From Paramacrobiotus metropolitanus (Eukaryota; Tardigrada; Eutardigrada; Parachela; Macrobiotidae), in assembly GCF_019649055.1 (NCBI RefSeq), contig NW_026570395.1, positions 62,001 to 126,000 of the forward strand: DNA of 64,000 nucleotides, given 5' to 3'. The position numbers were made by a program, and so were the translations under genes. This document shows, one piece after another, positions 1 to 64,000 of the stretch; position 1 is the first letter of the stretch, and each line of letters begins with the position of its first letter. The notes below the pieces were generated by a model. It made no database searches. It worked only from the letters and a program-made list of their open reading frames with translations, and had not been told where the DNA came from.

Positions 1-348
1 TTCTACTGTACGATTAAATAGTGTATTCGGAATGAACTTCTTTAACAGATACAATATCATTTTATCTTAGCCGATGCAGAAAATAATTTTATTTTTACGT
101 GTGAACCAACGCGGAAAAATTTTGTGGCGTGTTTTATTATTCGAAGTCGAGTAGCAAAAGCTTTCTGCAGAAGGTGCAATGTAGTGGGAAAAACAACGAA
201 GTTTAAAGGGGATTGGCAATAACGGAGCTAAAAATAATCGCTGTCTACCTTTTGTCGGGTACGGAAATTACATATGTACAAAATAGCTGTGTTACTCTCA
301 ACGCCTCGATTGTTCATCCTCGACGATATAATATCATGTGTTCAACAG

Positions 349-507
349 GTAAAAGGCGCCGGCAGTATGAACTATGTCAACGTAATCGGCATCGGTGACG
401 ACGGCAACCAGTACATCGAATCCCTGTTCTGGGCTGACACCGATGTCTACGTTTTCTTGACAAATGGGGATCTGCTGTCCAAATCCCTCCAGTGTCCAAG
501 CCCGTAA
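349..507 (+). CDS. Last exon of an upstream paralogue of the astacin-like/hemopexin-like family (partial)
   Basis: Only the terminal exon lies in the window. It opens after an acceptor at 341-348 (ttcaacag) in phase 0 and ends at TAA 505-507, giving 52 residues. The pattern is that of the last exon of the other five family members: a hydrophobic NYVNVIGIG strand, a variable middle, then a terminal Cys in LQCPSP. It is closest to the last exon at 29477-29644, which ends LQCSP. This segment is the last blade of the hemopexin-like domain. An AATAAA at 665-670 lies 158 bases after the stop. I see no further exon in bases 1-340, so exon 11 must lie left of the window. The assignment rests on similarity to the downstream genes. 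Confidence 0.7.
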   Translation, partial: VKGAGSMNYVNVIGIGDDGNQYIESLFWADTDVYVFLTNGDLLSKSLQCPSP

Positions 508-664
508 TAATACCGATCTAGACAAACCCGGGGATCCGAACTCCGAATTACGACCCAACAGATGTTTTTAATGGCAGTCACCACCATAACATTCCTGTTA
601 ACGACTGCTGCGTAATTTTCGGTCATCCTGACAGCTGTAAATTTAGATGTTGACAAAATGTTCT

Positions 665-670
665 AATAAA
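665..670 (+). terminator. Probable poly(A) signal of the first, partial gene
   Basis: AATAAA lies 158 bases past the stop at 507. A second AAATAAA occurs near 769. No other gene end is nearby. Confidence 0.45.
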
Positions 671-869
671 CTGGCCAAATTCGGGTACCATACTACGCAG
701 TATTTGTACGTACCATACACGGGCAAAGCCTTATTTGCTGTGCGGATAGTGTCATCGCTTTAATTAGAAAAATAAATGCAAAAATTTATGTATGTAAAAA
801 GTTTTGCCATAACCGGTGCAAAATCGTTGGTATTTATTGTATTTAACATTACTTTGTTGTGCAGTTAAT

Positions 870-1998
870 AGTGAAACGCATACTGAAGTACATTATGTGC
901 TATCAATTTATGTACGATACAGTACATTATGTACTCGTATCTCTTAACGGTTTGTGTTAACGGACTCTAGCGGCGGAAAATTACAGTGCACGTGGATAAT
1001 GTGGTGGATACATATTGTCCTACTCCGGAAACACGGAGTATTCAAATACACACCGGTATTTTGTAAAACCACTGCACTTCCGAGATCTACCATATTGACT
1101 ATGGTATCAGGCTTAGCAGCATATCTCTCGGTCTATCGTACATATGGTAGGGCGGTTTACTTTCTTCGCGATCCAGTACCATCATGTAAATTAAGTTATA
1201 GAGTAGGTAGGTAGTACATCTACACGACAAAATGACATCAGTCCTATAAATTTTGCAAAGTTTATTTGAATTTCGGTATTTTCTATTACTGTATCTGATA
1301 AACTTCTGCTAGGCTGTCGTATAAGTCTGCCAAATTATGGCTGAAATCTGCATTCCTTACTTAAGCATTCATTAATTTCGGCGTTGTACAAGCGTGGCTG
1401 AGCAGGTTTGTTTATCGTTATTATTCGTTGGCTTCAGCATCAGCGCACCACAATACACCCGTGCAGGCCTGCTGCAAACGTACGTATTTGACCCTTCCAA
1501 AAATATAACTTATTACACATGGGAATTACCGGGAACTGTTTATAAAATTATACAGCAATTTTTATTTTCACGTCACGTGCACCAAAAGCCATGGCCCATG
1601 CATCCTGCTGCATAGCCGCTGCTGCTGTAAAAACGCCAACTGCAATAAATCGTCGATCCATGCATAAACCGCCACTGTCTGTTTTGGTCGTTCCCGGCGT
1701 TTTTTAATCCAAGCCAGTTGCCATTAACAATCGCCACTTCGACGTTTTTTACCCATCCAACCCAACGGCATCTTCCGGGTGGCAGCGATTTTTAATTACC
1801 CCAGCATAATTAATAACGGCCCTTCCAGAAAGCTGTTTAATATTCTCCAGCCGGCGGATGATTATTCTGTGCACTACCGGCAAATAAATTCCTTTTCTAA
1901 CGTGTCGCTATATAAGTTTCCTTACCGATCTCTAGCAGGCTGGCTTCTGACAGTGCTGGACATTTATACACCTCGGTGACCTTGACATAGATAAAATC
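870..1998. repeat. Left arm of a large inverted duplication (copy at about 12,291-13,590)
   Basis: Read in reverse complement, this stretch matches 12,291-13,590 almost continuously. Shared landmarks include taacttaatttacatgat, the string reading tgggaattaccgggaactgt here, and gcaggcctg. The arm covers the 5' flank of the gene starting at 2012. Similarity stops a few bases before the ATG, so the duplicate carries the flank but no coding sequence. The right arm contains an extra 190-bp insertion. The outer limits are approximate. This arm has no convincing coding sequence. Confidence 0.75.
1908..1917 (+). promoter_or_regulatory. TATA-like box upstream of the second family gene
   Basis: ctatataagt lies about 100 bases before the ATG at 2012. 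The TATAAAG block shared by the next three genes was not found here, because the inverted-duplication arm occupies that position. This gene may therefore use a different core promoter. Confidence 0.35.
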
Positions 1999-2011
1999 AT
2001 TTATATCCACA

Positions 2012-5000
2012 ATGACAGCCTGTTTTATTGCCGGGATTGTGCTGTTGGGATGTGTGTTCCTTCAAGGTTAAACACAATCATCATTAGTTTTAATTTTGTA
2101 ATGTTATTCTCGTTATACGTTAATAGTCGCATTATAATATTTTCAGAAAACTATTTTTGGTTCTTGTTTTGTTAGTAAACTTGGACAATTTGTTGGTACA
2201 GGTGTGACGGCACGCAGTGCTAACCTCCGCACCGTCAATACCGATTACCACTTCTCCACATGGACGAAAGGAGTGGCGATTCCTTATTGTCTGGATTCGA
2301 CCTTTTGTACGATTTTCTCTCCCATCATAAAATATTACACTGGAACAGCGTAGCTGATTTGTATCACGCCGGTTGTGTTTTTCTACAGTGCAGAACGAGG
2401 TCGATGCGTTCAACAAGGCCCTCGCCAACATTACCGCTACTATCGGCAGCTGTATGACCTGGACCCCCGTAGCCTGCAGTGCCACAACATTTAAGAACCA
2501 CTTCATGCCCTTAACGTAAGTGGCTCTATGTACTTGCACAGCAGTGAGACGGATTCCGGCCTTTAATTTCACCGCACCATAAAATTACCATTATACTGAT
2601 TTTCCGCATTTTATCCTATTAGGGATGGTACGACCCCGTCGTTCGCTTATCCAGGAAAGAATTTAGATCTGGCCAATTACACAAAGTCGGGAGTATACGA
2701 GCAGGTTGTCGGATTACAGCGTTCCGATAGTACAATGTGTTCCACGGATTATCGTTGTATCATGAAATGGTTGGCTGTTACAATGACCTTGCGCATGGAA
2801 CACCAACGCTACGATCGCGACCCGTACATCACCGTAATAACGGCCAACTTGCGCGTTCCGGTAAGACTACATGACTGGTTGTGGCAAAGAATCTGACAAA
2901 ATTTTAAAAGGTTTTATGCCGGCATCGTAGTCAGCGTACACCAAGTATCTCGCAAACGGAGAAGCCTACTGGGGATTGTATCCCGTATACGACTACTGCA
3001 GTATCACGGTAAGGGACATCCTGTTGCTATTTTTCTTGCGGTTGTTTAAACGGCGCAACTCACCGCGTGTGATGTCGCAGCATAATCAAGATACCGACTA
3101 CGCCGTAGCCGGCACCAAAGCCTTCACCGTCTCCCAGGCCCCCTACTGCATCCCCAAGCTGCCGACAATCAGCAAATACGACTGCTATTATCTTACCAAA
3201 AATTATCAATGCCCGTCAGCCGTCTGTGACAGTCTTCGTACGTCCGCTACTCGTATCAACGACATTATTCGCTGTGCTTAAAAAAATACGACATTTATAT
3301 CCAAAATAATTTTATTTAATGTTAATTCAGTTAATTTGATTTAATCTCCTAGTCATGTAATAATGTAATAATAATGCAATAATGTAGGAATGTTTGCGCG
3401 TTTGTAATATTCAGTTTTCTGGTTAACTTTAAATGATTTTTCAGCCGACTGTGCGAGCCAGACCTGCCAGCCGGCGACAACCACTCCCACCACAACACCA
3501 ACAACACCCACAACGCCCACCACGCCCACCACCCCCACGACCCCCACTACCCCCACCACGCCTACCACGCCTACAACGCCCACAACCACGCCCACCAGCA
3601 CCACCACGGGTTCAACGACCACCTCCACGTCCACCACGTCGACCACCACCACGACCACACCTACCACCACAACAACCACCACCACCACCACAACCAGTAC
3701 GATCACAATTTTCGATAATAATATTTTGTAACGATTGAATTTTAATGGACTGGGTATCTCCTTACAGCCGCGCCCGTGTGCATCGACTTTTGCCTGGACA
3801 CGACCAACATTGACGAAGCGTCCAAACTCTATAATGGAAACTACTACATGTTTTCCGGTAACCTATTTTAAGTGCCCGCTTTCTATGAATGCAGCGGGTC
3901 AAGTTAACCTCAAGTTCCGTATTCCAGGAAACTGCATGGTACAAATCGATACCAGCAACAAATTGGTTGGCCGTTCAGTGCAGATCAACACACTCCTTCC
4001 CGGTGTCACCGGACCGGTGAAGTCGGTGTGGACGGATAAGTACGGGACCACGTTCGTTATCACCGGCACGGTACGAGGAGCAGCATTACGGTATAGCCAT
4101 TTTCATTTTCTTTCGCATATGACAGCAGTGTCTATTTTTCTAGGCTCAATATCAATGCCTCGGTACCCCGGTCAACTGCATCACCCTCCCGATTGTGGAC
4201 ACGGCTTTTCCCCGTACGGATTTCTTAGGAACCTTCTTTAGCTTGACCTGTGAGTTCTGAGTCGCGATAACTTGTTCACCGACATTATGTCGACTGGCTC
4301 TTCGTCGACCACATCACCAAGTCGACCGCCTCGGTTAAGAAGATCTGAGAAAACTAAGAAATTTATGACAACACCAAAGTGTTTTTAGGTTTTTTACGAT
4401 TTCGTAGGTTTTTTAAAAAAACTCGAGAAAACCTAAAAAATCCAAGACTGTTTGAACTAACATGAGCTCCATTTTGTGACGGGTCGAAATTGTATCTGTT
4501 GGTCGACGAATTTCCGTCAACGAAATGGCGGGTCACACAGATGTAATCATGCTAGCTAGGAAATGACCATATTCCGTGTTGCAGCGGCCGCCCCGACCAC
4601 TACCTATCAGAACGATGCGCAGAATGCCGTGGTCCCCATCTCCCTTGGTGTTAATTGCCAGTACACCGGCACGTGTGTGGTGGATCCGGCGACATGGAGT
4701 GCCATGTATACTGTAAGCTATTGGCATATTTTTGTTGGAACTGCCCACAACTATGCAAGGACAAAACTATCCTCAATTATACGTAAATGTACTGCTGCTG
4801 CCACCCACCGGAGCGCAGCGTTACGCCAGTACATTTGGTTAACTGAGACGCGTTCCATTAGCATCCTGTTTAGCTACAACGTAAAACTCCAGCCTGGCGA
4901 CGGCAGGCTCTACATGAAGATGGTTCGAATAGCATGGTTTTCACTTTTGTATACCGTTCTTGAGGCACAGCTGAATGACTTTCGTGATCATCCGAGGGTT

Positions 5001-7958
5001 ACTCGGAAAGTAATGATAACTATCGCACGATTTTTTATTGCATCAGCGCTTTCCTCGTATTTTCTCAAAACAATGTCCCTTAATCTCTATACAACGCAAA
5101 CAGCTAAACAGCCACTCATCAAACGTTTTCGAAAAGAAATTAGGCGGTATCTTAGAGATCGGTGTACTGATATTTTCTTCCAGTTATTCATAATTTCAAA
5201 CTTTTTGCCCCGCAACAATTTTTTCAAGCCAGGAAATATTTGGAACAGATAAAGGACTAAGGTAAACTAAGAAAAATAATGTGGAACGATAATTTTACTC
5301 CAGGCCGAGAAAAAAAATAAATCAGGGACGGGGTGCTTATCTGTGGATTTTCGCGATATTGCACCACACGGATGATACCGTGCCAGAAACCATTTTCTTC
5401 TGCGTTATCAGTAAGCAGCTGCAGCACACTCTCGACACCTTTCCTTCCATAATGATTAGACCCTCTGCTATTGCTTCGGGGTCGGAAAAGGATCTTTCTC
5501 GATCAGGGTTTTGACTATGATTACTTTTCGAAAGTGGAAACTCAAAAAATATTCCAAAATTTGAGCACCGTTGTCAAAACGGAGTGCTCGGTGGGAGTTC
5601 GCTGGAACCAACTGGCAACATCAGCAAAGAATGGTCCTTATTAAGGCGACAGAACAGGCAATACAGCATGAAAAATTCTACACTTCTCTCTGCAAATCAA
5701 TTTTTCAAAATAATATCATGAAAACTGGCCAGTAATTAAGGCAACGCTTTCAGTGATCAGTGAAAAATCAGCGCTACCCAGCCATGTTCAGAGCCTTGCT
5801 AGCCGCCAACCTTAGGCGGTATGGCCACGGCCATTGCCCTATGATCTAGTTATGAATGCTACAGTTTTTAAAAAATCAGTGCATAATTTTATGATTATTA
5901 ACTGATACTGATTATCATTACTTTCCGAGTAACCCTCGTAATTATGCAAAAAACTCTATCTCAAAATTTTTAAAATTTTTTCTAATAACACACTGGTTCG
6001 ATCTCTCTAGATTGTGAAATGAATTTGGAAAATTTCAAAGTCCATTATAAATTTTTACTGATGCTACTGAACCTCTGATCCGTTGTGGGTTTGCACAAAC
6101 GTCAGCACAGTTACGTTGTATACTTCTATAAACCCTTTAATACGGCACCCCTCCAACTCTTCTGTACTATATCCCGGCAGCCGGCTAGTTAAAAGTGCAG
6201 TATAGCATCTAGTGTGAATTTTACTCGTACTTATGCTGGAACTTACAGCTTATACTGATTTTAAGTAAAAAGTAGAGCACTTTTACTTAAGTATACTGAT
6301 CATAAGTAAAACTCGAGACTTTTATTTACGCTGCAGCTCAAGTAAAACCCACCGACTTTTACTTATAATGAGTCTATTTTAACTGTTTTACTTAAGCTGA
6401 TCAAAAGTACTCAAGCACCGAAGCAAAACTCAAAAAATTTTATTTTTTAAAAATTTTTTAAAGTTGCTGTCTGCTGCAATAGCACTTTGAAAATTTCTGT
6501 AAAATGCTGTCTTCCCACTGGTAACGTCGCCTTGCGAATGCAAACTCTGTTAGCTAATCGCAAGATAATCTTGCTTGTTACGAATCACAATTTTGTATAT
6601 TCTTTTACTATTGATTTTTTGTGCGGCTGTGCCAGACAACTTTAGTTCTCAAACATAGGATTAGGGAGCCCCTGAGCTCTCCGCGTGGAAAGCCGTGTTC
6701 GTCCGTTTAAAAAATTCAGCTCTCTCCCGGTTTCCCTTCCGTAAACTACCTGAACCGGAGCCGTTTCCCGTTCAGTTCCGGCCCGTCTACGATAGAGTGG
6801 TATACCGGCCCAAGTCCTGGCCCGTTACGTCGATTCCGCTAGATGGCTCATGCAAGCGGAACCTGCTTGTGCAGTCGGTTTCGGCGAGCAAATACGGTCA
6901 AAACTGCTAAACAGCGATCCCCATCCAGTATTAAACCTTTTTTGCCTATTTTAATTTTGTAAAGCTTTCTATTCGGGTCTTCAGATTATCACAAAAAACT
7001 GCCTTTGCCTGCTTACAATTAGGCTGATAATTACGCTTCTTAAATTTTTGCTAAAAGTTAAATTACTTTAGCTGATGACTTTTACTTCAGCCTAAAATTT
7101 CTAGTTATTACTTAAGCTGATTATAAGTAGTCACTAATTTTACTTATGACCGGCTCAAGTCCAAAGCTTCTGCTTTTACTTGCACTTATTATACTTAACA
7201 AGGTAGAATTATAGCTTTCGATCAGCTTAAGTAAAACTACAAGTTAATTACTTCTAATCAGTCAAATATTCACCAATAGCATCTGCCTAGTATAGCTGAA
7301 AATGCAGCGTAGCATCTGTACGTACAGATGCTCCGCCGACCAATAGAAAAATTCGAAAGCAGTTGAATCGAGTGCAGATGATAAACGTGCAGTCGCCAGC
7401 GAGGACGGTTGCTCATGCTGCATTTTCAACTAGCCGGCTGCCGGAATCTGGTACAGAAGTCAAAGGGGTGCCGGAATAAAAGGTTTATCGAAGTATGGCA
7501 TCACAGAGGACGCGTAGCCGTAGCCCGTATGTATCTCGGCCGGTCAGATAAAGTCCTTAATACGAAATCCATTAGCCAACACATTTTCTTTGTGGAGCTC
7601 CTCTAAAGACTGCCTGTCGTTATAGGACTGAATCTATGGCACTACTGAAGTTCACCTAGGTCGTTAAGACCTGAAATAAAACTTATTGTAGTAAATACAT
7701 GTGAGTGCTTTTATTTGACGTCAGAATTATTTGTTCTTGCAGCTTGCTATATCACCCACGTTTGGCATAATGTACGTCATCGGTAAGAGTCCGGCCACGC
7801 CGGGACCGGTGCAGCGGGCCATGATGACCTTAATGCAGGCGGACGTAATAACTCCGGCCAACGCCGGCGCCGGTACCAGCAACAATTTGGCTACGGTCGG
7901 CAATGATGGTGTCCTGCTTAGTACCGTCCTGGGTTGTCCTAATGCGGGGGCAGGATAA
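2012..7958 (+). CDS. Secreted astacin-like pseudopeptidase with Thr/Pro linker and hemopexin-like domain (paralogue 2)
   Basis: Twelve exons: 2012-2066, 2202-2306, 2389-2515, 2623-2860, 2931-3008, 3081-3237, 3445-3696, 3768-3857, 3928-4070, 4144-4249, 4585-4712, 7743-7958. All junctions are GT-AG and keep frame, giving 564 residues. Residues 1-18 are a signal peptide. Exons 2-6 follow the astacin fold: W..G..IPYCLD at the mature N-terminus, MEHQRYDRD where astacins have HEx(S/T)RxDRD, then YDYCSIT at the Met-turn. The HExxHxxGxxH zinc motif reads KWLAVTMTLRM, so all three ligands and the catalytic Glu are lost. Exon 7 is an 84-residue Thr/Pro linker. Exons 8-12 give four hemopexin-like repeats (IDEAS..YYMFSG, VKSVWTDK, VDTAF, WSAMY) framed by Cys near the start and end. 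Intron 11 is 3 kb and holds transposon relics. Peptidase activity is very unlikely, and the ligand is unknown. Confidence 0.8.
3445..3696 (+). repeat. Thr/Pro mucin-like coding repeat (exon 7 of paralogue 2)
   Basis: This exon opens with a Cys pair (DCASQTC), then runs as TTPTTPTT-type repeats, a TSTTTGSTTTSTST core and a poly-Thr tail. Such segments are heavily O-glycosylated in mucin-type proteins (established knowledge). Long open frames on the opposite strand here encode only Val/Gly runs and are shadows. Confidence 0.75.
4786..4913. mobile_element. About 125-bp MITE, diverged copy 1
   Basis: Short inverted-repeat element in intron 11 of the preceding gene. Its right end, aacgtaaaactccagcctgg followed by cgacggcag, matches copies at 51,605-51,728 and 63,047-63,177. 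The left end (actgctgctgccacccaccg) is the degraded complement. It has no coding capacity. Confidence 0.6.
4993..5938. mobile_element. Foldback element bounded by perfect 26-bp inverted repeats
   Basis: Bases 4993-5018 (cgagggttactcggaaagta and six more) are the exact reverse complement of 5913-5938. The 946-bp span lies in intron 11 of paralogue 2 and has no convincing ORF. No target-site duplication was identified, so the true element ends may lie further out. Confidence 0.5.
6121..7495. mobile_element. Degenerate foldback element with about 85-bp inverted arms
   Basis: The arm 6121-6205 matches the complement of 7415-7495 with scattered differences. Both carry ccggcagccggctagtt and a block reading cggcacccct on the top strand at left. 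The interior is rich in agtaaaa/ttttact and cttaag motifs in both orientations. It lies in the enlarged last intron of paralogue 2. No ORF of note is present. Confidence 0.5.
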
Positions 7959-8213
7959 ACTGCACCTTCACAGCCAATACGTCAAAAGCTATAATTTGTC
8001 GCCTTGGGATGGGAAAAACAAGTCTTTTCGACTGTTTGGCTTGATCTACTTTTTTACTACTTGATCATGTTTGCTGGAGTGTTTTCTGCACAGACGTGTC
8101 GCTTTCCTAATGTAAGAAAAGCTGGAGTATAAGGAGCAGTGCTTTAAATTTTCCGATTCTTACATTTCTGGCACCTTTAAAGTGTATTAACAAAACCATT
8201 AAGAAAAGACTGC

Positions 8214-8219
8214 AATAAA
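8214..8219 (+). terminator. Poly(A) signal of paralogue 2
   Basis: AATAAA lies in a block, aagactgcaataaaa, that is conserved downstream of paralogue 3 (18,761-18,766). It lies 256 bases past the stop. Confidence 0.6.
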
Positions 8220-8761
8220 ATTAGATGCCAGACAGAAAGCTAACTGTCATCTGGGGATTGTTATTCAAGCACTTTGGTGAACACCAAAACGGACATTAAG
8301 TTTTAAGGTTAAACTGAAACCCTAGAAATATAGTTGTACGGTAATTATGTAGGATCTCTGGTGTCTGTATAATTATGTAGAACTAATAATTCTCCACCGT
8401 CCTTCTGGATAGATGAACACAGATGTGCCCCCGAAAAGTACGTTCGATATTATCGAAGCGCTTTTACTACCACTCGCACTTTTTCACATTGGGCTTAAGC
8501 CGCATTTCGTGTACATCGCGAAGGCTGGTACTGCAATATAATGGCGCATTTTCTACTTAAAGTGGTTTCAATTTATTATTTAACATAGGCGAATTTAGCT
8601 CGCTTGGGTGGAAGGGGCACATAGAACCAAGAACCCCAAAGACAGCAAAATAACTTACCGCAAAACTTATAAAAAATATTATATAAAGTACGAACAGAAT
8701 CAAAATGGTCGGTACAGCAAGGTGTCAACTGTCAAGTCAAAAATTACATGACAAATGGACG

Positions 8762-9262
8762 TTTTCGCGCGAAGCGCGAAGGGAGCGAACGTGTTAACTG
8801 CAGAAATCGCTAAAAATTCCATAAAAAATAGCTGAAATAACTGAATTGTTTCTACAGCTGAAGTCAAAAACCAAAAAAACAGTGCGATATTTCATGTACA
8901 GAGTTCAGAAAACCAGTGAAATTTCGCGCGAAGCCCGAAGCCGACGGACGTTTTTACACCTGGATTTGCTAGAAATCTGATAAAAAATAGTAAATTATTA
9001 CGAGTTCCTGAAAGAGCTCCCTTTGGAACATGGCTTATAGATAAAAGATTATGATCTATTCCATGATAAATACGCGCAGCGCGCTTCATGGAAAACAGTG
9101 AACAATGCACGGAAATAAATTGACCAAATATTGAGCAATGGTGTTAAGTTACAATCGTTGAAATGCAACCCCGAGGCACTTTCCCGCGAAGCGCGAAGCT
9201 AACAAACGGCTTGGCTACACAAACCGCTAGAAATTCAGTAAAAAATAGCAGTATCTGCAGTT
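8762..9262. repeat. Three dispersed direct repeats of about 80 bp with a CGCGAAGCGCGAAG core
   Basis: Units begin near 8762, 8924 and 9180. Each opens with ttcgcgcgaagcgcgaag or a close variant and ends with a (t/g)aaaaaatag block. Spacing is about 160 and 256 bases. The same core motif occurs inside the hAT-like element at 46,927-46,944. No coding sequence is seen from 8,230 to 9,300. Confidence 0.55.
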
Positions 9263-9299
9263 TTTCCAAAGGCGGTAAAATTTTTCGAGCAATAGTCTC

Positions 9300-10260
9300 T
9301 CTCCCCTTTCCCTTTTTGAATTACCCATTTCCATTCCCCGAGGGACATGTGCCCCCGTGCCCTTTCCTTAAATTCGCCCCTTTCATATTCTTGTTATTAG
9401 CACAAGCCAGTTACATTGAGAAAATTCTGTAACTAAACAGCGCCAATTAAAATAAAAGAATCTCTTCAAAGCTGGCAGTTCCGCCATGCTCCCGAGGAAG
9501 GAAACCGCGTTGCCTCGTTGCATTCCGATCGACAAGCGTTGGCGTCGGGATTCGTGAGAGCGAGGTTCACCATAGTGCTGCTGCAGCCGCTGGCTGATTT
9601 CCTTAATTGGAACTGAACCGACTTTCCCCAGTGGCCGAGCTTCTTATTAATTAATTCTGTAACAGAAGTAGTGCATGAAATCATTTTCGGTGACGAAAAT
9701 CAAAAAGATATATATGTGTCTGTAGATACATACTACCAGTAGGAAAACGCACTAAACTATGCATTTGTCGACCGGAGCGCAGGTACTGCATTAGGGTCCA
9801 AGGTTGAAGCCAGTTCGTACGGTGCTACTGGAGTCACAATTAAGAAAACACGGTTCCTGCAAGAAAATAAGTCAGTAACGTGGCTAGCTAGCTCCTACCA
9901 GCTAGCTCTACATTCCCAAATGGGTATTGGGAATTTATTTTGTCCCAGTGGTAATAAGAACAACATACTGGTATTGCTATACAATGTGCAGCCACGTATG
10001 CATCTGTATACTGTTGCGCTTACATGTAAACAAGTGTTTATGCAGTTGTTGTGACCGTTTGTGATGCTCCCTTTAAAATCTGCGAGTCGCACGAGTGTAG
10101 TAAATGTCATAACTGTATAAATCTCTGGACGGTTATGAACCTATGGTTACTCAGACCGTTTCTCCACAGTCAGACATCCCGCCATTTTGGGTTGAGCAGC
10201 ATTGTTTATCGCGGATTGTTGTCAGCTGTTTGTTCGCTTCGCTTCGCTTCTACAATATTC
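9300..10260. other. Gene-free stretch between paralogue 2 and a retroelement remnant
   Basis: I see no supported gene. A block around 9686-9708 (tgacgaaaatcaaaaaga) recurs near 19,831 and, slightly changed, near 24,574. These sites lie 3' of paralogues 2, 3 and 4, so this flank was part of the tandem duplication unit. Confidence 0.5.
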
Positions 10261-10289
10261 GCTTGAAAGCGAGGCTTGCACCTCCCTTG

Positions 10290-10615
10290 AGACGTGACGT
10301 GCGTAGACACGTGGCGCAGTCGCATGTAAACGCTACCTCCATAAACGCAAGAGTTGCCGAAGAGAGCGAGATTGTATTCTTATTTGGAGGGCCGCTACAT
10401 ATTCGCACCGGTTGCTGTCGAGACACTGGGACCGTGGGTACCGTCCGCTATCGCCGTTGTTAAAGAGCCAGGCAGGAGACTCAGGATCCCATGAATTTAT
10501 GCAACAACGATTATTGCTGGAAGTTTTAAGAGGGAATGTGGCATCTGTCCTTTGGACCGTGGGCGAAACGGATAGATTAAGCAAAATTTTTGTGTTTCTA
10601 TTTCGTGTTGTTTGA
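10290..10615 (+). mobile_element. Decayed C-terminal fragment of a retrotransposon-like ORF (copy 1)
   Basis: Translated fragments in shifting frames match, in order, a conserved invertebrate repeat ORF commonly found after reverse transcriptase domains (recalled family, not searched). They are VAQSHVNATS near 10,310, YIFAPVAVETLGPW near 10,395-10,435, and SHEFMQQ followed by LRGNVASVLWTV near 10,485-10,560. The frame changes at least twice, so this is a dead relic. The second remnant at 24,921-25,485 has the same motifs (SHEFLRQ, KRGNAASVIGTV). Confidence 0.6.
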
Positions 10616-10619
10616 CTTA

Positions 10620-12290
10620 CCGACGATACCACGTAAAAACCGTGTAACTGTTTAGTATAATAATTAAAGTACAATCATTGTAATGAACTATGTATCTTCA
10701 CATACGTAGTTATCTGCGTCTACAAACGTCTGTTTTGTATGCTTACGGCTTACCCTATTTGTTAGCGTAGCGCTGAAGTTGTGTGGTTGAGCGATTCAGT
10801 GTCTGTCATGAGCGTGCAGAGTAAAAATCATTAATGTACTTAGGCAGTATTTTCCGTTGTGGATAACGCAAGATACGTTCGTTTATCAGTGAGAAACCTC
10901 CAGATTTTTTTAGATAAAATCAGTACTTAGAGAAGTAGTTTCTCGTGTGACTACTGGCTGCTGCACGGCTTCGTTGACATCAGTGGAACCCAAAGCGAAG
11001 TACCGGCAGTCGTTGGGAACTGACTGTCCTTTAATATCATGTAAACACTTCTTATTGCCGTCGAAACTTCAGAAACAACTAAATCTTACTGTTAAGTTTT
11101 TTCTCGGCAAATGATTCCGACAATCAGCCCAGTTTGGTAAACGTTTTTGCCACTTTGCAAAATTAATTTAACGATGCCAGTTTCTTTTGTTTTTCAGTTT
11201 AAGTTCTTCTAGTTAAGTATTTTACTTTATTCAAACTATATTACTAAGCAGTTATACTTCGTTTTGTCTCGTATTTCGGTCACTTAAAAGGCTGCGTTTT
11301 CGTATTTCGGCCACCTGGCGTTAAAATTTCCGAACAACACACAACAAAAATGCCAGAAATGAATGGTTTCCATAATAAAAACTTCGTTCAAGAAATTCGA
11401 AGCATAAACAAAAGAAATTTTAATAAAAAAATATCAAACAGAGAAATTGGACCGTATGTAATGTAAAAGAACCGCTCTTCCACGTTTACAAATTTAAGAA
11501 ATTTTATGCTCCAATATTTTTACTTTTGCTTTTATAATTGTAGACAGATGAAAAATAAATCATGAAGAAAGTTATGCGATCAGCAAGTATTCATGTAGCG
11601 CGCCACAAGGGGTGGTGTAAGTGACCGGCGACCAAAATATATTTACTTTATACTGAAACATGTGACAAAACGAAGTATTTCATTTTATAATTTTTTATCG
11701 TTTACAGTCGATCCGGTAGTTTCCTTCTATCCCTGCTTCTCAGGGTCCATATTACAAAATATCTGCTCCGAACCTGTTACTAAAAGTGCCAGTCCCGATA
11801 AAACTACTCTAGTAAGTTCACGGGGTTCTTAACCGTGGCAGCATTACAAGTACGATCGCGTCGTGCTAATTTTTCTTCAAAAGCACACAGCAATTATTAA
11901 TGAGAATATATTCTCACGGACCACTACGTAACTGTAGCTACTGAACCACCAATCAGAAATCAGCTAACCTTTTTGGTGCGAAGATGTCTCAAAGTATACA
12001 GATGACGGTACATCCTCCAAGAGGACTTACTTGTAAGACGATTGATCGAGCGAGCGTATACGTATTAATCAAAAATTGCGAAAATTTTGAATGTGAACTA
12101 TTAAATATTTGATTCTGTTACAGTGCATTCTTTCATCAAAATTTATTATAAATATGATAACAATGTAAATTATAGATCCCCGTAATATGGGACAGGTACT
12201 GATGACGTCATCGGGTCACTTCCGTAAGAGACAGACCGACGGACAGTCAATTTTTTATTTCAGATTTAGAGAACCTTCGCTGAGCTTGAT
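10620..12290. other. Gene-free AT-rich stretch
   Basis: No coding region with splice or motif support was found on either strand. Short ORFs show no family resemblance. Confidence 0.5.
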
Positions 12291-13590
12291 CAATAATTTT
12301 ATCTTTGAAAAGGTCACTGTGGTGTACAAATGTCCAGCATTGTCAGACACCAGACTGCCAGAGATTTGTAAACAAACTTATATAGTGACACGTAGGAAAA
12401 CAAACTTATCTGCCGCTATAGCACAGTACAGTCATCCGGCGGCTGAAGAATATTATATACTCGTAGCTTTCTGCGTTTCTGGGAGCGCCGTTGCTGAGGC
12501 AATTAAAAATCGCTGCCACCCAGAAAAAGCCGTTGAGTTGGAGGGGTAAGAAGCGTTGAAGTGGCGATTGTTAATGGCAGCTGGCTTGGATTAAAAAACG
12601 CCGGGAACGACCAAAACATACAGCTGCAGTGACGGTATACGCACTGATCGGCGATTTATGGCGTTTTTATAAGTGGTCAGCTGGATGCAAAGCTTTTGGT
12701 TCAAGTTCAGGTGACGTAAAAATAAAAAATGCTGTATAATTTTATAAACAGTTCCCGGTAATTCCCATGTTCAATATTAGGTTGTATTTGTGGAAAGGTC
12801 AAATACGTACGTTTGCAGGAGGCCTGCACGGGTGTCTTGAAGTGTGCCAGTGCTGATGCCATCAAATAGTAATCATGGATAAGCCTGCTTAGCCACGTTT
12901 GTACAGCGACGAAATTACTGAATGCATAATGCAGATTTCAACGTACACGACGTAGCATATGTACAAGCTTGTCCGGTAATTTCTGCCGGTTCAAAACAGC
13001 GAAATACTTACACAAATTTGCGTGTTACGCCAAGCGTAGTCTAGTGGCAATCGCTATAGCGCAAACTGGACGCTAAATATGTGCTATCTGTATCTTTACG
13101 ACAGAAATTACCGGACAAGCTTGTATACGACAGATTTCAGCCTTGATGCGGCATACGTATAAGACAGCCTAGCAGAATTTAATTAGATAATAAGAAATAC
13201 CGGATTTGCAATAAAATTGGCGGAATTTATAAAATTGATGTCATTTTGTTATGTTGAAGTACTACATAACCTATAACTTAATTTACATGATTTTGTACTC
13301 GATCGCGAAGAAAGTAAACCGACTGAAAAATATGCTGCTAAGCCTGATATATACCATAGGCAATATATTAACGCTCCAAAGTGCTGCGATTTCACAAAAA
13401 ACCGGTGCGCATATGAATTTTCAGTGTTGCAGGAGTTAGGAGTATGACTATGTATCGGCCGCAACGTATAATGTATTCCCTCGGTAGAGGTTCGTTGTTT
13501 CGCTTACATGTCCAATCCGAATCCGTTAAGAGATACAGTGACGGCATACAACAATGTACTTCAGTATGCTATTCACTAAAGCAGTTTTAT
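12291..13590. repeat. Right arm of the large inverted duplication
   Basis: This is the reverse-complement partner of 870-1998. It carries an inverted, orphaned copy of the 5' flank of paralogue 2, including the cttatatag TATA-like string near 12,380, now pointing left. Similarity ends at about 12,291, equivalent to the bases just before the ATG. I find no homologous first exon to its left. A 190-bp MITE interrupts this arm at 12,941-13,130. Confidence 0.75.
12941..13130. mobile_element. 190-bp MITE with 9-bp target duplication inside the right arm
   Basis: It is flanked by cagatttca at 12,932-12,940 and 13,131-13,139. Subterminal inverted repeats read acaagcttgtccggtaattt on the left and its complement near 13,100-13,123. 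The other duplication arm lacks the element and has a single gcagatttca, so it serves as the empty site. Inside is a perfect RNA polymerase III A-box-like string (tagtctagtgg), but no B box was seen. Confidence 0.75.
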
Positions 13591-13599
13591 TTTGCAAGA

Positions 13600-14560
13600 C
13601 GTTTTGAGTAATTATCACCATGTTTTTTGAAGTAATAGCTTACGATAACCTCATCCATTCTAAGCGCAAAAGCAAGACCTTCTTGTGCGATAACCTGTCG
13701 AGGTTAACACTTCCAGGAATTTTGTTTCAGTTTCTATCTTAGTTTATCTTATTTCACTTTTTTTGTTAAAATGACTGCAACGAGAGAAAAAACTATTCGG
13801 TTAAAAATGTTCGTAATAGAAAGTCCGTTAGGAATGACAAGAAAATTCCGTTAGAAACGAAAGTAAATTTGGTTAAAAGCCAAATGTACAAAATTCTTTC
13901 AAAAGTCTTAGAAAGTATTGATTCAACGAAAAGTTAGTTTATACCGGACATGTACTGGCCTTTTTTGGTCACATCAAAAAGGTATACATAAATATAAAAA
14001 GAAAAACGTTAAACTATAACAGAAAAATGCCGGACCGGAAACTCAGTTTATACCGGTTTGTACCGGAATTTCTGTTATTATGAAATGAGGTATGCCGGTA
14101 CGTGGTGCCAAATTCGTGTACAAGTACAAAAACTCGCTTTCGCCACTCCCGATTTGTTTTGCATAGTTTATCGCATTTCGTAGTCAAATAATTTTGTTTC
14201 TTAAGTTTCTGCGCGCAAAATTCGTTTGGGGAGTTATGGGGGAAATCGTTTCAAAAACTTCAGACGTACAGTGTGTACCACAAGTGTAATTTTGATCCGA
14301 TCTAATTCAAATTTCCGGAAAACGCACGCTAATATGAGAGAATCAGGTATCCACCATGTTTTTCAAATATTAAAATGAATATTTAAAAAATTTAAAAAGA
14401 ATTGAAAATATGAAAAAATTGGCGGAAACCTGATTGGGTGTAAAAAGGATCGTGTGCGTGCATTTCCATGCAAATTCGAAGAGGTTCGATCTATAATTAC
14501 ACATGTGATAATCACGGACTTTATAATGATAACTACCAGAATTCTGCAGCGAGAACAAAC
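13600..14560. other. Gene-free stretch upstream of paralogue 3
   Basis: AT-rich, with no supported gene. The repeated string ataccgg.. near 13,940-14,100 suggests an old repeat. Confidence 0.4.
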
Positions 14561-14800
14561 GTACTTCGCCGTTTCCGGTGTGTAACTGCAAAATGTATTA
14601 TCATACAATTTTTGCTAACACATCGTTTTTAAAGTTTACTTGCTTTAAATTCCCAACAAAGAACGATGGCATAACCGCACGGATAACTGTCAACAGCCCA
14701 AATAATATTTATATATTCTAAGAGTTATTTTGGCCCAGTTTCAGCGACGACTATTGGCTATACCACTGCGAAAAAGCGCGGTATAAAGCCGGGTAACTAT
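14560..14800 (+). promoter_or_regulatory. Conserved promoter block of paralogue 3 with TATAAAG
   Basis: This block is shared with 20,240-20,530 and 25,790-26,030. It contains cgtttccggtgtgtaactg, an acgatggcataaccgca string, a tcaacagccca string, ttttggcccagtttcagcga, and TATAAAG at 14,782-14,788. The TATA box is about 220 bases before the ATG at 15,003. Conservation across three paralogues supports a regulatory role or a recent shared duplication. Confidence 0.6.
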
Positions 14801-15002
14801 GCTGGTCGGAATCCTTGTAACTCGTACTGTCGCTGCCACACAGGAATCGGGTTCACCGTTGCTTCTTATCGACAAAAGAATACGCGTTCTATCATCGGGC
14901 GTTTTAAGTTGACTTATCTGCCTTTAGAAGACTAGTGCCTGACAGTGCTAACATTTATATAATCGTGACCTTGAAATTTCCATAAAACCACATATAACCA
15001 CA

Positions 15003-18000
15003 ATGATAGCCTGTCGTATTGCTGGTGTTGTGCTTTTGGGATGCGCGTTCCTTCAAGGTTAAACGGAATTTTCCTTACTTCTTATGTCTATAATGTTACT
15101 CTCGTTATCCGCTCATTAAAATTTTCTTCGATAAATTTTATTCTGGATTACGTTTGGTCAATAAACTGAGGACTTCATTAGTACAGGATTAACGGCACGC
15201 AGCGCTAACCTCCGCACCGTCAACGTCGATACTCACTTTTCCACATGGCAAAGAGCAACGCCGATCCCTTACTGCCTGGATGCGACCTTCTGTACGCTTC
15301 GACTATCCCAGTTCTAAAGAACTGCATTTTTATAGCCCGGCCTTTATGTTTACGGTGGTTGCGTGTGTTCGATAGTGGGACCGGAGACGACCGCGTTCAA
15401 CACGGCCCTCGCCAACATTACCGCTACTATCGGCAGCTGCATGACCTGGACGGCCGTGCCGTGCGCTTCCACAACATTTAAGATCCGTTTTCTGCCGTTA
15501 ACGTAAGTCCTGCCCTATAGCAAGTTACAAGTTAACCGCCTCCCGAATTTTTTTATGGGTAATTCTCAAATGTATCATGAACAGCGATGGCAGTACCCCC
15601 TCCTACGCTTATCCGGGCAAGAATCTGGCTCTGGCCAATTACACACAGTCGGGAGTCTATGAGCAGATTGTCGGACTGCAGCGCTCCGATAGTACGCTGT
15701 GTTCCACGGATTATCGTTGCATCATGAAATGGATGGCGGTTACCATGAGCAAGCGTATGGAACACGAACGCGGGGATCGCAACACGTACATTGGCGTACT
15801 AACAAACAATTTGCGCGTTGTGGTAAGTGCCTATAACAGGTCGATCTTCTGTCTTCCTGTACCCCACTGAACATACTCACGCCAAAGAATTACTGCAGCC
15901 GAGAGATTTGACCGCTGAGGGCGCCGACATGAAATGGCATACAAAACTGAAAACACCGTGTTTGTGCATGTAGGCAGCGTACAACTTGTACGCAACGACG
16001 GATGCCTACTGGAGCTTGTACCCGTATGACTACTGCAGTATCACGGTAAAGGTCATCCTCTTGCTCGTTTGCATGTTGTTGCTCTAATGGCGCAACGCAT
16101 TGTGTCATGCCGCAGCATAATCAAGACACCGACTACGCCCAACCCGGCACCAAAGCCTTCAACATCCTCCAGGCACCCTACTGTATTCCCAGGATGCCGA
16201 CGATCAGCAAATTCGATTGCTACTACATTACCCGCAACTACCAATGCCCGACAGCCGTCTGTGACCTTCTTCGTACGTCCGCCATTTGAATCAGCGGCAT
16301 TACCTGTTGTACTTAAATAAACTGTGTGATTTCCAGTATATTCAATCAAACTTACTTATACTACGTCAATTCGATTAATTCGGTCAATTCGGTTTAATCA
16401 CCTATTAATGCAATAATCTTCAGTTTTCTAGTTAATTTAAAGTTATGTTTGCAGCCGACTGTGCGACTCAGACCTGCCAGGCGACGACAACCACCCCCGC
16501 CACAACCCCAACCACACCTACAACACCCACCACCCCCACCACGCCTACAACGCCCATAACCACGCCCATCAGCACCACCACTGGTTCCACAACCACTTCC
16601 ACGTCCACCACGACGACGACCACCACCCCAACAACGACTACCACCACCACGACCACGCCCACCACGACAACAACCACGACCACTACCACCACCAGTACTA
16701 CTGCAGATTTTTTTTAATACTTTATATTATTTTCCGTTGAGATAGTTCTAATAGGTCGGGCATCTGTTTATAGCCGCGCCTGTATGCATCGACTTTTGCC
16801 TGGACACGACCAACATCGATGAAGCGTCTAAAATATATAATGGAAACTACTACATGTTTTCCGGTAACTAGTCTTAAATGCCCCGCTTTTCTGTGAATAC
16901 AATGCGCAAAGTTAACCCAGAGTTCCATGTTCCAGGCAACTGCATGGTACAAATCGATACGAGCAACAAACTAATTGGCCGTTCGGTGCAAATCAACACA
17001 CTCCTTCCCGGTGTCACCGGACCGGTGAAGTCGGTGTGGACAGATAAGTACGGTACCACGTTCGTCATTACTGGCACGGTACGTGGAGCAGCATTACGTG
17101 TATTGTACTGCCTCAACCACTTTCCTTCGCATATGACCGCAGTATCTGTTTTTCTAGGCACAATACCAATGCCTCGGCAACCCCGTCAACTGCATCACCC
17201 TCCCGATTGTAGACACGGCCTTTCCTCGTACGAATTTCATTGGGACCACCTTCAGTTTGACTTGTGAGTTCCCGATTGAGCGGAGAAAAACTTAAGAATA
17301 CCTAAGACATCTGATAAACTTGAGAAACATAAGAATCCTGTTAATTGACGGCTTAGCAAGACGCGCTTAGCTTGATTTTGCCGCGGGTCAGCGTTGTGTT
17401 TGTTTGTCTTAGTGACAGTCGACGAATTTCCGTTAACGAGATGGCGCGTCACAGAGATTTAACCCTGCTAGATACGAAATGAACATGATCGTTTTGCAGC
17501 CGCCGCCCCGAGCTCTAACTACCAGAACGATGGATCCGGTGCCGTGGTCCCCATCTCCCTTGGCGTTAATTGTCAGTACACCGGCGTGTGTGGGGTGGAT
17601 TCAACGACATGGAGTGCCATGTACACGGTAAGCTACTTTGCATGTTTTTGTTAAAACCGCCAACAAATCCGCTAGGACCACACAAAAACTTCCTCAATCA
17701 ATAAAAATATTGTTTTTGGGTACAGCCTATTAACACATTGATGATCATATGAGAAACAAGCAATTTTGTTAATTTCGAAATGAATTGCAAAACTTTTTTT
17801 AATTCATTATGAATTTTAATAAATAATGGTGAATCTTTTGCAGAGCAATCGTATTATTCGTATAGACATAGTAACGTTACCACAGTTACTTTGTACGAAG
17901 TATACGAGTTTCGGTGCGAAATAATCTGTGCATGCAGACGGTGATAATCTGTGCATGCAGACACCTGTTTGTTTTTAAACTTTAGGAATCGTTTTTCATG

Positions 18001-18495
18001 CCTTACACGTAACAAGCAGATGTTGCGCGCACAAACGGTCTGCACGCCACGTGTATCCGAAATCAAATTTTGGCCAGGCACTTAATTTGCAAAGCTGTTA
18101 CCATGTTCTAGAGTTTGCATGTCGTCAAGGCTTTATATTGCTGTGCTATTGCAAAATTATCATTTTGGTTAAAAACGTTACAACATATAGACTACAATAA
18201 TGCAATCAATACTTGCGTCTGCGTTTGTACAATACGTGTGTGTGTGTTTACCTGACATCAGAATTATTTGTCCTTGCAGCTTGATATAACATCCACATTT
18301 GGCATAATGTACGTCATCGGTAAGAGCCCGGCCACGCCAGGCCCGGTGCAGCGGGCCATGATGACCTTAATGCAGTCGGATATAATAGCTCCGACTACCG
18401 CCGGCCCCGGGACCAACAATAATTTGGCGACGGTCGGTAATGATGGTACCCCGCTTAGTAGCGTCCTGGGTTGTCCCAATGCGGGAGCAGGATAA
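15003..18495 (+). CDS. Secreted astacin-like pseudopeptidase with Thr/Pro linker and hemopexin-like domain (paralogue 3)
   Basis: Exons: 15003-15057, 15187-15291, 15376-15502, 15585-15822, 15974-16045, 16116-16272, 16455-16694, 16774-16863, 16936-17078, 17158-17263, 17500-17627, 18280-18495. The frame is intact for 558 residues. Signal peptide is 1-18 and the astacin-like domain is about 40-250. Positions equivalent to zinc His1, Glu, His2 and His3 are Lys144, Trp145, Val148 and Met154. They are followed by EHERGDR (astacins: HEx-x-RxDRD) and YDYCSIT at 193-199, where the Met-turn Met is Thr. No propeptide separates the signal from the W..IPYCLD start, which fits a protein that needs no zymogen control. 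The Thr/Pro linker is about 252-331 and the hemopexin-like repeats are 332-558. It is very close in sequence to paralogues 2 and 4. Exon 3 uses a gatag acceptor. Confidence 0.82.
16455..16694 (+). repeat. Thr/Pro mucin-like coding repeat (exon 7 of paralogue 3)
   Basis: An 80-residue Cys-led Thr/Pro segment. The block order is the same as in paralogues 2 and 4, but repeat numbers differ. Confidence 0.75.
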
Positions 18496-18760
18496 ACTGC
18501 AATTAAGACGTCATCACAACCAACAGGCTGTAGTTTGTCGCTGCGTTGGAATGGAGAACATAAGTTTTTTTGGGCTGTTTGGCTTTTAGCCGGCTTGATG
18601 TACTTTTTAATTACTTGATTATGTTTGCAAGAGTGCTTTCTGCACGGACATGTAGCTTTCCTATGAAATGCTGGAATGGAATGAACAATGTAATACTAGT
18701 AAACTTGCCCACATTACGGCTACCATTAGTAAATTAACATGACCGTTAAAAAAAGACTGC

Positions 18761-18766
18761 AATAAA
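18761..18766 (+). terminator. Poly(A) signal of paralogue 3
   Basis: AATAAA in the conserved block aagactgcaataaaatcc, 266 bases past the stop. Confidence 0.6.
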
Positions 18767-19521
18767 ATCCAGATGCCAGACATCATGCTTACTACCTGAC
18801 GTTTGCAGTTCAACAACGTCGGTAACAACAAAAGAGAATAAAAGTTTAAAATTTTAACTGAAAGCCTAGAAATTCACTTCTATGGCACAGTGAAACGTAC
18901 AGGAATACTTCACATTTATTCTTGGTTTACAGTTTAAGCAAATGTGTCCAGAGCGTGATGGTAACGCGGTTGTATGGGACGCAACATGCTGAGACACGGT
19001 GACCGCCTCCCACGTGCATGCGAGCTTTTAAAAGCCGGGAATGTGGCGCAGCTAGCCGAAAATAAACGGCGGAAGTACGCTTTGGCCGAGAAAATGAGAT
19101 ATCTTTTTTATCCATGCAGCAGCCGAGACGCTAGGAACGACCTAGGAGATGAGGAACTTTTGGTACGGCCGTTGCCGAACCTATCCGTTTTATCGGTCCA
19201 AAAATCCGCGATGCTACTGGGGAACCACGATCTACGGCGTCTCCGAGACAGCACTTAAACTTAGTGGTAGTTAGAGGGAAGCAGCAGCCGTTCTTGGAAC
19301 ACGAAATACGCAGCCTAAGACCCCGAACAACGGATTGTGGTTTTCTTTTTCAATGATTAAGTTTTTACAATTTCAGTTAGTGTCCAGCGCCGGCATTTTT
19401 GTACTAAAGGTTATATATACCAACTGTGAGAAAACAGAGAAATAAAATTAAAGTAAACACGAATGCACCTGGATCGTACGGCGCAGCCGCACTCGTATGG
19501 TGAGTTCTACAGTTTTAGGAG

Positions 19522-19610
19522 TGTAGCGCAGTGGCTATGGTGGCGTTGCTAAAGCGCCTTCACTGACGTCTTACAACGCATTTGCAAAAAAAAAGGTACG
19601 AGGTTTTTTA
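19522..19610 (+). repeat. Possible tRNA-derived SINE relic
   Basis: gtgtagcgcagtggctatgg contains a perfect A-box consensus match (tagcgcagtgg). About 60 bases on, after an A-run, ggtacgaggtt partly resembles a B box. No cloverleaf can be drawn with confidence, so it is not called as a tRNA gene. The surrounding 18,780-20,230 holds no supported gene. Confidence 0.3.
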
Positions 19611-20239
19611 AGAATTTCCAGTACTCTGGAAAGAGAATATTCTGCTTAACTGAGAAAAAAACTGAAAGGAAATCGGTTTGTGGAACTTAAAGTTTCATGT
19701 GATTCATTAAATGACCATCGCCTGTTCATAGAGCATAATGGTCCACTTATTTGTTAAGCCACCGTGCGAGCAGTATGGTTCCTAGTAATTTAGTCTTATT
19801 TTTTTAAAGAGAAATAGTGCAAAAAAATCATTTTCTGTGACGAAAATCAAAAAGAAAAGAATGCGAAGTTTCAACATCTTCAAGATTAACATTCGTATTA
19901 GTGCCACACCAAACGGATGTAGCTGGGGTAACGGCCGGGATCGTCCCTGAATGTTCTTCAGTTGCGAACCGAGGATTTAACTTCATAATTAATAGCACTT
20001 ACCATGAATTTAGGCGTTCCACAAAAATCGTAATTTCATCAGGGATAGTGGTTGAGCCAAAGCAGGTAGGCGCTGTAAGGTGGTATTTCTTTTTATCTCA
20101 CGATAATTATAACTACCGAAAAGTCCACATCCTACTGTCTACGCAAAATGGTGCCGCCAAAAATATTTTACGTGGAGTCTGAATAAAGGCTGAATCCTTT
20201 TAAGGCTGAATCCAGCGGTTTACTACGTTGTAAATACAC

Positions 20240-20530
20240 AGATTTATACTCCGTCGTTTCCGGTGTGTAACTGAAACGTGCATAATTATACGAATTGTGC
20301 CGACCCGTCGTTTTTAAAGTCTTTCTGCTTAAAAGACTAAGGACTTACTACGGACGATGGCGTAACCGCATGGATATTTGTCAACAGCCCAAATGATAAT
20401 TGATATTTGTCAACAGCCCAAATGATAATCACATATTCCAAGAGTAATTTTGGCCCAGTTTCAGCGACAACCACTGGCTGTATCCCCGCGCGGAAGCGCT
20501 CTATAAAGCCGGCTTACTGTGCTGGACGAA
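20240..20530 (+). promoter_or_regulatory. Conserved promoter block of paralogue 4 with an internal 29-bp duplication
   Basis: Homologous to 14,560-14,800 and 25,790-26,030. TATAAAG is at 20,512-20,518, about 210 bases before the ATG. The unit gatatttgtcaacagcccaa followed by atgataat(t/c) occurs twice in tandem (20,373-20,401 and 20,402-20,430). The homologous blocks of paralogues 3 and 5 have it once. Confidence 0.6.
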
Positions 20531-20723
20531 ACACTTGTAATGCCATTGCCATACAGGATCAAGCCTCGAGTTGACCGTTGTTCCTTATCCACAAAAGAAT
20601 ACTTGTTTTAATATACCGATATAAATAAGATTTTTTACCGGTCTTTAGCAGGCTTCTTTCTAATAGTGCTGGACATTGTACAACCGTGACCTTGACATAT
20701 ATATAAAATTGTATAGATCCACC

Positions 20724-23700
20724 ATGACAGCCTGTCGTATTGCTGCAGTTGTAGTGTTGGGATGCGCGTTCCTTCAAGGTTAACCGGAATCTTCATTGAT
20801 TTTTATTTCTATAATATTATTGTTGTTATACGTTCATCATAATTTTCTTCATTAAATTTTCTTTCTGATTTATGTTTTACCGATAAACCGAGGAATTTAT
20901 TGGTACAGGGTCAACGGCACGTAGCGCTAACCTCCGCACCGTCAACGTCGACACACACTTTTCCACATGGCAAAGAACAACGCCGATTCCTTATTGCCTC
21001 GATGCGTCCTTCTGTAAGCTACGTCTGTCCCAATTTTAAAGAACTGTATTTTTAGATCTTGGTATTTATATTACGGTGGGTGCGTCACGTGCGTGTGTTT
21101 CTACAGTGGCTGCGGAGACAACCGCGTTCAACACGGCCCTCGCCAACATTACCGCTACAATCGGCAGCTGCATGACCTGGACGGCCGTACCCTGCACTTC
21201 CACAACATTTAAGATCCGTTTCCTACCCTTAACGTAAGTGTTCACCGAATCCCCTATCCCGGGACCATTTTTTATGATTTACATAATGTATGCGTGAACA
21301 GCGATGGTACGACTCCATCCTACGCGTATCCAGGAAAGAATTTGGCTCTGTCGAATTACACACAGTCGCAAGTGTACGAACAGATTGTCGGACTGCAGCG
21401 TTCCGATAGTACACTGTGTTCCACGGATTACCGGTGTATCATGAAATGGATGGCGATTTCCCTGAGCAAGCGTATGGAGCACGAACGTGGGGATCGCAGC
21501 ACGTACATTGCCGTACTAACAAACAACTTGCGCGTTGCAGTAAGCGCCTGCCATTTTTCAGACGAATAATATATAAAGCACAGATATGTGCCAATAATCA
21601 TTTGTAGTGTGATTTGTACATAATATCTGTCCAGAGTCCACACATTAGGCACTAGAATGCATCAGTGACTGTGCCACAAAACTTTAGTACGCCCTACTAT
21701 ACAACTATACTATACAACAGTACAATACAACTAAATATTGTACAAGTGTCAAGTGAATACATCTGTAAATCTGCAGCGCAAAAGTGTTCCAACATTTTAG
21801 GCAGCTTACAACGTGTACTCAACAACAGATGCCTACTGGAACTTATACCCGTATGACTACTGCAGTATTACGGTAAAGATCGACCTGTTACTGTTTTTGA
21901 TGTTATTTCTATAATGGCTCAATTCATCGTGTGACGCCGCAGCATAACCGAGATACCGACTACGCCCAACCCGGCACCAAGGCATTCACCGTCCTCCAGG
22001 CCCCCTACTGTATTCCCAGGATGGCGACGATTAGCAAATTCGATTGCTACTACATTACCCGCAATTACCAATGCGCGACAACCGTCTGCGACGCTCTTCG
22101 TACGTCCGCAACTTGCATCATCCGCTCTGCTTAAAAATTACGTGATCTACCTATGTTCGAATTAAGTTTATTTAACATTAATTTGATTCAATCTTTTTTC
22201 CGTGTAGTTATTTTCAGTTTCCAGTTAACTTTAAATGGTTTTTGCAGCCGACTGTGCAACCCAGACCTGCCCATCCACGACAACCACATCCGCCACAACA
22301 CCAACCACACCTACAACGCCCGCCACCCCAACCACGCCTACCACGCCTACAACTACGCCCGCCAGCACCACCACGGGTTCCACAACCACTTCCACATCTA
22401 CCACGTCGACCACCACTACCCCAACAACGACCACCACCACCACCACCACGACCACGCCTACAACAACAACTACCACCACGACCACCACCAGTACGACTGC
22501 AAATTTTGCAAATTATTGATAATATTATCTTACTTGGCTTGAATTTTAATCGGTTGGCCATCTGCTTACAGCCGCGCCCGTATGCATCGACTTTTGCCTG
22601 GACACGACCAATATCGACGAAGCGTCCAGGCTATATAATGGAAACTATTACATGTTCTCCGGTAATTTAATTGAAATGTCCCACTTTTCTACAAATCCAC
22701 TGCGTTACGATGGCCTTAAGTGCAATTTTCCAGGCAACTGCATGGTACAAATTGATACGAGCAACAGATTGATCGGCCGTTCGGTGCAGATCAACACGCT
22801 CCTTCCGGGCATCACCGGACCGGTGAGGTCAGTGTGGACGGATAAGTATGGAACCACGTTCGTGATCACCGGCACGGTATGTAGGGTTGTTTTAAACTGC
22901 CGCAACCATTCCCCTTGTCAAATAACCGTAGTGTCTGTTTTTCTACTTCTAGGCGCAATACCAATGCCTCGGCACTCCCGTCAACTGCATCACCCTCCCG
23001 ATTGTGGACACGCCCTTTGCTCGTACGGATTTCCTAGGGACAACCTTCAGTTTGACCTGTAAGTTCCCGGTCTGAGTCGCAATAACCTTTTCATCGGCAT
23101 TCTACATGTTTCGGCTACGGCTTGGACTATGTCTAAGAAATCTAAGAAATCTAACAAAGGAAATGAATATGAATGTCAGTAAATCGCGGTAGGAAATGAA
23201 TATAATTGTGCTGCAGCGGCAACCCCGACCTCTAACTACCAGAATGATGGGACGTCGGCCGTGGTTCCCATCACCCTTGGTGTTAATTGCCAATACACTG
23301 GTGTATGTGGAGTGGATCCACAGACATGGAGTGCCATGTACACGGTAAATTACTTCATAATTTTTGTTGGAACTGCCAAAATAACATACGCAAAAACAAG
23401 GGTAAAATATCTTCAATTATGCACATATCGTTTTTTGCAATAAAGAGAAAAACGCTTCAGTACTGCTGTTTTTCGTGGAAAAGTGGCGGCAGTTTTGGGC
23501 ACCATCCCGCTTGTAAAACGGCATGATAACGTTAAAAAGGGTACTGCTTGCTTTGGTTTTGTAACCTACCGGTATTTAGTTTCAAGTAGTCGTGTCTGGT
23601 TGTAGCCATAAGAATTGCTAAATTAATAAAGACTTGTAAAAAATAAATGAATGCGCTTATTTGACGTAGAATTATTGGTCCTTGCAGCTTGCTATTACAC

Positions 23701-23903
23701 CCCAATTTGGCATAATGTACGTCATCGGGAAGAGTCCGGCCACGCCGGGTCCGGTGCAGCGCGCCATGATGACCTTAATGCAAGCGGATATAATAACTCC
23801 AATGAATGCCGGCGCTGGTACCAGCAATAACCTGGCGACGGTCGGCAATGATGGTGTCGCGCTTAGTAGCGTCCTGGGCTGTCCTAATGCGGGGGCAGGA
23901 TAA
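20724..23903 (+). CDS. Secreted astacin-like pseudopeptidase with Thr/Pro linker and hemopexin-like domain (paralogue 4)
   Basis: Exons: 20724-20778, 20909-21013, 21107-21233, 21302-21539, 21801-21872, 21943-22099, 22248-22490, 22572-22661, 22734-22876, 22953-23058, 23217-23344, 23688-23903. The frame is intact for 559 residues. The signal peptide MTACRIAAVVVLGCAF is nearly that of paralogues 2 and 3. The zinc-site equivalent reads KWMAISLSKRM, followed by EHERGDR. The Met-turn equivalent is YDYCSIT. The linker is an 81-residue Thr/Pro exon. The hemopexin-like part has IDEAS..YYMFSG, VRSVWTDK, VDTAF and WSAMY repeats and ends in a Cys-containing GCPNAGAG tail. The start-to-start distance from paralogue 3 is 5.7 kb, one tandem unit. 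Intron 11 is only 343 bp, against 3 kb in paralogue 2. Confidence 0.82.
22248..22490 (+). repeat. Thr/Pro mucin-like coding repeat (exon 7 of paralogue 4)
   Basis: An 81-residue Cys-led (DCATQTC) Thr/Pro segment ending in poly-Thr. Opposite-strand frames give Gly/Arg or Val/Gly runs and are not genes. Confidence 0.75.
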
Positions 23904-24087
23904 ACTGTTTTACGTCATCACCGTCACCACTCTGAAAGCTCTAATGCCGCTGTGTTGAAATGGAGAAACCCCTGTTTGGTGGTGTGTTCGGCTTTGAGCC
24001 GGCTGGCTGTACATACGTATTACTTTGTTATGACATTGTTTGCTGGAGTGCGGTTTGCACCAGCATGTGGAATAAGATGAGCAGTAC

Positions 24088-24093
24088 AATAAA
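24088..24093 (+). terminator. Candidate poly(A) signal of paralogue 4
   Basis: AATAAA lies 184 bases past the stop. The conserved downstream block that carries AATAAA in paralogues 2 and 3 reads actgaagtagaatccag here, so that signal has been lost. This upstream hexamer may have taken over. Confidence 0.4.
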
Positions 24094-24920
24094 ATGTTCA
24101 ACTAGCGATACTCGACCACATTATTACCACCATTAGCAAATTAACAGAACCATTAAGAAAATACTGAAGTAGAATCCAGAAGCTAAATTAATACACTTAA
24201 ACTTCGACAACCTAGGTATTAATCACGAAGACACTGAAAGCCTAGAAACCTAAACGAAATTTATCAGAGCTCTGGATGCTCACATAATCCTGTATGTTAC
24301 TCCGCATTTCTTCTGGATGCCAAGGAAAATGAACCTTACCATGGAAAACCATACGTTCCATAAAATGAACGTATTAAAGCGTGGAAATCCATGAATAGTT
24401 AACAATTGGTCGATTTACTTCGCAATCTTTAATGCGTCGATAAAACAGATCGGCTGGCTGTGCATTAAGCTGCTTCTAAATGACGTATCTTCTAAATGAC
24501 GCATTTAGAACCTGGAATGGTTTTGTGTACGTTGTTTTTCCTTTTTTAAGAAGCAGTGCGGGAGAGTAATTTTTGTGACGAAAATCCAAAAAATGTGCAA
24601 TTTCCAAAACTTCGAGATAAAATTTTTATTATGTTTGTCACATCGAGCGGTTGCAACTGCTTCAAGCACCGGAAGTCCGTGAATTTCTCTCATCTAAATT
24701 TTTCAGTTTAGAGGTTTTGTGAACGATAGATTATGTTAGACAGGAAGGTCATCGCACAGGAATACCAGTTACTCTGCTGGGAATCGCTCTTGTGCGTTAG
24801 AAGCGGTGAGTCCCAGGCAGTCAAAATACGTAATGCGATTCTGAGTAATTTCTGACGAATATATAAACTGTATGATTAATCGCAATTACCATGAATTTAT
24901 ACGCTCTTTAAAACCACCGT

Positions 24921-25485
24921 ATGCACTATATTAATGTACTTACAGATATCCAGGGCAGTATTGAAGTTACAAATTTTCGGCTGAAAGACGGGCAAGACAC
25001 GACTGCATTAACGATATCCTGCGACGGGCTCTGGTTTCGGCAGGCATCCCAGCGCGAACCGGAACCTAGAGGCATGCACCACGAAAACGACACACGCCCG
25101 GATGCAATCATCACCTTTCCCTGGGCCAGAGGGCTGTGTTTAACCTGGGATGTAACTTGTGTTGACACCGTTGCCCGTTCTCATTTGGATCAGACCAGCG
25201 TAAAGGCCGGAGCAGCAGCCGACCAGGCCGAAGCCGACAAAGTGAGAAAATACAGTTCCCTGTCAAGACGATATGAATTTGCTGTGTCGGATTCGAAACT
25301 TTCGGAAGCTTTGACACATCAGCCAAGAAGCTGATCCAAGAGGTCGGAAAGAGGATTGAGCTGCAAACAGGCGAGATTCGCAGCCATGAGTTTTTAAGGC
25401 AGAACATTTCTTTAGCTATTAAAAGAGGTAATGCTGCTTCTGTTATTGGTACGGTGAAAAATGTTGTTTTGTTTAACAATAAGTG
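24921..25485 (+). mobile_element. Frameshifted retrotransposon-like ORF remnant (copy 2)
   Basis: An open frame at 24,921-25,334 contains DGLWFRQ, RPDAIITFPWARG, WDVTCVDT, ARSHLDQTSV and KYSSLSRRYEF. After a frameshift near 25,290-25,310 the same protein continues as ETFGSFDTSAKKLIQEVGKR, SHEFLRQNISLAIKRGNAAS and VIGTV. From memory, these motifs belong to a widespread invertebrate repeat ORF that follows a reverse transcriptase domain. RPD..WDVT may be a PD-(D/E)xK-like nuclease core (inference). The frame break and missing upstream part make it a dead 3' fragment. It sits directly between paralogues 4 and 5. Confidence 0.65.
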
Positions 25486-25789
25486 AAACTGACTCTTGAT
25501 ATTGTTGTTGCGTCATTGGAAATAAATACTACCATTCGGCAGTATATTTTGTCAACGAAATCTGGTGAAAAATGAAAAAATAGTGAACGGAGCGAACGTC
25601 AGTGCAAAGACTGTGAAAGATTGTGAACAGGCTGGTCACCAATTTTTTTGTCCCAGAGTAATGATAATTGATAAACACCGGAACAGCCGCATCCAGATGC
25701 CTATGCAAAATGTTTCCGGCAATATTATTTTTCGTGCAGTATATCAGGTCAATGGAGCGGCTTATTACGTTTTGAATACCGCAAATGTT

Positions 25790-26030
25790 GTGAATACCAT
25801 CGTTTCCGCTATGTAACGGAAACATGTATAATAACACAAATTGTGCCAGCTCATCGTTTTTAAAATTCACTTGCTTCAAATCCCCGACTAAGGACGATGG
25901 CATAACCGCATGGATATTTGTCAACAGCCCAAATGATAATTACAAATTCCAAGAGTAATTTTGGCCCAGTTTCAGCGAAGACCACTGCGATTGCCACCGC
26001 GAACATGCGCTCTATAAAGCCAGCTTACAA
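25790..26030 (+). promoter_or_regulatory. Conserved promoter block of paralogue 5 with TATAAAG
   Basis: Homologous to the blocks before paralogues 3 and 4. It carries acgatggcataaccgcatgg, ttttggcccagtttcagcga, and TATAAAG at 26,013-26,019. An ATG at 26,030 is only 11 bases past the TATA box and so probably lies upstream of the transcription start. The next in-frame ATG, at 26,102, is the better start. Confidence 0.6.
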
Positions 26031-26101
26031 TGCCGAACGAAGCACTTGTGCTGTCGTTGCCATACAGGACCATTCTCGGATTTACCGCTGTGTTGATCAT
26101 C

Positions 26102-29100
26102 ATGTACTTTATTATATCGGTTATTTTCCTAGCGATAGCAACAGGTAAAAGTCGGGATCTCCTGGCTGTGTTGTTTTTCGTATCCGGTGTGCTTCGCGTT
26201 ATGTCTCGTGTTTGTTTTGCTGCGGACCATGTTAACAATTGATTTTATAGAGTACGTCAGTGCGCACGAACCGGACAATGTCCACCCGACCAATTCGATC
26301 AGCATGTTCGGTCGCTGGAATAAATCCGCGATTTATTATTGCCTGGATTCCAGCTATGGTACGTTGTACAAGCTCGTTAAGAAAAACCATTCAGAGCCCG
26401 AATATCTTAATGAAATCCGAAGCTAGTGGATTTCAGCAGTACGTACAGTATTTGCCGGATTTTTTAAACTTTTCTAGTTTACTTTAAAATTTACGGTATG
26501 CTAATACATGTTTGCAAAATCCTGTTTAATGAGGTTTTGGTTTTCCACAGCGCCACTAGAAGTCGCCACCATCAATAATTCCATTCACGCGATGATGGTC
26601 GCCGTGCCGTGCTTGACCTTTATTCCGGTGTCCTGCAGTGATACCGTCTACAAAGTCCACATCACACCATATACGTCAGCGGCGTCGTAAGCCCGTTATT
26701 CTTTCGTACCTTCTCGCTAATACGCCACGTTGAACGTTTTTTGTCCTCTAAAGGTCTACCTTATCAGCCGTGTCCTTCAGCTTTCCCGGCATGCATTTGG
26801 AGATGGCAAAGAATTCCTCCGAGCAGGTGTTGTGTATTGCACGTGACACACAGAGCTGTTCTGTCAATGAACGGTGTGTGCTGAAATTCCTGGCGGTTCT
26901 TCTGGGGAAACGCAACGAGCACCAGCGCGGCGATCGGGATCAGTACATCACTGTCAACTACAAGAATCTCCTTATTCCGGTAAACGAACCGCCATAAAAT
27001 CGAAAAAACAATCCATAAACTGGAATTATTTTTTATTCTTATTTTTTACCATACATAAAAATTATAATTGAGCAGAACCGTTGCACGATTGAATTAATCA
27101 GTAAAACAGCAAAGGAGCGATTGCTGAGCAAACGAAATAAAATAACGTCTAATTAATCTTCCATCATTTTCAAAAAATTTTGCAGTCATTTCTGAAATGT
27201 CATGATTGTTTTCGCAGTCAACATACAGACGCTACAGTACGGACGAAGCGTATTGGCAGCTTTTCCCATACGACTACTGCAGTATCACGGTAAGGCTAAT
27301 AACATTCAAGAAGCTCCTTGAATTTGATAAATAATAAACGGTTTGCAATCAGCACAACCAACCCACGGATTACGCAATGGCCGGCACAGTGGCCTTCAGT
27401 GTGGCAGCCGGCGCGCGACCCGGCTGTGTACCGGCGCTCAACACCATCAGCAACACCGACTGCCGGCTGATCAGTCTGATGTACCAGTGCAATACATCCC
27501 AATGTGCAGCGTGTAAGTACAACATTATTTATATTTTATACTGCAGAAAGAGTACTTATTTATGTTTGATAATATTTGTTATTTCTAAGATTTAATTTGT
27601 AGTAATCATACTCGTTAATATTGCAAAGATTTATGTACCAGTTTCGGTATCGATTATTAACACATGTAGGGTTACCGGTTTTCATCGACTGAGGTTGAAT
27701 AATTATATTACAGTGGACTGTGAAAACCAGCACTGTCCGTCCGCCGCTGCTACGGGTGTTTCCGTTGCCACCTCTGTCAGTAACAACATTGCTACCACGC
27801 TTACCATGGAGACTACCACAACGTCGAAGAGCATCAACGGAAAAATAGCAAGTAATAATTGTAGTGCCAGTGTTTTGTATTGAGATTGGAGACTGATTCT
27901 TCGTCATTTCTTACGGTTTTCTCATGATAGCCATACCTCCATGTGCGAGCTACTTTTGTGCCACACCAACACCAAAGATTGATGAAGCCTCCCTCTTATA
28001 CGACAATCGGTACTTTATGTTCTCAGGTACTCGCAACGATTATTGTCGTATTGGATAGCAAAAGGCGTCGTAGTGGTGCTGACTCTGAGCATTCACTCCC
28101 GGTTTGGTTTTACAGGGGACTGCGCGGTACAGATTGACGAGAGCAACAAAATCATCGGCGAATCCATGAAGATCAGCTCCCTCTTTCCCGGTGTCAGCGG
28201 TCCAGTGAAATCCGTCTGGACGGACCAGATGACCGGGGTCACCAGCGTTGTGACAGCGGTAGTTAAACAACCTAAAATGCATCATTTAATTTCTTTTTTT
28301 TTTAGTTCTGTAATTATGCCAGTATGCAATGAAATATTATTTTCAGGCAGCTGAGTACGCTTGCCTGGCCTCCGGCTGCACGCCGGTCAGTCCGATGAAC
28401 GCTACTGCCGCCCCGCGGTTTGAATTTGCTGTTATGCAGTCGACGCGGTTTGATGCGTACAATTACGCTATCAGTATAACAGGTAGGCGTCGTGTGTGCT
28501 CGTACTGATTTATCAACAACTAATTTAATTGAGTTCCTGGACGCGCGTACAAGTCGTTTGTGATTTTCACAAATAAAAAATTTCGAGGTGTTTTGACTCA
28601 TTACGTATCTGTATATTGCGAACTGGTTGACCAGTAGACTGGAGTTTAAAATGGCTTTAACCCATACCCACCCGTATGCAGAGCATTATTTTTATAAATT
28701 CCACTGCATATCCGGCAAAACGCAATTCTAAGCTTGCGGACATTATTCCGAGTAGTTTTATTTATTCTTAAGCTATTTTTTATATTTGTTTTCTTTGAAA
28801 TTATTAGAACGCTGCTTTTAAAGCATCTGAACTGGGGTTGCTTATAAAGGGAAGGGAAGCAAACGACTGTTAAGCTTGGAAAACGAAGCGAGGTCACGAA
28901 GCAACAACAGTATAATTACGATTACCAAAATTGAGAAACACAGATCACTGTGCGGCCAGATCGCAGGTCTTATTTACGAAGTAGAACTTATTTTTTATTT
29001 ATTTATTCAGCCTTATTTATTATTTATTTCTGTAGTTTTCGTTCTTCTTTCGTTCGTACGGGACGATCCCGTACGAACGAAAGAAAAACGAAAACTAAAT

Positions 29101-29644
29101 CAGGATAGGGACAACTTGGTCAGCTAGCTTCCTGTAATGTGCGCAGTCATGGTGCGCTCATGGTAAAGCTGGTCACAACAGACAGCCACGGCATGGTGAA
29201 CCGCTTAGACAACATTCATCCGCTTTATCGTCAACAACGATTGACCTTTACAATATGTTGTACAGGGGACACGTATATCAACGAGCAGACGTCCCATCAG
29301 AAGCCGCTTAGCAGCATCACATGTCTGCCGGCAACCGGCCCATCGTCAACCCCGTGTAAAATTAAAGGAGCGTGGAATGCCGCATATATGGTAGGAATAC
29401 GTATACAGTGAACCTTATAAATTGTCGGCTATCATGTACTTTGATAACAGGCTCTAGTAAAATAATTTTGTCACAGCTGCGATTGGCCGGTTTCAACATG
29501 GTCAGCGTTATCGGCACAGACGGAGCGGATCCGGAGCAGTATCTGCAAGTGATGCAGTACACGGGCACAGAAATGGCACCAGATACCTTTCAGTTTTTAA
29601 CAACCGGGATCCGATTACGGGATGCACTGCAGTGTTCGCCGTGA
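26102..29644 (+). CDS. Secreted astacin-like pseudopeptidase with short linker and hemopexin-like domain (paralogue 5, divergent)
   Basis: Exons: 26102-26144, 26251-26358, 26551-26686, 26754-26979, 27218-27289, 27353-27512, 27714-27851, 27931-28026, 28116-28258, 28347-28482, 29266-29390, 29477-29644. This gives 516 residues, or 540 if the ATG at 26,030 were used. I chose 26,102 because of the TATA position and because MYFIISVIFLAIATG makes a compact signal sequence. The astacin likeness is clearest here: W.KSAIYYCLD, then EHQRGDRDQYITVNYKNL, then YDYCSIT. The zinc motif is KFLAVLLGKRN: only the Gly of HExxHxxGxxH survives. The linker is 46 residues of Ser/Thr-rich, non-periodic sequence. The hemopexin-like part has IDEASLLYDNRYFMFSG, VKSVWTDQ, FDAYNYAISITG and WNAAYM repeats and ends in LQCSP. 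Confidence 0.77.
29033..29097. repeat. 65-bp near-perfect palindrome in intron 10 of paralogue 5
   Basis: Two 31-bp arms, with one mismatch, surround a 3-base loop. The centre reads gtacgggacgatcccgtac. It could form a cruciform or, in the transcript, a strong hairpin. Confidence 0.8.
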
Positions 29645-31349
29645 AAATTTGCCTATACCTTACAATACACAATATCATGACGAATCTCTCAAAACCATGT
29701 ATGGACTGTACAAAAGTTTCGACGTTCTGTATACAACTGTAAATGCCACGCACTGTAAAAAGCACATGTCCGCGTTGATGTAAATTACTTTTGTTGATTC
29801 GGGTGTTGCGTTATTTGAACAACACAAAACAACGTTCAACATCGCAGTTTACTGGATTGTAATTCGAGTTTTCGTTCAGCGAAGTTTCCAGCGAATACCG
29901 ATATTCAGTATCGTACGTACGTACATCACGCCGTATTAAAACGGAACTATAAATCAAGCGACAAGCTGCACCAGAAATAATTTGTTTGTCAGAAAATTCA
30001 ACTGCCATAGGACTGACTAGTGTATGAATACTGAATAGTAATTTTCCAAAGTCACACAAAAGAATTAAAAAAAGCGCAATTACATGTTCTTTTAAATTAT
30101 GAAACGGTAAAAGGCGACAGACGTTTGGTGCAGCGAATGTGTCCTACTGAGATGAGTAGAATAACGACAGCTGACGGAATTTAGCTGCACTACAAAAATC
30201 AGTTACTGAAAGTGTTCTACTACAGCGCACGATGCTATAAAGGTGTCACATTCGGTCCGCGACCGACAATTTTATGGCCAGGACCAAATGACCAACATAC
30301 AGGAAACACGCAACTGCGCATAACTCAAGAATCCAAACGCTCGCGCCGTGCACATCTCGGAACTGAAACCAACAACCGATATCTCACAAGGATGGGAAAA
30401 CATCGAAAAGATTTTCGATACCAAACAGAATATCCTTTAAAAGATCTAAGAGAACAATAAGCCATTTTAGATTGTCGTCGGCAAAGCGTATGATTTGCGT
30501 GAAAACTGGAACCAAACCGTAGATTCAAATCCTGTGCTGCGTCTACATTGATTTTCTTTTAGATCTCATAAAAAACAACTGTTTGGTATCATCGTTCTTG
30601 CTTTTTTCTCATTCGTTTGACACATCGGTTAATGGTTTTTGTACGAAATGTGCTCGATGTAGCTGTTAATATCAGCAGGCGTTGGCCAGCCGGAAATGGC
30701 TGTTTGAGTACAAATTAGTGCCTGGTTGCACGCGTTTATATATGATTATATATGTAAATGTACCTAACACGTTCATAGTGTCCACTGTATATATTGCTGG
30801 TATTTACTGTCCGTGTACTGGTTTCGGGTGTGTGAATTGGTTTCGGGTTGGCCAGTGCGAGATGAGAAAATTTGTGTCGGGTAACTCTTTTGTAAAACAT
30901 AAAGTAAAAGACTAAAAGTGCTTCTACCGGTCAAATTAACTAAAAGTTCCATTAACCATATAACACCGACAGTATTATCAGAAAAACTCTATAAATACAA
31001 ACCCACAACATACAAGTTGATGCTGTGCTGCGTAATTTTCCCCTGCAATTAATAATCGCCACAGCCATCATGAAAAAATTCCCAGTTATTAATGGCACAT
31101 GCAGAAAAGCGACAAGCCTTGCACTAAATTAATATCATACCTGCACCGCGTGCACGAAGCATAGGCGATTTTTAATGACATCTCGTTCCAGGAAGATTGT
31201 TAATGTTCCTGCTCTAAATTCACATGGCCAAGTACAACTAAGCGGTCCACATATAAAATATAACCTTGACATTGAAAAGAACGGCTGATCGGTTGACAGG
31301 AGCGTCATATTTTGTTATAGACGTGTGTGTGTATTTTCGGGAGGCAATC
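29645..31349. other. Gene-free stretch between paralogues 5 and 6
   Basis: No supported gene. An ATTAAA near 29,935 could end the paralogue 5 transcript. Repeated gtac motifs occur around 29,912. Confidence 0.4.
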
Positions 31350-34300
31350 ATGGCGAAATATTTGGTTATTACCACGACGTTGTTGGGATGTGCGCTATTA
31401 CTCCATGGTATTTGTTATCTCTTTTCTATCTATTAATTATATGATTTCGATTGTTGTATTTAAGTTGTAAAATTCGGTGGCGTGATTAATGTTTGGCAAA
31501 ACCAAAAGAAATCAATTCTGTTTTTAGGAGTCAGTGCGAAAAAGCCGGCCAAAAAGCCCAGTCGCAGCAGCCAGGTGCGCGCGATCAACATGAACACTAA
31601 TTATGCTCAATGGAACAAAGCCAGTATTCCATACTGCTTGGACAGTAGCTTGAGTAAGTGCGCCTCCATGTGCTGGTGACCTTTATAACCTTTATGGCTA
31701 CCTGGCTATTAGCCGATAATTAACACCAGCACTTTATCTTCGCGCAGCCACCGCCGAAAAGCAAGCAGTCACGGATGGCATCCAGACATTCGTTAACGCC
31801 ACGAAAAACGCCGGTGTAGCCTGCTTCAACTTCGTACAAATGAATTGTGCGGACTCTGTGTACAAGTTACAATACCAAGCGCAGTAAGTACAATATTTTT
31901 CATTCACGTAGAACGGCTAACAGCTTTAGGGAAAATTGCCTCGTACATGGTGTCAAAATTGGGATACATTATACATACTGTTTACTCCGAATCACTGTTT
32001 TGTAATTCTTTATGCCATTCTAAGCCTACGTGATTTGTATACATTGTTCTCAAAACCGTTTGCGCGCACCATCCAGTTGCCGAGATATGGCGTACTACTC
32101 GTAAAACGCTTTGTTGTGTACCAAAGTCTGGTTATTACCAGATTTTCTTCAAACTTTGCTGTAAAAGACACATGACCGATTTTTTCCCCCGATTTTAAAA
32201 TGAATCTGAAAAATCTTAAAATTCATTTTAAAATAATGGGAAAGCACTATGAACCTAAAATTGGTTCACTTTCGACTTCATGGTCATGTGTCTTTTACAG
32301 CAAAGTTTCAAGAAAATCCTTAACAACAACCATAAGTGTTTACAACCCGCGGCTGTTATCTCCTTAAGATATGTTACGTAAATCAGTACACTGGATTATC
32401 TATACGACTTACGATCCTTATAACAGATCGGGAGCCGCCAGCTTCTCGGTTCCGGGAATGAACACGGCACTGAAGAGTTCCGGAGCCTACAATCAGGCCA
32501 TCATCCTGTCGCGGGACGACGGCTGCAGTACCAATACCCGTTGTGCGCAACGCTGGACCGTCTTCACCATGGGCAAACTCAACGAGCACCAGCGTCTGGA
32601 TCGTGACCAGTCGCCAGGTCCTTTCATCGCGATGAATTCGGCTAGCATGTCGGCCAACAATATGACAGTATGCTGCGCATATGCACAGCGCTACCAGTCT
32701 ATATCATATTGCGCTAAAATTTGGTTTTTCTTCATTTGTAGCTGTATTACAGAAAATACACTACCTCCGAAGCATACCTTGCCACTTTGGGTTACGATTA
32801 CTGCAGCATCACGGTAACTAAATATTCTGTGCGATATCACTTTTCTAACCGTACAACAACAACTGTGACCTTTACAAATATTCTGGACAATTCCGAGGTT
32901 TTTGGTGCATACCTTAGCACAACCAGCCGACCGACTACGCCTACCCGGGCACGCAGGCCTTCACCGTATTAAAGGCGCCCTACTGCATTCCGCAGCAAAG
33001 CACCATCAGCAACATCGACTGCAATCTGTTACTGCAATGGTACAGCTGTCCCAAAGCGCCCTGCAGTGCAATACGTGAGTGTTGAACCTACATCATCCCG
33101 ATGATGTAAACTATTTTGACTGGTTGCTCCGCAGCGTTGTGCTCGACGCAAACGTGTCCCACCACCGCCGCCCCTCCGTCTTCGACCACCCCGGCCAGCA
33201 GTGGCGCGACCAGCGCTGTTTCGGGCGCCACGGGTGCTTCCTCGGGATCCACGTCGCCCGGGGCGTCTACCTCGCCCGTCTCCGGTTCGACCACACCGGC
33301 TCCGTCGTCAACATCACCCGGCTCGACGAGCGCCGTCTCTGGATCGACCAGCGCACCTCCTTCCTCCACATCGCCCGGTGCATCCACATCCCCCGTTACC
33401 GGTTCCACGTCTCCGGCATCAACCACACCGGTGTCCGGCTCCACAAGTCCGGCGCCGTCCTCCACTTCCCCTGGCTCATCGACAGTGTCCGGATCCACAA
33501 GCGCATCCTCTGGACCGACATCCCCCGCCTCGTCTACTGTGTCGGGAGCGACAAGCCCGGCGTCGTCAACCAGCCCAGGGTCCACCAGCGTTCCGCCTTC
33601 GTCGACATCACCCGGATCCTCCACATCTGCGGGATCAACAGTATCCGGTTCCACCAGTCCTGCACCGTCCTCGACTTCTCCCGGTTCCACGGTGTCTGGA
33701 TCCACTAGCCCGGCCCCGTCATCAGCTTCCCCGGGATCAACAGGGTCAGGCTCAACCAGTCCTGCACCGTCGTCAACCTCCCCTGGCTCCACGGTATCCG
33801 GATCAACCAGTCCTGCACCTTCATCCACTTCCCCAGGTTCAACTGTCTCCGGATCCACCAGCCCGGCTCCCTCATCAACCTCCCCTGGTTCGACCGTTTC
33901 CGGATCAACCAGTCCTGCACCTTCGTCAACTTCCCCAGGCTCCACGGTGTCTGGATCCACCAGCCCGGCTCCTTCATCGACATCCCCGGGGTCGACAGTA
34001 TCCGGTTCCACGAGTCCTGCTCCTTCATCAACTTCACCAGGTTCAACCGTCTCCGGGTCGACAAGCCCAGCCCCGTCATCTACTTCCCCAGGTTCGACTG
34101 TGTCTGGTTCCACTAGCCCAGCTCCATCATCGACATCCCCTGGTTCCACGGTGTCCGGATCCACGAGTCCTGCACCTTCATCCACTTCCCCAGGTTCAAC
34201 TGTCTCCGGATCCACCAGCCCGGCTCCCTCGTCAACCTCCCCTGGTTCGACCGTTTCCGGGTCCACCAGTCCTGCACCCTCATCGACGTCTCCCGGATCT

Positions 34301-35860
34301 ACCTCTCCGGCGCCTTCGTCGACCTCTCCAGGGTCCACAGTCTCGGGGTCGACCAGTCCAGCTCCTTCTTCGACTTCGCCCGGCTCCACGGTTTCCGGGT
34401 CCACCAGTCCGGCGCCGTCATCCACTTCCCCCGGGTCAACCACCCCCGCATTATCCTCCACGAGCCCTGGCTCTTCGACCTCCCCTGCGGCATCCAGCAC
34501 AACCCCGGCCTCCACCACCACGACGCGCCCAACAACTACTTTAACTCCAACCACCACGGCGACCGGCACAACCACTCCTTTTACAGGAAGCACCAGTAAG
34601 TAGAGCGGCACATAATCCGAATACACGCATTATTATGTGCTGTTAGACCACCAGGTCATGTGTTTTATTCCGTAACTTTCGAAGAATTTTCGGGAAAAGT
34701 TCTGACTGCTCTTCAAAATATAACAGTCCCAATATATACAGTAAGTAAGTTCCCTGTTTCAGCCGTTGGACCTTGCGTTGACTTTTGCCAGGAATCAACG
34801 CCCATCGATGAAGCCACCCGCTTGTACAACACCACCAACTACTATATGTTCTCCGGTACGGTTCAAACTTGGTACTTGATAACTTTATTTCGTTTAAATA
34901 AAGTTTATGCATCAGTCCCATTAAAACTGTTCTTAGGTGACTGCATGGTGCAAATCGATGAAACCAACAAACTAATCGGGCCATCGGTCCACATCGGCAC
35001 CATTCTCCCCGGCGTCACAGGACCGGTAAAATCAGCATGGACCGATAAATATTCCACAACGTTTATTGTGACGGTACTCCCCGCATTCGGTTCGGCTGCT
35101 GGTATGGCAGCAGCGTAACAGAGGTTTCATTCCCATTTCTCTACAGGCCACGGCGGAGTATAAATGCACCCTGACGACTGGTTGTCAATCCATCAGTGCC
35201 GTCGATAGTCCTACGTTACGCTGGGAAAATTATGTTACGCCAACTACGTTCAATACATACAGTTACAATCGTATGTACCGTCACCTATATTTCCTTTAAT
35301 CACTGGGTAAATTTGAATTTCATCCAGCATCACGTTTGACCTTTCAGCTGCCGGCACGTCCGCCTACACCAATGAGAACGGAGGCGCTGTGACACCGGCA
35401 TTTGCTGTTACCTGTACCTCGGGAACCTGTAATATTGACAACGCCAACTGGAAAGCCGCTTACCTGGTAAAAATACCCCGTTTCCGAAACTTAATCTGAA
35501 AAAAATTAGCAAAAATGCTCTGATGAGCAACGATGAAAGTTTATCATAGCCGAAATGAGCACAAATGCTCCAATGGGCAGTAATGAGAAAAGGGGAAAAT
35601 TAAAACGAATTTCTTTATACTTAAAAAACCAAGCCGCGGTATTTGTTGATACGAGGCCAATGGTTTTGTAGGTGGCAGGACCACCGGGCGTCAATATCGT
35701 CACGGTGATCGGGACAAATACAGCCGGTGTACGGTATCTGGCCTCCATGATGCCCGGCAAGCTCTTCAATCCGTCGGCCAACGCCGACTCCTACCAGATG
35801 ATTGGTGCGGGTACTCCGCTCACCGCGTCACTGGGCTGTCCTAACGCGGCGGCTGGATAA
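31350..35860 (+). CDS. Secreted astacin-like pseudopeptidase with giant Ser/Pro/Thr linker and hemopexin-like domain (paralogue 6)
   Basis: Exons: 31350-31407, 31528-31653, 31748-31883, 32427-32667, 32742-32813, 32918-33074, 33135-34595, 34763-34855, 34937-35073, 35147-35270, 35348-35466, 35672-35860. The frame is intact for 970 residues. The signal peptide MAKYLVITTTLLGCALLL precedes a Lys/Arg-rich stretch and W.KASIPYCLD. The zinc motif is RWTVFTMGKLN, followed by EHQRLDRD, so both the His ligands and the Glu are lost. The Met-turn equivalent is YDYCSIT. Exon 7 encodes a 487-residue Ser/Pro/Thr linker built largely of a 17-residue unit, against 46-84 residues in its paralogues. The hemopexin-like repeats are IDEATRLYNT..YYMFSG, VKSAWTDK, VDSPTLRW and WKAAYL, ending LGCPNAAAG. 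Confidence 0.78.
32141..32318. mobile_element. 178-bp hairpin MITE in intron 3 of paralogue 6
   Basis: Arms 32,141-32,177 and 32,282-32,318 are inverted copies 37 bp long with one mismatch, containing gctgtaaaagacacatgacc. The spacer has a further ttaaaatgaat / attcattttaa inverted pair. Confidence 0.7.
33135..34595 (+). repeat. Coding minisatellite: 51-bp unit, Ser/Pro/Thr mucin linker (exon 7 of paralogue 6)
   Basis: From about 33,650 to 34,430 the exon is a tandem array of a 51-bp unit encoding STSPAPSSTSPGSTVSG, about a dozen or more copies, flanked by more diverged units. Copies differ mainly at third positions, so the protein repeat is better kept than the DNA repeat. The long opposite-strand frame (33,088-34,626) is a product of this periodicity. 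Confidence 0.85.
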
Positions 35861-36198
35861 AAGGGACAATTTATGTATTGTGGAGCCTGATTACAGAATA
35901 GTAAAGCCTAATTTATTCTTGAACATGTGGGCACGGTTTTCATGTGACCCAAGTTCAGGCAAGCCGCAAAATACATGGGCGACATCATGATTGTCATAAA
36001 AGATTTTGCTGTGTAAAGTCAGTAATTAATGCGCACCGGTCGTTTGAAAGAAAATCGTGCGGTATTGATTTAGGTTTTAAGAGTGTAATACTCCCCAAAA
36101 ATTCGCACATCAACACAGAAAAAACCTTCTTCTCAGCTTGTCAATATTTTAATAAGTATAGCTGTGTTTTATTTCTGTTTTGCCTTAACGTTAGCAAA

Positions 36199-36337
36199 AA
36201 TATCACAAGCTATACAAGTATACATAGCTTGTGATATTCTAGCCTATCACAAGATCTTGCTAGCGTGTAATACCGTACGATCGTATATTCTTACTAGCGT
36301 TATTGCTATAATATATCTGTACGTATATTATAGCAAT
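36199..36337. repeat. Two adjacent perfect hairpins downstream of paralogue 6
   Basis: Hairpin 1 has 15-bp arms aatatcacaagctat (36,199-36,213) and its complement (36,224-36,238). Hairpin 2 has 14-bp arms attgctataatata (36,302-36,315) and its complement (36,324-36,337). Neither is followed by a T-run. The rest of 35,861-36,928 holds no supported gene. Confidence 0.6.
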
Positions 36338-36928
36338 TGCCGCAGTATTTCGCTTACATTTATTAATGCACCAATTGCTCCTACTGAGGGTTAATTAAGT
36401 ACAGTAATTATTAACGGCACTGATATGATACCCCTACGTTGAACAAATGCCGAAACACGTGCATTAACGCACGCATGATGACGTGACGTTTTCGTTAGCG
36501 GCAAGCCGCAAGGTGAAAGCCGGTATTGTACAAGATTAGTGAATAAATGGGTTATGTAACAAACAATATATACGGCGGAGTTTTAAATTAGAACTTTCTG
36601 CTGAGTATGCGCTGGTGATACAGAAAACTACGGCACTCTATGTTTGCGTGCTCCAGGCACCGGTATACCTGACTGTGTGTTTGATGGTGGACTTTGTTTC
36701 CGATTCACCGAGATTGATAACAAGACAAATATCATTATGCACACATAACTCCAGCAGAAAGCTTATATAAAGACAACCCGCAATAATATATACGTTAAGT
36801 AAGACAGCTGAAGTGATCAGTAATTTGTTACGGGCTGCGAATATAGCGCTCGACCGTCCAGAGACATCAGCTGTGGTCTGGTAACTACATACAGACAATC
36901 AGCATAAAAATTAACGTGATTTAAGAAA

Positions 36929-38751
36929 ATGGCTCTGTCTGGAAAAGTCGCTCTGGTTACCGGCGCCTCACGGGGTCTCGGGAAAGGTATCGCTCTGCAA
37001 CTGGGAGAAGCTGGAGCAACTGTTTATATAACAGGTACGTGCGATGTACATCCCGAAGCAAGTCCGCTATAGAAAATACAGGGAAATGTGGGCACTTGGT
37101 TGTATGTATCTGCAGTTTTATTTGTGTGATTGTGAAACTTAAACAGAGAATAGACACTACGTTTTACTGCTGCTGATACAAATGATGCAACATAATCAGT
37201 ATTCAATATTAATAATTGTCTTAAATAGTAAAGTAGCTTGTAGTAAAGTGCGACTAATTGTATAAGCTCATAACTTGTACAGTACACTGTAAATTTTAAT
37301 TCTATAGTGCAGGTTGATATAAATCTGATATTTATTCTGTAGACCAGTAATTTCGTATGATACTAGAGACATGTATCTGTAATAAGTAGACTTACTTGCT
37401 TTACAGGGCGCACTGTTACCCCTTCCAGCGGAGCGGCTGGACCGGGAAGTCTGCAACATACTGCCGAGGAGGTACATATGTTTTACGAAGCACTTAGTTC
37501 TATCGTTCCTGTCGCAACAGTTTCGTTACGACAGCGATTCGCGATGAAAACAACGAATATGGTACAAGCGCATGTCCACACACTGGACGTTATTAAATCG
37601 TAGGTGACAGCCCGAGGCGGCAAAGCCATCCCGGTTGCCTGTGACCACAGCAAAGATGAGGATATCGAGGGCGTATTCCAGCAGATCATAAAGGAGCAGG
37701 GCCGACTGGATATCCTGGTCAACAATGCCTACTCCGCCGTCAATGCACTGCAGGATAACTTCGGACGGCCGTTCTGGGAAATTCCCGAATCCATCTGGGA
37801 TGACGTTAACAATGTCGGACTCCGGTAAATAAACCAAATTGAAAGCTTAAAGTGAACCACGGAGCGGTATCGCAAACGCATAGGAATAAATATATTACGC
37901 AATAAATAAATAATACCAAAAAAATAAATATATGATGTACGATAATTATATTAATCTTTAGTAAACTCAAAAATGTACGTTTTTTCCAGCAACCACTACA
38001 TCTGCTCCGTTAAAGCAGCCAAAATTATGGTTAAGCAGAAATCCGGCCTGATTGTCAATGTGTCGTCCGGCGGTGGAAAGCAGTACATTTTCACACCCTC
38101 CTATGGAATTGGCAAAGCAGCAGTAAGTTATAAATTCTGCATTAATTAATGACCCACAATATAAATACAAGGCAGAGGAAATGCGATCGTATCTTTCTCA
38201 TCTTGATTTTCTGCTAGTTCGATCGTATGGCGGCCGATTGTGCTCTGGAACTGAAACCCCACAATGTCACATACGTTAGCCTGTGGCCGGGACCAGTTAA
38301 AACCGAGCTCATCCAGGAAGGACTGGAGGCCAAGAAAGCCGGTAAGGCCCCGGCATCCACGGAGACCCTCAAACTGGGCGCCAATTCCTTCGTCCACCAA
38401 GCCATGGCCAATGGCGAAAGCGCGGAGTTCAGTGGAAAGTGCCTTGTCAGTCTCTTCCAAGGTAAGGTTGTCTGCAGTTTGGTAGTGAACGTGCTTTTTA
38501 GTGACATCCGGTCTGTGGCGTATGTTTTGTCGGTTTTGCAACAATCTTTATGGTAAAAGTGTCATTTTTCTTTCCTATAACAGATCCCAAGATGATAGAG
38601 AAGACCGGAAAGATTGTCACCACCGCATCCCTGGGCGAGGAGTACAATCTGGTTGATATTGATGGTAAACTGTGAGATCGATGAGAAAGCCAAAAGTTTT
38701 TCTAAGCGATGTTTTTGTTTAGGACGCAAAATCAAAGATCTGCGAGGATAA
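36929..38751 (+). CDS. DHRS1: DHRS1-type short-chain dehydrogenase/reductase (copy 1)
   Basis: Seven exons: 36929-37034, 37407-37471, 37604-37824, 37990-38122, 38218-38461, 38584-38664, 38723-38751. The product has 292 residues. It begins [20 protein letters not shown], the TGxxxGxG NAD(P)-binding motif. It continues with VNNAYS (NNAG equivalent), FWE..ESIWDDVNNVGLR, and the catalytic VSS plus YGIGK (YxxxK), then [10 protein letters not shown] and SLWPGPVKTEL. This order and the wording around WDD.NNVGLR and LAADCA.EL are typical of DHRS1, an NAD(P)H-dependent carbonyl/steroid reductase. It lacks the hydrophobic C-terminal tail of vertebrate DHRS1 (about 313 residues), so it may not be membrane-bound. 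A neighbouring copy follows 1.2 kb downstream. An AATAAA at 38,974-38,979 probably ends the transcript. Confidence 0.9.
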
Positions 38752-39925
38752 AACTCCTTATTCTGGCTGCCGTGCATGTCATGCTGATCCCAAAACTTCG
38801 CAAGGCCAAAAATACTGTTTTTCTTCTGCAAAACGTAATGTTGAGCATGGATACTTAGAATAGGGCATTCGATGGAAAGTATACCGTACTGTGGTGTGTG
38901 CAAACGAAAGTACAATTCATATGTTTGAAATTTGAATTATATCACCAAGAGTACAATTTACAAACAAAATCGGAATAAAATCATATAATTATTTCGGCCA
39001 TACAAAGAATAACCTCGGTAATTAGCCATAAGTGGATTACTACCAACCGTACATACAAAGTATACTGAGGGAAAGGCGCCCATATTCATCTGTTACATGC
39101 AGATCTGAATGTTGCACACCTGCTAACGCATTTACCGTACTAACACAGAGTTCTTCCCAAGCAGTTGTAACGTTAAATAATTCTCAATGATAAAAACCAA
39201 ATGATCTGAATTTTTCCCTATGAAAACCTTTGTACGAATGCTCGACGGTCTGCATTCGTAGGCAGAACGGTTGCCCGTAGAAAATCTTTTACAATCGTTT
39301 CGTACTTCTTCCTAACGAATTACGCTTTTTATAAATCACCAGTTGCCGCCAGTACATTAAAATTAATTTCCCTAACATAATATGTTGATGTCTTCCCGTA
39401 CACTGTGCAGGGCTTTGCTCAATGATTTAAACCTAGTATTAAATCATATTATTTATCATACTCGCGGTACTCTTTGCTTTGTACAACAAACTTAATTAAA
39501 CTGGCCTAATTCTGCCGGTAGCATTGTAGCGTTATACATACAGAATGATCGATCAGAATAGTATAGATGGTCTATGGGTACTGAAAGGCGCACTTCCGGT
39601 TTGTGTAAGGTATTGGTAGTCAGTAAACTTATCGATTGGTTATGTTCGATCCGCGACTCGGGGCGCACACAAACTGCTGACTATCACAATGCGCCCAGAC
39701 ACCTGCTCTAGCTGACTGCAACATAAAACACACACAGATACAGTACGCAGTTGTACACAACTAATGCAGTGCAAAGTGGCAAAATTTCTCGATAATCCCT
39801 ACAAAGTCGCACTGTTTTCGGTTTGTACTGCTGCAGCGCAAAATAATTTTGTTCGATATTGCTATATCTTCAGAAAACTTTTCGCGAACAAACTGCTGAT
39901 ATAAATTACCGCCATTCTCGAAACC
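38752..39925. other. Intergenic stretch between the DHRS1 copies
   Basis: Contains the probable poly(A) signal at 38,974-38,979. Otherwise I see no gene or repeat that I can support. Confidence 0.45.
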
Positions 39926-42512
39926 ATGGCTTTATCGGGGAAAGTTGCGCTGGTTACGGGTGCTTCACGAGGAATTGGGAAAGGCATTGCACTGCAATTA
40001 TCAGCTGCAGGAGCCACGGTTTACATCACAGGTTGGCAAGAAATTTCCGTGCATTTTACATACATGTGACTGTTTCCTTACTGTTGCTAAAACCGTTTGT
40101 GTACTAGCATAAAGCGCACGATAAAATTATTTATATTCGTGAGAATGAATTACTGATAGTGTCCTACAAATGTACAATTCTGCCGTGTACCGGTCTCGGG
40201 AGTTGAGTGGGTGTGGAGCTAGTGGGTGTGCATTTCTAATCTGGGGTCTTTTTTTAACGCGAACCACCCTAGTAGTTGATCGGTACAACAGTAAAACTGC
40301 TGCCTATATAATTAGATAACATTTTATACATCTTTTCCTCCAAATTTATAGGTCGCACACTGCAGGCAGCGAAAGATGCAGATTTTCCAGGCAGCTTGAT
40401 GCAGACGGCAGACGAAGTAATGCTATTTACGTAACATCTTTCGTATTATATTATTTTCTTTTCTTTCTCTGTACATAAGTATCCTGAAATGTAATTCAGC
40501 GCTTCGTTTTATTAGTGATATATACCTACTGAGTAGGAAACAGGAATTGACACAAATTAGCACTATGTAATAATATTATTACATTTATGATAATTATTTA
40601 CTGTGGATTATTCAAAATTGCCAACCAAAACAGAAAAACATTACACTAGCGTGCTTGCTTTGCTTATATTATCTGCGTAGTCTGGAGCGTGGACATTATA
40701 AACTATGCAAAACATTGATACAAACTATACATTCAAAACTTTAGCTGTGTGCTCTGTATAGTAAGACTAAGTACGGTAAAGTGTATTGTAAATAGTACGG
40801 TATAGTCTATAGTGTACAGATATGTGATAATATCCTTGTGCACTTTTGACAGATATGTGCGCGAGGGGGAAGTTGTATTCCCGTGCAGTGCGACCATGCC
40901 AAAGACGACCAGATCGACGAGGTGTTTCGCCAGATCGAAATGGAGCAGGGCCGGCTGGATATCCTGGTAAATAACGCATTTTCCGGCGCGGCCGCCTGCA
41001 TCCGCAATCTGGGCAAGCCGTTCTGGGAGCGACCGGAAACCTTCTGGGACGACATCAACAATATCGGTCTGCGGTGAGTGGGCGACGTACGGCGACATAG
41101 CATTCCGGCCAAAGCTGCTTACTGTGGCCATTTATCGACATTATCCAGCTTCTGAGAGCTTTGCCAGAACTAAGCTGCACTGGACTGATTATAAAATCTA
41201 TAGTAGTAGTAGAATATGGTGGTCTAACTACTTGCACTAGAACAGAAAATACTTTTTCTTTCTAATACGTTTAATATTCTTCGTGTTGTCAACAGGAACC
41301 ACTACATTTGCTCCGTTAAAGCCGCCAAAATGATGGTTAAACAAAAGTCTGGGCTGATTGTGATGATATCTTCCATTGGAGCCATAAAATATTCGGATAC
41401 ACCGGCGTATGGCATAGGAAAAGCAGCGGTAACACTCATAGATTCCTTGTTTAATGGGTATTATCTTGTTACCGACGGTTATATCTATATAAAAATGTTT
41501 TTCAAAAGCAATTACAAATTTCATGGTGCTAGTTGTGTTTTGCTCTAAAAATATACGAGCTGAAAAAATACGAGTATATCAATGTTCCCAGGAGTTAATT
41601 ATTTTACTGTACCATGGCGGTACTTATGTGTTCACGCAAATGCAATTTGGTAAGGCAAAGTTTGACAAATTTTCCGGAATTGTATTGGAACGTGATGGCA
41701 TTCCATAGCAGAATTACTTGTAAATTGATAAGTATCAATAATGATATGGTAGTACCGTAATAATATTATTGGTACGAGGTAATACATGTAATGTGTAGTG
41801 CGATCGGATGGCAGCTGACTGTGCACTGGAATTAAAAGCCCACAATGTGGCGTACATTAGCCTATGGCCGGGACCGGTCAGCACGGAAGTCATGCAGCAG
41901 TTGGCCGTCGATCAGAAGAACGGAAAACTGGCGGACAAAGGTCAAGGCGTCACCGGCTCCGTCGTGTACGATGTGGCGGAGATGCTGAAAGTGGCCGAAT
42001 CTCCGGAATTCAGCGGCAAATGCATTGTGGCCCTGGCGACCGGTAAAATTATAACGGCAGCAGAATATGTTTATTCAAACACACGTAATTATAATTAACT
42101 ATATTTATTAACTGTGAATGCCGTACTGGCATGTGCAGCACTAATCGCGTGCAGTAATTACGAGTGATAAAATTAACAGGATTTTGTATTTTACATTATC
42201 AGATACCAGTGTGATGGATAAAACAGGGGAGGCCTTCTCCACGGCGGCGCTGGGCAAAGAATACCACATTGTCGATATCGATGGTGCGTATATTTATATT
42301 CACTACATAAATATAGATATTTATTATATCTCTGTATTGTACACTCGTATTTTATGAATAGGCTTATACTCCTCGGTAAAGAATGCTTTATTGCTGTTAT
42401 TTTTGTGTTGTAATAAAGCAGCTGCCATGTCGAAACCGCACGATTAACGGCATGACGCTTTCTGTTATTTACAGGACGCAGAATTGAAGAATTCTCTTTC
42501 GATGAGGCATAA
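39926..42512 (+). CDS. DHRS1: DHRS1-type short-chain dehydrogenase/reductase (copy 2)
   Basis: Exons: 39926-40031, 40352-40416, 40853-41073, 41296-41428, 41799-42042, 42203-42283, 42475-42512. The first six exons have exactly the same lengths and phases as copy 1, so the two arose by tandem duplication. The product has 295 residues. Landmarks are [40 protein letters not shown] with [15 protein letters not shown] and [11 protein letters not shown]. All Rossmann-fold and catalytic residues are present, so it should be active. The copies differ most around the helix after WPGPV, which shapes substrate access in this family, and at the C-terminus (EEFSFDEA here). Different substrates are possible (inference). 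Confidence 0.9.
40566..40584. repeat. Short AT palindrome in intron 2 of DHRS1 copy 2
   Basis: tgtaataatattattaca is a perfect 18-bp palindrome. Similar aataatattatt cores occur near 41,770 and 56,945. Confidence 0.5.
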
Positions 42513-43062
42513 ACCGCTCCCGTTCCCAAATTTTTAATATTTATATATATGAATTTATTTTTCCATCTGTTGATAGTTCGCGTTGGTACACGGCTGTTTA
42601 CATAAGCAGGAAAGGCCTTTAAACTTGAATAACTTGTCTGTATAACTTGTCTGTAACTTTGTAAGAACTGTATTTTACACCTCTTTATTTAAGCGAATTG
42701 GAGAATCGATCCTGCGTATATTTACAGAATTTATTAAGTACTCATGAAAACAGAACGAGGCGGAAACAAGAACAATACAGTATTAACATTGACAACAATC
42801 CCGTCATTGAATTTAACCGAAGAACTGGTTCACGGAGCAATAATATAATTTTTCTACGATTTTGAGCAATAACTTATCATTACTTCTATCTGGACGGAAT
42901 GAATCACCAGTCCTGCATACCGAGAGGAACAGCAGAAAATAAATGAAAGGAACGATAAATAAAACAAGAAACTCAACAAGTAAATCTGTGGTGCGCATGG
43001 AAGCAGCGGCACTAGCTTTCCCTGGTCAACTTGTCGGGACTGCAGTGTGTAGTTACTTCCGG

Positions 43063-46000
43063 TCAACTAGCAGAACTGCTGGATGCCGCCACATCCGATG
43101 GATCGGGATGCGCGCTGCCGGTAGTACTGGCGGCGGTCTTGCTGCAGGAAATGATCGGCTTGTCACTGGGCAGCGGCCTATAAGACATCCACATCATCAT
43201 ACAGAAAGCGAAATGCGTCTTAATTTTTTGATTTTTTTTATGACCAGCACTGGAACCATCGGTTTCCCGTCATCAGTTATTCTTTGCTTCTTAGGCGTTG
43301 CGGTGTCGGCTCCATAACGTAAATAATTACTTGATTAATTATTATATTAAATTATATTAAATTTCTTTATGATTACAGGTATTAAATCAAAGACAGACAA
43401 ATTATGACAATAATTATAAATGTCAAAAAATAACAACAATAAAATTGTGTAAGAAAAATGTTACAAAATAGTAAAAATAATAATCATTAATAAAAATAGT
43501 AAACAAACTTGTATAAGAGAAATACATAAAATAGAAAGATATTAAATAACGAAACGATTGATGCGAAAATTAAAAACCAACAAGTAAATTAAATCTCGAA
43601 AAGATTAAGAGGTAGGAAAGCAAAGAGTCCACAATCTGCATGGAACTTTCAGATCGTTTTAAGACTGGAAATAACCAAAACGGGACTATTATGAAAAACT
43701 GCCTCATAAAATAAATGCAAGTAGATTATTCACTAAGCGAACGCCACTATTCAACCGGAAGTGGCGCGCAGAAACTGATTTCGCAATCGGATAAAATAAA
43801 TTAAAACATTTGATCTCCAGGCAGCAAAAAATCATCTGCCAGTTCAAAACTGCGCCATTGTTTGCGGGATATGCAATTGTAGACAATTAAATGATAATTA
43901 TTCCGTCAATAACGGCATCGTACTTACTGCTTGGGTGAGATTCTGCGCTTTCTCTTCCGGCTACGTCGGGGACGATCGCCGCGCCACTCATCGTCGCTGT
44001 CCGTTGTCTCGCTCCTGATAATCAGGAAACATGCGTCACTGGACCACAAAATACAGAACAAAATTGAAGGGATATTTACGCTGAGTTATCCGATGCGCCG
44101 GGCGTCGTCCACCCGAAATGCCACTCATCGCTCTCCTCTTCGGCCTCGTGCTGCGCCAGGACACCGTTCCTGTAGCATTTTCACACCTCATTAAAAATAC
44201 GCTCGTAACCTCTTTTTCAGAAGAAGGAACAAGAAAACGCGACATCTCAAAGAGGAACACAAAAACACAGAGTACTGCAAAATAATTCTACTACTTTGTA
44301 TTAACCTCTGTAATTCTCTATAACCAATAATGCTACAATTAATTCTATAATTTTCAAAAGTAAATAATTCTACAGGTACCATCGTAATTAATTTTTTTTA
44401 TTCCTTCTACAATTCTCCACAGCAAATCATCCCACAATTAATTCTATAATTATTCTCTAAAGAAAATAATTCCACAATTAATTCTATAATTCTCTGCATA
44501 AAATAGTTCTACCCATTAATTCGATAATTCTCTACTTCGACAGATGATTCTACATTTATTTCTACAGTAAATTATTATATAATTATAATATAATTCTCGT
44601 CTATAATTGTAATTCTCTAACGCCGGCCGTAAGTACTCGATCAGGCGGGTTTCCAGCTTCTTGACGTAATCCCGACCGAGGAATACCAGGCCCTCACCGG
44701 GTACTTCGACGCGTTTCTCCACGGGCATTCGCGATCTACAAGAACACAATACAACACAGTTCAGACGAAAAAAATTATTTTCGGAAAATACAACAGCAGT
44801 CAACGGGATAAAGCAGTTCTTTAATTCAACAACTGAGTAAGAGCTGTCTGAAGAGCACGTAAAACATTACAATATGCCCACAAAGTTGACAATTTAAGGC
44901 GAAATATACGAGAAAATTAAAATAATCACGTTAGAAAATTTTCAGACAATATTGCGTTGTACATAATGATCACTGGCGTTTGCGAATTTCTGCTGAGGGC
45001 GCTTTACTGATATTTACGGTGCAATTTAGTGAATTTACAGAATGTTTTTAGAGCGTAACGTTTCCACGATGAAACGACTCAGGGAAAAGTTCAAATAAAT
45101 TTTCCCATTTTCTATAATTTTAAATTGTATGAATTTTACACTTTCATAATTCGAAAATTGCAGGTGATGGATAAATCTGAACCGCTTACAAAATACCTTC
45201 ATTGACAAAAACTGAATTATTTTCAAAGGAAATATTATTTCTGTCAGCACGGCTAGTCGGATTTACGGCTATTTAATTCAAACAACTGGCTGTTGAGAAA
45301 AATCTATAACATTTTGCAGAGCACCTTACACATGATTAAGCTTACAGGACATTCTGATTATGTAGTCCGACAATGCAGAAGACCTCCTCATCCGTCATGG
45401 TATGGCGATCATACAGATGCTTCTCGTCCACGGTCTCCTGGTAGAACTTACTGCAGCGCATATAACAGATTCCGTGCAGCGCATATTGAGCAGCAGCTGT
45501 ACTGCGTAATGCGTACTAAGCACTGCCTACCAAGTCTTACCCACTCTTTTGGGATTTCCATGCGTATCGCACATCGTACACGGGGAACTGCACGGTGCGC
45601 TTGACACCCGCGGCGCCTTCGTCCAGATCATCGCAGCGCAGACGCAGCGAACGCACACAGAGAACCTGGAAAACCAAGGATGGTGCTCACGTACAGCGAG
45701 TATGGTGCTGCTGGTGTGGTGCTGCATCTTACCTTGGCTTCGTACACCAGCCACTGGTCGATGTTGGGGGGTTTGCAAAATGTCCACAATAGATCCCCTA
45801 CCAAAAATCGTAGATATGAAAATCACTTGAGAGAAGTCTGTGCAAAACAGCAGTGCGCAGTCTAATGACGAGAAATAGTCACGCTCTGCAGCGATGATAA
45901 CATGGAACGGAGCCATCTGCCATAGGTGGGTACTAGGTATACCTTTCTTGTACAGTGGTGCAAATTGATACTGGGGACTGAAATAGAGATCCAGACGTCG

Positions 46001-46092
46001 CTTGTCAATGATGCGACACATTTCCAATAAGGCCAACACACAAACAAATATACGGCTTCCAGAGAAAGGAAGGATTCGCTCTACAGGATTCG
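43063..46092 (-). CDS. Unrecognised gene, 3' eight exons; probable nuclear protein (5' end not found)
   Basis: Exons read right to left: 46092-45943, 45797-45733, 45665-45541, 45501-45346, 44735-44622, 44169-44080, 44014-43928, 43177-43063. All junctions are GT-AG with matching phases, giving 299 residues to TGA at 43,063. Exon 1 here is the least certain, and no start codon was assigned. Visible stretches include CRIIDKRRLDLYFSPQYQF, FCKPPNIDQWLVYEAK, QFPVYDVRYAWKS, a Cys-containing YALHGICYMRCSKFYQETVD and GEGLVFLGRDYVKKLETRL. The C-terminus is acidic (HEAEEESDEWHF, TTDSDDEW), then strongly basic (RPRRSRKRKRR, a nuclear-localisation-like cluster), then Ser-rich. I do not recognise the family. 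It converges on DHRS1 copy 2. AATAAA on this strand occurs near 42,686 and 42,731. Confidence 0.55.
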
Positions 46093-46169
46093 CTGCAGTA
46101 CTCCAGAATCCAGATGCAACACACACTGTTAAGCCAGCAGCCTAGCACTGCGTACCAGCGGGCAGTGTT

Positions 46170-48062
46170 GCAGAAGTAAAGCTTAAGCGATTATTCGACA
46201 TGCAGCATAAAAAAGGACAACTACATAGTAACTATCAATATCGTAGAAATTCCCCATGTCGAGATTCCTGGAGAGCAGTTGGAAGTTGGAACTTGGGACT
46301 GCATCATGAGAAAACGGAAAACGATCAAAAAATTGGTTAAAATGTACAGAATAAAGCCAGTTCGACTGCTTTCGAACACGGAGCATAGAGCCTAGAGCCC
46401 GGCACGAGCAGCAGAAGTGCTGCTCGGCGCGCTCGTTTTCACTTGCCAAAACTTTCCGCTCGTTCAGCTCGCTCGCGGCCGAACCGCCGCTCGCTCGGCT
46501 CGCTCGTTTTTCAATTTTACCTTGTTGTTGCTCGCTCGACTCGATCGTATTCTTATTTTTGCAAATCGGCTCGCTCGGGAGCGGAGTTAATTTAACGTTT
46601 CAAATTTTTTTGCGCGAATTAGATATTCCAAAATTTTAGTCTCACCAAAAAGCAAAATCTTAGTCAAAAAAGGATATCTAAAATTACTTCTCTTCCACAT
46701 CGGCAGTTAATTTTTTCTTCGTTTTTTCGCTGACAGCTTTCTGCAGTTCGAACTGATTCCCATTTTCTTGTGTATTTTGAAATGCAATAAAAATGTTTGA
46801 AATGTTTACCAGGCAATAAAGGAATTAAGAAACGGGTTCAATAATGTCTCTTTGTTGGTTACGGATTATCGTTACTTAGTCCCGACTCCCGAGTCCAACA
46901 TATCAAGGAAAAATTTAGTAAACTAGTTCGCGCGAAGCGCGAAGGTGACGGTGATTTACGACCCTTTTCAGCTTGGTCAAGCTAATTTTTACGCAGGAAA
47001 CTCTTTCAGTTCGCATAAAGTCAGCCTATAAGCTCGTGATCGCTCGCACCCGGCGATCCCGCTCGCTCGGCTCGCTCGCATATTTTTTTCCTGTTGCTCG
47101 GCTCGTTCATAAATTTGCAAAACAGCGCCTGCTCGCTCGAAGTGCTCGCGAGCACCGAACGCTCGCGAGCCGAGCCGAGCTGCTCGGCTCGTGCCGGGCT
47201 CTAATAGAGCCCAAGCGACTTCCGGAGCGCTGGCATATCGCACTGTGCAGTACAATACAATACTAATGCATACGGAAGTACAGATACGAGCTAAAAGTAC
47301 TCGTACAATAAAATAATTACTTGTACAAAACAAGTACATTTAAACGAATTAAAGCGATAAAATTAATGGTGCCTAGAATCTGTAGAGTGAAAATAATTAA
47401 CAGGGAGTTACTGTACTTATAAAATAGGGCGAAATTATAAGTGCTGGGCCTTATTTAAAATGATTAATTAATTTGAATTTAAAAAATTAATTTTTAACAT
47501 TTTACAATTTATCCGATCAGTTCTTCACCTAACATTTGAATTTGAATAATAATAATAAAATAATTTCAAATCGCTTGAAGTCAGCCGGTCTAATTCTGTA
47601 ATGTGAAGTTTGAAATTTGAAAAAAAATTAATTATTGCAATTCAAACCTAGAATGTACAGGTAAAGTACCGGATACGTATGAAGTATAAAAACATATATT
47701 GTGTACAGTCTCTTCTCATGTTAACTGGGACAAATTCTTCATCTGATTGTACTATACTGAGTGGTTCTCGTTGTTGTGCATATTGAAAAATAAAAGCACA
47801 TAAAAATATGCTTGCCTGCTCCTTTAAATGCCATCAACAGCAGTTTCAAGTATTACAAGGCAGAGTGGAGAAAATTAGTATTCAAATTAATATTCAAACT
47901 CCAAAATTCATTAATATTCAAACTCCAAAACTTTTTGTACTGTTTATCTGGACATCGATGCAGTCGCATCTTGCCATTGTATTCGTATTTCTACAGTATT
48001 GATAGTTACTGTGTAGTCGTCCTTTTTTATGCTGCATGTCGAATATTCGCTTTACTTCTGCA
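46170..48062. repeat. Inverted repeat pair (about 75 bp arms) bracketing the hAT-like element
   Basis: The complement of 46,170-46,250 matches 47,985-48,062 at roughly 85%. A shared core reads ccttttttatgctgcatgtc in the right arm. The arms enclose 1.7 kb, including the complete hAT-like element. Confidence 0.55.
46393..47203. mobile_element. 811-bp hAT-like non-autonomous DNA transposon
   Basis: The left end tagagcccggcacgagc and the right end gctcgtgccgggctcta form a 17-bp perfect terminal inverted repeat. The flanks atagagcc (46,385-46,392) and atagagcc (47,204-47,211) are a perfect 8-bp target duplication, the size typical of hAT elements. Subterminal regions are crowded with gctcg / cgagc repeats in both orientations, which are possible transposase binding sites. 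No transposase ORF is present, so it must have been moved in trans. Confidence 0.85.
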
Positions 48063-49020
48063 TCCAATCGTACGTTTGCTCATGCACAACTTTAGAACTA
48101 CATGTATGTATTTACCGTTTGTATCGCTTATTATAATATTGTAGGTACAAAGAATAAGTGTTTGGTATGTACTTACAATTGTATTTATGCATGGTACAGT
48201 ACTTCATTTTCATCGTGCTGCGTGCCTAACCTTGTACTGTACCTACTGTTTTATAAGACACAGTGATTCGATTGCAAGATGGTGTAAGTTTTATCATACG
48301 CGTACTGCGCTACAAAATAAAGAGTATTATTATTTGCAATTGTTTTTGGCACAATATCTAAATTTGAATTTTCGCTTAATTTTTAGCGATACGGGAACAT
48401 ACACAACATACTTGTACAGGTGCTTGTTATTTGTGCAGCTCATTTTAAATTATTTATTACATCAAAAAATTCTGGTACAGTATGTTATAAAATTAAAAAG
48501 AATATACACGAAATTATTAGTGTACAGGTAAATAACGCAGCCATTTAATTTTACGATGGTCACAGGAAGTTGCCGTGACTTTGTTACCGTAAACTAGAGT
48601 GGTACTCACCTCGTATTCGCACCATTGTACGGGCGAACAGTAACCACGAAAGTTTTTTGTTATAAGATTGTATTTTATAGTCGTATAATATTGTGCTGGA
48701 GTTAAGATATTATACACGATGACGATTTCTAAGAGAGCCATTATTCGATAGCTGGTTGGTGTTGAAAAAGCACGATAAACACTGTAATTTCCGGATGCAA
48801 GCGTCTGCCGATTGGTGCGTTTGGAGAGCGATTCCACGTCAGTAGCCGAATGATGGCCGCAGGGAAGAAACTGCATACCTTAAAATTTCTACCGTTGGTG
48901 TTTTCCCATAATACTATAACCTCGATGTGGTTGTTGCATATAAACCATAGTAGCGATATTATATTGATAACGAGAAAGTATTTCGCTTTCTCACTAAATA
49001 TACATATTCTGAAAAACACA
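47212..49020. other. Gene-poor stretch
   Basis: Very AT-rich. A short tandem repeat of ttaatattcaaactccaaaa lies at about 47,885-47,935. No supported gene. Confidence 0.4.
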
Positions 49021-49029
49021 GCGTACTGC

Positions 49030-50612
49030 ATGGCAGAGTATAACTGCGACGATAACAGTATCCCCGTTTACATCTGCCAAAGGTATAATTATGCGTGTTT
49101 TGTAAATACTTTTTATTTCTTATTGAGGACGAAAAGAGGAATATGGTGTTCGGTTTCCGGGGGTTGTGGTTACATAAAAAACCGGGGGTTCTGGTTACAT
49201 ACATGGCCGAAATGTGGAAATGCCGAGTCCCTTCAAGAACGGAGTGCTGAGGCGGTTGCTGCAGTCGGTAAGGTACAAGTATTTATTACTGTATTTATGG
49301 TGTTATACGTGATCGGCTTGATAGTTATTACATGTATTGGTCTACATAGTCTAATTCGTACAGGATGTACAAATCAATTAAATTTATTTTAGGGCAGTAT
49401 GTAATATTAATGTGAAACTTGTATATGTATATACGAGGAAAAAAATACGATATATCATATGTGTACAAATTACTTTACAAGACCGCGAAGCTGTTATACT
49501 GTACGGAAACGCACAAAAACCGGCAAAGAGTTATTTTAACCAAAATTTTGAGAAGCAAACTACATAAGTACGAAATTTAAATTTTTACTTAGGCAATTAA
49601 ATGTAACACTGGTTTTTTATTGCATTTATATAAATTCACTCTAAAGGCTCGTCATTATCATCAATAAGGCCCAACAGGTGCTGTTTAGCATTTGCTTTTG
49701 AAGATACAAAATTACGAGTACAACGTATTATACAACAGCATGTATCGTACGAAACAGCCCTAACTCATTTCCGCCACGCAAATTTTCTCTTTATATTTCA
49801 TGCGAGTATTAATTAAAAGTAGGGTAGCAAAAAATAAGTACCGGCAAGTGCAGTGTCCCCTCACCTCACTTAACTTTTCGTTCAAAATAAAATAAAATAT
49901 GAAATATTCTGATTAGTTAAAATGTGGTACAGTCCCGCCCTATTGAACGACTATTGAATCATCTCGTAACGAACGGCAAATGTTCGTTACTATAACGCTC
50001 TGGCAGTCGGTACCGGTTACAATTTTTCGTAAAACTGGCTCTTCTCAGTCTTCTGCCGGTAAAATAACGTCGACTCATGCAGCTACAGCAGCACATACAC
50101 TTTTCTGCTACGAAAACCTGTGTAAACGGGCGTCGCTATGGCGTAATAAAAGGTATCTGCTCAGGAAGACTTCAGTTTTGATGTGCGAAACGTAACTAAA
50201 TAGATGCGGCAGTCTGTTTTTATTTACTGCCACCCGATCAGCAAGCCGGTGGTTTACATATAATTATTACAATACCTGTAGTTTACATAATTTAATTTCG
50301 AACATACAATATTTATATACCGTTTTTATGCTACCGAGCTTACGCAGAAATTCTTTTGAATAGAGTTTATGACACGTTTCATTTGACTGTTACAGAAATC
50401 AGAACGTGAGCCATGCGCTTTCGCAGCATATAGAATATTACCTTGACGTAAGTACATTTCCTGTGTGTTTTACCATTGCCGTTGCTCTAGACCGTGTCGA
50501 CGTACATATGTAGAAAATCGTAGAAGCTTGGCGCAGACCGGGCAGTCGCCCAATCGACTTTATCGGGCAGCACCTACTCAATTTCGCAGTCCACGCACTG
50601 TACATGTATGGA
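49030..50612 (+). CDS. Possible small gene with a Dpy-30-like exon (weak)
   Basis: Three candidate exons join in frame: 49030-49081 (from ATG, MAEYNCDDNS...), about 49228-49268 (PFKNGVLRRLLQS, ending at GTAAGG), and 50514-50612. The last reads KIVEAWRRPGSRPIDFIGQH then LL, and ends at a GTATAAG donor. RRPGSRPIDFIGQHLL resembles the short Dpy-30 helix motif (RPxxPIxFLAxYLL). The first acceptors are weak and no terminal exon was found. Treat it as a pointer, not a gene model. Confidence 0.25.
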
Positions 50613-50619
50613 GGTATAA

Positions 50620-51600
50620 GAAAAAAATATATTATTTATGTAGAACCAGTTTTTCTTTAGTGTAGATGGCTGTACAGACTGTACAGTAGCGGATTTTTGT
50701 TTTATATACAGTACTTAATGCTAATCTAACTCTGAACCTGCAACTTAATGCAAGACACAATACAGAGTAGTTATTATACCGTTGCAAAAAAAAAACTTCC
50801 GAATGGTGCAACAAGGGCGGAAATCCCGGTCTTCATAGGTCATGAAGTATCGCAGTCAAACTTTTAGCAACAGACAAAATCTAGCTCTGTACTGTAGTTA
50901 AATCTCAATTGTTGACCAGCTGTGTTTGCTTCAAAGTTTAAACTTTTTTTCAACTTTTCAGGTAATTCTGCCTAATGAATGGTTAGAAATTTAGAAAAAC
51001 AGCTGTAGTGGCTGTTGGCGGTATTGCAGCTTGTGTGCAATCTTTTTTGATTACAATACTTTGTATTATCACTACTTAGTACTTACTAGTACTGAACTAC
51101 AATAGCCAACCTCCTATAGCGCAGATAGTGATACTGTAGTGTTGTCGGTACAAAGAAAGACATTGAGTGCTCTGTGATTGCCGCGTTACCGGCAAGGCGT
51201 GATAGTACTTCCTGTAACAATCCGGAAATTTTGAAGTAACAGTCACCTCGACGTTCTCCGCCGGGTTTGCGCAACTATGATTGTAGTTGCGGTATATATG
51301 CCGTATCACTGGCGATGGCACTGCAGGGAGACCCCTTGTACAATACGTAAATTAACTATGTTCGGAAAGAGTTACGAATGCTCGATTGGTAACAGATCGA
51401 ATATAATTATAGACATACGCAGTCAGTAGTCGCTGCAGCCTCTAGATACTCGTACAAAGATACAGGTCCTAAAAATTCAGTATTCATTTCAAAGTGCACA
51501 CAGTCTGTGATCCAAACGATGATGCCATCGCTCGTCGCAGCGTCCGAGCGCGAAATATTCGTAGATGCGAGATAAGGTGCAAAGGTGCAGGCAAACAAGC
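50620..51600. other. Gene-free stretch
   Basis: No supported coding region or repeat on either strand. Confidence 0.4.
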
Positions 51601-51604
51601 CCTG

Positions 51605-51728
51605 TACTTGCTGCCGTCACGCGGCTGGAGTGTAACGTTTCGGCTGTACATATGATTAAATCAGGCGCGGTACATAAGCACCATGTTTAACCACAACGTA
51701 AACTCCAGCCGGGTGACGGCAGCAAGTA
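51605..51728. mobile_element. 124-bp MITE, best-preserved copy 2
   Basis: The left end tacttgctgccgtcacgcgg (continuing ctggagtgtaacgtt) is the inverted copy of the right end aacgtaaactccagccgggt (continuing gacggcagcaagta), about 33 bp with two or three mismatches. Related copies lie at 4,786-4,913 and 63,047-63,177. No clear target duplication was found. Confidence 0.75.
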
Positions 51729-51849
51729 AAAGAAGTGCTTTGCCACAGCCCTTGAATGCCCCTATATTATAATATTAAACAGCGGAAAGTGTGTTTCTTG
51801 CAGACGTACTCGTACGTTATTTTATATTATGACATTGTAGAGGACTAAT

Positions 51850-52135
51850 TAAACATGTTCAAGCGTTTTCGGCTACCGTAGATGTCAGCCAGCTGGTGGT
51901 TTACGTTGTGGATAGACAGCATTAATTATGCAAAGCGCTGCTACTAACGCAAGATTGCAGGTACATCAAGTAAATTACAGGTATAAAGGTAAATAACTGT
52001 AAGCACAGTTCAGCTAATACCACGTGTACCGTCAGTTCCATACAACCTTACCTTTATAAAAAATACTGTCAACCCGCAACGTAAACCACCAGCTGGCTGA
52101 TATCAGCAGTTGCCGGAAACGGCGGAGCACGTTCA
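51850..52135. mobile_element. About 285-bp foldback MITE
   Basis: The left arm contains gtcagccagctggtggttta followed by cgttgtgg (about 51,884-51,916). The right arm near 52,077-52,120 is its complement. The arms extend about 65 bp with decreasing identity. The interior has no ORF. It starts about 120 bp after the previous MITE. Confidence 0.65.
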
Positions 52136-52139
52136 GTTT

Positions 52140-53065
52140 TGCCCTTATTTTTTGTATTTTTGTATGATAACGTTGCACCGTGATTTATACCGACTTCCTA
52201 TCGACCTGATGTTTTAAACTTTTTTCCTTAACAATAATTCAGATCCGTGCAGTACGTGCTATTTCCCGAAAGTCACGCCTACAACATAAGCGTCTGTACA
52301 AGATCACATCGCTATTTGCCGAAGTTTTACCGCAGGCCCGTTTGTTAAGTTTTTTGACATCTATGTGCCGTTACTGTGTACTTGTATAACGCTGCTGTAC
52401 TGCATATCTATCTATATACACAGTACAACTTACAAGTTACAAGTATTTCTAACTCGTGTAGAATTACTTGTAGGTGCTAGGTAGTATCAATACTTCAAGT
52501 ATAGCCGAATTATAGTACTGCAATTTATTGTGATTGTGCCCGTGATTAATAAGCGCATTCATATCCTGATTTCGACCAGTAAGATCATTTCAGCCTGTTA
52601 ATTGTTTGTACAGCTGAGTCGATAACTGCCTTCCTCAGCGAAATAAGAAACTTTTATATTTTTTAATATGTTAATAATTTTATTTGGCTAAAATTTTGAG
52701 CTACATACTTCCGGTGTGGTTCTAACGAGCAAATGTTCAGACTTCGTACACAATAGTAGGGCGCTTTTTCTTGTGTGATGAATTTGAAACAGAACGGATA
52801 ACATGATTACGATACCAATAATAATCTAAAAACACTATGTCTTAATCTAAAGACTAAAATCATATTACTGGAACTAATACTGCACATTGTGCACAATGCT
52901 TGCAAAATTAATTGACGTACTATAGTACGTACGAAACTCTGCAGATGGATAAATAAGCAGTAGAGATTTCTGTAGAATAAGGTGCCGTAACAAATAAAAT
53001 TGTTATAAGGTTTCTATGTTGTTGTGCCACATTAACCACGTTGATACAACGTGCATTTACAGTAA
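52140..53065. other. Gene-free 3' flank of the P450 gene
   Basis: AT-rich. A minus-strand AATAAA near 52,680, about 380 bases past the P450 stop, is a candidate poly(A) signal. Confidence 0.4.
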
Positions 53066-56000
53066 TCAGCCGCTTCTTTCTTCCAGGACTACTTCGAATG
53101 GCGGTGGATAGAAGACGACACCGGCGCTGCCCTGGAGGGACGGCAGAGCGGCGGCTTCCGGGAGGCGGATGCGGAAGGTATGGAGGATGTTGGCGATGAA
53201 TAAGAAGAGCTCCTTACGGGCCAGCTGCTCGCCGATACAAGACCGGCGGCCAGCACCAAAGGGAATGAAGAATTCCGGCACGGTCAATGTCTGGTTGGCC
53301 GTGATGAAACGTTCCGGTCGGAAGGTCGCGGGGTCAGTCCACAAGGCTGGGTCGTGGTGGATGGAGTAGACATGGACCATGACGCGGGTACCTGAAAAAC
53401 ACATGTGTCACAACTTACCGGTAAGGTCAAACGGTACAGTGTTTGCGGTGACCAGATACAACATCGCAAAACAATTCGCTCACTTTAGGTGAAACACTGT
53501 CTTTTGTTTTTTCAAAATATTTTTGTTACACACTCATTGGAGCTAAGAATACGTATGTGTGACCTTACAGGAAAGTACACAAACGGGTAGTTCATTTTAT
53601 TAAGCGGCCCGCCTTTACAGCAGTTATTCCAGGTACTATTATCAAAATCACATTAATACTTAATTTGTAAGTCATAATTGAGTTGAAAGATACATGTACA
53701 AGATGCTTACGGCACAATATACGAGTACTGTACAAGCCTGATTAGATATTGAGCATTCGTAAATACATGTACAACGAAGATTCAAATTTATGGTTACATC
53801 AACCTTCATTCCGCGGCGCTCCACGCCACATTGTTTATACGTTACATTAACTTACATGCATCTTGATCTGGCATGGCTGGTGCATGCCAAAATGAATAAG
53901 AATTACCGTTACTGCCGTGTGGATGAGGGCTAAGCGACAATAAAGGAGCGATCTGGCGTCGGAGCACAGTTTGTCATTGCAGATTGTACATAATGGTAGT
54001 GCAGTGGCTAAATGGCTATCGTTCAGGATTCTAACTTGGCGCACGCCGCCCTGTTCTTTTAAGTACATGTTCAATACTCAATAATATGTAATCAGGCTTG
54101 TACTACATAAAACGCATTTTGTGAATGAATTAATAAACGAATGAATTTTTATAATCTTCCATTCATTTCTACGTATAGAGTTAAAAATATGTTCTGGACT
54201 CATGTTTGTGCACGTTAGATTTTGTTTTCGCGCTTTCTCAAACACTTTTTACATCATCTTATGGCGTTCTGTCGCCAGATACAGATAAACTGGAGCAGGA
54301 TTGTGAGAATCGTATAAAAGTCAACCCGTTCCTTAATAGCAAAGGTGGTGTATACCTACGCACGTCAGATTTTGCTTTCGTGTCCACCCATCACTTTCCC
54401 TTTTACATCGTTTCTTATTATATAGCGTTCCAGCCAAAGAAATATTTTATCATAGTTACCCAAGCGGAGGTTGCGCTCATACTGTACTTTTAATTAGTAA
54501 TTACCAGCTAGGAGGATATTTTACCTTCAGGGATATGATAGCCGGCAACACTGGTGTCCATCGTGCTGGCATGAGGGACACTGAACGGCAATAGGGGATA
54601 CTTGCGCATGGTCTCCAGAATAACCGCTTCCGTATAGACCAGCTGATCCCGATGCTCCAGCGTGACCCGCTCATCGGCACGGACCACATTGTCGATCTCT
54701 TTCTGCATGCGTAGTTGAATGTCCGGATGGTGCAGCATCATGGACATAACCCTGCAATATCCGAAGTACAGAATATCGCCACAGCTGGTGTATTGCATTT
54801 TGAAAAGATTAGAAAATATGTGCATTTTGAAAATAAGAAATATACCAACCTAAAGTCTCTTTGTTGAGGGCTAGAACAGCACTGACTATGGGATGCTGAT
54901 AAAAAGCTGCATATTACCTATGTTTCAAGAAAGAGTGATTTATTTTATGCCAACAAATTTACTATAGTGACTTGTAAGTGATATTTACTAAATTTTTTAT
55001 CAAAACTAATTACAGTTTCTGACGACTTTTGTGATGTTAAAAAACTGCAGTAGCTTATGCGATTTTTAAGGCCAATTTTTTGGCCGATCCTTACGTCAGC
55101 CGTAGCGTAATGGAATAAAGTTATTAACCATGTGGGGGTGGCCCAAAGTCTCATACTTCACCCATATTTGCACAGAATTAAGCCGGCTTCCCTTTCTGCA
55201 GCTGCCGCATTCAGCGGTATGGCGTTTGTTTATTGTGTATCAGGATGGAATGTTAAGCAGTCCTCACTGGTCCGGATATCGAAGCAAGCTTATTTCATGT
55301 TTATCTTTTCTTCAAAGTTCATTAGCCGTTATTTTAATAAAACTTTTAAAAAACTAAAAAAAGCTTGCATAACCAACGTATATATTTAATACAGTGTGAT
55401 TTCAGCCATGGCCGCTTTCGAGGATTATGAAATCTTCCAACGAGATATCGTTTTAGCTCATCTATTTGTTCAGATTAATAAATAAACTAGGTAATACTGT
55501 TTTGACAAAACTCATAACTCGGTGTATTTGAATGAACATAGGGATATCAATAATTACTGTGAGGTGATGGCGGAAATATCAAATACCGTTAACTTGACGA
55601 AGGAAAGATTCTGAAGGATCTCACTACAGATACAAGTGCGATATTACCATACAAACTTTTAGAACTTGACTATTCCACAAGTGGCCATAATTATATTGTT
55701 GTTGTAATCCCTTTAACAGGTGATTGAAATTTGCAGTCAATCACTCTCGTACCTTACGGATGTTTATTTGGCAAGCACAATGCGGTCCTATGATACAAGC
55801 GCCAGTTTGATTGGTTGTTAGTCATCACTCTGCGGGTGCTAAAACTGTTAAAAATTGCAATGCTATCTGGCTGACGCTGTGTACTGAATTGCAGGCAAAA
55901 ATTATAAAGTTTTAGGAATTTACGAAGTTTACGAAATCAAATAAGACCCAATGATAATTAAGATTATGAGTGTCTGGAAACTTACTTACTGTACGTGTTG

Positions 56001-59000
56001 TATAAATATTATGTACACGGTACAGATACAAAGAGCTTCGGCAACATCGATATAATACTACTATCTACATTCTACCGTACATAGGTTTTAGTAATCTTTT
56101 TTGAGTTACCTTTTTATAGATTGTCGCAAAAATTTTGTTAAATGGTAGGTGCAAAGTTATCAAGACTAACATGGCTTCCAGCTACCGGGTGAACCAACAA
56201 AAAACTCTCACCATAGAATTGTGCTGCAGGTCGTCTCAAATCCGCCGGTGAACATATCAAAGACCACACTGGTCAGATGCTGCTGATCGAACGGCCCTTT
56301 CGCCGATTGCTCCGCGTGCTGCAGCCAGCAGTCAATGAAATCGCGCGGCAATCCGGACACCCGGATTCCGACATGCTCCTTCACTGTATCCGCCAGGATA
56401 CCGATTCCATACAGGAAACGCCCCAAATGCTGCTGGTACTTTTTCTTTAAGAACGGCTTCAAAAAGGGCAGATACAAGTTCTGCTCCTTAATGGTCATAA
56501 CCTCGACGCCCTGCAGGAGCGAATCCATGAGATCCCGGAAACCGTCGGTCCCGTGCGGGAAGGTTTTGCCCAGGAGGACCCCGGCGATGACATTGGCCGA
56601 GGCGTTGGCGATTGGGGTGCGCGGGTTGAGCGGACGGCCGGTGTGTTGGCGGAGCGCGTCGAGAAGGTTCGTGGTCTCCAGTAACATGGTGTCCTGCATG
56701 GAGGTCTTGCCGAAACCGAACGAGCGCAGGGTGACCAGGGTGAATTTGCGGATGGCGCGGGCGTCCTCGTCCATACCCGCCGCGACAATGCCTGCAGAGA
56801 GGGAGAGAAAAGGTTGGTAAATGGGGTACCGCACTCGATATATTAACGTACACGAGGCGAACCAGTACATAGTACCCAATACATATGCAGTTACGTAAAA
56901 TTTCGTTTTCGCGCAATTCAAAAACTTTTTTCCGGTGGTTACAATAATAATATTATTGTTATTATTAACACTCCAAAGTACTATCGGCATTACATAATGA
57001 TTATCGGTTCATAAGAAAACTTCAGGTGCGCGCACCTGATTACGTTTAAACGTTTTGGAATCTCGCTTGACCCGTGACTTTCCAACCGGTTGCAGGTACT
57101 TACAGATACAAATGGTTTCATGCCTATAAATATGTACATATACTGCACACAAACAGTCGGGCTATAAAATGTCGCAAGCAATGCAAGATGTGTTTTGGAG
57201 TACGCAAAATGAAGTAGTCTAGAGATTTTGAAGTGAGATTCTGAATGTTTTAAACGCCAAAAGGTGCACCAAAAGTTTCATTGTGGAGCGATCTCCTTCA
57301 AATTCTTCACAAAAACAACATTTCCGCACAAGATCGTTTTGACACGAATCCGGAATTTTGGCGTTTTATTTAATTTATAGAAGAATTTTAAAATTCGAAA
57401 AACATGATGGAAACCTAATTTAAATCTTGTTTCACCCGTTACTTCCCCATCGGATTTTGTGTGAGCAAAGCTTTTCACACCATTGCGTGAGAATCATTTG
57501 ACTACAGAATGCAGTAATAAAACGATGTGAAAAAGTATTTGGGAGTGCGCGAAAACGGAAGTTTTCGTCATTAGTGCCTGAATATGGTATCGGGTCATGT
57601 ATCGCGTCACTTTCTTAACCTAACGTAACTCAACTGTTGTAACTTGGCTTACTTCTATCTGTACTAATATAGCTTTATGAAATTTTGCAGCCAAGTGACT
57701 TAAATACATACAGCTGATACAATACTTTATATTAATTTTTTCTGTACATTAGCGGGGAACGTTCTGCATGCGCAATAGTCGATTAATCAATCGCGAAATC
57801 TTTCTGCAGAAAGATTTCTACTACAAAGTTATACGAAAGACGATTCTAAACCAGCCTTATTGTTTTTGCCGTTCTTCTGAAATTTTGAAACTAATTCCGA
57901 TAATGTTGAAAATTCGAGGGTAAAGTCTTAGTGAATGTATTGTAAAAGTACTCTGTACAAGGCTTGATATTCAGTACATGGTTTGATATATAATTATCAA
58001 GTAGTACGGGAGTTTCTGTTGGGATTGCCGAGGTCTTTCAAAACCTGCGTATATGAAATGTTCAACCAAACGCCTTGCCAATCTAATAAGAATTTATTTA
58101 TCCTAGCCTTTTATCCTGTATGTATAGCACGGAAAGGTCAATAAATCATTGGAAATATTGTGGGTGGCAATATATGGCTGACTGAAAGGTCATGACCACG
58201 TAGCTTAGACCATGAGTTGGCACGGAGCATACAGAGATCTCTCTTCAACAAAGTCTAAGCAAAAGTTTCTGTGCGGTATAAAAAACCAAAAGGGAAATTT
58301 TTTTCCGACATCGAGCACCGGTGCTACGCAAATTACGGCTTAAAAACAGTTCCGGGAATTTCGAGAAAAAAAAATTTGTGCGAACTCTGTTTATGATCCG
58401 ATACTGTCGCTTGCCAAAACCACAGCGGCGCGCAAAATCTTTTTAGGCGACGTCTGACAGTTTATCGATTGCGAAAACTTTTGGGTGACTGCAGGCTTAT
58501 TGACAACGCTCTCAATCGGCAGTTTTCTAACAGCAAGTAAATACGCAAACCAGTTCTTGCTAAAGCGTACTGCTGTGGGTGTAGCAACTGTTTTTCCGAG
58601 AATTTCAAAATACCTTGTAGTTACTGTTAGGCTAACATAACATAACATTTCTGTTGAACTACAGAGTTCCCGGTAACTGCATGGGCCGGGCAACGCGCAG
58701 CTAATTAAATGAAGCAGGGTTTTCTTGCAGATGTCACTGCAGACAAATAATGGAGAGAAAAACGTTACCTTTGACGGGAACACCATCAAAATGCAATTCC
58801 GGAGGCCGACCCGCGAATTCCCATGCGTGGTCAACGAGGAATTCGCGGAAACGCTGATAGGATGTCAACATAATTACCTTCCTGCAAATTACAAACAGGT
58901 GTTTAAAATCTAAAATAATTTATAATAATTCTAAACTGTCGACTTTTCTTTTTTCTGTTAGGAATATTTTTGTAAACTGAAATTATGCAATACGCACAAG

Positions 59001-60484
59001 AGATGTGCGTCATCCATTAAGGTCATCCAACCTGGTTCGTGAAGATGCCTTTAACTAAATATCGAATTATGCTTGAGTAAATTGCCACTAATGCAGTTTT
59101 CAACTCGAAATGCCTTGACTGATTTTAAATTTTAAACAATCTGTTATCTGTAAAACTATAGGAAACCATTTATTACTTCTTAAGTCATTTTATTTTGTTC
59201 CAGAAACGTCACTTATAATTTCTGTATCTATTGATAAATAACAGTGTTTAATATCACTAAGTATTTTTCTCTTAACAAAGCGCAAGATAATTAGAAAACG
59301 TTGCGGGAAACACTTCATTAAAATCACTTAATAAACAGTAATTAATAACACTTCATTAAAATTACTTAATAAATAATAATAAATATGACTTAATAAATGT
59401 AGAGTATTTCATAAAGAAATTCTAAACTGCGTTTTCCTGCGAATATTCCAAGATATATGAATGATAATATTACCAGTATCATGACAATGTATTTGTAAGC
59501 TTAAATCTGAAAGAAGAAAAACTGTACGAGTACAATCAGGTTGAAACTGTACTGTCTCAGTATATTCTTCTTAACTGTTTAGTTTATCAGAGATTTTAAC
59601 TTAATTACTGCAGTTCCGATGTGAAGTGTTATTACAAAAACTTGTTCATTGACTAAAGATCACTTAATTAACCGTTATAAATAAAACGTTTAAAAGCACT
59701 GCAACCGCTGATAAGATTATGATAACTAAATCTATCTCAAAACTAAACCTAATGGTTAGTGTTTTGTGACAGAAAATTATGAATTTAAAAACCACGAGCG
59801 TGAAAATTCGTGAAACAATTACATGCACCAACTAGTAAAATATTTTATCGTAAATGAGTATGTTATCTCTCATAACGTCCCCCGTTACCAAATACTGCAT
59901 AAGTTGACTATGCGTGGGGGGCCTGGCGTGCAGTGGAACGAAATCGAGCTTGATCTTATTGACTCTTAAGATGATAAATATTTTATTAATATAACACAAA
60001 AAAGCAAAAATAATAACTTAAGCAAAATATTTGTAATCGAGTTACTTTTTAAAAAAAACTGTTAATTAGTCCGTTGAACCATCAGTCTATAGCTATAACA
60101 TACTAATACGAGTACATCATGTACATGCTGAGCGGTGACCTTTATGGAAGCTGTCAACAAGTGCATTCACTATATACTGCGAAAATGTTCGTATTACGAG
60201 ACATTGTTAACATTTTTTAATTTTTACCTTGGACCGAGTCGTAACGTAAACATTCCCTGGAATCTCTTTCCTAATTCCTGCAGACGCCCGTGTACCGCCT
60301 CGCCACACATGACCAGCATGTTACCCAACACCGGCCAGCCGTGTGGTCCGGGCGGCAGTCCACGGCGCGCCTTCCGTGTCCAGTTATGCGTCTTACATAA
60401 CCTGTCCAAAAAGTGAAAAAATCCAACCAAGAATGCAGAAATGGCGGTGACGCAGGCCATAGACAGGGCAACTTGCAGCGGCAT
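53066..60484 (-). CDS. Cytochrome P450, microsomal CYP2-clan type, complete
   Basis: Exons right to left: 60484-60228, 58881-58769, 56791-56212, 54751-54525, 53391-53066. Phases match at every junction, giving exactly 500 residues, the normal length. An N-terminal membrane anchor (about 5-28) is followed by the proline hinge LPPGPHGWPVLGN. Exon 2 supplies VIMLTSYQRFREFLVDHAWE and FAGRP, typical of CYP2-clan enzymes, and exon 3 has RKFTLVTLRSFGFGK. The I-helix oxygen-binding motif is FTGGFETT (about 303-310), ExxR is ETMR at 363-366, and the PERF motif is FRPERF. The heme loop is FGAGRRSCIG with the iron ligand Cys444. All catalytic motifs are present, so it should be an active endoplasmic-reticulum monooxygenase. 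The substrate cannot be read from sequence. Introns 1-4 hold no other gene that I can support. Confidence 0.93.
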
Positions 60485-61700
60485 TGTAAAATAATTCCGT
60501 CAGAAAAGGTTAAAATCGTCAGTGGAGAAAAAATCGTAATTAATTATATTAAGCGCCAACGTAACGATAGGTTTGTGTAACAAAAAACTTCTGATTTTTA
60601 CCGGTTTTTAGTCATTTTTATTTGTGCATAGCTGACAGTTTAGTGGATTACTCGAGGCTACCGTGTAGCACCAATGTACAGTACACACTGGTGTTAGAAG
60701 AAAAGCTAAAGAACACGCCTTCGTGTTTTAGGGACGGTAGCGGCTGTACAAACACATTCACGTGTGGTTTTTCCGGGTAATGCAATAGAAATTCTTGCAG
60801 TAATTAATTTCCATTAGTTTACGCGCCGTGGTGTACACTGTACATACGGCACGGATGCCGGCGGAAACGGTTACCGCATTTGATAGAGCGCCGGCCGGGT
60901 AAATGTACTTGGGTACGGCGCCGTCAATTGAAGTGGGGATGCCGACGCTGCGACTGCCTAAACCGGTGCTGCGCCTCCAAATCTGTCAGTTACTGACAAA
61001 ATTTTAAAATTTAATGATTTACCGACAATTGGTTAAGGATGGTTTGTTTTTTATCCTTGCGGCTTTAATAGTAAAGTACAATGGAAAGTAGCTTTAAGGC
61101 CAATGTTTTTCATGCCTTACCCTTTTTTGGGATTTTCTGCAGCGGTAGATCTTGTGACTGTTCATCGCTTCTTGCCAAATCAGAAGAAAAATTGCTGAAT
61201 TTACTGGTATCTTACTTATTCTGCGGTTATACGTACATAAATTAAATTCCAGTATGAAAGCCGTATAGTACATTATTCCACTTATTTTTTACAATCCTGA
61301 AATTGTGCCAGGTTCTAGAACAGTTTTTAACAAAGTCTTATTAGAAAAGGCTGTATTTACTTAACCCTCCAGCGGGCGGTACCCGAAGGAGTGCGCGTTT
61401 TCTATTGAAAATCGGGATTTCCCAATGAAAAAATTCAATTAAGAATGGGAATTTTTTGCGAGCTTGTGCTGACCATAGGTCAGCGGTGGTGACTATGTCG
61501 TTTGCCAACGCCAATGCCCATGGACGGTCTACAGCATAAAAACGCCTAATTTTGTAATAATTAGTCTAATAGGGATAGAGTTAAAACAAAGGTTTCATTA
61601 AATAGCTCAAAAAAAGTACTTTAAAACAGGAGTATAGAAGTGGTCAACAATTTGACCACTGGTCAGTAAAAATTTAAAAACTGCTAAAAAGCGTTTCCTT
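60485..61700. other. Upstream region of the P450 gene, no gene seen
   Basis: GC-rich patches at 60,840-60,980 and AT-rich flanks. No TATA box was identified with confidence for the minus-strand P450. No coding region is supported. Confidence 0.4.
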
Positions 61701-62144
61701 GCATTTTGACCACTACTACACATACAAAACAATATAGAAAACAAGCGATGCTGACAATATTCCTTTGCAAACTTTCATCACTCTCTCATACGGCACTTCA
61801 AGAAGCCTTTGTGCAATTTAACATTGCACTTGCTGCATTTTATTTTTTAAACACGCCGAGCCGCCTTTACACTGCGTGCACCATTCGGACTTGCACGTTT
61901 CCTGGTATAGCCGCAGTGGTGGGAATGGGGAAAGCGGCGGGTATAATCCAGCTGCAAAGGCGATTGGCGCCGAACCAAATATTAGTGGTCATTCGCACTT
62001 TTCTAACACATTATCGGCCGGATGTAACCTACATAAAGCTATCGCAAAGGTCAACATCACTAAGGTGGTCATTACAGCTTGCAGTCGCCCGAGACTGGTC
62101 AAAACTGAAAATTCGCATGTTTCTTTAAATCTGCGCTGCTTCGC

Positions 62145-62507
62145 TTGCCCAAGCGGTATTCGGTACTCGTATCGAAGGCAGAGAGCAGCAGAGTGCAGGG
62201 TTGTGCAGCCAATTACAGTGCTACGTACACTGGCGGTAAAATTACAGTCAGGACTAACGCATCAGGACCACCATTCCGACCGCCCGGGGTGCCGTTCAGC
62301 AACCCCATTTTCTGCCAGCTTTCGACAACCAAAACCACATGGCGCATGTTTTGCGTCCGAACCGACAGTAACTTACTCTGTTTACGTAATGAAAATAATC
62401 TGTCGAAAGTGCACCCCCCCGTGTATTCACAACCCTTCATGGGCAATGGTGTTGGCAGACGACACACGTTTTTGAGGGACTGTGGTCATCTATGGTTCAG
62501 CTTTTAG
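62145..62507 (+). CDS. Hypothetical ORF or terminal exon near a poly(A) signal
   Basis: An open frame of 120 codons ends 24 bases before AATAAA (62,531-62,536), which is compatible with a terminal exon. It contains YSATYTGGKITVRTNASGP and four to five Cys residues but no recognisable domain. Two other frames over 61,706-62,475 are also open, so the choice of frame is uncertain. No family was recognised, and it may be non-coding. Confidence 0.25.
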   Translation: MPKRYSVLVSKAESSRVQGCAANYSATYTGGKITVRTNASGPPFRPPGVPFSNPIFCQLSTTKTTWRMFCVRTDSNLLCLRNENNLSKVHPPVYSQPFMGNGVGRRHTFLRDCGHLWFSF

Positions 62508-63046
62508 ATTCTGTGTAAGACATTTTTGAATAAAGGGTTGCCAGTTATACCTTGTTGATTTATCTCGGGTTTAATTATTCATCCACTAATTAGTTAATCA
62601 GCAAGACCTACGAGAGGTCAGAAAGTTCAAAATTAGCGATTTTCGCGCACCTATTGTTCTTAATTAACTTAAGACACAAGTTCAAATTGTGTTTTTATTG
62701 CTGTTTTAAGGTCCCATTTTGCTTAATACGTTATGGGACAACGAATAACTGTTGCCGATCGCTGGGAAAAAAATCAAAAACCTCTTGTCGTTTCCAGACA
62801 CCAATGCCCGTCAACGGGTTAAGAAATATGTTAAAAAAGTTACACATCTACAGACTGTACATGAGGCGATTTTTAGCGATTTACAGTACGTACGTTAACG
62901 AAGACAGACAGGAAAACGTAGATATCACGCAAATGAATTCCCGTAACGTAAATTATCTAGTTAACAATAAGTTCACGATACAATGCATCTTATTACAAGT
63001 GATTAAATGTATATAAGGGGCAAGACCAGGCGTCTTCCACGCATCC

Positions 63047-63177
63047 CCTGTATTGCTGGCGTCACCCGCCTGGAGAATGGCGTTACGGCATTACATATGG
63101 TTAAATCTGGCGCGGTACATAAGCGCCATGTTGAGCCACAACATCGAAGTCCAGTCGGTTGACGGCAGCAGTACAGG
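63047..63177. mobile_element. About 130-bp MITE, copy 3
   Basis: The left end cctgtattgctggcgtcacc and the right end gttgacggcagcagtacagg are inverted partners. The internal block gcgcggtacataagc is shared with the copy at 51,605-51,728. The rest of 62,560-64,000 shows no supported gene. Confidence 0.65.
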
Positions 63178-64000
63178 TGAACGGTGGAAGAAGCCTGGTT
63201 TTGCCCCCTATATTCAGATACAAGCTGAGATGCGATATCGCATGCCGTATACGCGTTTGCTGACTGCTTATGAAACATGCGCGAACAATCGTCGATCTAC
63301 ATAAAATTCGAACAGAAACTGCTATAACAAACTGTCGCGCAGTTATAAAAAGCAAGGGCGCTTAATCACCCAATATAAATACTGTGTTAGCAGCATATGT
63401 TATCGCGCGCCTGTTTGAACAACCATGTTTTTTTGTGAAACCATACAGCGGAACGGTTTCTGCCGCAAAGGGCATAAAAAATTACAATCTACGATGGGGG
63501 TGACGCCGCGGTCAACCCATTGGAGACAGCCGTCAGGCAGGGAGAATAGTGTAGCAAATTAAAGCTACAGACCTACAGTAGATGAGATAGCGAGCGAAGA
63601 TAAGTTGTCCCAGAGATGGAGCTAGCGCGGATCAAGAGTAGCAATGTGATTTAGCACTCTTCAAGTTCGGTGTACCCCTTCTTGGAACGAATGCTTTCTG
63701 TTTGATCACTTCATGGCCACGGACTCATGGTGCGATTTGGCGGTGTAGGATGTTTTATCTTTTTCCCTACTGGTCCGTGCCGCCATATCGTGTATTAAAT
63801 TTCCCGCAGTCATTTACGCTACACACAATAAACTACACAATAAGTAATGTTCGTTAAGTTAACTGGGAACCCATGCCTAAAGGGAACACTGGAACTTTTT
63901 CGGGTACAGCATAATGGTATATGAGTCCGGGTACTCGGCAGTCGGAGCTCAGCGAAAGATTTCAACGAGAACTGGATTGATTGTTAACCGTGTTTTGATC

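Follow-up and report, generated by a model that had tools for sequence, protein, structure and literature searches.

A linker followed by hemopexin is a layout familiar from working matrix metalloproteinases (MMPs), and both pseudo-peptidases and domain shuffling are already known. For the astacins, a review (PMC9848320) gives many C-terminal domains, and the word hemopexin is absent from its main text as available. Inactive ADAMs and other pseudo-metallopeptidases are secreted or surface metzincins that have lost their zinc ligands and are used for binding, according to the available parts of PMC11266112, where inactive ADAMs typically keep the Met-turn and the main text has the word astacin once, as a metzincin group. 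The available parts of three further papers, one on an insect MMP (PMC3675644), one that keeps hemopexin-like peptidases apart from astacins (PMC5763927) and PMC12549020, do not describe an astacin-hemopexin combination. Neither an astacin pseudo-enzyme family nor an astacin-hemopexin protein was found among the literature matches listed (titles, abstract starts and passages). The proteins analysed here have, like MMPs with hemopexin (M10A), a putative signal peptide, a metzincin domain, a linker and a hemopexin-like module in that order; unlike in MMPs, the catalytic part is an astacin, and a dead one.

The window, a 64-kb stretch of DNA from the tardigrade Paramacrobiotus metropolitanus, had been read from sequence alone as containing five complete 12-exon genes and one partial gene. 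Spliced models bore out the five genes at 2012-35860, all on the + strand: c1 (2012-7958; 560 amino acids), c2 (15003-18495; 554), c3 (20724-23903; 559), c4 (26102-29644; 512) and c5 (31350-35860; 970). All 55 introns, including every intron of c1, have GT-AG boundaries, the start phases of exons 1 to 12 are identical in the five genes (0,1,1,2,0,0,1,1,1,0,1,0), and each gene has a single terminal stop, with no frame break in the 60 exons. Exon 1, judged by eye, is signal-peptide-like in c1-c5. The partial gene turned out to be the last exon (E12) only of a sixth family gene, at 349-507 on the + strand (acceptor ACAG, reading VKGAGSMNYVNVIG...LLSKSLQCPSP); its other exons precede the window, in locus L010 (contig C175, about 58.9-61.8 kb), and one further family gene lies still more upstream. 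No RNA families were found in the 64-kb window.

Exons 2-6 encode the domain that had been called a dead astacin (+ strand; c1, 2202-3225; c2, 15187-16260; c3, 20909-22099; c4, 26251-27512; c5, 31528-33074), and both parts of that description held. An HMM search against Astacin (PF01400; Pfam cut-off 22.5 bits) matched all five domains, at 34.7 bits (1.8e-8), 30.0 bits (5.2e-7), 32.2 bits (1.1e-7), 49.9 bits (4e-13) and 51.4 bits (1.4e-13) for c1 to c5, respectively. The full-length profile is matched in c4 and c5 only; in c1-c3 the match is limited to the C-terminal half (start at profile position 88 or 95). We rejected an MMP origin of this N-terminal domain, since above the cut-off Pfam gives Astacin alone, and no M10 family, in the five domains. 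Likeness to astacins (M12A) extends to a Trp-IPY start, a family-specific Glu, RxDR and a C-terminal ...DC...YxC. Of the landmarks named in the sequence-only reading, YDYxSI is present in all five genes as YDYCSI. For W..IPY, the Trp is followed by IPY 4-5 residues on, but the literal pattern is unmatched and c4 has IYY. For ExxRxDRD, E-H-x-R-x-D-R occurs in five of five genes, but DRD only in c1, c4 and c5, the final Asp being replaced by Asn in c2 and Ser in c3. R-x-D-R occurs in 25 of 25 segments, where the search pattern required it.

Unlike astacins, the window family lacks HExxHxxGxxH and SIMHY. As for a prodomain with a zinc-blocking Asp, the one motif searched for, the aspartate switch [FY]xGD, is absent from the first 60 residues of all five proteins, in which residue 18 is separated from the first Trp by 18-29 residues. 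The zinc motif is kept in none of 26 related domains (0/5 in the window); c2, for example, reads KWMAVTMSKRM at its position. In all 26 dead-core domains the first zinc His is replaced by Lys or Arg and the Met of the Met-turn by Thr, the latter in contrast to the inactive ADAMs, and none has the zinc Tyr (one has a gap there). The idea that a new, conserved pocket has replaced the zinc site was upheld only in part: the Lys/Arg and the Thr are fixed, the former catalytic Glu and second-His positions vary freely, and the six former catalytic positions as a set do not exceed random columns in conservation (P = 0.11), so that a repurposed pocket is not demonstrated.

Exon 7 encodes the Cys-led linker, for which a mucin character had been claimed. 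This stands for c1 (3445-3696; 84 residues, 65% Thr, 17% Pro), c2 (16455-16694; 80 residues, 68% Thr) and c3 (22248-22490), whose linkers of 80-84 residues contain 65-68% Thr, and for the Ser/Thr/Pro linker of c5 (33135-34595; 487 residues, 37% Ser), which carries 12.7 copies of a 51-bp (17-residue) tandem repeat at 33635-34284. The claim is weaker for c4 (27714-27851), where the linker has 46 residues with 20% Thr, 13% Ser and only 2% Pro.

The C-terminal module follows in exons 8-12 (+ strand; c1, 3768-7958; c2, 16774-18495; c3, 22572-23903; c4, 27931-29644; c5, 34763-35860). Four hemopexin repeats had been proposed. Blade 1 shows the pattern clearly (IDEAS..YYMFSG), as does the initial part of blade 2 (VKSVWTDKYGTTFVIT); in c2 these two stretches correspond to exons 8-9 (16774-17078). 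A search against Hemopexin (PF00045) matched none of the five window proteins at E up to 10. When profiles were compared with hhalign, however, the window module scored 35.3 against the MMP hemopexin of the same genome (best of 200 shuffles, 18.1) and 47.1 against the paralogous locus L001 (best of 200 shuffles, 22.4), with homology in register and confined to the first 65-97 profile columns. Exons 10-12 matched neither MMP hemopexin (p = 0.55) nor L001 in profile comparison, which leaves the four repeats unproven, and a PDB profile search returned streptavidin alone, at chance level.

The paralog L001 has both Astacin (7.7e-24) and Hemopexin (4.6e-6) above the cut-off in one predicted splice model, and its C-terminal part matches 14 PDB sequences with an E value of 1 or lower, the best at 7.4e-4, all of them MMPs, vitronectin or hemopexin. 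The family profile matched the L001 hemopexin (hmmsearch, 3.8e-6) and reached one of seven other hemopexin loci (L016-L022), namely one exon of L018 (0.0012). These comparisons support hemopexin homology of the first half of the module, both directly and via L001; the hemopexin claim overall is half shown.

Relatives elsewhere in the genome suggest that the C-terminal part is exchangeable. Locus L011 combines a dead astacin with a CAP domain (PF00188, 7.8e-15), and L015 ends in a CAP-type module too on a similar reading, Pfam having been run on L011 only. These two relatives thereby resemble CAP/SCP proteins; the window proteins themselves have no CAP domain by Pfam. The C-terminal modules of L004, L008 and L013 resemble that of the window genes (score 32.5, against at most 20.2 in 100 shuffles), but we rejected a hemopexin identity for them: neither the comparison with MMP hemopexin (p 0.22) nor that with L001 (p 0.51) gave a match, and the family HMM found none of the three. 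At least 164 Astacin matches were counted in the genome, and 13 of 15 sampled pieces (L023-L037, the exceptions being L036 and L037) have an intact HExxHxxGxxH, so that active astacins coexist with dead ones. In a tree from which L035 (intact zinc motif), one of 20 pieces, had been removed beforehand, the 26 dead-core domains together with four other dead ones (L038, L040, L041 and L042) were separated from HExxH astacins with 99.9/100 SH-aLRT/UFboot support.

As far as the layout goes, the convergence on MMPs proposed earlier is supported. The catalytic part belongs to Astacin rather than MMP, the genes of MMP type with hemopexin are other loci of the same genome (L017, L018 and L020, each read with the zinc motif HExGHxLGLxH followed by hemopexin repeats), and the intron before the module is in phase 1, as is seen in exon shuffling. 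At each of 19 junctions examined downstream of the astacin domain, a candidate phase-1 donor is present within 40 bases, and it is the first listed candidate in 17 of them. More tentatively, an astacin of a tardigrade lineage may have lost zinc (Lys/Arg at the first His, Thr at the Met-turn) and become the constant anchor of a large, secreted, two-headed family, with phase-1 exon shuffling exchanging the C-terminal head (hemopexin, CAP and others); the MMP-like layout would thus have originated twice, on the second occasion in a binding protein rather than an enzyme.

Loss of catalytic residues in many copies is also what decaying duplicates without function would present. We consider decay very improbable: the 60 exons have every splice site intact as well as their frames, one dead-site pattern is common to 26 domains, and dN/dS among c1-c3 is 0.13-0.35, with the astacin and C-terminal parts computed separately, which argues against pseudogenes. 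Decayed pseudogenes were rejected on these intact gene models and dN/dS values, and the coding sequences indicate that the family is under purifying selection. Still harder to credit is a domain that cuts by means of an unusual metal site. Of the 26 dead-core domains, 23 retain the His of S-I-T-H-N and 25 the family-specific Glu, but none of the five window genes has kept any zinc His (three in active astacins), the general base Glu or the zinc Tyr, and the commonest residues at the former zinc-site positions of the 26 domains (Lys, Tyr, Ile, Asn and Asn) form no metal site known to us. As for the C-terminal part, the failure of Pfam to find hemopexin in the five proteins and the unmatched exons 10-12 would suit a separate beta-rich domain that merely resembles hemopexin in its first 80 residues and forms no four-bladed propeller. 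This is unlikely, since the first half aligns in register with true hemopexin at scores well beyond those of the shuffles, the length of 220-227 residues in c1-c5 and the Cys invariant at both module ends (C5 and C9, C221), candidates for the disulfide between first and last blade, fit hemopexin, and L001 forms a bridge to a hemopexin recognised by Pfam.

At the level of sequence, an astacin domain without zinc ligands, catalytic Glu or Met-turn Met is joined by a mucin-like linker to a module of which the first half is homologous to hemopexin, in a family that has multiplied in tandem here and is scattered over the rest of the genome. A secreted binding protein, as the sequence-only reading had suggested, is plausible, and our best reading is that these are probably secreted pseudo-enzymes that use an inactive astacin scaffold for bridging or binding. 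Through its former cleft or its surface, the non-cutting astacin fold would still dock on an extracellular partner; the linker, which is probably O-glycosylated, would act as a stiff hydrated spacer; and the exchangeable module (hemopexin-like in the window genes, CAP in certain relatives) would grip a second partner. Such a protein could have a bridging or binding role in a secretion, the cuticle, the egg envelope or the gut lining. Alternatively, the dead domains might be regulators that act as decoys or dominant negatives, competing for substrates, pro-enzymes or inhibitors with the active astacins or with MMPs. Active astacins do exist beside them in the same genome, a Gln of the strand preceding the active-site helix (column Q17) is conserved among the dead domains, so that peptide might still bind, and inactive homologs of metallopeptidases frequently have regulatory or scaffolding roles, according to the available parts of PMC11266112. 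However, nothing ties the family to any particular active enzyme and its modular C-termini suggest more than simple competition, which makes regulation rather doubtful, if less so than the rivals above.

Read as bridging or binding pseudo-enzymes, at least 26 inactive domains with one dead-site pattern, in a genome with more than 100 Astacin matches, would offer a test case for the conversion of an enzyme fold into a binding scaffold. The family may likewise serve as a test case for the independent origin of the MMP layout, and its long Thr/Ser-rich tethers raise a question about the secretions or coats of animals that survive desiccation.

Spliced models, built by protein-to-DNA alignment and manual work, confirmed that the window (C175:62001-126000 of the 169.8 Mb genome searched) carries five complete 12-exon genes, as had been read from the sequence alone: c1 (2012-7958, 560 aa), c2 (15003-18495, 554 aa), c3 (20724-23903, 559 aa), c4 (26102-29644, 512 aa) and c5 (31350-35860, 970 aa). 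Their exon phases are identical, GT-AG borders are present at 55/55 introns, each gene ends in its single stop, and exon 1, judged by eye, is signal-peptide-like. The partial copy reported by the same reading does contain a family exon, but only exon 12 (349-507) lies in the window; the remaining exons, together with one more family gene, are found just upstream, in locus L010, so the array comprises at least seven genes. Nei-Gojobori dN/dS for pairs among c1, c2 and c3 was 0.13-0.35 in the astacin part and 0.135-0.19 in the C-terminal part; for comparisons with c4 or c5, silent sites were saturated. This is a genuine gene family, unusual in its architecture and subject to purifying selection.

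A sequence of roughly 1 kb upstream of c1 (1018-2004) recurs in inverted orientation between c1 and c2 (12289-13441), at 73-77% identity. Elsewhere in the window are exons of a cytochrome P450 gene on the minus strand (53069-57008; three open frames match PF00067, at 1.1e-31, 7.4e-22 and 1.3e-21) and two related plus-strand stretches (37640-38316 and 40889-41897, 70-87% identical), one of which reads by eye like a short-chain dehydrogenase; Pfam gave no match on 38218-38553.

Exons 2-6, taken by the sequence-only reading for a dead astacin domain, indeed exceeded the PF01400 cut-off of 22.5 bits in all five genes (34.7, 30.0, 32.2, 49.9 and 51.4 bits for c1 to c5), the match covering the full profile in c4 and c5 and its C-terminal half in c1-c3. 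The features applied here (HEXXHXXGXXH, EXXRXDRD and SIMHY) are those named in a 2023 astacin review (PMC9848320). The zinc-motif site of c2 reads KWMAVTMSKRM, and the zinc motif was absent from all 25 segments found in the window and 15 other stretches of the genome with a pattern requiring R-x-D-R. We then aligned 26 domains, five from the window and 21 from paralog loci; having been collected by similarity to c2, this census is biased toward the c2 pattern. The catalytic Glu is replaced by Tyr (11), Phe (5), Trp (4) or other residues (6), His2 is retained only in L001, a paralog gene on C3, His3 is replaced by Asn (18), Met (4) or others (4), and the position of the zinc Tyr holds Asn in 21 domains and Tyr in none; a family-specific Glu is retained in 25 of 26. 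Support for the old zinc pocket as a putative new conserved binding site is mixed: His1 became Lys (20) or Arg (6) and the Met-turn Met is Thr in 26/26, but the six former catalytic positions jointly are not conserved above random columns (P 0.11).

For comparison we added 20 more pieces of the same genome, 15 from the Astacin match list, of which 13 have an intact zinc motif, and five weaker matches of the c2 search, none of which has one. Genome-wide, Astacin matches number at least 164, a very large expansion. In a tree of 45 domains and 137 columns, where many inner nodes are weak, the 26 domains plus L038, L040, L041 and L042 split from the remainder at 99.9/100 (SH-aLRT/UFboot), and, L001 excepted, the 26 cluster together at 96.3/98. 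L036, L037 and L039 (on C36, C52 and C1) are also dead, having lost the zinc motif in other ways than the 26-domain set. They form their own group (88.7/96), placed among the active enzymes with 11 of 12 of them (84.3/90). This nesting suggests that the three died independently of the main family, and that inactivation probably occurred at least twice.

The C-terminal module had been read as four hemopexin repeats. Pfam, which bore out the astacin half, found no domain in the module in any of the five window proteins (E up to 10), and a PDB profile search gave one chance-level match (streptavidin, E 1.1). Nevertheless, when an eight-member family profile was aligned with hhalign to five MMP-type hemopexin domains from this genome, the score was 35.3 (p 1.2e-4, columns 15-111), versus at most 18.1 for 200 column shuffles, 11.2 for the reversed profile and 13.9 for an astacin profile. 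Run over open frames of the paralog stretches and other hemopexin loci (L001-L022), the family HMM found the L001 hemopexin (3.8e-6) and, among the hemopexin loci L016-L022, one L018 exon (0.0012), the other six being absent at E 5. The L001 gene (C3:1552000-1559500, eight exons) has the domain order of the window genes, and its protein matches both Astacin (7.7e-24) and Hemopexin (4.6e-6) above cut-off; the 14 PDB sequences matched by its C-terminal part (E from 7.4e-4 to 0.63) are without exception MMPs, vitronectin or hemopexin. For exons 10-12, the second half of the module, no match was obtained to MMP hemopexin (p 0.55) or to L001 (p 0.32). These comparisons therefore support a relationship of the module to hemopexin over two blades; a full set of four is putative.

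Other relatives carry other C-termini. In L011 an astacin domain (7.8e-16) is followed by a Gly-Thr linker and a CAP domain (PF00188, 7.8e-15; exons joined by hand), and L015 reads similarly; the terminal modules of L004, L008 and L013 match the window module, not MMP hemopexin. In L009 and L014 (C125 and C4), a pair of dead astacin domains shares one strand with a spacing of a few kb, and each pair may be either a double-domain protein or tandem genes; downstream of those of L014 runs a very long Thr/Glu-rich open frame. The junction after the astacin domain is in phase 1 in 5/5 window genes. Among the 21 paralog domains, 19 junctions were covered (all save L007 and the second of L014), and each has a phase-1 donor candidate within 40 bases past the domain, the first listed at 17 of them; in L005b this candidate is a GTAAGT overlapping the first one, and in L009b it is the second. 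Class-1 junctions are consistent with exon shuffling.

The linker of the window genes is a single exon, phase 1 to phase 1, of 80-84 aa with 65-68% Thr in c1-c3, 46 aa in c4 and 487 aa, with a 51-bp repeat, in c5; from its composition it is predicted to be O-glycosylated. We somewhat favour a reading in which the dead astacin domain would dock onto an extracellular partner, the C-terminal head would bind a second one, and the mucin-like tether would hold the two apart. Its chief rival, that the proteins act as decoys or regulators of active astacins, appears unlikely.

Among the open-access papers listed for tardigrade with astacin, tardigrade with hemopexin, all three terms together, or astacin with pseudoprotease, none was seen to describe such a family. 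The main text of PMC9848320 contains neither 'hemopexin' nor 'inactive', and in that of a pseudopeptidase review (PMC11266112) 'astacin' occurs once. The family is a variant of pseudo-peptidases that none of these papers was seen to describe.
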